Positions 1 through 64,000 of a stretch of DNA of 64,000 nucleotides are shown one piece after another. Where the stretch lies: positions 27,487,037 through 27,551,036 of the forward strand of contig CM026426.1 of NCBI GenBank assembly GCA_014871385.1. Reading direction: 5' to 3'. Source of the stretch: Ceratodon purpureus (Eukaryota > Streptophyta > Bryopsida > Pseudoditrichales > Ditrichaceae). The notes beneath the pieces were generated by a model. It ran no database searches, had not been told where the DNA came from, and was given only the letters and a program-made list of their open reading frames with translations. Every line of letters starts with the position of its first letter. Positions within the stretch are counted from its first letter, which is position 1. Made by a program: the position numbers and the translations under genes.

Positions 1-1152
1 TTCCAAAGATGAGTCTAACCGTAGGTTACAAAGTATCACGAAGAAATATATTCTACAAGAGAACTTCCGCATTTGCTTGCAATAAAACAAATGTTTACCT
101 CGGTAAACTCTAGAAGCGGAATTGGGAATTTCCGGGTGCGGCGAGGTCGCTCCTTCTTATCACTCTTAAGTTAGAATGTTCACCACCTCGACCTTCCATG
201 TTTTCAACAATTGAAAAGCAAGAGCAGCAGAGCCTCAACAACGTATTAATTTAGAGGAGGAGAAATCTTACCAGCGTGGGCAACAATATTGCGCCAACGA
301 CGTTGTCTCCTCTTGGAGACGTTGCTGCCGCGCACGATGAGGGGTGTTAATTGGAAGGTCCGGTTTGTTGTCATTGCGCATTTAATTACTCAATTGAGTG
401 CGCCCCAGATGTGACACAATGGACTCCTATAGATGACAAAAGCCATAAACCTCCAAGCTAGAAAAAACCCAACTATGAAACACATACACAAAGTACCCTA
501 CACAAACAAAAATCCAGTGCTTACAATGATGTGTGCCCGACATTGTGAAAAAAATGCCCATTGGGATTTAGCGTTCTCCGACCACCCTTGCTTGGAGGTC
601 ATGCTGCAGTCCGATTGACAAACAAGACTCAAATGCCAATTCCAGGTAATGGTGTCATTAGCAAATACTACCAAAATTTTAGGTGTGGGTTTAGTTGACT
701 TGTTTTAAAGGACGAAGTTATTTGTCACCAAGCTAACTCATGCTCAATCATGCATGAAATCAACCTGAAATACATCACTTACACGAATATAAACTGAATA
801 TTCACAGAAGTATGCTGAATCCTCTCTACCTCCGCAATGATAAACATTAGGAGAAGATTTTGACTAGAGTATAAGTTGCATTGCAAAGATCCTAAATTCC
901 CTTTCAGAACGAAATCTTTTCGCCAATTTAAACGCGATTGTATTCTGTGTACCATCGGGTAGCCAGAATCACAACGCGCTCAATGGTCCCACTTCCACCA
1001 CTGCAGGATCTCAAAACCCAACCTTACATGATCCTATATGGCCAAGTTGTCTAAGGTCTTATACATTGGAGTTAATAAACTCTGAGGTGAACATTCTGAT
1101 CTCTGAACTATATTGCAGTCCTGATTTCCGTCGCCTTCATCTTCCAGCATTC
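1..1152. other. Intergenic DNA downstream of the SWEET gene
   Basis: No open frame here resembles a known protein and I see no RNA gene or clear repeat. The right-hand part presumably holds the 3' untranslated region of the minus-strand SWEET gene, whose stop codon is at 1153-1155, but no poly(A) signal is distinctive enough to call. Confidence 0.5.
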
Positions 1153-3409
1153 TCAGTGATCCTCGCGCCCTTGATGCTTAGGACCGAGGGAGCCAGTCTT
1201 CTCCAATTCGAGGAACACGGAGTTGGCGTTCAACCTGTTCACAGACTTCACTATGTCACCCTTGTCACCCGGTCTGATCGGTGTGGCGTTTCGGTAGAAA
1301 GCGTACAGCGCCAGCTGACAAACGCCAGATAGAGCACCGAGACCATTGGGAATCTGCAGAGTCCAGTGATAAAGGTAACGAAGTTAGGTACAATCGAATT
1401 GGTACGTGGTACAACTTTAAATTCAAGTACTTTGCTGAGATCATGTGCAACAAGCAGCTGTTGATTCATACTAAAGGAAAGAGCGTAGGAGGAAATTACG
1501 CTTAACAAAATGGACAATGGAGACTTACAGCAATGAAGATGTCAGTCTGTTTTCCGAGAAAAGCGTAGCCAAACCACACAAGGCCGTTGATAAAGTTGAA
1601 CAGAGAAAGCAGAAATGGCATGTACTCCACACTCCGGGTCCGGATTACCATCCCCTACGATTAGATAATACATTGAATGAAAGGTTACCCTCGTACAGTG
1701 TCAAGACGCGAGTTGCAGATTTCATAAGAAGAGCACTAGGTCAAGGGAAAGAATGTACCATTACTGTAAGTGGAGAAATATACATTCCCACCGCGAAAAT
1801 AGCACAGAGAGTCCCAATGACTAATTTGCGTTTCTGATGGTCGTGTGGAATTAGCAACAACGCCAGTAGGGTCACCAGAACGAAACCGAGGACAACTGGC
1901 ACCAAGACTTTTATCACTTTCGTCTGCGATCAAAGTAAGATGAACACAACCATGTCAACGTTGGGAATCTACTTATTTCCAGAAAACTCCCTCATTCGAG
2001 ATTAGCACAGGAACAGCTCCATATCCAAAAGAAAAATATGTTTGGGTTGGAAAGGAAAGTACCCTGCTATACCCTCGAGCGTATACCAGATATAACGCGA
2101 GGTAAACGATTTCGATAGCACAACCAGCTACGTTGATGGTGACAACCAACAGTTGGTACTCCACCACTGGAAGCCCATAGACAACCCATAACAGACAATT
2201 GAGGAGGGTGCACACGTAGGGGATCCCAGAGTAGTCTTCAACAGACCTCCTCTTGACGATATCGATGAAGGTAGGACTGCGGGTAAGATTTCAAATCCAT
2301 TAATTTAAAACTACCAAACTATCAATTAGTTGAATACTGGTGCTTGGTATGATGCATAATAGCATTAGCACAAGATTGTGTAGAATATCCTTCCTCTAAA
2401 AATTACGCTAGAAATGAGAGAGGGGGGAAGACGAAGCAATGTGCCTATTGGTATCAGTGGCAAAGATATTTGCTTACATGGGCGACGCAAACAGACATAT
2501 TGCAGTGACGTTTCCTGATCACAATCACACGCCATATAGCAGTCAGAGTCGATTTTTCCGCAGAAATGCGCAAAATGTCCAAAACAGAGCAAACTATTCC
2601 AAAACTTTAGTTTTTGGTTACCGTAGCCCACACCCTGGTTCTCTGTTTTTCTCTTCAGGGCAATGTTCAGATGATAATTTCATATGAAAGATCGATGAGA
2701 CTAAAAAACCTTCAGCATTTCAGTACTTTCTTCCCAGTCATGACCAGCAACTCATTAGTGCTGCAACGCTGTTCACCAAAATTTGCACTAAAAAGTAGAA
2801 CGACTTCTATGACACAGTATCACTCCGGAGCTCTCGGTTTCTAATTGCTCAGTGTGCGAATTGACTGACGGGCATATCAACACAGTTTAGAGATTGATCT
2901 CTGAAAATACTTCAAGACTCTGAAGCCCGGCGTGCTCAAGAACACTATGGCCAACTTTCCATGGGCAATTAAGGCTCGTCCGAGCCTGGAATTAGTACTT
3001 CACTAGAGTTTTGGATACGTTATAGAATATTCAGTATTTTTCAGAATCACATACCTCCAACGACAACAATGACGTTTAGCCTCACACTACACGAAAGGCT
3101 AGAAAACAAAAGGTGCCACAATCTGTAGCAACCTATATAAACACTGATAATCATCACATTATGGTGAAGGCGATGAGCTCTCTACAATGATTTGCAGCCA
3201 ATCTTCATCTTGCCCTACAGCTGTTATAATTAGTAGCACGAAGGTCGAACGAATTTTTTTTTACAGACAAATTGGTCACAGGATAACCGCAAAACTGTAG
3301 GATGGATTAGCAACTGGGTACATGCATGGGCGATGCATGGATTAATAAGAGGATTATCGGCTATAGCTGCATTACCCACTATCCCAAGAATGACCTTGAA
3401 ATTAACCAT
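1153..3409 (-). CDS. SWEET: SWEET bidirectional sugar transporter (MtN3/saliva family)
   Basis: SWEET proteins are seven-helix membrane uniporters that let sucrose or hexoses move across the plasma or vacuolar membrane. Exons on the minus strand, read from GT-AG junctions and family similarity: 3376-3409 (start [12 protein letters not shown], helix 1), 2063-2276 (PTFIDIVK...[19 protein letters not shown], end of repeat 1 through helix 4), 1759-1923 ([14 protein letters not shown]...[13 protein letters not shown], helices 5-6), 1529-1654 ([17 protein letters not shown], helix 7 start) and 1153-1353 ([20 protein letters not shown], then a soluble tail). Both MtN3 repeats are present. The usual very short second exon (about 37 nt, completing helix 1) was not located between 2277 and 3375; a 37-nt exon would make the whole frame divisible by three and give about 258 residues, normal for the family. 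Whether it is a sucrose (clade III) or hexose member cannot be told. The gene looks intact apart from that unlocated exon. Confidence 0.93.
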
Positions 3410-3509
3410 GACTCCCCTCGTCGCCGGATCAAGACTTCGGAAAAACCAACGAAGATCACCAATAGCAGCGGACCACCACCAAGTGCCAAAGAGACCACTT
3501 TTCCACAAT

Positions 3510-3592
3510 CTCTCACACACACTTCTCAATTCTCTCACACAAACTTCTCAATTCTCTCACACAAACTTCTCAATTCTCTCACACAAAAACTC
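3510..3592. repeat. 22-bp tandem repeat in the SWEET upstream region
   Basis: About three and a half copies of a CT-rich unit (CTTCTCAATTCTCTCACACA core) lie 100-180 bp upstream of the SWEET start codon. On the gene's strand it is GA-rich, as in many plant 5' leaders or GAGA-type promoter elements. A role in expression is only a guess. Confidence 0.7.
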
Positions 3593-4890
3593 AACTCTCA
3601 ATTACAGGCACGTCCTTCTCAAGATACAGCACTACAATGAAGTTCTTGCTATGCTCAACCTTGAGCACCTTGGCGGTCACTCTTAAGAGCGTGAAAAGCG
3701 TTAAGAGGCGGATCTGTACTAGTGAGATAACGTTGCAAGATAGCCCTCATGTCATATCAAGCTACAAGAGTAGCATCTCTCTCAAAGTAGCATATGCTTC
3801 ATGCAAATTAGCCTTGCAACCACAGCATAACAGCTATACCCCACAGACCAGAGCTACTACACCATGATCTCCAACGCCAGCAGACAGGCAGAATATTTAA
3901 AGTCTCATGACTAATCCCATGATCCCAGACTGGTGTTACACAATATTAAAGATGACTCTGGATTGAAAATTAATTAAGCTCACAGATGGTTGCGCTCTTG
4001 TGTGCAAGATGCTATGTGATCAGATTTTTCAAGAATATTGCAGGGTTCGTTGTACGTCCTTAGCAAGAAAGTAGAAATTCATGCCTTGTGGTAGATTTCT
4101 GCTAGCAGCTACGTCGTAGTTGAATGTTATCATCAGACCCGACCACATGCTTACCTCACTTCTTACCTACTAAGGTTTCTTTCCTTTGCTTTCTTTTCTC
4201 TTGTCCTGATTGAGTGCTCTGAATTTATTGCAGAAAGAACCCTTGTTTGCCTGTTTGGATTTTCTATTTACTTTTTTCATAAGATTACCACTTCAGGGTA
4301 ATTATCACTAATCACGTTACAGGGAAGCGAAACTGGGATCTTGTGGATTTGGGATGTGATCGGGTTTTGATGTTCATGTACTGTGTACAGATCAACTTGC
4401 GAGATAAAAGATACGTGTAGTTTATTTAGCCAGGGTGAGCAGGGACCATACCTGGCGTTGAAGTTGGTGGAGATTGTGACCTACCGGTGTGGATGACCCG
4501 TGGCAGAGTTCCACTTTCTGATGCTTCTCAGTTGCCTCATTGCCCTCACTGCTCAGATTGTTTTTGGTGGTGAAATTACTTAGAACTAGTAGTTTCTAAG
4601 CATGTAAACAATCATGCATCTCATGCATGCATGAACTATTGAAGAAACCGTAATGAGTAATGTTCGAGGAAATCATAGTGTGATGATCAAGATTGTACTT
4701 CTGGATGTGATCTCCTCCATCATTCAGATTCCTTTTACAGCTTCATGTTGGTGCCTATTCATACGGTACAAATTCAAAATGGAATTCGGTGCTCTCTAGT
4801 GCTCAGTACTTACGGAGGTTTGTTACTGATTTGAGATAACTCTGGAAAGTTTCAAACTATTGAGGGGGGGGTCACGCACGCACGGACGGC
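3593..4890. other. Intergenic, upstream of SWEET
   Basis: No supported gene. It should include the SWEET promoter (the gene reads leftward from 3409), but no TATA box at a convincing distance stands out. Confidence 0.5.
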
Positions 4891-7212
4891 GAGAGACCGC
4901 ACAGGGAGGTCAGTTGAACTGGGAAAAAAATACTCAACTCAAAATTGTGGTTCCGCAAGGAAGAAAATTTCTCTGCTGTGGTCCAACACACCTCAGTTGA
5001 AAAATACACTACGAAACTTAATGATGCTCCCCCAACCGTTGAGTGAAGTTTTTTCATCATGCCTACGGAAAATTGGATGATTCCTATCATATGTTCACAG
5101 AAAATGCTCCCACTATTTTCCATAATTCATAATTGAAACTTTTATGTCCTCTAATCTATCAGAAAACGAGATTTTGTAGCAGCCTGGTTTAGAGTCTAGA
5201 GTTCCTTGCTACTAAATTTCATAAACCAAACTGAAATCACTTAACCAAGACATCCTTAAAGTTAGGCTTTGCTCATGTCGACTAAAGCAAAGATGGTGAA
5301 CTTCATATCCCAGAGACAGAGCTTGCCCCTAAAATTTGACAATTGGGGAGAGCACAATAAAGTGGACCACAAAGTGCAAAATGTGATCACTAAAAATCGA
5401 ATATGAAGTGTGCTGTTTTTTAAAGCTCAAAGCTGATTTTGAGCATTTCGGTGTAGTTTTTGAGCATTTTAGTCACTTTCCAGGGTGTCAGAAGGTATCT
5501 TACACGCATCTTCATGAAAAGAACATCCTCAATTGAAATTTAATTTGACCACTAGTTCTAAATCATGAAAATGAACTTTTCCAAAGTCTTAATTTCTTCA
5601 TTTGATGCCCTCTATTCTCTTTAGAGAATGTTTTTTTTTCAATTTAAAAAAAAAATGTTCGGTGAAAAAAGACGCACCAAAAGTACTGCAGAAAAGACCT
5701 TCTTAAAAAACATCCCTGGGGTACTTTTGGAACCCTAACCAATTAATGAGTATATGAATTGACTATTTTAGAATACCTCTTGAACATACAAAGGGCACCA
5801 CTTAATTAAAAGTGATTTTTGATAGTTATAATTATTTTATAGTCACTTTTTCAAATGACTGCATTCACTTTGCTTGGATTTAAAGCCTTCATACAGTAAC
5901 TTTAAAGTGTCTACTTTAAACAAAACTTTTCCAAGTTGTAGAAAAACAAGTTGACAATCTATATCAGCAAAAACAATTGACTTCAATTACATCTTTCCAT
6001 CACTTTTGTGCAATTTTTACAAAAGGGCTGAAACTGGCAAATAGTTAAGCACTTTTTTGGTCCACTTTATTGCGCTTCTCCCCCAACATGTTTAGGATCC
6101 ATTAAACATTGCATTGCAGAGGGTGAAGGTGCTTTTTGAGTCGATCACTTCACTTAAACAATGGAAGCAACCAAAGGGGAATTTAAATGTATTAATAATT
6201 TTTAAAAATGATTAATAATGTTTTACTTTTATTGTGCATTTCAAAGATTCTACAAGTTGTCATTTGAAATGATCTCTAAATGTTCAAAGATTGTATTCCT
6301 TCTTGTTTTTGGAAAAAAAAATTAAAAAATATTGTTTTCTTCTCAATAAAGTCCAAATAATCCAATCCAGTCTAATATGAAGTAGAATATGTTCCAATAG
6401 CCTAATTTCTATTTTAGTAATTCAATCTAGTCTCAATAATGCGATTTATATCTTAATAATCAAATTTGTCTTAAAACAATCTAATCTGTGTAAAAGCATT
6501 CTAACTTATCCTTAAGTATTTAAATTTATGTCATAATAACCAAAGCTATGTAAAAATATTCTAATTTATGACAATAATTTAGAATATGCCAAAATAATAC
6601 AATTTGATATAAAAATGTGTAATTAATACTAAATAATATAATCTTTGTCTCAACAATCCAATTTGAATAAATAATAATTCAATTAGTTTTTTGAAAATAT
6701 AATTTATGAAATAATAATCTAGTTTTTAAAAAAACTCCAATTCATAATAAAATGGTTAATTTGTATCAAAATATTATAATTTTTTTATATCAATTTGATT
6801 TGTTTCAAAACATATCATTGTATTCCAAAATAATGTATCATATGCCAAATTATAATAATGAAATCTTATTTATTTGAATATGGCTTTTGAATAATTCATC
6901 CAATTAAGTACAAATCCATCAGTAAGGTAGCATAGGTTCATATATTAGGTAATAATTGCAATTAAATAATTTTTATGAGTATAAGGTTTAAATGTGCATT
7001 GATGGATCATCCATTTCCGTATTTCGAACTGCTTCCCACGTGCAGCCTACAGTTGGAAGATTTCCAAACTCCGGTTGAAATTTTTTAACTAGATAGATTA
7101 CATTGAATTGCATGTGTGGCCTACAATTCAATTGAAAAGTTTCAACTGAGGATTAAGAATCTCAACTGGCCAAGTTCATTTCAATTAAACTCGGCTCTCT
7201 GTGCGGTCTCTC
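4891..7212. mobile_element. Possible DNA-transposon remnant with short terminal inverted repeats
   Basis: GAGAGACCGCACAG at 4891-4904 recurs as its exact reverse complement at 7199-7212. The DNA just inside each copy also carries CAGTTGAA-type motifs in mirrored order, though poorly aligned. The interior is very AT-rich and non-coding. No target-site duplication was recognised, so this is a candidate non-autonomous element rather than a firm call. It encloses the better supported inverted-repeat element at 5345-6084. Confidence 0.35.
5345..6084. mobile_element. MITE-like element with about 35-bp inverted repeats
   Basis: The left end at 5345-5377 (GGGGAG..CACAATAAAGTGGACCA..AAGTGC) matches the reverse complement of 6049-6084 with a few substitutions; weaker similarity extends outward to a CCTAAA motif on each side. 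The interior of about 670 bp has no coding potential. Length, AT content and inverted ends fit a miniature inverted-repeat transposable element; the superfamily is unknown because no target duplication is clear. Confidence 0.6.
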
Positions 7213-8039
7213 TTTAGTCTTTTACGTCAATTTCATAATTGCTCATTCATATTCATTATCAAATAAAATAATAATAGTATTGAACTTCTAGGTCAAGGCA
7301 CTTAGTTATAATTTAGCAAGAATTCATCATATATTCTATGTAGGTACATAGAAAATGCACACTTGAATGGTAAGTCTTCTATTTTAGATGTAGCAAAGAA
7401 AGCACATGGTAGTCTAGTTTCGTGAGCATTGGACAATTTTACAACTTTTTACGACTTTTACATTGGCAAAACTGCCAACTCCCCTAAATATAAAAATAAA
7501 ACATGGATAAATCCCAATAATTCATGGCAAACCCTTCATTTTGTACCAATAGAAGATTATCGATGCCTTAGATGATCGTAGAGATCAACATGTGAGAGCT
7601 TAAAAAAGTTGAGTAGGTTGTGACTAATATGACTAATGCTAAAAAGGGCCGTTTGTCACATTAGTTATAACCTACTGCATCTCCAACTCACCCTTATAAT
7701 CATCCTCCATCAACGCTTCTTGGGCTGCCGCCAACCTTGCCCTCCATGGCTCACAAACACAAAAATGCTCAAAAATCAAGTGCTCACAATAAACTTAGAA
7801 AACAGGTCTGTAACAAGAGGAGGGGAGGGGGGAGGGGGGGGGGGGGGGGGGGGGGGGGGAGCGCGAGGTGGGCAATGAGGTGCGAGGGAGATTGGGTAGT
7901 TTTGAGGCAAGGGACCGAGGAGCAGGGTGGGGCCGGATAAGGCCCTGAATGGTTTGCAATGGCGTCATGGCGGGAGCATGGGTCGTGGCTCTATTGAGGG
8001 TTGCGACCGGCACCCAAATGGGGCATGGGCATCCATTGC
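7213..8039. other. Intergenic with a G-rich tract
   Basis: No gene is supported. Open frames around 7636-7940 are created by a G homopolymer and are not credible proteins. See the separate entry for the G-run. Confidence 0.5.
7815..7862 (+). repeat. Poly-G tract, potential G-quadruplex
   Basis: A purine block AGGAGGGGAGGGGGGAGG runs into about 25 consecutive G residues. Such a run could form a G-quadruplex on the plus strand and is prone to length errors in sequencing, so its exact length should be doubted. Confidence 0.8.
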
Positions 8040-8448
8040 GCTAAGGTATAAGCACCAATAACCAGAAACACACCCATGACGGATAACTAGGCTTCTTTGA
8101 TACAGAACAGTGGAAAACCAGTAGCCAATAGTTGATGAACAATAGATTCAGGATGCATCCTCCAATAGAATGCGTCTATGACTATTATGGAATTAGGTAG
8201 TCTTATGTTTGTTCACTACTCTTGTTGTTGTCGGTCATGGGTGACGCTATATCTTGGTTATGGGCTCTGAACAACTTTTGAACAAAAAATTTTGTAGTAA
8301 TTTTAATTTTACTTAATTAATTTTGGAAAAATCTTCATTCTTCATGAACCTTATGTTACTACGCACAAAAAATAACTCCTTATTGAAAACCCAAGCTCTG
8401 ATATGCTGAAATGCTTAACCTTTTGGTTATGGGTGCTTATACCTTAGC
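8040..8448. mobile_element. MITE-like element with inverted repeats
   Basis: GCTAAGGTATAAGCACC at 8040-8056 is the exact reverse complement of 8432-8448, and the flanking ATAACCA-type bases match as well. The right end continues outward to CTCTTAGAGCATCTCCACC (reverse-complement sense), a motif common at the ends of plant PIF/Harbinger-like MITEs. The true ends may therefore lie up to 50 bp outside the given coordinates. Interior non-coding. Confidence 0.55.
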
Positions 8449-9289
8449 GTCCCCATTGGAGCCAACAGGTGGAGATGCTCTAAGAGGATTTCATGTGAAG
8501 AGTATGAGAGGAGCACGATCATGAATTGCAGACTGACAAACCCTGTAGAAAGTTTATAGTGATACACCATGTAATGTATGGATAGCACAATATTCTATGG
8601 TTGTATTGGAGTAATTGGACATACTCTTAGGGATACATTATACTCTTCTGTTAATTCACTCAATCTAAGCATGTCTTCCTCAGCGGTGCTGTGGTACTGA
8701 TTGTTTCAAGTCCTGACACATCTGAACGAATAACTGTTCAATTGTCAGTCATCTGGGTTTTTATTCTGTTAAGCCAACTCATCACAAGAGACCATACTTG
8801 ATGAGCTTTAATTGTGTTGCTGTGAGGGGTACTCTATCAGCAAATTAGGAGAATAATTGGGTCTTGTATCAGAAAGGCAGCAATGTCATGTTTTCCTCTC
8901 ACATGCTCAGTGGGCTACAGGAGCAAAGGCCTGTGATGTACTAATAAGTTGAGGCTGCAGGCGTGTTGATGATGAATAGTACCACCCCGGATTTTATTTT
9001 ATTTTAATTTTTTGGGGCAAATGTACAAACTTCATTGCAGAAAGAAAAGTACAACCCTCATCGTATTTTCATCCAGGGAATAAAGGAACCAAAATTAGAG
9101 AGAAGAGAACACTAGTTGGAGTCAGTTGGGGATAACTCCACCTGGCAGGATGAGTATCCATCTAAAAATAAGATTTGTCATGTAACCCATGATGTTTCTA
9201 ATCAATCCTTTAGAGTTGAAAACTTTTAGTAAGTCCTAGATAATCTCTTCACTTTCAGCCCTAGAAATGACTTTGAGGGTCTTCTTCCA
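8449..9289. other. Intergenic, nothing recognised
   Basis: No open frame with family features, no structured repeat seen. Confidence 0.5.
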
Positions 9290-9850
9290 AGCTATGCGCC
9301 TATAGTCAAGAAGAGAGTGTCAGATAAACTGTCTGATTTGTTGGGTAGGCTAACACTCATTCTCAAAGATTTTACTATTCTTACTTCTCCATATACACCA
9401 AAGAGCTATCTCTCTAAGTAGAGAGCAGATTTTAACTAGACCATGTTTCCTGTATCTAACAGTTTTATTAAGCGCACATTGTCCAAAAGAAAACTTTTGT
9501 GGAGGTGACAAGTTGTATCTGCCTCCCTGCAAAATATGCATGAGATGGAAGCAGTAGTTTCATACCTCTTTTGCATTTTTACAGTCATAAAAATAATGTG
9601 TGTTGGTTTCCACTGGCATGGTAGGACAAATCATGTTGGATTAATCTACAACATGATTAAATTTACCTTTCCACAAATTTGTTGGCACTGCTTGGTACCA
9701 AATGGACCACATAAAGGCAACATCCTTCTTAAATCTTCCACCCTTCTAGACTTCTTTCCAATCGGAAGTGAATCTGACTTGGTCATCTCCTTTCTGCTTC
9801 TTTTGGACTGGTTTGCTAAGGGAGGATTTATTTGTTAGTAATTGCCTACC
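9290..9850 (-). pseudogene. LINE (L1-type) open reading frame 2 remnant, C-terminal end
   Basis: Read on the minus strand through shifts of frame, the sequence resembles the zinc-binding tail that follows reverse transcriptase in plant L1-type retrotransposons: MWSIWYQAVPTNLWKGKF, then ETNTHYFYDCKNAKEVWNYC, then LLREIALWCIWRSKNSKIFE near 9360-9440. This is the known order (core Trp-rich block, Cys/His cluster, WxxWxxRN block). At least one knuckle cysteine is lost and stops or frameshifts are present, so it is a relic. No poly(A) tail was identified. It is a different lineage from the retroelement at 15.1-18.06 kb. Confidence 0.55.
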
Positions 9851-10874
9851 TTTCCTTAAGCTGTACATCATTAAGGAAGTGCCAGAAGCCTATTTCCACA
9901 AGGCATGATCTATGCCTAGTAACTTGCCTCGTCTTCCAAAATAGACATAATATTCTTCTTTAGAAGCCTTATGTTAGTCTATCTGTTCCACTCAAACACA
10001 ATGGAAGGGTCCCAGACACTACGCTAATCTTTCTAAAATGACCATATTCGTTATTTTCAGACAATTATTGAACTTTAAGACTTTTTGCCTACACTTTCAT
10101 TAATTGTTTGAGACAATTTCAACTTTTTTTTTACTTTCTATATATATATGATCCTTGACTTGAAGATAATCTTCCGATATATCGTCAATTTTTTTTTGAC
10201 AAATTTAGAATTAATCAAGAAATCAATGAAAAATCTACAATCAAGCATTAAATTGAGACTATGAAAAGTCTCAATTTAACGAATATGGTGTTTAAAGAAG
10301 AGGATAGCTCAGGTTTGTAAAGTAGGCATGATCTAGAGCCTACTGCATAAATAGGTACCACTCGTGATTCAATTCCTCATTTTATGATTCTTGCTTTGAT
10401 TTAAAGTGGCTCTCAATCGGAGATTAAGGTTAACCCTTTCACATCCAAATGACCACTTTATGGTCGCAGATTGCATGAGTGTCACAAATGCAAATGATGG
10501 AAATCCGTAAAGAATTGAATTTTAAATTTTATGTTCAAAGTTGGAGAATTACAGCACTCATCATTTATATAAATAAATTTTTAATTTATATTTGTGTTTT
10601 TATCAAAATTCATGTAAATAACACGCAAAAAGATTGTAAATACTTGAAAATACAACACATGTACTATGTGGTATTTATTGCATTTTGAAAGTTCATTATC
10701 TTGTCTTACTTTTTGGATTGTGTTAACTATACATATTCCATAAGTTTATTTATTCTAAGTTTGATCAATTTACATACTTCTACTTTTGAATGTATAATTT
10801 TTTTAAAACCATATTGAGAAGTCATTGTCACTTTTGAAATTCACAAAAAACTATGTGTGCATTTGTTCTTGATA
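9851..10874. other. Intergenic; possible tRNA-like SINE head near 10310-10378
   Basis: TAGCTCAGGTTTGTAAAG (about 10315-10332) resembles a pol III A box and GATTCAATTCC (about 10366-10376) a B box, at roughly tRNA spacing. The folded tRNA shape is not convincing. Otherwise no gene is seen. Confidence 0.3.
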
Positions 10875-10999
10875 TGTAAGGCTTTAATTACTTCCATACC
10901 TTTGTCCTCTGGACATTGGATTGGGGGTGGATCGAACAGACACTTAATTCACTTCGGTCTCCTCCAGAGACCGCAGTTTCTCTCTCTGTAAGGCTTTAA
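10875..10999. repeat. Short dispersed repeat, copy 1, with 13-bp flanking direct repeats
   Basis: A 99-bp insert (10888-10986) is flanked by perfect copies of TGTAAGGCTTTAA (10875-10887 and 10987-10999), which looks like a target-site duplication of retroposon size. Inside is a hairpin CGGTCTC-CTCCA-GAGACCG (10955-10973) and, on the minus strand, GTTCGATCC, which resembles a pol III B box. A closely related copy in the opposite orientation is at 14605-14715. It could be a very short SINE or a retroposed small RNA. Confidence 0.65.
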
Positions 11000-13591
11000 A
11001 GGGTTACCTTACCTACACACATCATGTGTATTTGCATACATACTATATATGTACTGTATGACTGTATTCATTCCAAAGGTACCTAATAGAATCACAGGAT
11101 TGTTTGCAAGGCACACAGTACCACTATCTACGCACTTTGCTACAGCTCTCAGTTGGAATTTTACTTTGATCTGCTTGCTATCAGAACCAGTTTGCTCATG
11201 AAGCAGTTCAATGAATTGGGTGGTGGCACACTGTAACTTGTGGTTTGTTTGTAAGTATTCAAGTATGTTTGCAATTCCTTTTGTGCCAAACTAATACAAA
11301 GAATGAGGGTTAAGGCCCATTCGCACTTGGCCTTAGCAAAGAGCATGCTTAAAAATTTAACAACTCCACAATTTGGGGAGCAATGCTTTCTTTTTGGAAA
11401 AGGTGTAATCAATGAGGTTCGTAAAGGCCTTATCAATAGGAAGGGGATTATGTAATGGTCCCCCAAATGGGACAATACATAAGACCACTCTTATGAGAGG
11501 AAAACTAGAGAATCTTTCCAATATTGGTGGCCCCATAAGTATTGCCTACTATCTCTCAAAGCTCTTTTGTCTTCTTAAATATTAACTAATACCCACTCTT
11601 GAAAGTGTGCCATGTGGACATCCATGTAGGATTGGTAATTACTAATGCATGTAGGTGGGAACACACACTTTTTAATGGAGATAACACCCCCTCCTAAGAC
11701 CCCCTCTAAGGCCAAGTGGGAACATACCTTTAGGTTTGAAATGTTCACCTGGAGAGGACTGAGCTTGCCATCACAAATTTGTAACAAACAAGCCACATGT
11801 CCAATATCCCTGCTGCACTGTTCATTGCTGATAGAATGGATATATTGTGTATGAGTACAATGTGGATTATCAAGTACATGCATTTAACCCTATACATACC
11901 TGGCGACCAGAAACTGGTTGCTGCTGTTGTAATTTTGGCAATCACTTCCAATCACTCGAGAGTCTGTCTTTGCACGTAATGGAACGGATTTAGACAAGGG
12001 TACCACTCATGCAATACAAAAAGAAATTATCAATTTGGACAAGTATAGGGTCCCAAATACAAGAAAATATGATTGAACTTCAAAAAGAAATACACTCTTG
12101 TTTGCAAAAGAAGTGATTTAGTTGTACACAAAACATTGTTGTGGTTGTTATGGAGGTGGAAAGATACGGTTTCTAGTGGACAGAAAACCAAAAAGAGACC
12201 ATTTGAAGGAAATACACACTCCAAAAGGGGAAATTATAACATGGACCGTGTATGCAACTCTACCGCTTGTATAATGTGATTTTTTTGTTATTTCACTTTG
12301 TAACATTGATGCATGTACAAGTTGGAGTTTAATAACAACTCAAATTTGTGAAAATTGGATCTATGATTCAGAAATGGCTGTATAATTTGACACTATGTGA
12401 TGTTCTGAAAAAACTACAGTAAACTTTGGAAATCTGCACTGTTCCTCAAAAAAATAATATATCTTGGCTACAAAGTGTATTTGGAAGCTTCTTAAGTCCA
12501 CATCAACGTCCAAGTTGCTCCACAAATTTACAAAATTTATCATTCTTGCCATTACAGATTGAATGTGCAAGGGTTTTGTATACGTTGCTATGTTGCTTTA
12601 CAATGACACAGAAATACACACATGGAGATTTGCTCGATCATCTGCGGATCTTGTTTTTCTTAGGACAAGTGCAATCCCAAGTTAACATTCAGTATCAACC
12701 ATCAAATTCTAAATTTAGTCGATTCTTTTCCCAGAGGGGCTATTAGATCACACCTAGGTCTGATGGTTCTCTGTATGAAGCACTTGCATGGCACTTACTT
12801 TTTTATTCAATGTAGTTCTGTTTAGTGTAATATTTTGGCATTAATACGATCCTTTGATTTTTAACTATAGATTTTAAAAATAAAATAAAATAATAAGTCT
12901 TCAAGAAAATTATGCTAGAATATTTAATAAAGTGAAATCTTGGTACATATAGATCATTATTAAAACATTAAAATTGTTAAACGTAATAGGTCCAATTTTA
13001 TTCTTTTCAAATTCTACATCTAAGTACTATATGATTAGACTTATGAAATGTGGACTTCAATCAAGTATTTGATCTAATAATTTTGCTATAGAGGTAGTAA
13101 TATCCAAAATTTATGCTACTAAGAATTGATACGGTTCATAAAAGTACACGAATACAATTTTTTTCACTCTTACTGATATTTTACCACGGAATATAATATG
13201 CCATTTGTATTAAATTAGACTTATCTTTTTGTTAAACGAATTCTACTATGAAAATCATCCTCTGAAAATTTATTTATTAGGAGTATTCTATTTAAGTTAA
13301 ATATTTAGAATCTTCTTTAGAATTTCATTATACAAATTTAATAACAAGATTGTTTAGATTACTAATCATATTTGATGAAACTTATTTCACAAGAATATAA
13401 CACCAATCATCTAAAAATATTCAAAAAAAAGTCTATCAAGCATCAAATCTCATCTTATAAAGGATTTTTTAAAAGTGAACTAAATAGTAGGACTTTTCTT
13501 TAGTACACCACTTAAATATTTATTAATTTTACAAAGACTAAATGCACATGTCAGAACTAAGTAGTGTAGTAAAAAGATATTCCATTTTTCT

Positions 13592-13594
<3 letters not shown>
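11000..13594. other. AT-rich intergenic DNA
   Basis: Small open frames occur on both strands (for example 11575-11883 minus, 12426-12746 plus), but none shows a domain, a partner exon or similarity to anything else in the window. I annotate no gene here. Confidence 0.5.

Positions 13595-13674
<80 letters not shown>
13595..13674. repeat. (TA)40 microsatellite
   Basis: About 80 bp of uninterrupted alternating TA. Cruciform-prone and likely length-variable. Confidence 0.95.
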
Positions 13675-13677
<3 letters not shown>

Positions 13678-14604
13678 ATCTAATTTTTTTTGCATAACTT
13701 CAATTTTAAAATACAATAATTTTTTTTAAATACATTTTAATCCCTGTACCTTAACTTCTGAATTTCATATATCTATACTTAATAGTCCACTTTTTGTGGT
13801 TTGTTACAATCTTAAGTTTCATTTTGAATTAACATTAAAAAACGTTCAGGACACCATTACTTTTTCCTTACACATTGCTTCAAGGGAAAGGACCATGCTA
13901 CAATATTATGATATCCAATTTCTAATTTATTGTGTTTCTGCTCATTATCTTGGACACCACTTTCTTCTGTTTTAGAATTTATCATATGTATCAATATTTT
14001 ATTTCCTTCAAAATAATTACGTTCTAGTAGAAAAATAACGAATAGGCTTTCAGAAATTTTAATGTACATTAATTAACATTCTTGCATTTTTGTGGTTCTA
14101 CAATATATTTTAGTGACTTTTTTTTTTTTGGAAAATATATGAAAGAATTAAATAAACAAATTAATCACTTTTTAAATTATTTGTTCTTTCTTTAGCTTCT
14201 ACAAGGCTATAATAGTTGTTTATCATATACCGTGGAAATTATTGATTATTTTATATTTAATAGAATATTTAATATATTGATTTTATTTTCAAAAAATTAT
14301 GAAGAAAATCTAATTTCTCATCCTATATGAATTCTTCTTATTGTAAGATTTTTTATGTTATGTGAAGTTTTTTTTGATTTTTTCTAAAGAAGTATCTAAA
14401 AGTATCTATGGCACTAATTCTGATTTTGATAATGAAGAAGTTATTTATTGAATACCTAATTTTATCAAGAAAGCAATCTTGTAAGCAGCAAGTAACCATT
14501 TATAAACTATATTCATCAATTTGGATATCTCCTATGCTGCATTATATTTCACTTTAAATTTGAATCAACATCTAAAATAACAGAATGCTCTACAGTGGAC
14601 TTTC
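13675..14604. other. AT-rich intergenic, nothing recognised
   Basis: Very AT-rich; the open frame at 13857-14069 (minus) has no supporting feature. Confidence 0.5.
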
Positions 14605-14715
14605 AGAGAGAAAAAAGAGACAAAAACTTCGGTCTCCGGAGGAGACCGCCGTGAATTAAGTGTCTGTTCGATCTACCCCCAATCCAATGTCCTCAAGACA
14701 AAGGTATGGAAGTAA
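14605..14715. repeat. Short dispersed repeat, copy 2 (inverted relative to copy 1)
   Basis: Reverse-complement match to 10888-10986 over about 85 bp with few differences, including the hairpin (here CGGTCTCCGGAGGAGACCG) and the block carrying GTTCGATCT. The T-rich end is longer than in copy 1. No flanking duplication was seen for this copy. Confidence 0.7.
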
Positions 14716-14814
14716 AGATCTACTCCCCCCTTTCGAGAGTAGAAACTTTAGTCACAAGTAACCAATAACAAAAAACCAGTAAAACGGGCATATAAGGTAG
14801 TTTGCAGTGGTGGT

Positions 14815-15062
14815 TTGAACGCCAACCCACGAGCTTATTATTGGTTAGAAGTGAGCGTTTGTCTCATATAGCCGGTCCGGGTTCGAACCTTGATGGACTC
14901 GTTTGAGCAGATGTGGGGGATGAAGTGGCTTGGTACTGCTAAGTGAGAAATCGCACGCAGGAAATGTATTGTGCCAACCAATAGCCCACCTAGTGACAAG
15001 AGACTTGGCACCCGTGTGCTAACATATAAATAAAGTGGCTCTAGCTACTAAATTTTTTTGTT
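14815..15062 (+). mobile_element. tRNA-derived SINE
   Basis: The head resembles a tRNA gene: an A-box-like GAGCTTATTATTGGTTAGA (14831-14849), a CTCAT anticodon-like segment and a perfect B box GGTTCGAACC (14880-14889), about 50 bp apart as in tRNA promoters. A non-tRNA body of about 150 bp follows, ending CTCTAGCTACTAAATTTTTTT. These are the hallmarks of plant pol III-transcribed SINEs, which depend on a partner LINE for movement. It abuts the 3' end of the minus-strand retroelement that follows. The exact 5' end and the target duplication are not resolved. Confidence 0.6.
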
Positions 15063-15084
15063 TATAATTTGGACTAGGGCGGAT

Positions 15085-18060
15085 CCAATGTCTCGGGTAA
15101 TGGTTGGTGGTTTTCTATTCTCCTTTTGTGAAGAAGGATAGACATGGCAATTGTATTCATATTTTTAAAGGTGTTTTTGATGGTAGGCATGGGAATTTTG
15201 AATCGATCTTCTAATAGTTTCATTGACGGGATGTGTGTGGTGGCTCTGGCGCCAGCTGTGATAACTATGAGGGGGTCAACTTTTCAACCTTTAGCAATGA
15301 TGCTGGCAATTAATGGATTGTATTTGTTGGTTTTGGTTTCTAGTGTTTCTGGGGAGAATCGATCATTGCAGTATGTAAATTCGATGAATTGTATGGTGAG
15401 ATTGGGGTCAATTTCTGTAGGGGGGTCGCTTTGATATGGTAAGCCTTTGATGCAGAGAATATCTAGTCTAAATCGAGAGTTGCAATGGCATCTTTGTGTG
15501 CCACACGTGCAAGGTAGTAGCCAATTAGGGACGGTACTTTCTGGAGGTTTATTGTTGAAGGTGCCAGCATTCATAAGGATAAAGCTTCGAGATTTTTCAG
15601 ATGAGACAAGTAGTTTTCTAATTTCCCAGACTGATTTATTATGTCTTTTTACTCGGAGTGAGTGAATGTGTTGTTGTTGGCATGTGAGTAGAAGGTGTAA
15701 CCATGTGTCCGGTTTAGGAGAGTTACAAATTAGGCATGAGATAGACGAGAATCTATCCTTGCCAAAGAACATCTGTTTTCTAGCTTGGCCCATGTAAGTT
15801 CCAGTACGGAATTTGATGAGGCATGATTTTTGTTTGTCTGTAATAACTGCGTTATTTCAAAATTCTTTGGAGAGTTCATTGTCTATATCTTCATTTTCTG
15901 CCCATTTGCAAATGTTAGGGGTTTCCATGGCCATTATTTCTAAGTTGTTTAATTTATCATATTTCTTGATTTGTTTTTCGAGGGTTCGAACGGGGCCTTT
16001 GTCTGGAACAAAAATCATGGATGGCCAGTCGTCTTTTTGGAAGTAGTAGGGAGTTGCATGGGCAAATTCGTGTACGTATTCAGCCTTTCTATGAGCTTTA
16101 CGTGTCCCTAGTTTTGCTAGTTTGTCTACTTCTTTGTTGCCATCAATATCTACGTGTACTTTGACTTTATATATTGTAGTTGGTTGTGTTCTTTGTTGTA
16201 GTAGTTCTACCATGGAGGCAAGTGTGACTTGATCTAGATGACTGTTGTGTAATGTAGGGTGTTTTATTTGTGTGTTAAGTAAGTATAATACATTTAGGCA
16301 ATCGGAAAATATATATGCTAGCTCGTTAGGGAATCGTGTATTAAGAATTCTTAGTGTTTTGTGAATTGCCATCATTTCAGCGCGTAGTATATCTTGGTGG
16401 CCATGTAATCTTTTGGGGATATTGAGGCCTTTGGGGCTGTAAATACCGAATCCACTTTTTTCTCTCAGCCATTTGCGTGGGCCAATTTCTCTTGGGGGTA
16501 CAAAGGAGCCATCGGTGTAGTAGCTGAATTGTGGGTGGAATTTTAATGGTAAATTTGTTTGGTAATTTGGAATTTGTGGAATGGATATATGGTCATTGGT
16601 GGGGTGTTTGAATAATATAGTTTAGGTCATTTTTTGCTAGGTTTAACAGGGGTATTTAGGGGGGGTAGGAGGGGCAATTTTTGTGTAGATTTGTGGGATT
16701 CTGAAGTTTTTTGCTATATAGTTGAGTTGGTTCAATTGTTCGTGGCAGCCAATGCTATTATTTTGGTGATGGATGCAAAGTATTTGGAGCGTAGAGAGTT
16801 CTTTTCTTTTAAGGTTGAGTTCTGGGGGTACTGTGGGCTCTTCGTAAGTAACGGTGTCGACGGCGAAGTGAGCGATGATGTGTGTGTCTAGAAATGGGCC
16901 AATATATGAGTTAAAGTTTTGATACCAATTATTATCGAGGGAGATGATTATGGTTATAGTATTAGAGTCATGTTTGGCCGCTAGTCGAGCCTAGTGGATT
17001 GTTTGTTGTAAATGTGTAGCATTGTGGGGATGGGCGTATCCAATTCCGTTCCATTTATGGTCAAAGGTTGTCCCAAGGGAGCCAAATATTTTGTCTCTAG
17101 AAAATGGGGAAAAGAATTGAGTGAATTGTGTACAGCATGAAACTATAGATAAGAAGTAAGACTTGGTTATGTTGAATGTTGTTATTAGAGAGTCTAATAT
17201 TGGAGTTGGTATCGTGTATTGTGTACATTTAAGTGGGTCGTTTTTGGGATACGGTATTTATACCTTTGGTATAACCAAACAATTTCAGTTTCAATTGATT
17301 GTGTCGGTGGTTTAAGGCCATGTGGAGTGTTTCTGGCATGTTGGTATTGCTTCCAAAGCCATCTTAGTCTATTTTGTGGGATTGTGATGAGGTATCTACC
17401 ATTATCTTTGTATATATGTGCAACATGAAATTGTGTTTGAATAGTATTGTTGTTTGTTTCAATATCGTTTTGTGGATTGCATTCATTAATAGAGATATGT
17501 GCAAGTGGTATTGTTGTGGCAGGGATAACGTATCTAGTGTCTTTTGGTTGTTCGGTAGAGAAGTAGGCTTGTATTAAATTAGAGAAGTATTTGTGTTGGT
17601 TATTGGTGTAATATTGGGTGAGTATTTTTGTGTTATGGTTGCAAATGGTGTCATCGCTTCAGGGAAATAAGTCTCTTTGTGGAAGCCATTTGTTGTAAGT
17701 ATTGATATCTTGTGTGATCCATTCGCATAAGTATATTGTATCTTTTCTCTTAATTCCATTTAGTTCGTTGAATTGTCTATGTTTGTGATCAAGTATTGTA
17801 TGGATAGGAAATTGTCTGAGATTTTTAAGTATATTGGTGGATGGAAGTGGTTGGAGTCGGATAGGTGGGTTTGGAGGGTATATGGGAGGAATTGGATGTC
17901 GAGGTGATATGTTATGGTTTATTATTATGTAATCGTCTTTGAAGGTTTACGGGGGGCAATGGTAGCGGCAAGGAAAACAACATCTTGGATGGCAAGGTGG
18001 ATGGCAAAACAAGTGTTTGGCAATGTTTAATGCGGTAATGATGAGTTTAGAGGGTGTTGA
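15085..18060 (-). pseudogene. 5'-truncated non-LTR retrotransposon: methyltransferase-like region, RNase H, PD-(D/E)xK-like endonuclease
   Basis: Reads right to left. (1) 17.95-16.65 kb: an almost open frame with a segment (KIFGSLGTTFDHKWNGIGYA, then HPHN, then ARLAAKH..NTITIIISLDNNWY) spaced like adenine-methyltransferase folds of the Dam/PCIF1 kind but without the NPPF/DPPY catalytic motif. (2) 16.6-15.86 kb: RNase H with its acidic residues in order, YTDGSF, ILRAEMMAI, IFSDCLN and GNKEVDKLA. (3) 15.79-15.65 kb: Cys/His knuckle CLICNSPKPDTWLHLLLTC. (4) 15.5-15.09 kb: RLDILCIK, then IQFIEFTYCNDRF, then KYNPLIASIIAKG and VITAGARAT, fitting a D...ExT...K restriction-like nuclease. Parts 2-4 are in one frame broken by TGA at 15857 and 15284 (the latter at an expected Trp). 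No reverse transcriptase is seen; it would probably lie beyond the 5' truncation near 18.06 kb. The nuclease and methyltransferase assignments are inference. Confidence 0.7.
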
Positions 18061-18119
18061 ATAGTATCTTTTAAAATCATTTGGGGTCATAAGGGTGGTG
18101 CCAAACATAAGTTTTTATG

Positions 18120-19150
18120 ATTCTGTCCACTATAAGAATCCCGCGTTTTAGGTAACATTTCAAATGATGTCTAAAAAAACTAGCGGACGTCATATAGGAT
18201 GTTGTGCAGACATGGGAACATCTAAGACGCGGGAAAAACAAATGAGGACATCCGAAAAAATATGCAGACATCCCTGTAGCACACGCGTCTCCGGGTGATT
18301 TTGGAGGCCGGCAACGTAGACGCCACGTCATGACACATTAGCAAAGGAATTTTCCGGGCAGTGCCACATGGGCAGAAGATGTCACTGCTGCCATGGTGAC
18401 GTGGCAGACATCGTGGACCCGCCATTTTCTAACGTGGCGGCGCGAAAATCTGATGTGTCATCCGCGAATCAGTGACGTGGCATGCCACGTAAGCACAATT
18501 TTTGGAGGTTTTTGAACCGGGGTTGCGTTACCAAAGACGTCACCTAAGACATCACTGTGGTTTCCGAGACGTCTATACGGTGACAGTGTGATGTCCACGC
18601 TGATGTCTTTGTGGGCGTGAACTGTGTCCATAATTTGTTTTAGTGGACATCCCCATGCCCAAAATATTTGCCAGGCTTGACATGGCTATGTCAACTTGTA
18701 TGTCGTTGCAACCATTGGGATGACAAGTCTTTGTCTCTGTGTTTAGAGTAGCTGTTATTATGGACGTCAGAGCTTATGTTTGTGTGGACATATGCGTGAC
18801 TGTGTTGACATCCTGTCATGCATGGTTTTGCTTGATGTGATGTTGAGGCGGATGTTTCGAAGCACATGTGACATGTTATAGAAGACATTGCCAGCTTGTA
18901 GCATTCAAATAGATTCTCCGGACAAACGTGTTATATTAGATATCTCAATGTCATGGAGAACGTCTTCGCAAATTTTCACGAGGAACGTATTCTCGCTATG
19001 GAAGACATTGCAGTTTAACATTGAGACGTGCTATAAAACATCTTAATGTCGTTGATCACCTGTTCTAGAAGATGTCCGTCTATTCATCGAGACGTCGTAG
19101 GTGGCGAGTCCATCAAAACGAGAGCAGGTCCAGATGACAACGAATTCCAC
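18120..19150. repeat. Region rich in GACGTC/GACATC motifs; possible CACTA-type element
   Basis: CACTATAAGAATCCCGCG at 18131-18148 resembles a CACTA (En/Spm) terminal repeat, and the following kilobase has many scattered GACATC, GACGTC and GATGTC hexamers in both orientations, as in subterminal repeats bound by CACTA transposases. A possible right end TTTTAGTGG near 18640 lacks a matching 3-bp duplication. No transposase is encoded. Confidence 0.3.
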
Positions 19151-20616
19151 CAACCATCGTAACAAATGTTCATGGGTTAGAGTCCTGGTATTCATGTAGG
19201 AAATTGCAATGTACAATTGAAGGAGCAGATTAGAGTCTAGGAATGCAAAATAATATTGTTGAAACCTGGCTCCATTTGCCCAAAGTATACATTGACTAAT
19301 TTCATATTCACCATATAGTCATGCACTATAGTCGCAGATATAGATCGAAATAATCTGTAGTAGATGAAGGGATCTGCCTTGCAATGGTGAAAGAGGTAAC
19401 AAGCCATTGTGTCCGACATTACAGGTACTATGACCACGCAATGTTCTTTAAGCCTGCACGTATCAAGTAAAGTAGAAATGCATTGAGTTAAAGAGGGGAC
19501 AACAATGAAAGAAAAATGCATTACCTTCAATGAGTTGCTTAATCTACATATACATGGTACAGTAATGACCGGGATAATGTAGAGCTCAAGGTACGCTCAT
19601 AATGTTGGCATCTGCCCGGTGATCTCATGACGCACTTTGGTGGGTATCGTCTTGTACGACGTCTCTGCAGACGTCATGACTATCATCACAGACGTTGTCA
19701 AAAACGTTCATACAATACAGTAGACGTCTGCGGAGACGTCTTACGAGACGTGAAACTTGAAGAATTGCAAAAAATCTATCCATCTCTGGAGCAGTGGCAA
19801 AGCAATTCTGGTTTTTATAGTCTATGAATTACGTACCCTGCTTTGAGGTAGTCCAAGCATTTATTTCTTCCTGGCCGCCTCCGCCCTTGTCAAGGCGCCA
19901 ACCTGTACACATGCAATCCAAGTGTGTTCGGTTTAGGGTGAAAGTCCGACCATGGCTACGTGTAGAACCATCAATCACGTGGGAGGACATTTTGCATACC
20001 TTCTCAACCGGTAATCTAACCTTAGTCATGCCGATTTTCTTCGATGAATCGAACTTGAGCGAGTTAGAAGGAGGCGTTGCCTTTGCCGGCTTAGACAAAC
20101 CAACTGGCTTAGGTGTCTTTGGATGTGATTTTGTGACTGAGCTGGTCTTCAGATTCCAGCGAATTGCGCCATGAATGCAAGGTGTTCCCAATGCTCTAGG
20201 CCCCAAAGGTGTTCCCAAGGGATCCTGCAATTGCTATTCATCATTGGTGAACACATTCGGGACTACATCGACAGCTCATACCTAGACTATTGCAAACAGT
20301 GGAGAACGGAGTGAAATGAAGGGGGCTCTTAACATGTAATAGGAATATTAAGACTGGATGACAGTCCTTTGACAACCAACGGGGTGGGGGGGAGAGAGAG
20401 AGAATTGAAGGGCGTCCGAAACAGATTGAACTACAAAATATGACCTCAGTTTCAAGGGGGGAGGGGGGTAGTGACAGTGGATGTGGACGCTGCCTCAAAC
20501 ATAGCAGTGTTCGGGAATTCAGGTGTGGCAGCGGTGAGCGGTGAGGAGAAAATTTCACCGCCGACCACCAAAATTTCGTGAAAGAGGACCTATTTCCGCA
20601 GCACCGGGGGGCAAGA
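19151..20616. other. No supported gene; contains an inverted repeat at 19652-19743
   Basis: GTACGACGTCTCTGCAGACGTC (19652-19673) pairs with GACGTCTGCGGAGACGTCTTAC (19722-19743), two mismatches, around a 48-nt loop; each arm is itself nearly palindromic. It continues the GACGTC-rich character of the preceding kilobase. A minus-strand open frame at 19829-20230 (133 codons) has no domain I recognise and I do not call it. Confidence 0.45.
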
Positions 20617-20742
20617 AAATTAGGAGAGTACCCCTCCTGAACGAATCCATGGATTTGAATATCCGATCCAACACGTGCCAAATTAGGAGGGTACCCCTCC
20701 TAAACATGTCCGTGGATTTCAATATCCGATCCGACACGTGCC
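20617..20742. repeat. Tandem 63-bp repeat, two copies
   Basis: Two units (20617-20679 and 20680-20742) share AATTAGGAG.GTACCCCTCC, a TGGATTT.AATATCCGATCC block and ACACGTGCC. The first block is a near-palindrome around GGTACC. It lies just upstream of the open frame at 20799, so it may be part of its promoter or a left-end repeat of element A. Confidence 0.75.
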
Positions 20743-20798
20743 AAAATTGAACTAGAAATTGGTGGAAAGCACTTCAGTCTTGAGATCGAAAGTGGCAT

Positions 20799-21269
20799 TT
20801 GATGGAGAGGGTAGAGAAGGAAACTGATGTTTGGGTTCCCAACGTGGAGGAATGTGAGGTTATCGACACCCTCTCAAACTTGGGTGACTATTCGGTGGTG
20901 AGTACATATGTAGGTCCTACTGTGGATAGAGCTGAAAACATGCATGATGATTCCGTGGTTCCTCCAAGAGTTGGATCATACTGCGAGCTTCGCACTTCTA
21001 GAGTACTTCCAAAGATTTCAAGTCCGTCGTGGAAACCGAAGAGCTTCACTCCAAGCCAACCAAAGAAAGTCTGGAATATGTCGAATCCATACGGAGGTGC
21101 GGTTGGGGACGGAAAGATGTACGTGTCAGTGCTGCGTAAGCCTTTTGTGCGACCCAGTGCGCCTGCGTCGACGGAGACTGAGATTGCAATCAACCTTCAA
21201 GATCACGAGGGCTGGGAGAGACTAGATTTCTTGGAAGAGTACACAGAGAACGGCAAAGTTGAGCAGTAG
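20799..21269 (+). CDS. Hypothetical protein, possible accessory gene of element A
   Basis: Open frame of 156 codons starting MMERVEKETDVWVPN, acidic at both ends with a basic Pro/Ser/Lys-rich middle (residues about 70-100). I recognise no domain. It reads toward the transposase gene, separated by the palindrome repeats. A similarly small, acidic, plus-strand open frame (46767-47219) occupies the same position downstream of the element B transposase. The two share length and a weak GK...(V/I)-rich pattern near the end, too little to assert homology. An alternative is a chance open frame. Confidence 0.35.
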   Translation: MMERVEKETDVWVPNVEECEVIDTLSNLGDYSVVSTYVGPTVDRAENMHDDSVVPPRVGSYCELRTSRVLPKISSPSWKPKSFTPSQPKKVWNMSNPYGGAVGDGKMYVSVLRKPFVRPSAPASTETEIAINLQDHEGWERLDFLEEYTENGKVEQ

Positions 21270-21389
21270 CGCATAGGGTAGCGTATGTAGATGACTGCTG
21301 CAGTAAGGCTGCGGTAAGGCCCGGTAATAGACTTGGAAAGCTTCAAGTTATAAAGATAATAGGTTGCAAGGAGTGATGACATCTTGGCA

Positions 21390-22070
21390 ATGTCTTGTTA
21401 GATTCCCAAATGGCCGGACTGCGACGATTTGTAACAACTGTGTCGACGAGCAATAAAGGGATGCTTCAGGCGTTAACGAAAATGCCCTCCATTATATCCC
21501 TTCATATCATGAGCCACCGTTGGAACTTTCGGAAGGATTTTGAGGAGGTGGTCGGGGGGCAACCACGACATGAATGAGTGGCCTAAACCCATTGTAGGAT
21601 CCGACAACAACATTCGGGGACTTGTCCAGCAGGGGTACTGCGGACATGGGAACAGAGCTGCAGTGGCATGGGATTCCGACAGCCAGATTACCACAATATC
21701 CGGTCCAGATGATACCTAGCCAGATCATAGTGAGGGTTTGAGTACTGCCCGCGTGGGTGTCGGTTCGCATCGGGGACGAGGAATTCATCATGCACGCCCG
21801 CCTAAAGTGCGGAATGGTCATGGGATTGATGAGGAAGGTTTTGGTTGATTGATAGAAGCGTTATAATACATAAAGTGCAATTTGCAAACCTCAGATGTAA
21901 GGAGTGATGCTGATTTCAAAGTGATTATATATGTATTAAAGGATCGAAATGAGAATAATACAATGATTCTCGCAAAGGCCTGTTGCAAATCTGCGATCAG
22001 TTCACGCTGTCTACTTCCTTCTCATATACTCCTAGAACGTAGGTGAAAATTTGATGTCTCTATGCATACG
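21390..22070. repeat. Palindrome-bearing repeat unit of element A, copy 1
   Basis: Contains TGTAGGATCCGACA (21593-21606) in a context (CCTAAACCCATTG before it, GGGGTACTGCGG after it) that recurs in the two units at 23155-24040. The tail near 21900-22060 (ATATATGTATTAAAGGATCG..., CCTAGAACGTAGGT) also resembles 24180-24310. This repeat therefore follows both minus-strand genes, the 224-codon frame and the transposase. Confidence 0.55.
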
Positions 22071-22139
22071 GCTGTGCCTCAGCAACCTAGCGTGCCACGT
22101 ACTACGGAGGACAATACTGAAATGTTGCAACAATAGATG

Positions 22140-22814
22140 TCAAACGGGAACTTTCTGCGCCACCTCCGATACAGACTGCAGACTTGGACCTATCACAGAA
22201 CTATCACAAATCCATCTTTCGCCATTTCGTTTCCATAGAGAAATCATGCGCAGAGTAGGGCACTGCGTGGAAGGGTTGTCAACAACATTAAGAACCTGCA
22301 GCCCCGAATACGCTTCCTGGCGGTACGTGTCCCGCCAGAAATCGACTGTGAGAAACGTGACTAGGTCGGGTGGGGAGGGCTGCGCAAAACACAACGTCAC
22401 GCTGTTGCCGTCCGGGAAGAACCCCACATGACTCAGTTGATGGAAGGTTGTGGACTCACTCGGAGGAATATGAGGTGTCATGATTCCTCCGGAAGGTGCT
22501 TCCTGAAAGCCTTGGCTAGGTACCCAGACGAAAAGCATGATGCACCTCATCTTCTTTGGGGCGTCAGCGGAATGGAAAAATTGATCATCATAGAGCACAC
22601 TGCAGTTAAATACCTTCAATAGCCACGTCTTAAAATTCTGAGTCCAATCCTCAGCGGACTGATAGAGTGAAAACTCAATCTTGGCCTGGACGGAGGGCTT
22701 GCAAAATACTATATCCCCGATCTGCGGATCCATCATGGAGCTGGTGTCTAACATAATTCGCAATCTACGGCCTAGGCTAAAACAAATCGGTTTCATTGCG
22801 AGGTCCATTGGCAT
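22140..22814 (-). CDS. Hypothetical protein, possible accessory gene of element A
   Basis: An uninterrupted 224-codon frame, unusual among the broken genes around it. It begins MPMDLAMKPICFSLGRRL and has mixed hydrophobic/polar composition suggesting a folded globular protein, no transmembrane helix or signal peptide, and several Trp and Phe residues. I do not recognise the family. It lies downstream of the transposase on the same strand and is bracketed by copies of the element A palindrome repeat, which suggests it travels with the element. It could also be one exon of a larger gene. Confidence 0.45.
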   Translation of the reverse strand: MPMDLAMKPICFSLGRRLRIMLDTSSMMDPQIGDIVFCKPSVQAKIEFSLYQSAEDWTQNFKTWLLKVFNCSVLYDDQFFHSADAPKKMRCIMLFVWVPSQGFQEAPSGGIMTPHIPPSESTTFHQLSHVGFFPDGNSVTLCFAQPSPPDLVTFLTVDFWRDTYRQEAYSGLQVLNVVDNPSTQCPTLRMISLWKRNGERWICDSSVIGPSLQSVSEVAQKVPV

Positions 22815-23154
22815 CAGGTGGAAATGACCCAGCGTTCTTCAATAACCTCATATATAGAGATCAACCACAGGCAGTATGAGTGAGCCGCCGGCAACTACGA
22901 AACTGCTTTAATGGTGTAGGGTGAAATGCTGCGGTGAATCATCGTTCCAGAAATTTGGCAGTGTTATGGCTGTATGAAGGTGAGTAAACTGAAATTTATA
23001 AAACCGAGGTCATTATGATGGCGCACATCTCAGTAACCTCCAACAGACTGCTTCACTGTCAATTACCATGGAATTACCAATAAATCTACTTCTAGGCGTT
23101 AAGGTCCTAGTTTCCTGTTCCGGGCTAAAGACCTGCACCTAGGTTTGAGGCATC

Positions 23155-24040
23155 AGATCAATGTTGTGGCTGCGGTCATTACGGTGTTATCGGATACCTG
23201 CAGAGTTTAATCATCAAGACGGCCCATTGTTCTCAACAATCATTACTATTTACTACTGTCGTCAGTGGCAAAATCCAAACTCGCTGTCCGTCACATACCT
23301 ATGCAACGAGGGTCGACCAAGGCCACCCACGACATTGGTTAGGGGCAAAAACCCACTGTTGGATCCGACAATCGCTTTCGGAAGGAGGTCGACATCTGGG
23401 TACTGCGGCCTAATGGTAGGAGCTGGAGTCCTATAGAAACTTGGGAGCCTAGTAAAAGTAGCCCCCGGGCCTGCTAGTACTTAAACTCCTATTACTGTAG
23501 AGAGCGCTTGAAGTAACACGGGTGCCGGTTCGATGAATTAGAGAACCCATTCAAGGTGGGACGATGCTAGATGACCGAGAATTTTTTTGGACTTACATGA
23601 AATCAATGCCGTGGCTGCGGTTATATTCGATGATAAATGCGGAGTTACCGGCCACCTGCATCATTCCATCATCCAAACGGCTCTGTGCGCTCAACAATTA
23701 TATTTTTTAACCAGTGGAAGATGGATATTGGTGGACGAGAAATACTCCATCTGTCTTGAGTGGCAATAACCAGAGTAGGCGTCCGTTAGAAAACTATCCG
23801 ACGAGGGTCGACTGGGGCCGCCTGCGACATTGCTGAGTAGCCAAAACCCACTGTCGGATCCGACAATCACTTTCAGGAGGAGGTCGAAATTGGGGTACTA
23901 CGGCCTAGCATTAAGAGCCGGAGTGGCAATGAAACCCGACAGCCGGGTTGGAGTAGCACCCCGACTGGCACAGACCCGGCCCATTATTAATGTATAGTGG
24001 GGTTGAACTATCACGGCTGCCGGTTCCATGATTCAGATAG
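23155..24040. repeat. Direct tandem duplication of about 444 bp carrying element A palindromes
   Basis: Two diverged units, about 23155-23598 and 23599-24040. Shared landmarks in order: ATCAATG..GTGGCTGCGGT, GAGGGTCGAC..GGCC, AAACCCACTGT.GGATCCGACA, GAGGAGGTCGA, GGGTACT.CGGCCTA, GCCGGTTC.ATGA and AGGGTGGGACG. The palindromes are TGTTGGATCCGACA at 23357-23370 and TGTCGGATCCGACA at 23852-23865. Non-coding. Confidence 0.8.
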
Positions 24041-24414
24041 CCCCTTCAGGGTGGGACGTTCCTAGATGAATGATATTTCGCTAGAACAGTGCTTGATGAG
24101 TGATAATTGTCTGTCTGTCCCGGTAGCCATGTAAACCGATACAATTGCGTAAGTGCAATATGAGTGAGAAGGTATATTTCACACAGAATATAGATATATT
24201 AAAGAAGCTGAAATGAATGTCATACATGGATGCATGCATGGACGGTCGCGAATCTGAGATTTGCGGATAATGAGTAGTGCCTTCTCCCTTATTCTAGAAC
24301 GTAGATAGTATAACGATGTCGTTAAGGTAGACGACCCTAAAGTTGGAGCGACGCGGGTTCATGATTCGCATCCACAGGAGTTGGGCTAGGAGGTTGAAGT
24401 GGCAACAATGATCC

Positions 24415-27400
24415 TTAGAATGTGACGAGCTCTAGAAGGCCGCTCTCGAGGATCGTCTTCACTTCGTTAAAGCTGAGAGTTGGAGCATGGATGTAGGAGT
24501 CCCGATGCATTTCAAGGTTGCATATCGCGTTGTAGATGTAGTAAAGATGCTTGCAAGGGACCCAGGGAGGACGTTTCCCAAGGGACTTGACGGACATCTC
24601 CTTGAAGTTGACGCAAGTGCATCCGGGCTCGGGGCCAACTGTGATCTTGTACAAGTTTGACTCGGAAACAGTCTCGGAGACAAGGCTGATTATGCAACCA
24701 AACCTAGGTGTTGGTATCATTGTCACGGATTGGATATGAACCGTGAGTAGAAGCGACGACGCCCAATTGTTCTCGTGCTCGGTTCTAAGAACCCGGTTGC
24801 AGCGACGAATCTTGAAACCTCCACGCACGGTGGGATATACTCCAGGAGCATCGAGTACAACTAAGTGCGAGAGTTCAAACCGTGGCCGCTGTGGAATGCT
24901 GCCGTCGCTGTCATCGAAAACTCGTTGAGAGGGTAGCTCCAGACGCTGAGGTAGTCTAAAACCAGCAGCCTCTAGGTCCAAAATCTCTCGCTTTGTAAGG
25001 CGAGTTCCACGCTTCACGGGCCTGATAAGCGGAGGGGGGGCCATGCTTGAGACCCAATTCCGTTTTGTGCCCATGACGCATCTCTGAATGTCGTCGTTAC
25101 AGAAGCAGAACTGCATCCATTTCTGACGATCCTTCCTGACTTCCGTAAAGGTGCCCCAGTAGCATGGCACAACTATGGTCTTCCCTCCGCGTACGAGCCT
25201 GGCCTTGCACTTCTTGTTTGTCTTTGCTTGCTGTGCAAAGTATGCCTTTGCACAGCCCTTCGGCAGCCTGACAAGATGCCACTTACTGTCGTCCACGTCC
25301 ATCTCCTCTACTGCAATTACGTGTTGATGAGTCGTATTCTCGTCGGGGCTTCGGACGGGCGAAGAGGCTGCGTCCACAGGTACAGGATCAGCTTCTACCC
25401 GAGCACTCGTCTTCCTTGTGGCCACTTTGTCGGGTCTGTGAGAATCGTATTCGGATCCGATTGGTTGATCCAACTTCCGCTTCGTTGAGCAAAGACCTCT
25501 TTGCCTTCTCTGTGGGGCTGACGAGAGAGCATTTGTGGAGCGTCGTGGAAGTGTTCCGTGGCATCAGCAAGACGTTTGGGAATGCCGGACTTCTGAGCCC
25601 GCTGTAAACAGAGCTCGGCTTTGCACGGTCCTTTACCTGGGTTTTCTCCTCTGAGGTAGGCGCTATAGTTTGTGCACTGCATGAAGCCCCGGACATAGTC
25701 GTCGACTGTGGCTGTTTACAAGCTAATCCCACGGTTGCCTGACATCTGAAGCCATATATTATGGGTAGTCTCTGAGAGGTTGCACGACGGCATCTCGTCC
25801 TTCTCCGCGTTTGTGAGGTTCTGCATTCGAAGAGAATTCCAAGAATTTAGCAAGCTCTGCGTTCAGTGGCAGCAAGGAATACGAATAGAATGACAAGTTT
25901 AGCGCACAAGGACTCACTAATTGCATGTAACCGCCCCACTGTCGGTACCGATAGTGCCAAAAGACAAGCCACTGCTCCAAATGTTCGAGTCCAGCAGGTG
26001 TGGAGGCCGCAGGTGAAATCCACCAAAAACGGAAGGCATGGTAACGAATGTCGGCATCCTCCCATGTCTTTGCATCTCGTTACTGCCTGCACAAAGCGTA
26101 ATGTTGCCTCTGGAGATCGTGACCTCGAATGTGAGCCTCTGTGTACTTCTTCAATGAACTTGCCCAGTGGAATTGGCAGGTACGCTCACGGTCGGGCATT
26201 GGATCGTCCGCGTTTCTGTTTCCATAGATTGCACGAACAACGTTCCAATTGGCCTGTGCGCTGTCCGCCATGAAGCCTTTGAAATTGACATTATTCACCT
26301 TGTGCTTTGCCATTATCCCGTTTAGACCCCGCCAGAGCATACTCTGCGCCTGCGCGTCCTCGGACTGCATATCGCATACATCAACTGTCATAATACGGCA
26401 GTATTAGGAGTCATATACATGACACGCCATTGTTGACCAATCCTTTGTTCGCCTCACGTGATCAAACATGATCCACGCATCTTCCAAGTCTCCGCCAGGC
26501 TGCATCCGCTTTAGGAGATCCACCCCTGACCTGGGGCCCCTCTCCGACATCTTGAACACAAAGACCTTCTCGCCCTCCGCCCCCTGTCCCGGAAGTTTGT
26601 TCTCGTGTATAAAATCCCATTTGCTGCAACCTCGCAGCGCGGCTATCCCGTCCATTACTCCCTTGTTGCCGACGGATCTGAAGGTCGTGACGTCGTTCTT
26701 CAGAGCTGGCCGGCTAAGAGGATAATAGAGCCTAAACGCCTGATCGAGCTCATCATCCGAAAGATATTTACGCACTTCGCCGGGTTGGGCAAGAAGGAGG
26801 TCACTCAAGAAGTCCTTGCTAGCTTCCAATGCAATAGCAGAGGTTTTGCCCTCAGGATTCTGACCGACATGGGAATCGACGAGGTTGAGGATCTTCTGTT
26901 TGCTTAACCTGTAGTCAACGTATCCTACGGGTTGGTCGTGCGTGCCGATATGGATGCACGCACGGGTCATGTCAGCCCCCCCTAGGACGTAGTATATTCT
27001 AGCAGGGCATTGGGCGAGGCATTGCGGAGGAGTCTTGCAGATCTTACACACGAGCGTAGATTTTGCAGGGGGATCACAACTTACTTTAAAGGGGGTCAGC
27101 GACAGTCCATCCCACTCAGCCTCGTTGACCTCGCTCAGACGGTTCTTCCCTCGTTTGCGAAAGTCGCAATTGTCATTGCAGCATCTGAGATGCCCTGCAC
27201 AAACGGAGTATCGAAACGTAAGCCGTGAGTCGTTGGAAATATTGGACGTCATCGTCTTACACCACGGATGTCCGTCGTACTTCTTGTCCATTCCTACCAT
27301 TGATTTTGCCGTCGATGGAGTCGCGGCAGGGGGCGCTGGAGGAAGCTCAGATAGCACATCGCCATTGAAATTGCCCAGAAGAAAGGGAACCCGCTCTGTC

Positions 27401-27936
27401 CTGAGCGTAGTGAAGTTCAGCCTGGACAACGCATTCTTAGCGCCAGATCGTGAAGCTAGGCGTTTGAGACCAGAGACGACACTTGAGCTGCCTACATATG
27501 ACTTCTGCGTCGGTATGGCGTGCACTTGCAGAGTTCTAAACAAATCATCTGATTCACTGAGCTCATGGATCTGTTCTACCACTGGATCTAACTTCGCGGC
27601 CTTAGTACCAGGACCTGCATCTACCGTTGAAGTCATTGAGCGCCCGGGTGTAAGTATCTCAGTGGATGCTGCCCATCGGTCTGGAGTCAGTCCTCTAGCA
27701 ACATACTTTCTGGCCTCTAGAAGCCACTCTCTCCCTTCAGTAGTCCTACTGGGCATTTGATAAACCGTGTGAACCAAATTTCCGCCATCATCGACAACCT
27801 CCTCCTCTAGATGGATGCTCTCCAGCACAATGTTGTATCTGACGCTAAGAAGACCAGCGCTAACGGATCCGACTCCCTCGGCATTACACGGAATATGGAG
27901 AGGAACTTCGTGCCCTTCATTGCAAATTTGGGCCAT
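24415..27936 (-). pseudogene. MULE-like transposase, element A (degenerate)
   Basis: Catalyses cut-and-paste movement in intact Mutator-like elements. From the start MAQICNEGHEVPLHIP at 27936: a poorly conserved N-terminal region with a STEILTPGR motif; zinc-binding segments (CAGHLRCCNDNCDF near residue 246, LVCKICKTPPQCLAQC, then RACIHIGTHDQPV, a WRKY/FLYWCH-like pattern); a DDE-type core with TVDVCDMQSED, FKGFMADSAQANWNVVRA and RTCQFHWASSLKKYTE; the block WLVFWHYRYRQWGG; and, in 25473-24415, a C-terminal region with a SWIM module CTCVNFKEM...PCKHLYYIYN. Element B has the same order throughout. In-frame TAA codons interrupt at 26404 and 26080, another TAA lies near 25723, and a frameshift precedes the SWIM part near 25480, so it is inactive as it stands. 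Assignment to the Mutator superfamily rests on the DDE pattern and the SWIM tail. Confidence 0.75.
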
Positions 27937-28396
27937 GGTCGAGAGAAATCAGGATTAAACTATGGAGAGGCGACGGATAGTCAGTCCCATATATAGACTG
28001 CGCTTAGAGCGTGGTATTGAAGGAACTACAATCAGGGGGATTCCGAGCGGATCATTACCAAATTGCGGGTGAACGAAATCGATTAGGGACTTAAGAAGGA
28101 GGACTGTTTTTTAAATTAGAGAGATTGATGAGGAAGGTGATATTTAATTACGCAGCGCTTTTTACTAGGAGCCGTCAAAGAGTATGTCATAAATGCAGGT
28201 CGTGATGTTTGCACATAGTGCAATTTTACTACATCCAGTATTTGGCATTCACTCGTCTCATTCATCTATCCGAGTGGAGTAATGTCCTCATTTCTCTCGT
28301 TCCATACCTTCGGGCTCAGACTAGAATGAGCGGAGCCGTCGACAGGGTTGACAGGTCTCACCGTCAACAATGCCTAAGTCACGCTGAACGGGGGAG
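27937..28396. promoter_or_regulatory. Divergent promoter region of element A
   Basis: About 460 bp separates the outward-facing transposase and ParB-methylase genes. TATATAT on the minus strand (27989-27995) lies about 53 bp upstream of the transposase start codon, a reasonable TATA-box distance. No equally clear TATA box is seen for the plus-strand gene, whose start is itself uncertain. Confidence 0.5.
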
Positions 28397-31300
28397 TTGA
28401 GCTCACCCAAGCAGGCTACACATGCAAAAGGGAAGAGGACGACGAAGAAGAAGGGGTTGAAATTGACGGATAGTAAGCGCAACAGTAGTAAGCAAAGTAA
28501 TAGTAAGGTCAGTAAGGGAACCCGATCCGTTACGTCTATTCTTGGGGACCCTCGATGTGATGTAGGGGGATGTCCGAGCTCGAACATACGGGAATCTGCC
28601 ACCGAAGTAAGCAGCAACCATCGCTCAGAAGGACATGTGGCGATTGCCGATTTGACCGGGGTGGTGCATGACCTCCGCGCTGTTCTGGTGAATGAGAGAC
28701 CTCATTCAGATGTAAGCTTCCCTTCATGACTTCTTGGTACGTTCTTTTGAAGTGGTTCTTGGCAGAGTTGAGATTTAGGAATGGAGGTAATGGGTGTCTT
28801 TCTATATACAGGATTGTTTGGAGAGCTTCTTTTTATGCTAACTTAGTGGTACTCGTTAGCGGCGGCCTACAGTGATGTGACTGTGACCCTTCGAAAGTAC
28901 CCATGTTCATGTAATGGTAAGCGCGAAACGCAGCTTCTGGTGATGTGATGTTTAAGGTTTTAAAGAATTATGGTTTCAAGTAAAGTCAGCATTGTTTGGT
29001 GGGTTTTAGTACTCAGCAGCCTCTAGTTTTACAGCATTCAGTCATGGTTGGTGGAAGCCATCAGTGAGGGTTGGTGGCAAGGACAATAGTCCTGTGGTTA
29101 GAGTTGGGGATGAGAGCCGCCGGATCGCTAAGGTGTGGTTCTGAAGCTATTGCTGGTTGTGGTTAGGAGCATAAAGACGAGGAGGAGCTCGTGAGATATC
29201 TACAGACACAGGGTTTAGGTGAGAAAGAAGAGGGAAGAGGACTTTTGAGTGTGATAAGTGAAACATGTCTCCATTGTTCTTGGGTTCTGTCAAGCTTGGG
29301 ATTTGAATTGTTGTTAGCTCTGTAGCATGCGAGGTTATGGAAGATTAGGACAGTGCTCACGGAGGACAGAGTGTGGGTCCGTTTAGGGTGAAGGGGTTGT
29401 AGTGCATTGTTGTAGGATATTGGTGATCGCCTGTTGGAGGGAATTGGTGATCGACTGCTGCATTGTTTGTTGGTTTCAAGGTCTGAGCGCTCCGTTGAGT
29501 AGCGTTCCGAGACGGCTTCAAGGTGCATGCACAAGTAATGGAGGTAACCGAAATGGTGGCGTCGCGGATATAGGGAGGAAGAGATGAGTTAGGGTTTATC
29601 ATTATTTAGGGTTCTTGGCATGTTGTTTCGAGAGAAGATGTTATTTAGGGTTCTTGGCATGTTATTTATCGGCGTCTTAAGATGTACCCGCGTCTCTGTG
29701 CAGGAAACGATCACCAACTTTGCTGATGTGGTTGACGAGAACGCGGCCACTGTCAACGCCGTGTTGGAAGACTTACAGAAGGGATCAATTTGAGACGAGT
29801 ATATGGACAGCTCACAACCGCCTATCGTCGCGGTTGGTGGTCAAGTAGGCTCCGACGTCTTCATGGAGGACTTTGTGGATGGGGACGATCACGCGGAATC
29901 GGATAACCCACGTGAGGGCATGTTTCCGATAGGGGAGGAAGAGCCCAAAGGACTTGATGACAAGATCGATGCCGTTGACAAGATCGATAACGCGGACGTT
30001 GCATTAGGCGAATGTGAGGCCGATGCTGCAACAGGCGAGGGTGCTCAAGCTTTGATCAGCATGTCGGTCGAGGTTGGAACGGGGGAGGGTGCAGCTGCGC
30101 TCCACGCACAACGTGCGAGGCGAGTTGGGGTCAACGAAGCACAAAGGCAGATCCGTTTGGAAATGCAGCTGGATTTCTATTTGGCACTTCTAAAAATGAG
30201 GCGTAAACCAGACAGGCTGTCATTGATAAAGATTCCTCTATGTCGTTTGCTGCCATGTGATTTCGTTCGACCCGCGATGCTCAGTGACGTTCAGAAATTG
30301 CAATCCGAGTTTACCAATGGGATAAGGCCCGGCTCAGGGGCATTCTACGTTGCGGCAACGTCGCAAGTGGGCGATGAATCATTTGTGACCAAAGAGATGA
30401 AGTCTTCTTGGTGTTCAGTGTGGCATACCTTGAACAGCATGTTCGAGGCGGAGCTATTAAAACACGAGGAAACTCGAGATCTTAGTGGGAAGATGTTCTA
30501 CGTCTTTGATGGTAATCATCGGACGAGGGCGTGGCGCGAGTTTATTGAGATGGAGTACCCAGATGACTACGACTGGGCATATGCGAATGGCAGACCGGAT
30601 TGCATACTGTTGGAGGTGAAGGACAGTTGCGAAGCGCTAGTGACAGCTATGCACGCGATCAACAAGTAAGACTTCCGATTTTCAGCTTGTTCCATTTTTA
30701 TGCAGTACAGGGTTCTCACTTCGTTAATTGTCATATCCAAACTAACATCTCTGCCTATGCAGGGCCAACGAGGAAGCGTTCATCAAAGAGAGACTACCTC
30801 ACACACTGCACAAGATTCAAACCTATGGAGCCATGTCCGCTGAGGATTTGGAAAAGAGTGGAATTTTGCCCCTAGATCTCATGGCCCGAACGAAGGCGGT
30901 TTCCAAGAGGTCGTGGCATACCATGCCGTAGGACGTCTTTGTGTCCTTTCTTCACGCGGTAAGTACTTCAGAACTTTTGAATTCCGAAGATGATGATTGG
31001 TTCATTGAGGTACAGAAATAAATATTGAAATGTCGATTTACTCAGGGGACATTAACCCGAGTCGCTCAGGAGGCAGTGCAGCTCTGGATAACAGAGCACC
31101 CAGACGAAGACACCAGGGCTGAGATGAAGAATGACGTGGAGAAAGCAGTGAAAGATGCAAAGGATAAGCTGCAAAGCAAGTTCAATGAGGAGCAGTCGGT
31201 GGCTAACTCGGCGCACGGAAAGGCGTTTCATGCTGAGGTATGTCTCCGAATTTGGGCAAGGGTCTTGTAAAACTGAGAGCTTAAAAGAGCATTGTTGGAT

Positions 31301-34300
31301 CCGATATTCGTAATTTTGTTCAAGTAATATCGCGGTACTGTGTATACCTCAAATTTTATTCTGGAAAATCTCTGTTGTTCAGTGAGGTATTTTTTAAAAT
31401 TTGGGCAAGGGTCTCGTTAAAATGAGAGGTCAAAAGAGCATTGTCGGATCCGACATTCATATTTTTGTTCAAGTAATATCGCGGTATTGTGTGTCCCTCA
31501 AATTTTATTCTGGAAAATCTCTATTGTTCCGTGAGGTTTTTTTTCAAATTTGGGCAAGGATCTCGTGAAACTTAGTGCTTAAAACAGCTCTGTCGGATCC
31601 GACATTCGTCTTTTTGTTCAATTACTATCGTGGTACCTTCCTAGACACAAAATTTATGTCTCAAAACTAGTTGTTCAATTTAACAAATTTGACGAGGGGT
31701 CTCCATTTTTTTGGGACGTGAAATTGTCCTGTCGGATCCGACATATCATTTTTCGTTATTTTAATTAGGAGGTCTTTGTACATATCTGTTGTCCCCGGCA
31801 AGATGGCGAGGTGTTGGTTATCAGCTGTCGGATCCAACATGCATTAATGTATACAATCTCTATGTGCGGTACCCTGTTGAATTCTATGGTTGAATGTCTA
31901 TTATCACCCAATTAATGGACAAATGAGCTAATATTCATGATACCGGCTTTAAAAACTAACTCTAAATGCTAGAATTCGCAAAAAAAGTGCAAGTCCGATG
32001 ATGTTTGAACTACCGCAAATCGTACTGTAGGATCCGACAGCGGTTCTTGGGAAAATAAAAAACCTGGGGGACATCGTAAATTCAGGTTTTTGTGTCATCT
32101 AAGTCTGGAGTTCGGTGACAATCAATTGAGATTTTTGTGAGGGGTCGTCAGAAAGTTTGATCTCCAAGCTGCTCTGTAGGATTCGACAACGGTATTTTCG
32201 GTGCTCAAATGTTGAAGGGATGTCGTTTTTTTCCGGATGCATGTCCTGTAACTTTGATAATCCGTGACAATCTATTGAGATTTTTGTGAGGGGTCGTCAC
32301 AAAGTTTGATCTCCAAACTGCTCTGTAGGATCCGACAACGGTATTTTTGGTGCTCAAATGTTGAGGGGATGTCGTTTTTTTCCGGATGCATGTCGTGTAA
32401 CTTTGATAATCCGTGACAATCTATTGAGATTTTTGTGAGGGGTCGTCAGAAAGTTTGATCTCCAAGCTGCTCTATAGGATTCGACAACGGTATTTTCGGT
32501 GCTCAAATGTTGAAGGGATGTCGTTTTTTTCCGATTGCATGTCCTGTAACTTTGATAATCCGTGACAATCTATTGAGATTTTTGTGAGGGGTCGTCAGAA
32601 AGTTTGATCTCCAAGCTGCTCTGTAGGATCCGACAACGGTATTTTTGGTGCTCAAATGTTGAAGGGATGTCGTTTTTTTCCGGATGCATGTCGTGTAACT
32701 TTGATAATCCGTGACAATCTATTGAGATTTTTGTGAGGGGTCGTCAAAAAGTTTGATCTCCAAACTGCTCTGTAGGATCTAACAGTGGTGTTTTCGGTGC
32801 TCAAATGTTGAGGGGATGTCGTTTTTTTCCGATTGCATGTCCTGTAACTTTGATAATCCGTGACAATCTATTGAGATTTTTGTGAGGGGTCGTCAGAAAG
32901 TTTGATCTCCAAACTGCTCTGTAGGATCCTACAGCGGTATTTTCGGTGCTCAAATGTTGTGGGGATGTCGATTTTTTCTGGATGCATGTCGTGTAAGCTT
33001 GATTAAGTTGGATTGATTTGTAGATTAAAAACCACTATGACAAACATCTGGCGAAGGTCGAGATGAGTTTGGACAAGTTGCTTATGGTAGCCACTGCTGA
33101 AGCAACACCCAAAGCAAAGGCAAAGTGGCTGAGGATGTGGAACGGGTGAGAAAGTACGCGAAAGACATTAAAGTTTCCTGCGACTCCGTGCTCGGAGAAT
33201 GTGCTCGGCCCATGGCTTTTGAGAGCTGCCTTCTGGGCTAATGTAAGATTCTCTTGCTTAGCTTCGTAAACGTCCACCTTCGTCACTTTGTTTTATATGG
33301 GAGATCCTACTAATGATTCTGTCTAAATCTCTTTCTTTGGGCTTATAAAATTTAGAGATTGAGGAAGCCGCGGAAGTTGAGTGCGCTACTTGGCTTCAAT
33401 CAATTCAAAAGGAAGAAGAGGCGTCTGAAACAGGCCCCACGGTAAGGCCGAAACGAGTCCCCATGGAGACTTACATGGAGAAGTGGCGAGTGCTCCTATG
33501 AGAGAAGGCGTACGGGGCATTCTTTACAGGTGCCAATGCTTAGACCAGATCACTTGTCTTCGCGTCCCAGGTTGGAACTGACATGGCTATGAAGAGGCTG
33601 GTCTATAGGTACTATAAGCGGGAGCTCATCCCAGCAGGAGTGGTAGACGCGTACCCAACAGCCTGGGAGAGCTGGAAGGAGACCAACAACTCGGAGTATA
33701 TGTTTACGGTGAACCAAAGAAAGGTATATAACTTGCAGCACCTCAATGAGGGATGCTGGTACCTAGAGTGCCCAAAGACTATGGTCACTGAAGAGGAGAA
33801 GGCAATCAAGGAACAGCACACGAAGAGGAAGGATGGCGAAGAGGAGGTCAATGAGTTCGTCGACGACATCCTCCCCCCAAATTTAGAGAGTCTACCCAAC
33901 TCGGATGCGCATGCTATGTCCGCGGAGACGGAGGCTGGAGAAGTAAGCGCGCGAAAACGAAAGAGAGGGGGTCAGCCGAAGACGACGTCAAAGGAGACCA
34001 GTAAGGAGCTACCGCAAAACAAGGAGCCATCGCAGAGAAAGAGGACGGCGAAGAAGCCAGGGAATGAGAAGGCTAAGACAACAGCACCCGAGAAGGTTGG
34101 CCGCTCTCCAAGCATCGAGCATGCCGAGAAGCCAGTAGTCGCCATAGCCGCGCATAAAGAGGGCTCACAGCAGTTGATCAAGAACGAATCTGTAGCGGTA
34201 TGGGCTGAGGAGGGAATGATCTCTTCTTTCAAGGGGATGTCAGAGGGCTTCCATGCTGTATTTGACAGGATCAAGGGCATAACGAATAAGCGGCCAAGGT

Positions 34301-35246
34301 ATAGGAATGGCAAACTTGTTCGTGGAGGAGGTTATGCCGATCTAGTTATTGCGGATGTGCCGCAGAAGTTGAGTGTTCCAGGTGTTTCACTACGAACAGA
34401 TGAGATTCCAGAATGGAACAATCGAGACGATAATTTCCTTGCAAGAGTATTTGGCATTGCTGGACATATTTTGCAGGATAATGGCGCTCTAATCGTAATT
34501 CACAGCGCTGACGATGGGGAGGTAGAAAAGGAAATGGAGGAGTGGTTCAAAATCTTCCCATTTTCGATTCACAAGTCCTGGTTAGGATACAATCGCCTGC
34601 GCCTCAGCTCTTCGAAGAAGAGCGGATCCACGACAAATTGTTTTCGGGTCCACCTTATTACCCATTCTACTCATTCAGAGTTCGAGTTTCGGAGGGTACC
34701 GGCAGAGTTCTGTAGGCACGGAAATGTGATTGCCGAGGACGATGTCATTCAGAATTGGACAACGATAGCAAACCAGGCGATGAGGAATCTTGGAAGAGGT
34801 CTGGTACCGTGGCGCAGACCGAGGGAGAAGGATGAGTTCTTCATGGAGAGCTTAATTCGCGCAACGACTGATGAAGGGGACGTGGTCATAGACGTTACTG
34901 CCGCCACAGGTAGGTCTTACTGCCGAGTTGTTATGAATTTGCTTTGCTTAAGAAGAAGTACTTGTTGGTACTTACTATACAGTGGATTTGGATCGTAGGA
35001 GCATCGATCAAAGCGTGCCGAGATAGTGGGCGCCACATCGTTGCATTAGAGGCAGACAAAGACATCTTCAACGATGTCCTCATGAAGTTGGATTCTCTTG
35101 CACCATCTAAGCAAGCAGTAGTACAGCCTACCACTGCAGAGATGACCTCCACGGAAGAGAACACCACCATAGCGGATGCGAAGCCTCCTATCTCCACAAA
35201 CTCATACATTGCCCGAAAGAGATTGAAGAAACTTGCGCTTGAGTAA
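28397..35246 (+). pseudogene. ParB-like / DNA-methyltransferase-like fusion gene, element A (multi-exon, degenerate)
   Basis: Exons by GT-AG junctions and comparison with element B: about 28397-28711 (basic, Lys/Ser-rich), 29704-30665, 30763-30958, 31045-31237, 33024-33242, 33358-34909 and 34999-35246. Exon 2 has an acidic stretch and then a ParB/sulfiredoxin-like domain: IPLCRLLPCDFVRP, later FYVAATSQ and YVFDGNHRTRAW, the last matching the DGxHR motif. Exon 6 has a Lys/Arg-rich linker (about 33940-34090, likely nuclear localisation) and then a methyltransferase-like domain: YADLVIADVP (position of motif IV), DNGALIVIHS, DEGDVVIDVTAATGAS across the last intron (motif I) and HIVALEADKDIF. The order IV then I is that of beta-type N4-C/N6-A DNA methylases. 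In-frame stops: TGA 29793, TAG 30929, TGA 33147, TGA 33499, TAG 33541. The start is uncertain. ParB-methylase fusions are known in phages and bacteria; biochemical activity here is unproven. Confidence 0.65.
31238..33023. repeat. Intronic 149-bp-period tandem array with the BamHI-type palindrome
   Basis: This intron carries twelve copies of TGT(C/A/T)GGATCCGACA or close variants, starting at 31293, 31442, 31591, 31730, 31826, 32026, 32175, 32324, 32473, 32622, 32771 and 32920. The first three and the last six are spaced exactly 149 bp. The two sub-arrays (31238-31680 and about 32085-32995) have different unit sequences but the same period and the same palindrome. Units of sub-array 1 begin at the splice donor itself: TGAG|GT recurs at 31238, 31387 and 31536. 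Confidence 0.9.
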
Positions 35247-36607
35247 GTGAGTATGCTGTGCTTAATTCCGTGATATCCTCTTATCATCTGACTAGTGCTC
35301 ATGTTCACTGAAAGTCACTAATTTCAATCTTTACGCATGAATCCGAATGTGCAACCCCATTCCGGCATACTCATGGAGTGTAGTCGGAACATTATTCCGT
35401 TGCCAGTGATGCATCGAATTCCTGTCTACGCGGAGAACCAAGCGCAGGTGTTGAGCACACTAGACTCACCAATACCGAGGACCAAACTATTCGACGGACG
35501 AGCTCAAAGGTTCCTAGATATTGAGGCAGAAGTAGAGCATACTAGCATCTCTGACCAATCGTGCTAGGCTCGGAAAATGACATTATGGAATGTAATTTAT
35601 TTTTTATTTGACTTGTTTATAAAGACATGTGAGTGTTGTTGACATAATATGTGCATTCAAATTCATATATTCCTACTATGCTCTAATAGCGTTTAGGAAA
35701 CTCAACTTCCGAATTTATATCCATTCCGTACGATCATACCCGAGGTCGGTATGCGTCGCCCATGTACCCGGGAGGTCACTAAACTATACCGCAGCCGTTT
35801 CGGATCTACAATAGAACACACTGTTGGATCGGACAGCCAATTTCCGGAAGAGTGCCAACACACCGACCCCTGTCCCACGCACTGATCTATTCCTGCATTT
35901 ATAAACTATGGTCGCTTACTGACCGGTAAGACTTCACAATTTTATATTATGGAAGTTCATAGATTTAGAGGCATTTTATCATTGTTGAATCTTAATTTTA
36001 AATCGCTACCAACAAGTACATTCTTTTGATGAGGAAACTCCACAAAATGTATTGTCGCCAGTTGAAATTACAAATAATATGCACAAGAAGGTATGGATAC
36101 AGTGCTTCCAAAAGTTCTATGATCATGGTGTGCCAAAACAGCGGAACGTTGAGTTTGATCAAATCACAGCTCATGCATCTGTCGAAGTCGGACGCGGTCT
36201 TCTCAATTTTGAAGAGAATTTGTTTTGATATTTAAAATACAAAATCCGCGAATAAACTGTGCCATAAAATATGAGATAGATTACATGTGCATCTGGGAGC
36301 ATCCAAATGCTCGTCTTATGCGGCACGAAGATGCAAATTTCAACGATGACAATTGTCCTATCTATGAATAAGGTCCCAACCCTGATACATATTTGTGTCG
36401 ACGGAATATTGAACGAGATGGTCTGTATGTTTCTCACTTCCATCCTTTTAGCGGTAGACACCAGTACAAGGTATTTCGGCATTGGAAGGAGGACGAGTGT
36501 GGAAAGTGATTTCCACGGTTGGCACGTTGGAATACTAATTCCGGTAGAAAAAAATTATAAAATTCAAAAATTTTGTGTTAGAAACACGGAAGTATTACGT
36601 AGATAAA
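35247..36607. other. 3' flank of element A and AT-rich intergenic DNA
   Basis: An open frame at 35337-35567 (MNPNVQPHSGILMEC...) could be a further exon of the fusion gene, because its preceding stop sits in a strong splice donor context (GA|GTAAGT), but no acceptor is obvious. TGTTGGATCGGACA at 35822-35835 is another element A palindrome, so the element probably reaches at least 35.84 kb. The rest shows nothing recognisable. Confidence 0.5.
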
Positions 36608-37086
36608 TGTAACAACCGGTTAAGACGGTTGGCTAAAGAAATAAGAGAATCGGAAGGGCAACCGGTTCAGATCCGGTCGTACGAAGCCGGATGAGATAGA
36701 GCATCGTCTATGTGACGGAACCCTGACCAAGCAGACTTAGAGTAACAGCCGGAGGGTATAATTCACGCGGGAAAGGTGGCTGCGACCATTAAAGCGCCGC
36801 TGGCCGCGACCGTCCAATGATGAAGGGCTACGACCGTCCGCCATGATGAGCTACAAATGGGTTGAGGTGAGTAAGGGTATAATAGGAGGAAGAGCAACCG
36901 TGCTCCTCCTTTCTTTTGTCGTTTTGTGGAGCGCCGAACCCTTGTGCTCCTCGGCGTAGTTCGCATTTCGGGTGATGACGGTAGGAGAGAGATGGTGAGA
37001 CGGAAGTGTTTCCGTTAGTCGAGGGATTGTGGTGAGGATCGTGCGTGCAGGTGTTACCGGAGTGATAGTGAGGAGGATTTAGCAGT
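36608..37086 (+). promoter_or_regulatory. Putative promoter and leader of the gag-like gene
   Basis: TATAATA at 36880-36886, followed by a GC-richer leader, lies about 200 bp upstream of the gag-like start codon. The stretch begins TGTAACAACCGG, the kind of TG start often seen in plant LTRs, but no matching second LTR was found on the 3' side, so an LTR is not asserted. Confidence 0.35.
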
Positions 37087-39308
37087 ATGGTTAGGAAAGG
37101 AAAAGAGCCGGTCGAGGAGGGACAGTTGTTGAAGGTACAACGGGTCATGCCGTTGATGCCGGTAGATGACGAAGAGTGGGAGCTCCTCCGGACTTCCTCA
37201 GAGATCATGGGCTGTGAGTTACTACTGGACAAGGCGTGGGGGTGGAAGCAGGCCCTTTCGGCACAGGAGATCATCGTCAAGAACCCCAACAATCGAGGAA
37301 CCATCCGTGGAGAGCCGGAACAGTGGACGGCACAAGACTGGAAGGATACGTATGGCTTCAACAAGGATGGGGAAGTTTTGGCTCCGGAGTCCCAGGAGTT
37401 CGTCTACAACTACATCAAGACGTCCGGCGACAAGAAGGAGGGGTGGGACCTGGACGACATCAAGGATCTGAGAGCCAAGAGGGTGATAGGGTTTATGAAC
37501 CCAATTTTCCATCCGGAAAAGCCCAAACGGATCACCATCAAATGGGCGTCCATCTTCGTTGGGGCCATGGACGGTGAGATTTCCGTGGACTGGGGTCTCA
37601 TGATTAAGACAATAGTCGACCGGCAGGTAGCCAACCTACGGAAGACCAAGAAGCAGGCCACATGCCTTCCATCCTTCCTTATTCATCTTTACCGTCACAA
37701 GGCGTTGTTGACCCTTAAGGAGGTCTTGGAGTATGACGAACTAAAAAGCCTCCAACGGTACGCGGAATGGGAGGAGATGTCCGAGCACGAGGATGATGAC
37801 GATTGTATGGAGGTCTCACCCACTCCGGTTAAGAGACCCCGTCCCAGCCCGGAGAAGGGACAGCCGTCCGATTCGCCTCGGACTCCCACACCGGCTAGGC
37901 GTAACCTGAACACGGAAGTCCTCAAACCCACTGGGCCACCGGTCCACACCGGGGACCAGTGTTTATTTAGCAGGCAAAATTTCGCCAAAAGGCGAAATAA
38001 AAATAGTAATTTTCTAAATTTGGATATAAAGTCCTGAAATCACTGATCAGACGAAGCCAAAACTTACCCAATACGTAAGTTGGATGGAGCCATCATTCTC
38101 CCAACAAATTGCCCCTTTTAAGGTGTCTAGTTACATTATACTACATAATACTTGAAATTAGTGGGAAAAAAACAAGGACTGCCAAAGAACTTCTCCATAA
38201 AAAAATTTGATGAAGCCAAAAATTCGCTCCTAATATATTCTTTGTGGCCACCCTAGCACCAAACCAAAAATCCTAAGATTTACACTGCCGGGGACTCGTG
38301 CCAAGACTTATTCAACCTTTCGGAACAGATGGCGGCCTATGTCCAGTACCTACAAGCGACCCGGCAGCTCGAGAGCCAGTTGGTGAAGAAGGTAGTTCAA
38401 CTTACGGGCACTGACCGGTTGGAAGAATGCATTGTCATCCTTCACAAACACCGGGACCCGGCCAGTCTGCAGGCCCAGCATGTCGACCAGATGGATCAGT
38501 ACTGGGAGAGGATCAACAAACTCCAACAGGAGGTGCATGATGCCCCAAAGGACTTCATGACGCTCGTGTCCGGGTAGCCCATGCCATCCAGTCTGTTGTA
38601 GAGGTCAAGGCTACCTTAGCCCTTCCGGTGGATGTGGCAAATCAGTGCGCCATCTACCAAGCATTCTTGACTCGTCAACCGGATCCGGCTCGAAAATTGA
38701 TCCTGAAATTCATGCACGACCGGACGCAGGTGATGAAGGACACTTGGTTGCAGATGAGACACCTAGTGGAAATCCTCTGCGACGGAAAGGATGGTCCGTC
38801 AAGACCACCAGAGTCACCGGCGGATCGAGAGGAGCCCAGACCATCGGCACCAACCATGGGGCCGGCACAGGTACCACCCTTCGCTTTTCCAGTACAGTCA
38901 ACCATCCGGCCAGTTCAACCGGAGCTTGGACAACCATTGGCGGATCCTCTTCCGGACACCTTGGACAGTCTTCACAACCTGCCCAATCCGGAAGGAGTTG
39001 AGGTTGTTGACCCCGAGAACATCCATTTGGAGGGGGACCAAGGACCACTGCCGGGAGCTGGCTTCGTTCCGGTACAGGGATCTCCATCTCCACAACGTAT
39101 GCGGGTGGATCCCGGTGTAACCCGGGTGGCTGCACGATCTCCCTCACCAGCGACACAAGCAGGACGAGTCTGGAAGGCGAGTGACCATCCGGTACCAGAT
39201 ACCCCGGGAGCCAGCACCTCACTGAAGAAGCTGAAGAAGGGGGAACAAAAGAAGGAACGGCCGGATGGAACCCGGCACAGCCCAAGGTTCGATAAGAACA
39301 AGGAGTAG
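37087..39308 (+). pseudogene. Gag-like protein of a retroelement, interrupted by a MITE and a frameshift
   Basis: The first part (37087-37956) encodes about 290 codons starting MVRKGKEPVEEGQLLKVQ, with a Trp-containing globular region (WKQALSAQ, WTAQDWKDTYGF, ITIKWASIFVGAMDG) and then a Pro/Ser-rich acidic tail. The frame is cut by the MITE at 37957-38287 and resumes in the same phase after the duplicated target (insert plus duplication is 339 bp, a multiple of three), giving the helical part AAYVQYLQATRQLESQLV. A frameshift near 38570 moves the continuation into the frame ending at 39308 (YQAFLTRQPDPARKLILKF, then a long Pro-rich, charged tail). Predicted order (globular, coiled-coil, Pro-rich) resembles gag-like proteins of plant retroelements, but no zinc knuckle or protease is seen. 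Family not recognised; a domesticated or unrelated protein is possible. Confidence 0.5.
37957..38287. mobile_element. Non-autonomous hAT element (MITE), 331 bp, with 8-bp target duplication
   Basis: CCGGGGAC occurs immediately before (37949-37956) and after (38288-38295) the insert. The ends are CAGTGTTTA and TTTACACTG, imperfect inverted repeats of the CAGTG type. An 8-bp duplication with CAG/TG-type ends is the signature of the hAT superfamily. The interior is AT-rich and non-coding. The perfect duplication implies a fairly recent insertion, after the gag-like gene existed. Confidence 0.88.
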
Positions 39309-40702
39309 GGGTTAGGATAAGGACCGGATTAATTGGCAGCGACTAACGATGGGGCTCGATTGCACCCGGCTGTCAATCCGGATAGATAGCGGCGGTAACG
39401 AGGAAAGGAAGGCGGCCACCGGTCCGGGATACCCGGGATCCAAGATCCGGAATTCTGGATCTCGGTTGGCCACTTGTTTGCTATAGCCCCGTCAGGATTA
39501 GTACTTAAGCTTGACGTTTTTCCAAGGCCGCGGCCTTGTTTTTGTACGCCGTTTTGTTGTTGCAATTAAGAATATATGTTTGGATTTGTTGTATCAACCG
39601 GCTGACTGACGGGTCCGTTGCCGTAACGGTTTGTGGGTACCATTGTCTCCATTAGTGTCTTGGAGGAGAGTTGAACAATGTGGTGATTGGGAGAGCGCCC
39701 GATCCTAGGAAGAACTTTCAATTCAAAGTACAAAGGTTTATTTTCAAGATACTAAATTAGGAACCATATACAATTCTAAAAAAACAAGTGTATAAATAAT
39801 TGATAATCATGGTTTTCAACTTATATTTTATTATAACAACATATTCAAAAGAGAATCTTATTAGAGCCATGCTATAATTTAATTTCAAAAGCTTGCATAG
39901 TATTTTGGAATGCTTCAAACAACCAATCAGTTGACTGAACTAGACTTCATCTCAAGTTCATCTAAAAATAACCTGAAGTGGAGACAAGTCCATAACTTTC
40001 AGACCTTTAACAAATATACAATTTTCAGGAGCACGATGATTGCACATTAGAAGGATGATTGTAATCAAATAACCAATCTCGGAAACTGTGTCTGGAAAGG
40101 CTAGGATGCTAAGTGCTTCAATGAATTGCAGATCCTGCCGCCGAGGCTAGACATCAACTCCCGCCACTCCATGTATTTGAATTCCACCACATGTCATGTC
40201 AAGATGTGCTAGCCCATATGGATCTTAATCAAAGCAAATCCCTAGGGCCAGAATAGACTATCCTGATTGGTTGATCCCAATCGCCTTACCCCTCTTCTTG
40301 CGAGGAATTTCAACGGCTCAGATTGAGTAAGGCAGAGTACTTATTGTATTCTTTGGTACTAAAAGGTCCCAATGGTACAGTGGAGTTTTGCCAAAACTGC
40401 ACTACCTCTAGTGTACTTCTACTAAAGGGGCGTAGCTCGAGATACTCGGTGGGGCAGCAATGGAGCGCAGCCAGAGCGCACGCTTTAGAGACAGGAACAC
40501 CGCGAGGTAGGGAAGAAGTAAGGGAGCGCGAGAGAGAAGAATTCGAGGTGCGGGTAGCAATGAAGAGGAAGCTAGAAGGGAGGGTCCGCGGAAGAAGGCA
40601 TGAGGGGAGAGAGCCAATGGAGGGACATCTGCGAGCGAGCCTGCTGCCGAGGAGATCTAGAAGAAGGGGAGACAAACAGAAGGAAAGCTCGGCCGGGACG
40701 AG
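39309..40702. other. 3' flank of the gag-like gene and intergenic DNA
   Basis: 39309-39600 continues the GC-rich retroelement-like character (repeated CCGG motifs). Beyond 39700 the DNA is AT-rich and then, from about 40.4 kb, purine-rich. Open frames on the minus strand at 40310-40978 are shadows of the purine-rich plus strand. No gene called. Confidence 0.45.
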
Positions 40703-42354
40703 GTGGGAGAAGAAGTGACACCGATGCAGACGAAAGGAGGAGGAGCGATGCGAGGGAGGGCACCAAGACGGGACGAGGAGGAGGGAGAACCAGCCGCGGG
40801 TTCGAAGTCCACAGTGAAGAAGAAGGGGAAGGGAAATGTGCGGTCCGAGAAGGCCTTCCTGTGCGTGGAGGACGTTGACGAAGAAATTGGCAGGTTGAAG
40901 AAGCCTCTGCAAGAGCTGAAGAAGGCAGAATTCGCAGCAGAGTATGGACTCTCCAATGAGGGAAAGAATCCCCACCACTTCCGTCGCGGAATAGTCACCT
41001 CTGACACGATGCGTAGATTATTCAGTAAATTGTACGGGGATTGGGGCCGTAGCGGATTTTATTGGCAAGGCTGCAAGGTTCAAGAGGTTGAGGACAGGGT
41101 GAAGTACTTGCACCAAATTCTGTACCAGCACGAAGAGGAGGAGAATCCGAAACCTGATTACCATCAGGTTTGCCAAAGGAGTTGCTTTGGAGTACGAAGA
41201 AGGTAGAGGTCGAGTGAATTGGTGTGTATTTAGGGAGGAGATCAACAAGCGTCAAAGGAGTCGGGACAAGTTAGAACGAGGGAAGCTGGAGGAGTTGAGG
41301 AAGAGTATCGCAGATTCCAAGTGCAAGGAGGGGAAGAAGAAGGTGGACGTGCGAGGAAAGGAGTGGCACGGCATCAAGGTCGAGCCCGGCTGGGAAGGCA
41401 AGGTGGAGCAAGGGGACGTGGTGAGGGTGCGGGGTCGTGGGGCACCGGGTGAATCAAGGGGGAGACTTAAATCAGCTATGGCCTCGGGTGTCTGTTTGCA
41501 GGAGGATGCGACGGCACGTGATCAGAGTAGTGGAAGGTTGGCCAAGGGGGCAGTGTAGGATCGGCTGCAAGACGTGGAGGGACTAATGCAGCCCATATTT
41601 GGAGCAAAAGCACAAGCGGGAGCTCGAGAAGGAGGCGGCTCAACGGCTTGACAGCGCCATTTGGCGCACCAAACAGTCTGAATGGGGCATGGGTCAGCTA
41701 AGGAAACAGGAAGAGCAGAAGATGGCATTGATAAGAACACTTGAAGAGCAAGGAGCGGATGTATACAAGGAGAAGATCAAGATGAAGGAAATTTAGGAGC
41801 AGCTGGCAGAGGAGGAGAAGATGGTCGTGGCTGCAAAGAAGGAGCTCCAGACTGCCGAGGCTGAGATCTAGGTGTTGACAAGGGAGTTGGACTTGGGCCA
41901 GCTGCAGTTTGATGCCCTTGCAGCAAAGAAGTTTCAATTGAAGCATGGGAGGAGCAATCTGAACTTTGCTCCTAGTCCAATGGTGTATGCGGCTGGGGAA
42001 TCAATACTGCCCGGGGTTGATTTTTCAGATGAGCCCTCGTTGATCAGGATTACAGCGTATTGCTTGTGTTCCTTCCCACATCCGCAGAATGACATGGTTG
42101 TATCCTCCTGTAGACACTTGTATCATCCTTTTTGTGCTTCAGTTTTCTTCGTAGGAAGCTGCATGTGCATGGTCACAGGGTGTGGGGAGATGTGTCACCC
42201 GGATTGGCACCAAAGTTTTGGCTGGAGGGAGCCACCTGCAGATTTAGTGGAGAAGGCTAGGATGCTAGGACTGGCCGAAGAAAGGAAAAGACTGATGGAA
42301 GAGAGAACAAACCAGGCTATGGCCAAGGTGCCTTCGGATGGTGAGTTTGCTTAA
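40703..42354 (+). pseudogene. Transposon-like protein with coiled coil and RING-like zinc cluster (decayed)
   Basis: Several plus-strand frames join across shifts and stops: 40703-41206 (basic start, then ELKKAEFAAEYGLSNEGKNP and MRRLFSKLYGDWGRSGFYW), 41187-41558 (Lys/Arg/Glu-rich, ending in an RVRGRGAPGESRG segment), 41599-41796 and 41872-42354. The last pair forms a long Glu/Lys-rich coiled coil followed by a cysteine-histidine cluster CLCSFPHPQNDMVVSSCRHL, then HPFCASVFF and MCHPDWHQSFGW, spaced like a degenerate RING finger. A TAG lies between 41796 and 41872. The stop at 42354 directly follows a possible splice donor (GATG|GTGAGT). I do not recognise the family; its shape suggests a repetitive transposon-borne protein. 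Confidence 0.45.
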
Positions 42355-42644
42355 ACCTAATTTTCTGACTCTTATTATGTGTCCTCCTACTTGAATAGTC
42401 AATGTTGTGCTTTGTAGGGATCTCAGTGCTTATGTACTACGTAGCTCAGATTGTAGTATGCAATTGTTCCACTTCTCGTGAGTTCTAGGAGTTTGTTATA
42501 GGAAGTATAACCAATACACCCGTTGGCTGGTAAGGTTGTACACTCCATACTTGTGGTTGCGATCACTCATATGATCGTGATCTTAGAGAAGTTAAGCTTG
42601 CACAATGCATAAGAAGGCCAATTTCACTAACGGCATGTGACTAA

Positions 42645-43960
42645 ATGTGTACCTTAGTGTCGAAGTCTATGTCTTGGATGGAAGCTCGGAAGATGATGCG
42701 AGCTCACATGAGGAGACAGAGGAGGGAGGAGACGGCGCTGTCAATATGGAGCTCAAGCCTTCACCGCCAGCCGGTGGAGAAGGCAGCCCACAACAGCCAG
42801 ACAGGGAAGACCGTGTGGAAGGCCGTGTGGAAGAGGAGGATTTGGTCGAAGTTATGAGTCCAGGGGAAGCTGAAGGGGGTCAGGGTGTTTGGGTTGTTGG
42901 TATTGGTGTCAGTGGGAGCGGGAAGAAGGCTGAAGGAGGGGTTGTGGTTGTCGTGAGCGGGAAGAGGAAGAGTGAGACCGCAGGGGTCGTTGGGAGCGGG
43001 AAGAAGAAGGCCAAGGCAGTAGAGGAGGGGACAGAGGTGGAAGGAGAAGCGGTGACGGCAATGGAGAAGGGACCGCAGGGTGTGAGGGGGACATAGGTGA
43101 TGGCAATGGAGAAGGGACCGCAGGGAGTGAATGGAGCGGAGGCGATGGCAGAGGAGAAGAAGGGACTGCAGGGAGTGAAGGGGAAGGAGATGCCGGCAAT
43201 GTTGAATTCTGCCCTGGTAGTGAAGGGGAAGGACATGAGAGGAAGGAAATGGCCAAGCCTGGGTCACAATGCCTCCCGGGAGGCAAGGGAAGAGCGCTTT
43301 TGGGAGAACTTCCTCGGGATGGAGGGGGGACCACGGCTAGGGGTTTGGTGGAGACATTGATTTCGATGGAGGCTGCTGTAAAGTTCATGGCGGTATCAAG
43401 AAGGAGGTCCGAGGGTACTTTAAAGGAGACGGAGCAGGCGGCAAAAGAGAAGGGCGATGCTGGGAGGACTCGTGTAGAGGAGGGGGGGTTGGATGTGCAA
43501 GCTTCAGTCTGCTTGGAAGGAGAGGCAGCCGTAGAGGACTCAGCCGCCGTGGAAGGATCGGCTGGTGTGGCGTCCTTGGGAGCACCGGAGGGAGAAGGAG
43601 CCCAGGTGATGAAATCTGTTTCGCCCCGGTCTCCTTTCAAGCTGAGAGCAAAGAGGGCAAAGGGGTCGGAGGTGGAGGATGATGTTGGGTGGGGACAATG
43701 TGCGGCGGTAGAGAATGTGTACTCAGCTGACAAGACCACATAAAAGGAGCTGGCTGGGATTGTCGGAGTGAGTGGGAGTCCCGTTGCTATCATTGAGGTC
43801 AATGTGCGGACCAGGGCACACACCGCCAAGGAGGCACAGCAAGCGGCATAGGAATCTGCTAAGAAGACCAGGGCGAAGGGGAGAAAGAATGAGAAGGTGA
43901 AGGGCGGCAAGGTAGGTGGCAATCTCTTACAGAAACAGCAGAGAGGTGGTGCCACATAGA
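42645..43960 (+). pseudogene. Low-complexity charged protein remnant
   Basis: Plus-strand frames 42647-43096, 43097-43360 and 43249-43743, plus a continuation past TAA 43741 to about 43957, encode Gly/Glu/Lys/Val-rich sequence with repeated motifs (GSGKK twice, AMEKGPQGV twice) and no folded domain. The antisense strand is also open over long stretches because of the skewed composition; that is not evidence of a gene. It could be a disordered N-terminal part of the SET-domain gene that follows, or the tail of the preceding transposon-like gene. Confidence 0.35.
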
Positions 43961-44289
43961 ATACAGGCTCAAGCAATCTGTAGGATTGCTTTTTGTATTT
44001 AGTTCTTTCTGTTTTTGATCTATTGAGCTGCGGTAGAATGCTTGTATAGAATGGATTTGCAGGTATATTAATGTATCATACTTCATCACTGAGGTCTTCC
44101 TTTCAGGGAAGGTTTGAGGCTTGTCTGTTTTTTTTCCCCATACGGTTGTTCTATTTGCGGCCCTAATTTTTATTTCTTTATTTGTAGTCTTCTCCTCCGG
44201 TCTTAGAACTTATCTTTTCTATTTTCATGACCATGACGAGGGGAAGGTGGTCTGCGAGGATTCAACAAGGCTGAAGCTTCCTATGATGC

Positions 44290-45249
44290 AGCAGACTTGT
44301 CTAAGGGACTCGAGAGGATTTCTATCCTTGTCGGTCAGTCTGAAATTGCTATGACATATTTTCAATACATGGATTCTAGTGTGGTCTTTGACCAAGCAGT
44401 CGTGCCTACCACCCTCAAAAGCCTCCGCCTCGGGGATATTTGTCTCTGTTCCCCGGAATGCTTGGGGGTGAATGGTACTTCTGCATGCCAATCCAGTCCA
44501 GTCGGTGGAGATGCATGCACTAAAGGAGGCCAAGTGGAGGATGCGTATCTTGAGCCACGAATCGAAGAAGATGCACATTACTGTAAGAAGGGTGCACGGT
44601 GTTTTAATGGAGATTCAGTGTGCTGAGGTCATGTGGGTCGTCTTTTCATTAAGGAGTGCAATGTCGAGTGTAGGTGTCATAGTGATTGTGGCAATCGTGT
44701 TGTCCAGTAGGGAATGAAGTATCAAGTAGAGGTTTTTCCTATAGTCCTTACGGGGTGGGAGATTTGGACGACTGAGCTAATACCTAGAGGTGCGTTTGTT
44801 ATTGAGTTGACAGGAGAGATTTTAACAAATGCTGAGCAAATGGTTAGGAAGTTGAAGGTTGTTGGAGATTAGTCCTATAGCTTGCAACTTGATGCTGACT
44901 CGGCTGCTGAGCTGAAACTGGACGACCAAAGTGCACTATGCTCGGACTCTTCTCGGTTTGGAAATGTGGCCAAGTTTTTGAACCACAGGTTAGAACTTGC
45001 GACCATATTCTATATACTCTGCGGTCTTTTTCCTCACGTATTCAATTTGACCTAACAATGGGCCTCTGCCATTACAGGTTTGAAAATTCTAACCCAGAAG
45101 ACATACCTGTCTTAATAGAGAGTGTCGATCGCCGCTTCTATCATGTAGCATTTTTTGCAAATCGTATCATATGTCCTGGAGAGGAACTAACTTGGGACTA
45201 TGGCATTAATTTTAACATTGATGATCCGGACCTACCACTGTTTTCTTGA
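44290..45249 (+). pseudogene. SUVR-type SET-domain histone lysine methyltransferase remnant
   Basis: Intact SUVR proteins methylate histone H3 Lys9 in plant nuclei. In order: a cysteine-rich pre-SET (GDICLCSPECLG near 44435, later FIKECNVECRCHSDCGNRVV), then SET-domain segments GWEIWTTELIPRGAFVIELT plus GEILT, LDADSAAELKLDDQSALC, FGNVAKFLNHR, RRFYHVAFFANRIICPGEEL and TWDYGINF. A GT-AG intron (44989-45077) splits the NHR motif, and the exon join FLNHR/FENSN is exact. Stops interrupt it: TGA 44624, TAG 44708, TAG 44870, and TGA 45247 where the post-SET cysteines should begin. The cysteine of the NHxC motif is Phe here. So this is a non-functional copy or a captured fragment. It lies among transposon remnants, which favours capture or a dispersed copy. 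Confidence 0.75.
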
Positions 45250-46766
45250 AAGTGTAAAGGTAAAATGTATAGAGACAATGCCATCCGACGGTCAACCGGG
45301 GGGGTAGCTTGTATGCGAGCGGAGATTTGGAGAGCGACGAGCAAAAAATGAAGGTCTAAATCTAAAAACAGTAATATTATTATCAAAAATAATAACTATT
45401 ATTAGCATATTCAAATATTTTTAGAATATTCTAAGAATATTCTAAGAATATTACTATTTTTGGTAATAATTATGGCCCTATAACCGTGGACTGAAATTCT
45501 CTCTTTCTCATAATTTTCAATCTAGCTCCTTTGTCCCTTTATTTAAAGTTGATATGACTGATCAATTGAATTTTGAATCCTGTATCATTTTCTTTACATT
45601 ACTACATTTCTACCGATCTCATCATGTCATTTCTAAATTTTTTTTAATTATTTGAATTAACTTCTCTTTCGACATTCTTCAATTCTACCCATCTTTTCAA
45701 TTCCAATTCTATCTATCGTTTTTTAATCTCCAATAAATGTATTACAGCGTTGATGTAAATCGCCATTTACTCTTCCTTTTTCTGGTGTTCAAATTTTTCT
45801 AATATATATATATTCTTTTTATTTATTTTTTCATTTGAATTATTCCCTTCTAATTTTTATTTTTAAATACTGTGTAGCGTTTGTATTAACGCATCATCTT
45901 TAAGTTGCATTTAGAATCTTTTATTTATTTTTTTGTTTTAATTTTTTTTACCTTTTATCATTAACTCTTTTTTATCATTTATTCTTTTTATCTTTAGTCG
46001 TTTTTTATTTATTTTTATTTTTCATACCTTTTATCTTTTTATTGTTTTTATTTAGTATCTTCATTATTTTTATTTTATTTTAGACTGTTTTCTAATTTTT
46101 CCCCAAAGTATATATATATATTATTATCTTTTATCTTTTTTAATTTTTAAATTTTTTTAATCAATTATTCTTTTTTTTTTTAGTTTAATTCCATCATTTA
46201 TCCTTTTATTACTTGTAATTTAACGCTATAATACATTTAACGCTGTAATACATTTAACGCTGTAATACAGTAATTTCTTTTATTACTTGTAACTTTTTAA
46301 CTATAATTTTTTATATTTTTTTTCTATTTTTTCACTCTCTATATATATGTATTTTTTTCTTTTATCTGTTTTTTTTCTTATTTTTTTTATCATTTAACTT
46401 ATTTATTTTCTTATTCTTTTATCTTTTATCTTTTTTATTTTCTTATTTTTTTTTTTCATTTGTCTTCTAATTTTACTTTCTTTTAATTCTAGACCTTTTA
46501 ATTTTATTATCTTTTATCTTTTGAAATAGCTTCTAGTTCACCTTTGATTGATGGTTTAGGGTATTTTGTCTACAAATTAATCAAAAGAGTGATAACAAAC
46601 CTATTCACGCCATTGAGTTGGATAATATTTATACATTATTATATATCCCACTATTCAAGGGCTCCGAGCACTTACCTCCCCGATATTCAAGTAGTGGCAA
46701 TAGAAGCTCTCATCCTCTTTGTTCGTTCTCTTCTTGAATCAAGTTCCAAGAAGAGCGTGTTGTGAT
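45250..46766. other. T-rich, AT-rich intergenic DNA
   Basis: 45540-46530 is dominated by TTTTATTT-like sequence without coding potential. 45380-45470 contains AGAATATTCTAAGAATATTC-type inverted repeats. A 19-bp unit (TAATACATTTAACGCTG core) is repeated about three times at 46220-46270. Confidence 0.6.
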
Positions 46767-47219
46767 ATGGAAGTTGCCGGGGAAACCACTATCTCACTTG
46801 GTGATGTCGTTGGCCCATTTCATCCGTATGTGGAGGTCATGGGGGAAGAGGAGTTGAATGGGTGCAGTGAAGGGCATTCTGGAAATGATGGCGTGGAAGT
46901 AAAAGTAGATGTGATAGGAGACATAGTGGCTGTAGAAGAGCCAAGTGTTCTCGTAGTTCCCCTAGAGGAACCGGTTGTCCCTTTGGCACCTCATGCATAC
47001 TCCAAGGTCGAGAAGATTCCACCGGGGACTTATTCTAGGGAGGCATTACGTGGAAAGAGTTTAGCTATTCCATTGTTGAAACGTCTCCGCCTACGACAAG
47101 TGCCAATTGAGGAACGAACAATGAATGTCAATGTAGCTTGTCTTGTAGTGCAGGAGGTTGTTCGTGATTGTGCTGAAAATGCGAAAGGGATATTTAAATG
47201 CATTAAGTTCAAGGAATAA
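46767..47219 (+). CDS. Hypothetical protein, possible accessory gene of element B
   Basis: 150 codons from the ATG at 46767 (MEVAGETTISLGDVVGPF). It has an acidic, Val-rich first half and a basic patch (LLKRLRLRQVPIEER) before a short helical end. No known domain. It is convergent with the element B transposase (end 47479), the same arrangement as the 156-codon frame near element A. An upstream in-frame ATG at 46719 lies in poor context. Confidence 0.4.
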   Translation: MEVAGETTISLGDVVGPFHPYVEVMGEEELNGCSEGHSGNDGVEVKVDVIGDIVAVEEPSVLVVPLEEPVVPLAPHAYSKVEKIPPGTYSREALRGKSLAIPLLKRLRLRQVPIEERTMNVNVACLVVQEVVRDCAENAKGIFKCIKFKE

Positions 47220-47478
47220 AATCTATATTTAAATGTATTCATGGCATTAGTACAGTCCAACTGTGCGTTGATATAAATAACAAATGCCACTTGTTGAAAT
47301 GACTGCTATTGTAACACAATGTAATAAATGTGAATGACAAAACCTTTATATTAAAATACGCAATACGAGATTTGTATTGCTGACTCACTACAAGGAAAAA
47401 TCCAATCACAAGAGACTAAGTATCCGCATGAACCACTGTCCACTATGCATACTCGAGACCATAATAGTAAAGTGCCTC

Positions 47479-50400
47479 CTACTTTTTGGCCAAGGGGTGT
47501 GTCAAGATTCCTTTCTCTGGGACTAGCTTGACTTCGTTGAAACTAAAGGTAGGCGCATGAATGAAAAGCTCGGCCTCCAGATCACGGTTGCAGAACTTTA
47601 AAATGATGTAATAAATGTGTTTACAGTATGAAAACTGTATCTTACCTCGAAACTTAGTCATCGTCTTCCTGAATGCTGGACAAGTGCAACTCGGGTAAGA
47701 TGTGATGGTGATTTGGTACTTTTGGATGTTCGAAGCAATGCCCGAATCTAGCCCGATGATGCAACCATGGCCTGGATGAGGTATCATGGTGACGGAACGG
47801 AGGCGAGCCTTGAGGGACTGAGAGGAGCCCATGGAGAGTCGCTGCGCGGGGTTAGGTCCAGTCGCTGTGCGTTTGACCATCTTCCCATCTCGCTTACCAT
47901 GGTAGCGGTCAGCTTCTGCTGGAATCGGCAACAAACCGAGATTTGCAAGAGGCGGAGCAAACGAGAAGAGCCGTCTTGGGGAGACTAGCTTCTTCGGCGG
48001 GAGTCGGAACCCTACAGCTTCAAGGGCGGGGATCTCTGTGAGCTTTAGGTTAGTATCTAGTTTTACGGGCCAGACCTCTGGAATCGGCGGCACTTCCTGG
48101 TCCTTCGAGTAGTGTGCTACCCACCTGCGCCTTGTGCCTTTCACGCAGCGCTCAATATCATCGAAGCAGAAGAAGAACTCCGTCCTCTCAACTGTGTTCC
48201 TGCGATAGTTAGTCCAAACTCCGATGTAGGTCGGTGCAGCAGTGAAGTTTGGGCCCCTGACGATTCTCTTGTGACAAGTTGGTCTGACAAGTTTTGTAAA
48301 GTCTTGCAATGTGCCACTCCTTCACATCGACCTTGGTTTTTTCAACAGCGTTGACATGGCGAACGCCTACCTCGTTCATAGGAGACGTTGGGGGCAAGTA
48401 AGCTTCTTGGGGGGGAGATTCTTGGGCTTCTTTTTCTTCAGAATCGTCCTCGACGATGATGGGCAGCTGGACAGGGCGAGGTCGATTGGCATGTCCTACA
48501 CCTCTAGGACGTGAGAAGTTAACCTTGTCTGGTCGATGTGACTCCTCGTCAGCTCCGATGGGAACGTCTGCCTTACGCTTTTGTGATCCAAACACCTCTG
48601 CACCCAGCATGACAGGCTGACACGTGCAGAAGTCATCTGCACTAGGCATATCCAGCATGGGATCTTCAATGACTACAGGATTTCTTGTGATCTTCGCCTT
48701 GCGTTTCGCCATTCAAAACTTGAGTTCCTTCTTCAAAGGTCCAGTTCCGCCTACATCACCTTTCAGGAACTGGTAGTAATTTACAACCTGCAGAAAGCCC
48801 CGAACATAATCGTCCACAGTGGCAACATAGAGGTCGCTGCCGTTGTTACCTGATGCTTGTAACCACTTATTGTGAACTGTTTTGGCGAGGTTACAGGTCG
48901 GCATCTCTGTGAGTTCTTCTTCAATAAATTTCTGCAGTTTAAACAAATACAGTAATTAGAATCGATTATAGAAGTGATGTGGATTAAGTTTATCTAAACA
49001 AAAAACAAGTACTGCAGCAGGGTTTAGTAGCATCATACCGCAGACATTAATCCACCCCACTGACGGTAGCGGTGGTGCCAGATTGCAAGCCAAGTCCCCA
49101 ATTTGGTTAGTCCCTTCTCTCCCACGACCCCAGTAGATATCTACCATGCTTGCAACGCGTGATAAAGAGTTTCCGCCTCTGTCAAACTCGTTGCTGTCCT
49201 ATACTGGTTGCACATCTTCTTGTGCTGTTCCCGAAGCTCTTCGGGGAAATACTTGTCAGTATACTGGACCATGTTCTAAGTCCAGTGGAACAAGCAAGAC
49301 CTTTCCCAATCCTCCATTTTGTCTTCTTTGTTGCCATTTCCATAGAGGATACGCACTGCATTCTAATTTGCTTGTGCATTGTCCGCCATGAACCCCTTGA
49401 AGTTTGGCGCTGCAACGCCATTCCTCTCCATAACGATGTTGAGGTTCTTCCAGAATACCAGTTGGGCCTCGCTGTCCTCAGTTTGCATGTCGCAACTTGC
49501 AATCGTCATGACGCCGCAGTACGTGGCGTGATATACATAGCAAGCCATCATGGACTACTTCCGTACACGCTTTACGTGGTCGAACATGATCCAAGCATTG
49601 TCAAGATCCCCACCAGGTTGCATTCTGGTGACCAAGTCAACACCACTACCTGGCCCAACTTCTGACATCTTGAAAACAAAGATCTTCTCTCTTTCAGCTC
49701 TTTGGCCCGGGAACTTGTTCTTCTGGATGAAGGCCCACAAACTGATCCCACCGAGTTTGGTGATGGCGTCCATCACATCGTACCTTCTTAATCGCTTGAA
49801 AGTCATCACCTTGTTGCGGATATTTTGGGAAGCCATGTCGTTGCACCGATCAAGTACAGGAATGAGCTCCTCCCTGCTCAGCTTCTTCGGTGGTGCGTCC
49901 TCAGGCTGTAGGAGGTAGTTCCCGATAAGAACCTTGCTGGCCTCCAAGACAACGGCGCTCTTCGTAGCCCGGGGAGTATTCTCCACCTGCTCTTCAATCA
50001 AGTTATTGATCTCTTCCTTAGTGTCTCTATAGTCCCCAAACTTCATTGGATGATTATGTGTTCCTTGATGGATACATGCCCTAGTCTGGTTGGATTTAGC
50101 TAGAACGTAATAAATCTTGGCTACGCATGTAGCGATACATGCAGGAGGTTCTTTACATACCTTGCAGACAAGTGTTGCATCCGCTAGAGGTGGTTGATCC
50201 AGTGTAAAAGCTTCGAGGGTACTACCCTCAAACTCAATCTCGTTTACCTCAACGATTCGAGGTCGACGGTTGAGAAATTCACATTCTTTGTTGACACAGT
50301 GCAGCCAACCAACGCAGCTGGAGTAGCGGAATGAGAGGCGGAACTCGTTAGTGATGTTGATAGTGATTGTCTTCGTCCTAACGTGGCCGTCGTAACGCTT

Positions 50401-51159
50401 GTCCATTCCCTTCATAGCCTTCGCTTGCGTCTTGGAAGCCCCGTCACCAACTCGAGGGAGCTTGAATATCACATTGTTGTTGAAGATCGCAGGTAAGTAC
50501 TCCACCTTCGCCTGTCTAACTGAGGAGAAATCTATTCTTTTCAGAATATTTTTCCTCCCATGTCTCTCGGCAAGTATCCTAATGAGTGGCAGTACATTGA
50601 CAGTCTCTTCCTTTGATGTCTGGGAGGTACTGGCACATTTGTCTGGTAGTGTAGTTGGCGTGCTAGATACTACAGACTATCTAGGCAAAGCAGGTGATGC
50701 TTTTAGGGGACTAGTCTCTTCATCTGAGGAGAGGGAGATGACTGGTGTTACATCAGGAGTGTCCAAGCCAGGCTCTACCTTAACCTTCACATCACGAGGC
50801 AAAGGAGTCTGAATAGTAGATGATCTACGAGGAGTTAGAATCTCAGTAGACGCCTGCATCTGGGACTCTATAAGACCATAAACTCTGTATCTACCAGGAT
50901 AAAGGTTCAAGAACCTGTTCTCGTCATCATCTTTCTCAGAAACCTGATCTAGCGTATGTGTAATCTCATTTGTCTCATCATCATAAATCTCTTCCTCTAA
51001 ACAAACAGTCTCCTCTCTAAAGTGAAATCTGAGGCTAAGGCGTTGTGCCGTCACAAGTTCCAAGCCATCCTCATCTACACATACTGTAAGTGGAATACCA
51101 ACACCATGTGCTCTGAGCACGGCCATGCCTAACACTCTGTCTCCAGGGAGATGAGCCAT
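47479..51159 (-). pseudogene. MULE-like transposase, element B (degenerate)
   Basis: Co-linear with the element A transposase from the start MAHLPGDRVLGMAVLR at 51159: ASTEILTPRRS; GMDKRYDGHVRTKTITINIT; SCVGWLHCVNKECEF; CKVCKEPPACIATC; RACIHQGTHNHPM; GGDLDNAWIMFDHVKR; MTIASCDMQTED and FKGFMADNAQAN (DDE-like core); LAIWHHRYRQWGG. A GT-AG intron spans 49038-48932. Then KFIEEELTEMPTCNL, TVDDYVRGFLQVVNYY, a charged linker with ESHRPDKV, and the SWIM module CTCPAFRKT...YCKHIYYII, ending at 47479. Breaks: TAG 50677, TAG 49555 (Trp in A), TAG at 49363-49365 and at 49276-49278, TGA 48713, and a frameshift near 48300. Zinc ligands are better preserved than in A (GTHNHP). The shared order over more than 1,000 residues makes A and B members of one family despite strong divergence. 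Confidence 0.78.
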
Positions 51160-51558
51160 TCTTTGCAGTAGGTATTGAGGTTACAACAATGCCACTAGAG
51201 GTAGATGTATAACTTGAGAGGAATAGTTCATCATTGTAGCTCTATTTATCCAGGACACTCTAACCATTTGTAACTTCTAAACGACAATAATTTCACATTT
51301 GTAGATGTAAAGCAATATCAATTATAGCTGTAAACAGATATGAAGCTGCCAGATGCAAATCGATCTTTTATGAGTCGTTATAATTCATGGTGGACATTTA
51401 CTTTAATAAAGACTGTTTTATTTTTAGAAACGGGCCGTTAAGGAGATTACTAAAACCTAGTTCTAATACTATCTTTTGATTTTTTGTTTCACAAATAGAA
51501 TTAGACTTATGCTACCTCTGCCCACGATCTACACGATCAATACTCCATTGAATATGGC
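51160..51558. promoter_or_regulatory. Divergent intergenic region of element B
   Basis: About 400 bp between the outward-facing transposase and ParB-like genes, mirroring 27937-28396 in element A. AT-rich, with no decisive TATA box; the bidirectional promoter role is inferred from gene layout only. Confidence 0.35.
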
Positions 51559-52776
51559 ATGGGCCCTACTACTACCATAGTGCAAAGGTATAGACATCTT
51601 CCTCGTCTCAAGAAGAAGTTAGCGATTCTAACAAGACATGTGAGCCCTTATTGTGTTAGGATAGTAGGATGCCTTCGTATAGAGGTTCTTGATATGCAGG
51701 CCCTAGTGAAGGCCAAGAAACGAAGAAGAGGAAGTCATTTTAGTACTAAAAGAGCGTTGATGGCTAGTCGGATGACGAAGGACAAGAAGAAGGAAACCGA
51801 GACTTTAGAAACTGCAGGATTGGCAAAGGTTTTAGATTACTCGTCTGCTGCGGAGACACCTTTAGTTGTTGTACCAGAAGATATTACCAAGCAGTACAAG
51901 AGGGGTGCTAGAAATAACGTGAAGAAAACAACTGAAGTTCAAGAAACCCAGAAGAACTCTCCAGAGGTATGTTGAGGAAATTGTCATTTCTTTGATGCGT
52001 GATTGCATGTGAGTCCCTCTCCTTTCCAGAATTCTTTTGAACAATTTTATAACACCCTTAGCAATTGCCCATAGACTCTTGAAGTTCATAATTCAAGCCA
52101 AGACTGCCATGATAATTCATTGAGTTCTTGGCACTCATGTCCTTTGAGTTGATTTGACGTTTTAAATATGTATGATTACTTGCGCTGCGCAATGTTTTGA
52201 TTATTATCAGTACCATAGCCGCCACGACAAGGCTATCCTACCCAAAGCTCTACCCAAGCCATCGTCTCCCTCTTAGTTATCCTAATTCGTCCCCTTGTTC
52301 TTCTTCTCCCCTCGCGGTCTCCTCTATTTCTGCACTGCTGGTCCTCGCTCTTTTTTGCCTGCTGATTTTCTTATCTTCGCCCCTTGCAGTCTCTCTTTAT
52401 TTCTACACTGTCGCGAGACGCCGTTCCTTTGCACTCTGTGGACTGTAAGCTGACCTACATTCAATGAGTTTTGTTTACCTGCGTGTCAATAAGCTATCTT
52501 GCGAGAAATTGTTAGGTTATCGGACAAAGTCCTATATGTTTTGCTAGTCGATGCAGATGATGGAGACTTAGTCTGGTCAGAAGATCCCCACGTCGTAGGG
52601 TATGGAAGAGGAGGATGAAGCTAGCCGCGGCTCGAAGGAGCCACAGTCGGGGAGTGGACAAATATACCTCAACCCTCAACACGACGACGAGGTTGAGATG
52701 GAGGATACTGATGAGCGAGGAGACGGCAACAATGAAGAAGCAGCGCAAGGCAAGAAAAAGGATGCTCTACCCGAAG

Positions 52777-53434
52777 GTATGTCATCTGCGTATTGTTTTA
52801 ATGTCATTGCCCGCGACGGCAGAGTCAGTTGGTGCCCAGAAACCGATGCCGGTACCGGCAGCGCCTTCTATGGCAACCTCGCGCATTCCACTCGCACAAC
52901 AATGCACATGTATTGAGCACCGAGGGTGCCCTAGAAGGCGACGCTCGTACCGGCATCAATTTCCGGGCACCGGTTGCCTCTGCCTTCCATGGCGCCTCTC
53001 AGGTTATCCCTTACCTTGCCCTTTTTCGCAAGTGTTTTCACCGCGAGCACGATGTGCCCGTGAAGCTGTCTCCGGTACCGACGCCCCTCCTTGGACAGTG
53101 ATTAGGAAGTGCCCGATGGTTTAGGGTTGCTTTTTGAGGGTATCGGCGATGCATCTTGGGCAGGTTGACTGCTGGGTTTGAGGGTTTTAGGCGTGTTGGG
53201 CTGCGAGGCTGCTATGCAGTGAAGCTGTTGGGCTGTTGGGGTGCAGAGACCTGGGGCCTTCAATAATGCGTTGCTGGTATCGGCATTACATTCTGGGCGC
53301 TCTGTTGAATTCGCTGCTGAGAATTTTAGGTGTTGCCCAGAAACATTGTCGGTATCGGCACCTTTGCAATGGTGTCTATGGTGCGTCTAACCTTACATCT
53401 ACAGCAACGGACTAATATCATCTCTACTGTGCAG
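52777..53434. repeat. Intron with scattered KpnI-type palindromes (element B)
   Basis: Contains TGCCGGTACCGGCA (52847-52860), TCCGGTACCGACG (from about 53071) and degenerate copies such as TGCTGGTATCGGCA (about 53275) and TGTCGGTATCGGCA (about 53348). These are weaker members of the family concentrated in 54789-55886. Confidence 0.7.
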
Positions 53435-54788
53435 TTCCATTGACAGAGCGTGAGGTCAATCAGATGCTCCATGACGTAGTTGCGAACCAGACGGTCAACA
53501 CCGCATCGAGGTTGGAGAGACTCAGATGGCAACCGAAGAACAAAGGCCGGCTCTTCATTCCCCTTTGTCGTATGATCTCGTTGCCCATGGTAAGACCTTA
53601 CTTGAAGAACGATGTATCAACTCTGCAGGTTCACTTCGTCAGAGATGGTTACATAGAGGACAACGGCTATTTCTACGTGGCTCTGGAGGATAACCACGGA
53701 CACACATCTGAGGTCTCACCTGCAATCGAAGAATCATGGTCAAAAGAATGGAAGGAGGTGAATGAGGATTCGAAGCGACCCTGCTTGCAGACGATGATCT
53801 GAAGGTCTTTTCGAAAAAGATGTTTGTGGTTTGGAATGGAAAGCACAAGTTGTAGGCTTGGTTGCCGATCATTGAGCAGTATCATGCTGGTGACATAAAT
53901 TGGCATTACCGAGTTGAGAGCGTTGTACTTGACCCCAAGGGTGAAATTCCATTGGTGCTCACAGCCCTTCACAAAGTGAACAGGTAAGTGTCGAATAATT
54001 TGATTTATCCGATAATGGTTAATATACTATTTGCTGGGATATGATCTTTAAATATTTCATTGTTGTGAATAAGTAGGAGGAACCAGAAATCGCATGTCTC
54101 TACAAACCTTGTGCACAGGCTCTATCGGATACAGAACATAGCTCCTCAGCCAGTGGAGTATTTCGAAGGACTTGTTTCGCGGTCCGTCATTGATGCTGCA
54201 AGAAAAAGCAGTCTGGAAAAAATCGGACCTGGTATACACTGTCAGTTGAAGCCCTGAACGCTGTTTTGCATCAGGTGCGAAGCTTTATAACCCCGCATTC
54301 ACTAGCTTTAAAACCACGCTTTTATTTTGTCTTTTCAATTGATATTAATTTATATTTAAATTAAACCACAGCACGAGATCGGGGAGGCTGCTCACGCCGC
54401 CCAACAGCGGTATCAGTTGGCTAATCCCAACCCGAGCCAATGGACCGAACGCTCAGCAGATGAATGGGCCACAAAGGCGGTCCAGAGGGTGGAGGACAAA
54501 TTAGCCGGGGAATTGAGGACGATGTTACCTATTGCTAATCCGAAGCACTCCTTCAAATTTCTTAAAGAAATTAAGCTGCACTATGAGAAGGCAGATGATA
54601 AGCCTGAGATGCAGCAGGAGAAGCTGTGGATGTTGGCGACCTCTGCAATGCCAGCAACAATGATGGTGAAGTGGCTCCAGATGTGGAACTCCTCGGAGGC
54701 AATCAGAGTTGCCCACAAGTTTCCGAAAGGTGGATTTTCAGTCGCGGTGTTTCTGCCATGGCTACATAAGGCTACATGGTGGGCTCAA

Positions 54789-55886
54789 GTGAGTACCTTT
54801 CAACTATATTGTCGGTTACTAGCATTGGTCTCTTAATCATCCGCCAGTACCGACGTTGCTATGTGGGCGCCCTCTGCTTATGCTATATGGTTGTTGATAT
54901 CTTGGTTCCTGCCGTCTGAGTGACTACTATGATTGTTTGAAGGCACTGCCGGCACCGGCGATGCTTTGAGAGCACCCGGGCAGTCAATGAGCAGGTCATC
55001 AAAGGAACCTGCTTGTTGACAGCATAGGAGCTCTGAGAGCACTGGCGGTGACTTCCAACCATTATAACAGTCACTCAGATGGCTATATGCATAGCCTTCT
55101 CGATGACTGACCAGGTGCTCTGAAAGCACCGCCTGTACCGGCAATGCCTTTGAAGCACCTTCACAGTCAAAGAGATGGCTGTCTACTTAGCCTTCTCTAT
55201 GACTGTTAGGGTCCTCCGAAGCCACCGCCGGTACCGGCGGTGCTTTCAGAGCTCCCGATCAGTCATCGACCAGGTTGTCAAAGCAATCTGCTCGTTGACT
55301 TCCCGGGTGCTCTGAAAGCACTGCCGGTACCGGTGGTGTCTTTGAAGAACCCTCGCAGTCAATGAGAAGGCTGTCCACTTACCCTTCTCATTGACTGTTA
55401 GGATCCTTCGAAGGTACCGCCGGTACCGCCGGTGCTTTCAGGGCGCTTGGATTGTCAACGAGCAGGTATTGTGACGACCGGCTCGTTGACTGCCCGGGTG
55501 GTTTGAAAGCACCGCCGGCATCGGCGGTACCTTTGAAGGACCCTAACAGGCAATGAGAAGGCAGTCCACGTTTGCCTTCTCATTGACTGCAAGGGTTCTT
55601 CAAAGGCACCGCCGGTACCGGCGGTGATTTCAGACCGCCCGGGCAGTCAACGAGCCGGTCGTCACAATACTTGCTCGGTGACTTTCAGGGCGCCTTGAAA
55701 GCACCGCCGGTACCGGCGGTGCGTTTGAAGCACCCTTACCATCAAAAGAAGGCTAAGTGGATAGCCTTCTCCGTGACCGTGAAGGTGCTTCAAACGCACC
55801 GCCGGTACTGGCGATGGATTTGGCAGGGGTAGCGGTTCGTCCATGTTGATTTCAAGAGATGCTAATTCTCATTTACTGTGTTGCAG
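54789..55886. repeat. Intronic hairpin array with the KpnI-type palindrome (element B)
   Basis: About ten copies of ACCGCCGGTACCGGCGGT or variants, for example 55224-55241, 55511-55528, 55608-55625, 55703-55720 and 55798-55815. Many extend to a ~30-bp palindrome (TGAAAGCACC...GGTGCTTTCA). Between them alternate further inverted repeats, such as CAGTCAATGAGAAGG paired with CCTTCTCATTGACTG, and GTCAACGAGC paired with GCTCGTTGAC. The single-stranded intron should fold into a row of stable hairpins. Confidence 0.9.
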
Positions 55887-56141
55887 TTGGCGATTGAGGC
55901 AGAGGAGCTTTTCAAGGGAGTGATTACAGTTCTCAGGGTGCAAGTGGATTACACACCGGATAATGGAGACCCGATCCATAACATATTCGACTACGTTAAA
56001 GCAATGAGATGTCAGCTCTGGGATAGTGCTTTTTTTAGAGTGTTGAGTGGAGACCTTGTCCATAAGAACAAGAACAAGAACCTTGTCCATAAGTCCAATG
56101 TTTCTACAATGACATTTATTGAGTCATTCAATCATATGTAG

Positions 56142-56710
56142 TATTTTTAAGCCGCGGCTATATAAACAACATTTTTTAACTGAATCATCAATTACAAGTC
56201 TGAAGTGAGAAGAGAGTGCTTGTAGTTCGATGAAATTTCTCCAAACATATAGCGAAGGTCATTGCGTCAGAAATTCTAGGAAGCAAATTACTTGAACATG
56301 TAATAAAAAGTGAGAGGTAATATAGGCTGCTGTAAAAATTAAGATTCCCATGTCAGAATTGTTCAAGGAATAAACTCGTCCTCACTTTCAACTGCACTGT
56401 GATCTATAAAACGACATCGTGTAGGATTGTATTTCAAACGAGGACTAGAGGATGCACTAGAACAATGGGATGAGTATTCAGCTAAGGCTTGAACTTGGTC
56501 CTCGACGTAACATGGAAGCCGCATGTCAAATGAGGTAGGGGACTGGTAATATCTCCAACTCTTTGCATTGGTCAGTCGTCGATTGCATAAAAAAAAATCA
56601 ACTTGTTAGAAATTGAATGACCAGTTTAAGCATACACTTACCGACAAAGGAACAAGACATACAAAGATATACAGACAAAGAAATACAACTTACTCACATA
56701 GACTAACGAT
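56142..56710. other. Junction between the two convergent element B genes
   Basis: No gene seen. It would hold both 3' ends if the ParB-like and methylase-like genes converge here. If element B suffered an inversion, one breakpoint should lie between about 56.0 and 56.7 kb. Confidence 0.4.
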
Positions 56711-58237
56711 TCATTGTTCAGGTGGAAGGTCATCGTCGTTGTCTGAAAGTTCTTTAGTGTGAGGCACCTCCTTCCCCACTGCTTTCGATGACGACGCCAT
56801 GAGCGATTGAAGCACCTGTTTGAAGATCTCCTTGTCGCTTTCCAAGGCCAAAATTGCCCGGTTGTATGCCTGGGCTGCCAAAATAGAAGCTCCTGCATAC
56901 AGTCATATTAGCATGTTAATAAAGAAGATGAGAAAAATGAATCGGTGTTGATTAAAACAAAGAAAGGAACACTCCTCTGACCTGTTCCAACTGTTAGGTC
57001 ACAAACGATACCATCCTCTGGACTAAGGCCCCCTATGAAAAGCTTCATAAGCGACACTTCTTTTTCTTTTGGACCCCTCCAGTAAATGTCTCCCTGTCGC
57101 TTAAGTGCCGTGTCTTCCATTAGAATATTTGGAATGACATCGTCTCTGGCCAGGTTTATCTTCTTAAACTTTGGCGGAGTTGTAATAACAAAATCCTTGG
57201 GCTTTTAGTCCATTGCCGTAGCATAGGAACGCACGAGCACAATAGCCTTGGATTTCAGAGTCTACACAGGGGTAAGTAAATGGAATTATCAGTGATTAAC
57301 AAAGGGTATAGAGACCTCGTAGGTTCCGCCGTTGCCCGCTTCGCTTTTGCGGTACCATACTGCCAAAGGCTTTGCCGGTACCGGCTGTGCCCTTCAAGCA
57401 CCTTCTTCTTTACTGCAGTTGCTAATTGCAGTCAAGGTGCAAGCGTGAAGAAATTGCTTGAAAGGCACCGCTGGTACCGGCAATGCCTTTGCGGCCTCAT
57501 TCTGGCCACCTCAGTGGTTGTCGAGATAGTCCAATTCAACCACTGCCTTGACCAGGGAGGGGCCGTAGAGGCATCGCCGGTACCGGCAGTGTCTGAGAAG
57601 CACCATATTCTCCAAGGCGTTGCATTGGAGAATATAGTGCTACAAAGGCAACGTCTGTACCAGCGATGCCTCTGCGGCCCCTCTGGGCATGCGATGGGCG
57701 TCGGGCTAGCCTAGCTAAGCCACAAGCAACACGACGTTCCAGGAGCATACTAAAACATGAAACAAGAGGTACGAATTAAATTACAGAAAGGAATGGTACC
57801 ATCTTAGAGGCGTCTGAGGGGTGAGTCTTATGAAGCGAGTTGTAGATGAGCCACTCGCTCTTCACTTGAAGATTGTTGTTATTTAAAAAAGCGCAAACTT
57901 CCTTCCTGATCTTGCTGCAGTCAGGGTAGAAGAGAAGTAGAGCACCGTCATCGTGAAAGTACTGCCCGCAAAATCCAATTGCGTACTTAACAAAGTCAGC
58001 AACCTTACTGTTCCAACGTAGGACTTCTCCAGGCCAGGATGAAACACCCAGAACAACTAACCCTTTGGGGTAATTGGCAATTGGCTTCTCTTTCAACTTC
58101 CCACCGAAGTAGAATTCCCTAGTGGATCGAACCAATATTTGAGTTTCTAGCAAATCTAACAACTTAGACCCAGAACCCAACAACCCAACAACCCAACATT
58201 CACCTTGACATGCCTTGTGATGCAAAAGGCGGCACAA
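56711..58237 (-). pseudogene. DNA-methyltransferase-like gene, element B (degenerate)
   Basis: Homologous to the C-terminal half of the element A fusion protein but on the opposite strand from the ParB-like gene. Exons: 58237-57800 (REFYFGGKLKEKPIANYPKG, LVVLGVSSWPG at the motif IV position, DDGALLLFYPDCSKIRKEVC, SEWLIYNSLHK), 57261-56982 (KAIVLVRSYATAMD, then LARDDVIPNILMED, PEDGIVCDLTVGTG) and 56892-56711 (ASILAAQAYNRAILALESDK, EIFKQVLQSL, acidic end). The last intron splits motif I (TVGTG/AS) at the same codon and phase as in A. One in-frame TAA (57205-57207) interrupts exon 2. The start codon is uncertain: upstream sequence matching the linker of copy A was not found. Neither copy keeps a canonical (D/N/S)PP(Y/F/W). 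Confidence 0.65.
57300..57700. repeat. Second intronic cluster of KpnI-type palindromes (element B)
   Basis: TGCCGGTACCGGCT (about 57373), ACCGCTGGTACCGGCAAT (from about 57467), ATCGCCGGTACCGGCAGT (from about 57571) and a decayed copy CTGTACCAG (about 57655) lie in the intron between exons 1 and 2 of the methylase-like gene, again separated by inverted repeats such as CACCATATTCTCCAA against TTGGAGAATATAGTG. Confidence 0.8.
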
Positions 58238-59449
58238 TCAACTCACCCCAGAAAGTGACGGTAAATTACAAAATCTTTCACACAACAGAAATACTCACCT
58301 ACCCCATTCTACTCATCTCAACGGCTTCTGCTAACATCGACCCACGTGCACACATTCACAGCTCTGCAATCCGAGTGCAATCCGAGCCCATGTTGACACC
58401 CCTGGGCATGGAGCAACCAATTTGTGACGACATTACCCTGGATTCGGCACACCCAAAGAATCTCCAAAACGATGATGGGTGGGAGGTGGGTCATCGTCGT
58501 TGCACTGCTCTTGTCGCTGCAGCAAGACTGACTTCAGAAGCCGAAGCCTCAAGTGTACCTAATTGAAATTTCTTGAATTGGTTTGAAGTTTGGTGATTTA
58601 AGCATTCAGATCGAGTTTCTTGTAAATATATAAAGACAATTGCTATGTAGATAGTTATAATGTATTTATATATATGGAATTATCTTAATTATGATATGTT
58701 GAATATGTTTAATTTGGATATGTTGAAAAATATACTATTTTTATGACATTATTTGATTTTATACATTTATGACTTTAGCATGTCAAAATTATCATGTTAT
58801 ATAAAATTATGTGAATTTATATGATGTTATGTTATATGTATGTTACTTTTATATTATGCTAATGTTATGTATTTAGAATTTTAGATGTAGAAACTTCAAA
58901 ATAAAGTCTTAATATAGAAAAAGTTAATTCAAGTTCTAAAAATATTAAGCTCAGTTTGTTTAATAATTTAATCGAAGACTTTAATTACAATTCAAAATTA
59001 AAAATACCTTCTATTTTCAAGTATTATGTACAAAGAAATTCATTGTCATCCTAAGAAAAGATGTCAAATTTTTACTTCACATTGGCTACTTCAACATAAA
59101 ACCGAACACTAACAATTCAATATAGAGGTCCTAAGATTGTTTAAAATGATTTTTTCATTATACATTCACACAACTTAAACCGGGTTTCCGGGTATATAAA
59201 GCGGGGACAGACTCTCACCATTTGAAACCCTATTCCTGTGAGGCCTCTCCATCTCTCTCGGAGCTCTCAAGCAATCGGAGCAGTAGATCAAGATAATTTC
59301 ACTCCGAAGATAGAAAGGGGAGGTAACCTCCAGACTGAGTGGGGAAGTACCGGTTTGACAAGAAAAACATCGTAGTTTACAATTATAAACCATTAGAAAT
59401 CATAAATCATTTATACACTAGGCTCAAGAATTGAGCCTAAGAATTGGGA
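58238..59449. other. AT-rich intergenic DNA to the right of element B
   Basis: An open frame at 58210-58566 (plus) has no recognised domain and partly overlaps the methylase remnant. 58570-59160 is AT-rich. TATATAAA at about 59191-59198 followed by a CT-rich leader looks promoter-like, but no gene follows. Confidence 0.45.
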
Positions 59450-59571
59450 CTAAGGAGTTTACATACCCCTTGGGCTGGATCCCAAAGGTCAGTCCTGATT
59501 GGGGGCTGGAAGGTCCCCAAATCAGGACCGCCTTCGGGCCGGCCCCAGGCTGTGTGTAAACTCACCCTTAT
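59450..59571. mobile_element. Fold-back element of about 120 bp
   Basis: The left arm (TAAGGAGTTTACATACCCCT...GTCCTGATTGGGGG) pairs along most of its length with the right arm (CCCCAAATCAGGAC...TGTGTAAACTCACCCTTA), leaving a short central loop. Such near-complete hairpins are typical of fold-back MITEs. No target duplication identified. Confidence 0.6.
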
Positions 59572-60056
59572 AAAAGAAATGACGCTATAATCAAAACTTA
59601 TCTCGATAAAAAATTTCAAAACTTCAAAACGAAGGGTTTATCGTTTTCATTTCATTTTCAAGTTAAAGTCTACCCCGATGCCAACATAAATGGTATACGA
59701 AACGAAATTGACTACTTCTAGTCTGCTAGGAGATACGTTGTTGACACCTAGTAAGTTGAGAGCTGCAGACTTCTCTGGAATACTCAATAGTTTTTCCTAA
59801 AAATATAATACAACTGAACTCCAGAATACGGTCTTCGTCCACTACATATCTGTTAAGACAATCTGGTCACAGATCGAGCAAAGACTAACGCTGGTAGTCT
59901 ACTCTCGTTGTTAAGGTGGAACAAGAAGTCCTCATGCCTCTGAGACGAATTTCTCTGATTGGAGATTAATATATGTATCATACTGGCTACAAGTATGTGT
60001 AAGGGAATGTAACAAACAACAGAGGAGGCACATCATCAGCCTCCGGATGTTACGTC
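59572..60056. other. 3' flank of the beta-amylase gene
   Basis: No gene. Presumably holds the beta-amylase 3' untranslated region, which reads leftward from the stop at 60057. Confidence 0.5.
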
Positions 60057-62242
60057 CTAGTAGTACATCAATGAAGCTGCTTCTTCAACCAGGGGTCTTG
60101 TCGCATGTACATGAGTTTCTGATCTGTGCGCTTCCTCCTCCCAGGGCTGGAAGGTACGTCCCTCTTCCATATGTCGCACGAAAGGAACGAATAATCTCCA
60201 GTTTTCGCTGTGGAACAAGCTCTCACACATCCTCAAGAAGGTGAAAGCAGCCATTGGTTCGTACTTCTCGTGACAGTCACCGCTCTCGTTCATCCGTAAC
60301 CTCGACTTGCGGACTATTTGTTCGTGTGCTGAACTGTCAAATCTCGGAAGAGCATTCTCGCCAGCCATTGGAATGCCTGCTTTCCGTGTAGCCAAAGCCA
60401 CTTGTCTCACAAGACCTTCCGGACTGCACAGTGCATGTGAGGGTTGCTCAAAATCTCTCATTTCGATGCATGTGAAGTTCAGAGTAACACCGTGTTTAGC
60501 AAACATTTGAGCAATGGGCGCATATCCATCCCGTGACCGAGTGTTGTAATATCCTGCTGTCAGTTCCGCAGCGTGACTTCTTGTGCCGTAATGCCAGTGA
60601 ATACCTGCAACTTTGCCTGATATAACAGACCCAGTGCCCCTAAAAATGCCTGTGGCAGCTGCTAATATACGGTCACCGTGTGCTAGAAGCATCTCTGAGT
60701 ACCATTCCATAAAGAACTGGCCATACTCGGTAGACCATGTACCATCCTTATTGAAGAAGCCAGTTTCCTCGGGCCATTGATTGTAATTCCCAGAATCGTG
60801 CGGACCACCGCCAGTACCCCATGCAGGTTTTCCTACTGCCTGAGCATTCGCTTTTAAACTCGCAATCATGTACTTGTCATAAGCCTGAAACTCACCGATG
60901 CCGGGGAATCGCCACCTGCCCTCGCTCTCTGGGTATGACGGGTAACGAAGTTCACCAGCTGGGCCCATTCCACATTGAATCTCCTGGAATAACAAGGAAA
61001 CGACAATACATATGTGACTACGACACCAAAAGAGCAACGACCATGGACTTGTAATGACAGTTTGGCAAACGGAAACAAAAACATTTGTCCAAGACAATAT
61101 TAATGAAACAAAATAGAGCACAGACAACATACGATGATGACATCTCCGAGGAGATCTTCAAAATTGTCTCGGAAGCTCCTCATAAAGTCCGCATAGCATT
61201 GCAGAGGCGTTCTGCCTTTCAAAGCAGGAACGATGTCAGCACCAAGAGAAATGTACTCCGCATTACGCCTCCCTGCCTTATCGGTGTAGGCCAAGTCGGG
61301 GTTATTCAGTACCTCTTCCAACACCCAGGGTGGCAGAGGAATACTGCGCACATCCAAAGAGGAGAAGATCAAGTTAACAGCAAATAGCCACTCAATACCG
61401 CAAAAGACAGGTTCAGTAACATCAACTTTAGAGCATGTAGCCTCCGTAAATCGCAGACAAGACGCAAGCAAAATGTAGAAAGATAACCTAACTACGCGAG
61501 TATGAAGTGAAAGACCATTGACAAGTCCTTTGAATACTTACTTGCAACTGTCACCCACGTTGCCACCACACTGATGGAAGGACATCACCGCCTGCACCTT
61601 CAAACTATGCTTCCGAACCATGTCAATCAAGTCGCGGTAGGCAGACCAATTGTACATCCGAGGACCGTCTTTCTCGACAATTCCCCACCATACATCCATC
61701 ATAATTCCCTCCACGCCCGCAGATTTCAAAGCCAACAAAGAAGCATTCAGGGCACGACGTCTATTCAAAGTATTGTTCATATTCACGCTGTCCAAGGGAA
61801 GCATCACAAACACAGGCACACCGCCAAGTACACCTCTGCTCGTTGCTGTCTTGTGCGCAGAGTACTCCTTCCACTCATCCATCTCATTCTGCCAATCAAG
61901 AATAGATCTATGCTCCGGAAAAATAGTATCCATTTGAGCAAGATGACTGACTTTGAGCTCTGAAATCGAGTCGTTCGCCGTACTCGAGTGCTTTCTCCAC
62001 CATTCGTCTGGGAACGGAGAAGCTGAATTAACAGAAAGCGGCCCTGCCGACGTCTGCGCAGCATGCCCGTCAAAATGCTGCCTTTGCAGACAAAATACAA
62101 CACCCGCCGATCTCTCCAACGGCAGACGAACCGATTCCGCCCTGTTGCTAGACGAAGCCTCAGACTGCGAAGTGTCCGTCAGAACATTACGCCCTACAAA
62201 GCTGCTCGTCAAAGGGCAAGGCCCGCATAACATGGACGCCAT
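60057..62242 (-). CDS. BAM: Beta-amylase (glycoside hydrolase family 14), probably plastid-targeted
   Basis: Releases maltose from the non-reducing ends of starch glucans; plastid forms drive leaf starch breakdown. Three exons: 61542-62242, 61133-61343 and 60057-60983, total 1,839 bp, 612 residues plus stop, all joins GT-AG and in phase. Residues 1-100 are Ser/Arg-rich and non-conserved, fitting a transit peptide. The barrel starts at [20 protein letters not shown]; then [16 protein letters not shown], the flexible loop HQCGGNVGD (about 224-232), [15 protein letters not shown] with the acid Glu at 315, [20 protein letters not shown], the base Glu 478 in [13 protein letters not shown], and [13 protein letters not shown]. 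Both catalytic glutamates and both mobile loops are present, so the enzyme should be active. Start chosen as the first ATG of the open frame. Plastid targeting is inferred from the N-terminal composition. Subfamily (BAM1- or BAM3-like) not resolved. Confidence 0.95.
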
Positions 62243-62320
62243 TGTTTCCTTTTTCCTTCAGAATCTACAAAGACATTCACGGTACTACACCAAACTCCGC
62301 CCACGAACCTCGTAAAGAAA

Positions 62321-62328
62321 ATATTATA
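62321..62328 (-). promoter_or_regulatory. Candidate TATA box of the beta-amylase gene
   Basis: On the minus strand GTTATAATATTTT lies about 80 bp upstream of the start codon at 62242, a suitable position for a TATA box with a short leader. Confidence 0.45.
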
Positions 62329-64000
62329 ACTCCCTCACCCCCCAAACCACCTCCAAACAACCACAATACCTGCAAACCTCCGATTCCAAACCCCAAACTC
62401 CTCTCCTCACAACACCAACGTCCCCACTTTTCCCGAAAACGCAACACCTGGACTCTTCAATCCCCCAGCTCACCGCTTCCGCTGATCTCTATAACCGAAA
62501 ATCGCATCAACCGCCCCCTCCCGTCAGCACCTTCTTCGACACCCAGAACATGCCAGCAACATGCGCTCCCCACGGCAACACAAACAGCGCGCAATCACAC
62601 AAACCCCGTACAAAAGCCGCAAGAATTAAACTTATCCGCACGGCTAAAGCGCCCACTCCACGCAAACCGTCACCAAATTCGTCGTCAGCACGCAAAGAGC
62701 AAACACGGAAAGGTCAAAGCCAGAAACTCCACAAGAACGTTCGACCTTGCAATGGTTACTTTTTAGTAAATTTCCCGACGTGAGTGGAGAGCGAGTTCAA
62801 CTCTCTAACTGAACTCCTGAAGGCGAGAAGTTGATGAGAAGGAGAATAGAGAGAACCAGGAGATATAAAACAAAGCGTGATTTGAGGCTGTGCGAATACA
62901 TATACGTATGAAGCACAGGGAGGGGGTGAGCAGGAGGGGGTGGCAGCGAGAGGGATGAGCCTGCGGGCGTGCCAGCGCGCATGTGAATGAATGGCAGTAA
63001 ACCGGCACTCAGAGGAAAGATAGTAACCACAGCTTCTCGTGTGTAACGTGTTGGACCCGATGGCAAAAGCTTTAAGCGCCTGCTCATCCCGCGACCGACT
63101 TACCCTTTCCTTGACCGCGGCTCCCTCCGCGTGTACTTTCACTTCTCCGTCACTTCGATGCAGCAAATCTCTCTTTGACATCTTATTCGCATTACGACAC
63201 CTGAGTATTTGAGACGCGGCTGTACTTACGGGTGATTTGATGAATGATGACTTCATAGATGAATAAATTAGAGATGAATGATTCAATGCGTGGATATAGT
63301 TAGTCTCATTGACGTGTCATCATGTCATTGGCCCTCAGCTCTCATGTTACTGACGATAACTTGTTCTGTCCACATCGACTGTGTTGGATGAATGCAGTTG
63401 CAAAGCCTGCAACCGTGGAAAGCCTATTTCTGTTTGTAACCAGTTTGTACTCAGATGAAACATTTTCGTAGCCCCCATTTTCTCGGATGAAACATTTTCG
63501 TAAACCCATGTGCTCGGATGAAATGTATCATAACCATGCTATACCAAATGAGTTCCGACGATCGAAACGATCATACTACCCCTCTGTCTACAACAATCCA
63601 GCAGAAGTTGGAAAAAATGATCGTGCTGACCTAGAGGTTTACAAAAACGCACAAAATACGAATGACCCCTATACAGCACTAGGACACCGTACATTTTCTT
63701 TTGGCGTTAGCGCATCCATCCAGCTTCCGACACCCGTCCCGTCTTTACCTCAAAACAAGGACCGCCCCTTTGGAGCAAAGATTGGAAGCGACCATCGCAA
63801 GAAGGTGACGGCAAGAGAGCGACCACCTGACTCCACAGTTCACCATTAGAGAGTGTCCACTGCCTCCATGAAAACCTGAGGGAACAAAATGGGCGTCAGA
63901 CTTCACCCGGGCAAGACTGTGCCGTTGGCGGTTGGGAGGGCATGTCCCGTTCATGTGAACCCTTGTCACCCAAACGGTTGGACAGGGAGGTTGGGGTCTA
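62329..64000. other. Upstream region of beta-amylase and intergenic DNA
   Basis: Open frames here (for example 62756-63286 minus, 63487-63849 plus) lack recognised domains and I do not call genes. 62880-62980 on the minus strand is pyrimidine-rich. Confidence 0.45.
63449..63530 (+). repeat. Short tandem repeat, three imperfect copies
   Basis: The motif CTC(A/G)GATGAAA(CATTTTCGTA) occurs at about 63451, 63482 and 63511 (last copy truncated), with spacing of about 30 bp. Confidence 0.7.

Follow-up and report, generated by a model that had tools for sequence, protein, structure and literature searches.

What does the second gene of a large plant-type transposon do for its own element? This question is raised by two related elements, A and B, in a 64,000-nucleotide window (the whole stretch of DNA analysed, from which all positions are counted). 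Each pairs a transposase with a large cargo gene. We propose that the cargo protein is a candidate sequence-specific self-recognition (anti-silencing) factor, and that A and B, which sit in a plant-type genome, are decayed copies from two ancient lineages within one large eukaryotic transposon family. From the sequences and from analogy with known systems, we put the probability of this reading as a whole at about 40%.

Element A spans ~20.7-35.8 kb of the window and element B ~47.5-58.2 kb, both with approximate ends (Table 1). In both, a minus-strand transposase lies head-to-head with a multi-exon cargo gene on the plus strand. The original prediction of two copies of one family held, in that the minus-strand transposases are homologous (E = 1.8e-122 in tblastn of their first part). 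They carry an intron at the same place and align piece after piece, with 45% identity over the aligned part. Both copies are broken. We observed six in-frame stops in the A cargo gene model, three stops and one frame change in the A transposase, and six stops and one frame change in the B transposase. Third codon positions were more divergent between A and B than first and second positions, in the transposase core and in all four cargo segments tested, as expected of genes formerly under protein selection. Terminal inverted repeats, expected to bound the elements, were not convincing in the compared flanks: the best inverted match hardly exceeded shuffled sequence in A (30, against a maximum of 29 in 30 shuffles) and only equalled it in B (31 and 31). 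Such repeats have been reported missing in some MULE groups (PMC6446971). The flanks of A and B had no gene in common (best E among the matches listed, 0.03 on the left and 0.005 on the right, with several hundred short queries). A plant-type beta-amylase gene neighbours the elements and is the sole pointer to the taxonomy of the host.

The motifs of the transposase suggest a DDE enzyme that carries a SWIM-like finger. The SWIM-like CxC...CxH pattern occurs near the C-terminus in A and is also present in B and in the relative P0001; the Pfam SWIM match was below the cut-off (E = 0.06, B exon; E = 1.3, whole B protein). We found 95 transposase-like proteins, including P0002 and P0007, 94% and 69% identical to A over about half of the query, and P0003, 67% identical to B. 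The label "Mutator-like" is putative and drew no profile match: Pfam MULE (PF10551) matched neither read-through transposase at E ≤ 10 and none of 21 relatives. Searches of the PDB with the transposase gave one designed protein (E = 1.9) and, in a second search, no match; viral contigs held no transposase relative. A search of genome contigs returned one 4.1-kb transposase contig (L014) in a cyanobacterial MAG, which we take to be eukaryotic contamination. It had no match to the cargo queries, and its three palindromes of at least 10 bases were all different. Element DNA comprised only A and B, with this cargo-free contig as the only DNA of other relatives.

The A cargo product is ~1235 aa long as read through. 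An A-like cargo gene in B was confirmed for its ParB-like exon (A against B, E = 1e-20), its middle part and its methyltransferase-like domain (A ~34300-35110 against B, E = 3.4e-8 and 1.4e-5). The last of these had been placed on the plus strand and actually lies inverted on the minus strand, so the B cargo gene is rearranged. The predicted conservation of splice junctions applies to the methyltransferase intron, which by our reading interrupts one and the same glycine codon in both elements; exons 1, 3 and 4 of A lack a match in B. In two outside relatives, the homology to A also stops at this intron position. The array intron of A is apparently absent in B, because the B frame is open through the match to the start of A exon 5. 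Five relatives of the cargo exons were found with a composite query of two A domains. None of 7999 candidates matched the full-length read-through protein at E ≤ 1, probably because exon-sized entries do not fit the length limits that apply to a long query.

Table 1. Positions of transposase, cargo and palindrome features of elements A and B in the window
Feature	Position	Strand	Basis or remark
A dispersed non-coding palindromes, ≤2 mismatches	20723, 21593, 23357, 23852 (range 20723..23865)		
A transposase	24416..27936	-	tblastn against B, frames, relatives; intron ~25833-25916; broken
A cargo putative first coding exon, basic N-terminus	28372..28711	+	one-stop frame, GT/AG join to next exon; no B match
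A cargo exon with ParB-like motif domain (~30166-30666, FDGNHRTRAW)	29704..30665	+	matches B and P0096-P0098
A cargo exon 3	30763..30958	+	splice sites read from sequence; no B match
A cargo exon 4	31046..31237	+	splice sites read from sequence; no B match
A array intron, tandem 149-bp repeats with TGTCGGATCCGACA or variants	31238..33023	+	12 sites, ≤3 mismatches
A cargo exon 5	33024..33242	+	homologous to B 54570-54788, 44% identity, E = 2e-12
A cargo exon 6, basic linker, then methyltransferase-like domain from ~34300	33356..34909	+	motif IV ADVPQ, motif I VIDVTAATG
A cargo exon 7, end of methyltransferase-like domain	34999..35246	+	
A rightmost palindrome	35822..35835		2 mismatches
B transposase	47480..51126	-	tblastn against A; intron at same place as A; broken
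B dispersed GCCGGTACCGGC-type palindromes, n = 5, upstream of ParB-like exon	52848..53359		≤2 mismatches
B cargo ParB-like exon	53416..53984	+	broken by frame change and stop
B cargo middle exon	54372..54788	+	54570-54788 matches A exon 5
B intron, ~96-bp repeats centred on CACCGCCGGTACCGGCGGTG and variants	54843..55812	+	
B possible start of A exon 6 equivalent	55888..56040	+	tentative by-eye reading, no tool match; likeness stops here
B methyltransferase-like motif I part, two exons, inverted	56729..57153	-	57153-56977 and 56893-56729
B palindromes, 3 sites, between inverted methyltransferase exons	57374..57587		
B methyltransferase-like motif IV part (IANYPKG), inverted	57776..58237	-	matched segment 58105-57842

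The feature that we regard as most informative about function is new here and was absent from the earlier account: each element carries its own palindrome, clustered mainly in cargo introns and otherwise scattered through non-coding DNA. With up to two mismatches, TGTCGGATCCGACA occurred 15 times in the window, every time in A (expected in A, 0.03). Allowing three raised the count to 20, confined to 20660-35835; the expectation for the whole window is 1.73, and the richest of 100 shuffles had 6. For GCCGGTACCGGC, 18 of 19 sites with up to two mismatches fell in B (expected in B, 0.2). The two words share 8 of 12 positions. When 12-base palindromes of more than two letters were scanned, each word scored highest in its own element; in a ranking over the whole window, AT-rich words came out on top, the B word was 8th and the A word was outside the first 12.

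The placement of the sites bears on whether they serve the transposase, with the cargo as a transposition helper unrelated to silencing. Transposase-bound subterminal repeats occur in plant transposons, and the A palindrome occurs close to each presumed end, at 20723 and 35822. However, 10 of the 15 A sites with up to two mismatches sit in one cargo intron, ~2.9-4.5 kb from the rightmost site, and the intergenic region between the A transposase and cargo genes holds no TGTCGGATCCGACA match even with three mismatches. All 15 fall outside the mapped exons; two matches with three mismatches each lie in the A transposase coding region (25940 and 27861). We consider such transposition-control sites an unlikely explanation.

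A second possibility, raised in the earlier account and in the Ectocarpus paper (PMC12477816), is a cargo with working N6-adenine or N4-cytosine methyltransferase activity that binds and marks its own element. By its sequence, the methyltransferase-like domain is real. Its order, motif IV and then X/I, is that of the beta-class N6/N4 DNA methyltransferases (PF01555), and the A domain matched DpnA (E = 8.7e-5) and, more weakly, CcrM (E = 0.0097) and RsrI (E = 0.14). A match along 90-97% of the domain was seen for phage adenine methylases in 17 of the 443 records that matched (lowest E, 3e-4, at 92% coverage), and a profile alignment with a phage fusion covered 190 columns (E = 6.9e-5, probability 35%); PF01555 itself reached no better than E = 9.3, for P0099. 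At the sequence level, the beta-class fold and order are supported. Methylation is further favoured by the 4-bp self-complementary core with an adenine in both palindromes (GATC and GTAC) and by the 4mC or 6mA activity predicted for the Ectocarpus protein in the available part of its account (PMC12477816). The catalytic motifs argue against it. Motif IV reads DVPQ in A, DVPE in P0099 and P0100 and NYPK in B: DPPY occurs in none of the four, and all lack the second proline and the aromatic residue of (D/N/S)PP(Y/W/F). Motif I is degenerate as well (DVTAATG, DLAAATG and DLTVGTG instead of DLFGGSG). Two of the four motif IV sequences are open across the whole exon, so the degeneracy is not just decay. 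Because motif IV is degenerate in all four, two of them in unbroken exons, the domain is probably not catalytic. The suggestion that the element marks its own DNA by methylation is left unsupported, and an active enzyme is slightly less probable still than transposition-control sites.

Next in plausibility, and also improbable, is that the palindromes are functionless by-products of tandem-repeat or fold-back satellites grown in introns. The arrays have periods of 149 bp in A and 96 bp in B, with inverted symmetry, and many palindrome copies are related by duplication; since many sit in tandem repeats, they do not count as independent copies, and the flanks of several dispersed A sites are alike too. 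But the same word recurs in different surroundings, with sites falling into four flank-likeness groups in A and five in B, and both words still came first when the arrays were cut out of the scan (8 against 0.2; 5 against 0.0). Across 17 A sites, a list that omits 25940 and 27861, 13 of 14 palindrome columns reached at least 1.2 bits, compared to 2 of 60 flank columns above 1.2 bits. The contrast is weaker in B, where flank columns are conserved too (-8 at 1.5 bits, -7 at 2.0 bits).

ParB and Srx proteins carry a motif of the form GxHR/GxRRxxA with a conserved arginine. The claimed ParB-like domain has such a motif, DGNHRTRA: FDGNHRTRAW is present in A, P0096, P0097 and P0098 and is degraded in B. 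Over the matched part, these relatives are 90%, 73% and 72% identical to the A exon, respectively. The profile-profile comparison was not significant. In hhalign runs against a ParB reference, 36 of 100 column shuffles scored as high; the figure was 10 after removal of the insertion and 26 for the tail. Against an unrelated methylase block as control, these alignments were no worse and even better (5, 4 and 1 of 100). Pfam gave no ParB match in the cargo pieces scanned, PHROGs gave one in only one of three ParB-like relatives (P0098, E = 0.15), and we observed no match in the PDB, no relative in viral contigs and a best E of 0.6 by tblastn against phages. A P1-ParB search, whose listed matches included P1-type plasmid ParB relatives, was set aside. 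Kinship with ParB is suggestive only. We reject a plasmid-like role in partitioning or maintaining transposon DNA as very improbable: a ParB-like motif with palindromic iterons would fit it, but none of the 10 window proteins scanned against Pfam is ParA-like, the ParB kinship fails profile tests and, to our knowledge, chromosomal elements have no need of partition.

The cargo is not without precedent, because ParB-methyltransferase accessory genes have already been reported in algal transposons: in Sola1-1_Ec32 of Ectocarpus and, by citation in the same paper, in green and red algae (PMC12477816, as far as its available text goes). We found no paper joining "Mutator-like" and "ParB" among the texts available. 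Going by its description, the Ectocarpus element is likewise a giant DNA transposon with a ParB-like and N4/N6 methyltransferase-like protein on the strand opposite the transposase (1104 aa, compared to ~1235 aa for A). It differs in its transposase, named Sola1, and our elements differ in their plant-type host and degenerate motif IV; the available part of the account mentions neither palindromic iterons nor any target sequence. The same domain order, ParB and then beta-class methylase, occurs in Streptococcus phage Javan213 (L005). Its methylase block aligns with the cargo, but the alignment of the ParB blocks is not significant; the phage fusion has 387 aa and a canonical DPPY, whereas in the A cargo ~530 aa separate the two domains and DPPY is missing.

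Other precedents concern function. In the VANDAL elements of Arabidopsis, which are Mutator-like and have an anti-silencing system, as the available text describes them, short family-specific VANC motifs form tandem repeats in VANC and VANB introns and upstream of VANA (PMC5735166). A and B resemble these in having a second protein and family-specific motif repeats in introns and non-coding DNA that differ between related families. The VANC motifs (YAGTATTAY; AGTTGTCC/AGTTGTAC) are not palindromes, unlike the words of A and B, and no VANC-type or VANC-related Pfam domain was present in the cargo pieces scanned. VirB is a ParB-type antisilencer that, by the available account, loads at a specific site and counteracts silencing by sliding (PMC10770331); it is bacterial and acts against H-NS, and it offers a functional precedent. 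Fungal DNA transposons of several superfamilies also carry an epigenetic accessory gene, for TET/JBP dioxygenases, a different enzyme, and iterons are not discussed in the available text (PMC12730594).

We return to the self-recognition reading. The sequences support a two-gene transposon family with a methyltransferase-fold cargo. In each intact ancestor, the transposase would have stood head-to-head with a large accessory protein combining a ParB-like motif domain and a beta-class methyltransferase fold. This protein, most simply through one or both of these parts, may bind the palindromes of its own element, concentrate there and perhaps spread like ParB clamps. It would thereby protect the activity of the element from host silencing, as VANC does for VANDAL, with methyl transfer probably outside the mechanism. 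Protein and iterons would co-evolve through tandem-repeat turnover, which would explain why the A and B words are similar but different. That transposase and cargo have been kept together at 45% transposase identity, with third-position bias, supports self-recognition. A more specific version is doubtful: an anti-silencing system that plant-lineage DNA transposons would have built independently from bacterial parts, in which a ParB-like clamp fused to a catalytically dead methyltransferase fold would load on the element-specific iterons in its own introns, spread over the element and co-diverge with the iterons between lineages.

In each of these two related elements, the introns of the accessory gene itself hold a candidate target palindrome that differs from that of the other element, and the proposed function is therefore testable by a simple binding assay. 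The degenerate catalytic motif is a caution against assuming that transposon methylases methylate. If true, our reading would tie the ParB-methylase cargo to motif recognition of the VANC type, and would suggest that transposons evolved epigenetic self-protection on more than one occasion, from unrelated proteins.

Six-frame reading of the window and comparison of A with B showed that one gene pair is present in two copies. The transposases share 45% identity in the aligned part and have an intron position in common, and the cargo gene diverges from them on the plus strand. These matches agree with the original prediction, as does the methylase-motif intron, which, read from the sequence by eye, splits the same glycine codon in A and B. 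The predicted conservation of the cargo gene held for its ParB-like, middle and methylase-like parts, but A exons 1, 3 and 4 had no B counterpart in this comparison. The methylase-like domain of B is on the minus strand, so the B cargo gene is partly inverted. B seems to lack an equivalent of the A intron that carries the 149-bp repeats, its frame being open at that point.

Coordinates of the paired genes in elements A and B
Feature	Element A	Element B	Strand	Basis
Transposase	~27936-24416	~51126-47480	minus	six-frame reading and A-versus-B comparison
Cargo ParB-like exon	29704-30665	53416-53984	plus	match between A and B
Cargo middle exon	33024-33242	54570-54788	plus	match between A and B
Cargo methylase-like domain		58105-57842, 57153-56977, 56893-56729	plus in A, minus in B	matches the domain of A

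The cargo of A as modelled contains six in-frame stops; transposases A and B have three and six, respectively, with one frame change each. In the transposase core, A and B differed more at third codon positions (0.68) than at first and second (0.38, 0.30), and the same excess was observed in 4/4 cargo segments. This indicates protein-level selection on both genes before decay. A profile from both transposases recovered 95 proteins at E ≤ 1 among 5150 candidates; one transposase relative was 94% identical to A across half of A. A composite query of the ParB-like and methylase-like domains of A recovered five proteins at E ≤ 1 among 5745 candidates, namely three ParB-like exons (90, 73 and 72% identity) and two methylase-like exons (56 and 58%). 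The former terminate at the end of A's exon, and likeness of the latter to A stops at A's splice site. A near-full-length transposase relative on a 4101-base contig (L014) is filed under a Synechococcales cyanobacterium MAG, of which it is most likely a eukaryotic contaminant.

Besides invariant aspartates, the transposases carry a SWIM-like CxC...CxH motif and, behind a conserved MADSAQANW block, a C-x2-H; we take these features to fit Mutator-type DDE enzymes. Pfam Mutator models matched neither A, B nor any of 21 relatives. A PDB search with a two-row transposase profile matched only one designed protein (E = 1.9), and a 21-row profile matched nothing. The terminal inverted repeats sought after the original prediction were not convincing either (best scores: A 30, B 31; shuffle maxima: 29, 31). 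We therefore call the transposase SWIM-type and only infer that it is Mutator-like.

The second domain of the cargo has a methylase-like fold. DpnA matched the domain of A at E = 8.7e-5; the matches to CcrM (0.0097) and RsrI (0.14) were weaker. A with P0100, a methylase-like exon relative, matched phage adenine methylases (best E = 3e-4) across 90-97% of the domain in the 17/443 matching records that covered at least 80% of it. The cargo and phage reference methylase blocks aligned over 190 columns (E = 6.9e-5, HHalign probability 35%). This reference comprised seven phage proteins: Javan213, verified with Pfam ParB_N and N6_N4_Mtase, and six accepted through similarity to it. Motif I reads DVTAATG, DLAAATG or DLTVGTG where the reference has DLFGGSG. 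Catalytic motif IV, DPPY in the reference, reads DVPQ (A), DVPE (P0100 and the other methylase-like relative, P0099) and NYPK (B). Its second proline and aromatic residue are missing in 4/4 sequences, two of which are open across the whole exon, which argues against catalysis. The predicted methylase similarity stood, but with a degenerate motif. For one bacterial ParB-methylase, Bce_0392, DNA nicking has been reported (PMC5512222).

For the ParB-like part, FDGNHRTRAW was present in 4/5 sequences and degraded in B. Only one of three relatives (P0098) matched PHROGs ParB, weakly (E = 0.15), and Pfam and PDB gave no ParB match. Profile comparison with ParB did not rise above shuffles: 36/100 scored as high, 10/100 with a 50-residue insertion cut out, and 26/100 for the tail alone. 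An unrelated methylase block, used as a control in the same alignments, did no worse (5, 4 and 1 of 100). The predicted ParB identity was not recovered by profile, and because the motif and one weak match are what remain, we regard it as suggestive, a lead and not a finding.

Perfect palindromes are present in the cargo introns, and their words are element-specific. TGTCGGATCCGACA with ≤3 mismatches occurred at 20 sites in the 64-kb window, all at 20660-35835 (100 shuffles: mean 1.73, largest 6); with ≤2 mismatches, 15/15 sites were in A (0.03 expected there). GCCGGTACCGGC with ≤2 mismatches occurred at 19 sites, 18 in B (expected: window 0.54, B 0.2), and its 20-base form with ≤3 mismatches at 11, all in B. 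So that the words were not picked by eye, a scan covered every 12-base palindrome containing more than two different letters, in manually chosen regions. The top words were GTCGGATCCGAC in A and GCCGGTACCGGC in B (each 18 versus 0.0 expected). With the tandem arrays in the cargo introns removed, both words still ranked first (A, 8 versus 0.2; B, 5 versus 0.0). In ten shuffles, counts for the commonest word of any kind went up to 6 (A without array) and 5 (B without arrays); the masked B count therefore stands out by how few sites were expected rather than by its size. AT-rich words led left of A (1-20500, up to 40 sites), and no listed word exceeded 5 in 36000-46600. AT-rich words also topped the whole-window ranking, with the B word 8th and the A word outside the top 12; with arrays cut out, neither was among the top words listed.

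Across 17 A sites, 13/14 palindrome columns reached at least 1.2 bits, whereas 2/60 columns of the flanks exceeded that value. Two of the B flank columns equalled palindrome columns in conservation. Flanks formed four likeness groups in A (15 sites) and five in B (18 sites). Because several dispersed A sites have similar flanks, these may have arisen from a single unit. Eighteen of the 20 A matches were examined for position, and all fell outside mapped exons; the other two (25940 and 27861, three mismatches each) are inside the transposase coding region. Each of the B sites is either upstream of the B exons or between them (coordinates compared by eye). The two words agree at 8/12 positions; by hand arithmetic, random palindromes match at ≥4/6 half-site positions with P ~0.04, so their kinship is only suggested.

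We also observed other features in the window. A 63-bp direct repeat at 20603-20745, with near-palindromes TTAGGAGGGTACCCCTCCTAAA and ATCCGATCC(A/G)ACA, could be part of the left end of A or of a repeat next to it. An ordinary AT microsatellite at 13591-13678 forms a perfect palindrome of 88 bases. Minus-strand ORFs at 15284-17658 are, by motifs, presumably retroelement RNase H and a reverse-transcriptase remnant. Further long ORFs, partly low-complexity and tandem-repeated, lie at 37072-39308 and 40275-44075; ORF 37072-38037 had no Pfam match, and the latter region contains the D5 repeats (43051-43233). A beta-amylase gene lies at 60057-62257 (minus), where 61538-62257 matches chloroplastic beta-amylase 1 (8j5d, E = 9e-42), pointing to a host genome of plant type.

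With a second gene whose product is DNA-protein-like, and a family-specific word repeated in the introns of that gene, the transposon has a layout resembling VANDAL/VANC. In PMC5735166, the word bound by VANC21 is YAGTATTAY; it occurs at high density in the non-coding DNA of VANDAL21, in tandem repeats within the introns of VANC21 and VANB21, and upstream of VANA21. VANC6 has different words. Two further reports describe ParB proteins binding palindromic sites (PMC12207404) and the ParB relative VirB acting as an antisilencer through loading and sliding (PMC10770331). From these parallels, we infer that the cargo may be a self-recognition, anti-silencing factor. It would bind the palindromes of its element, binding would counter silencing, and the ParB-like part would be the acting part.

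According to PMC12730594, TET/JBP genes occur in fungal DNA transposons belonging to several superfamilies. Our search of 5.39 million papers, largely non-subscription literature, found none with both 'Mutator-like' and 'ParB', and partial texts made no mention of iterons in elements of this type. ParB-methylase-like cargo is a kind already known; here it stands beside another transposase type, with a catalytically doubtful methylase fold. The new, testable point is the element-specific palindromic iterons.
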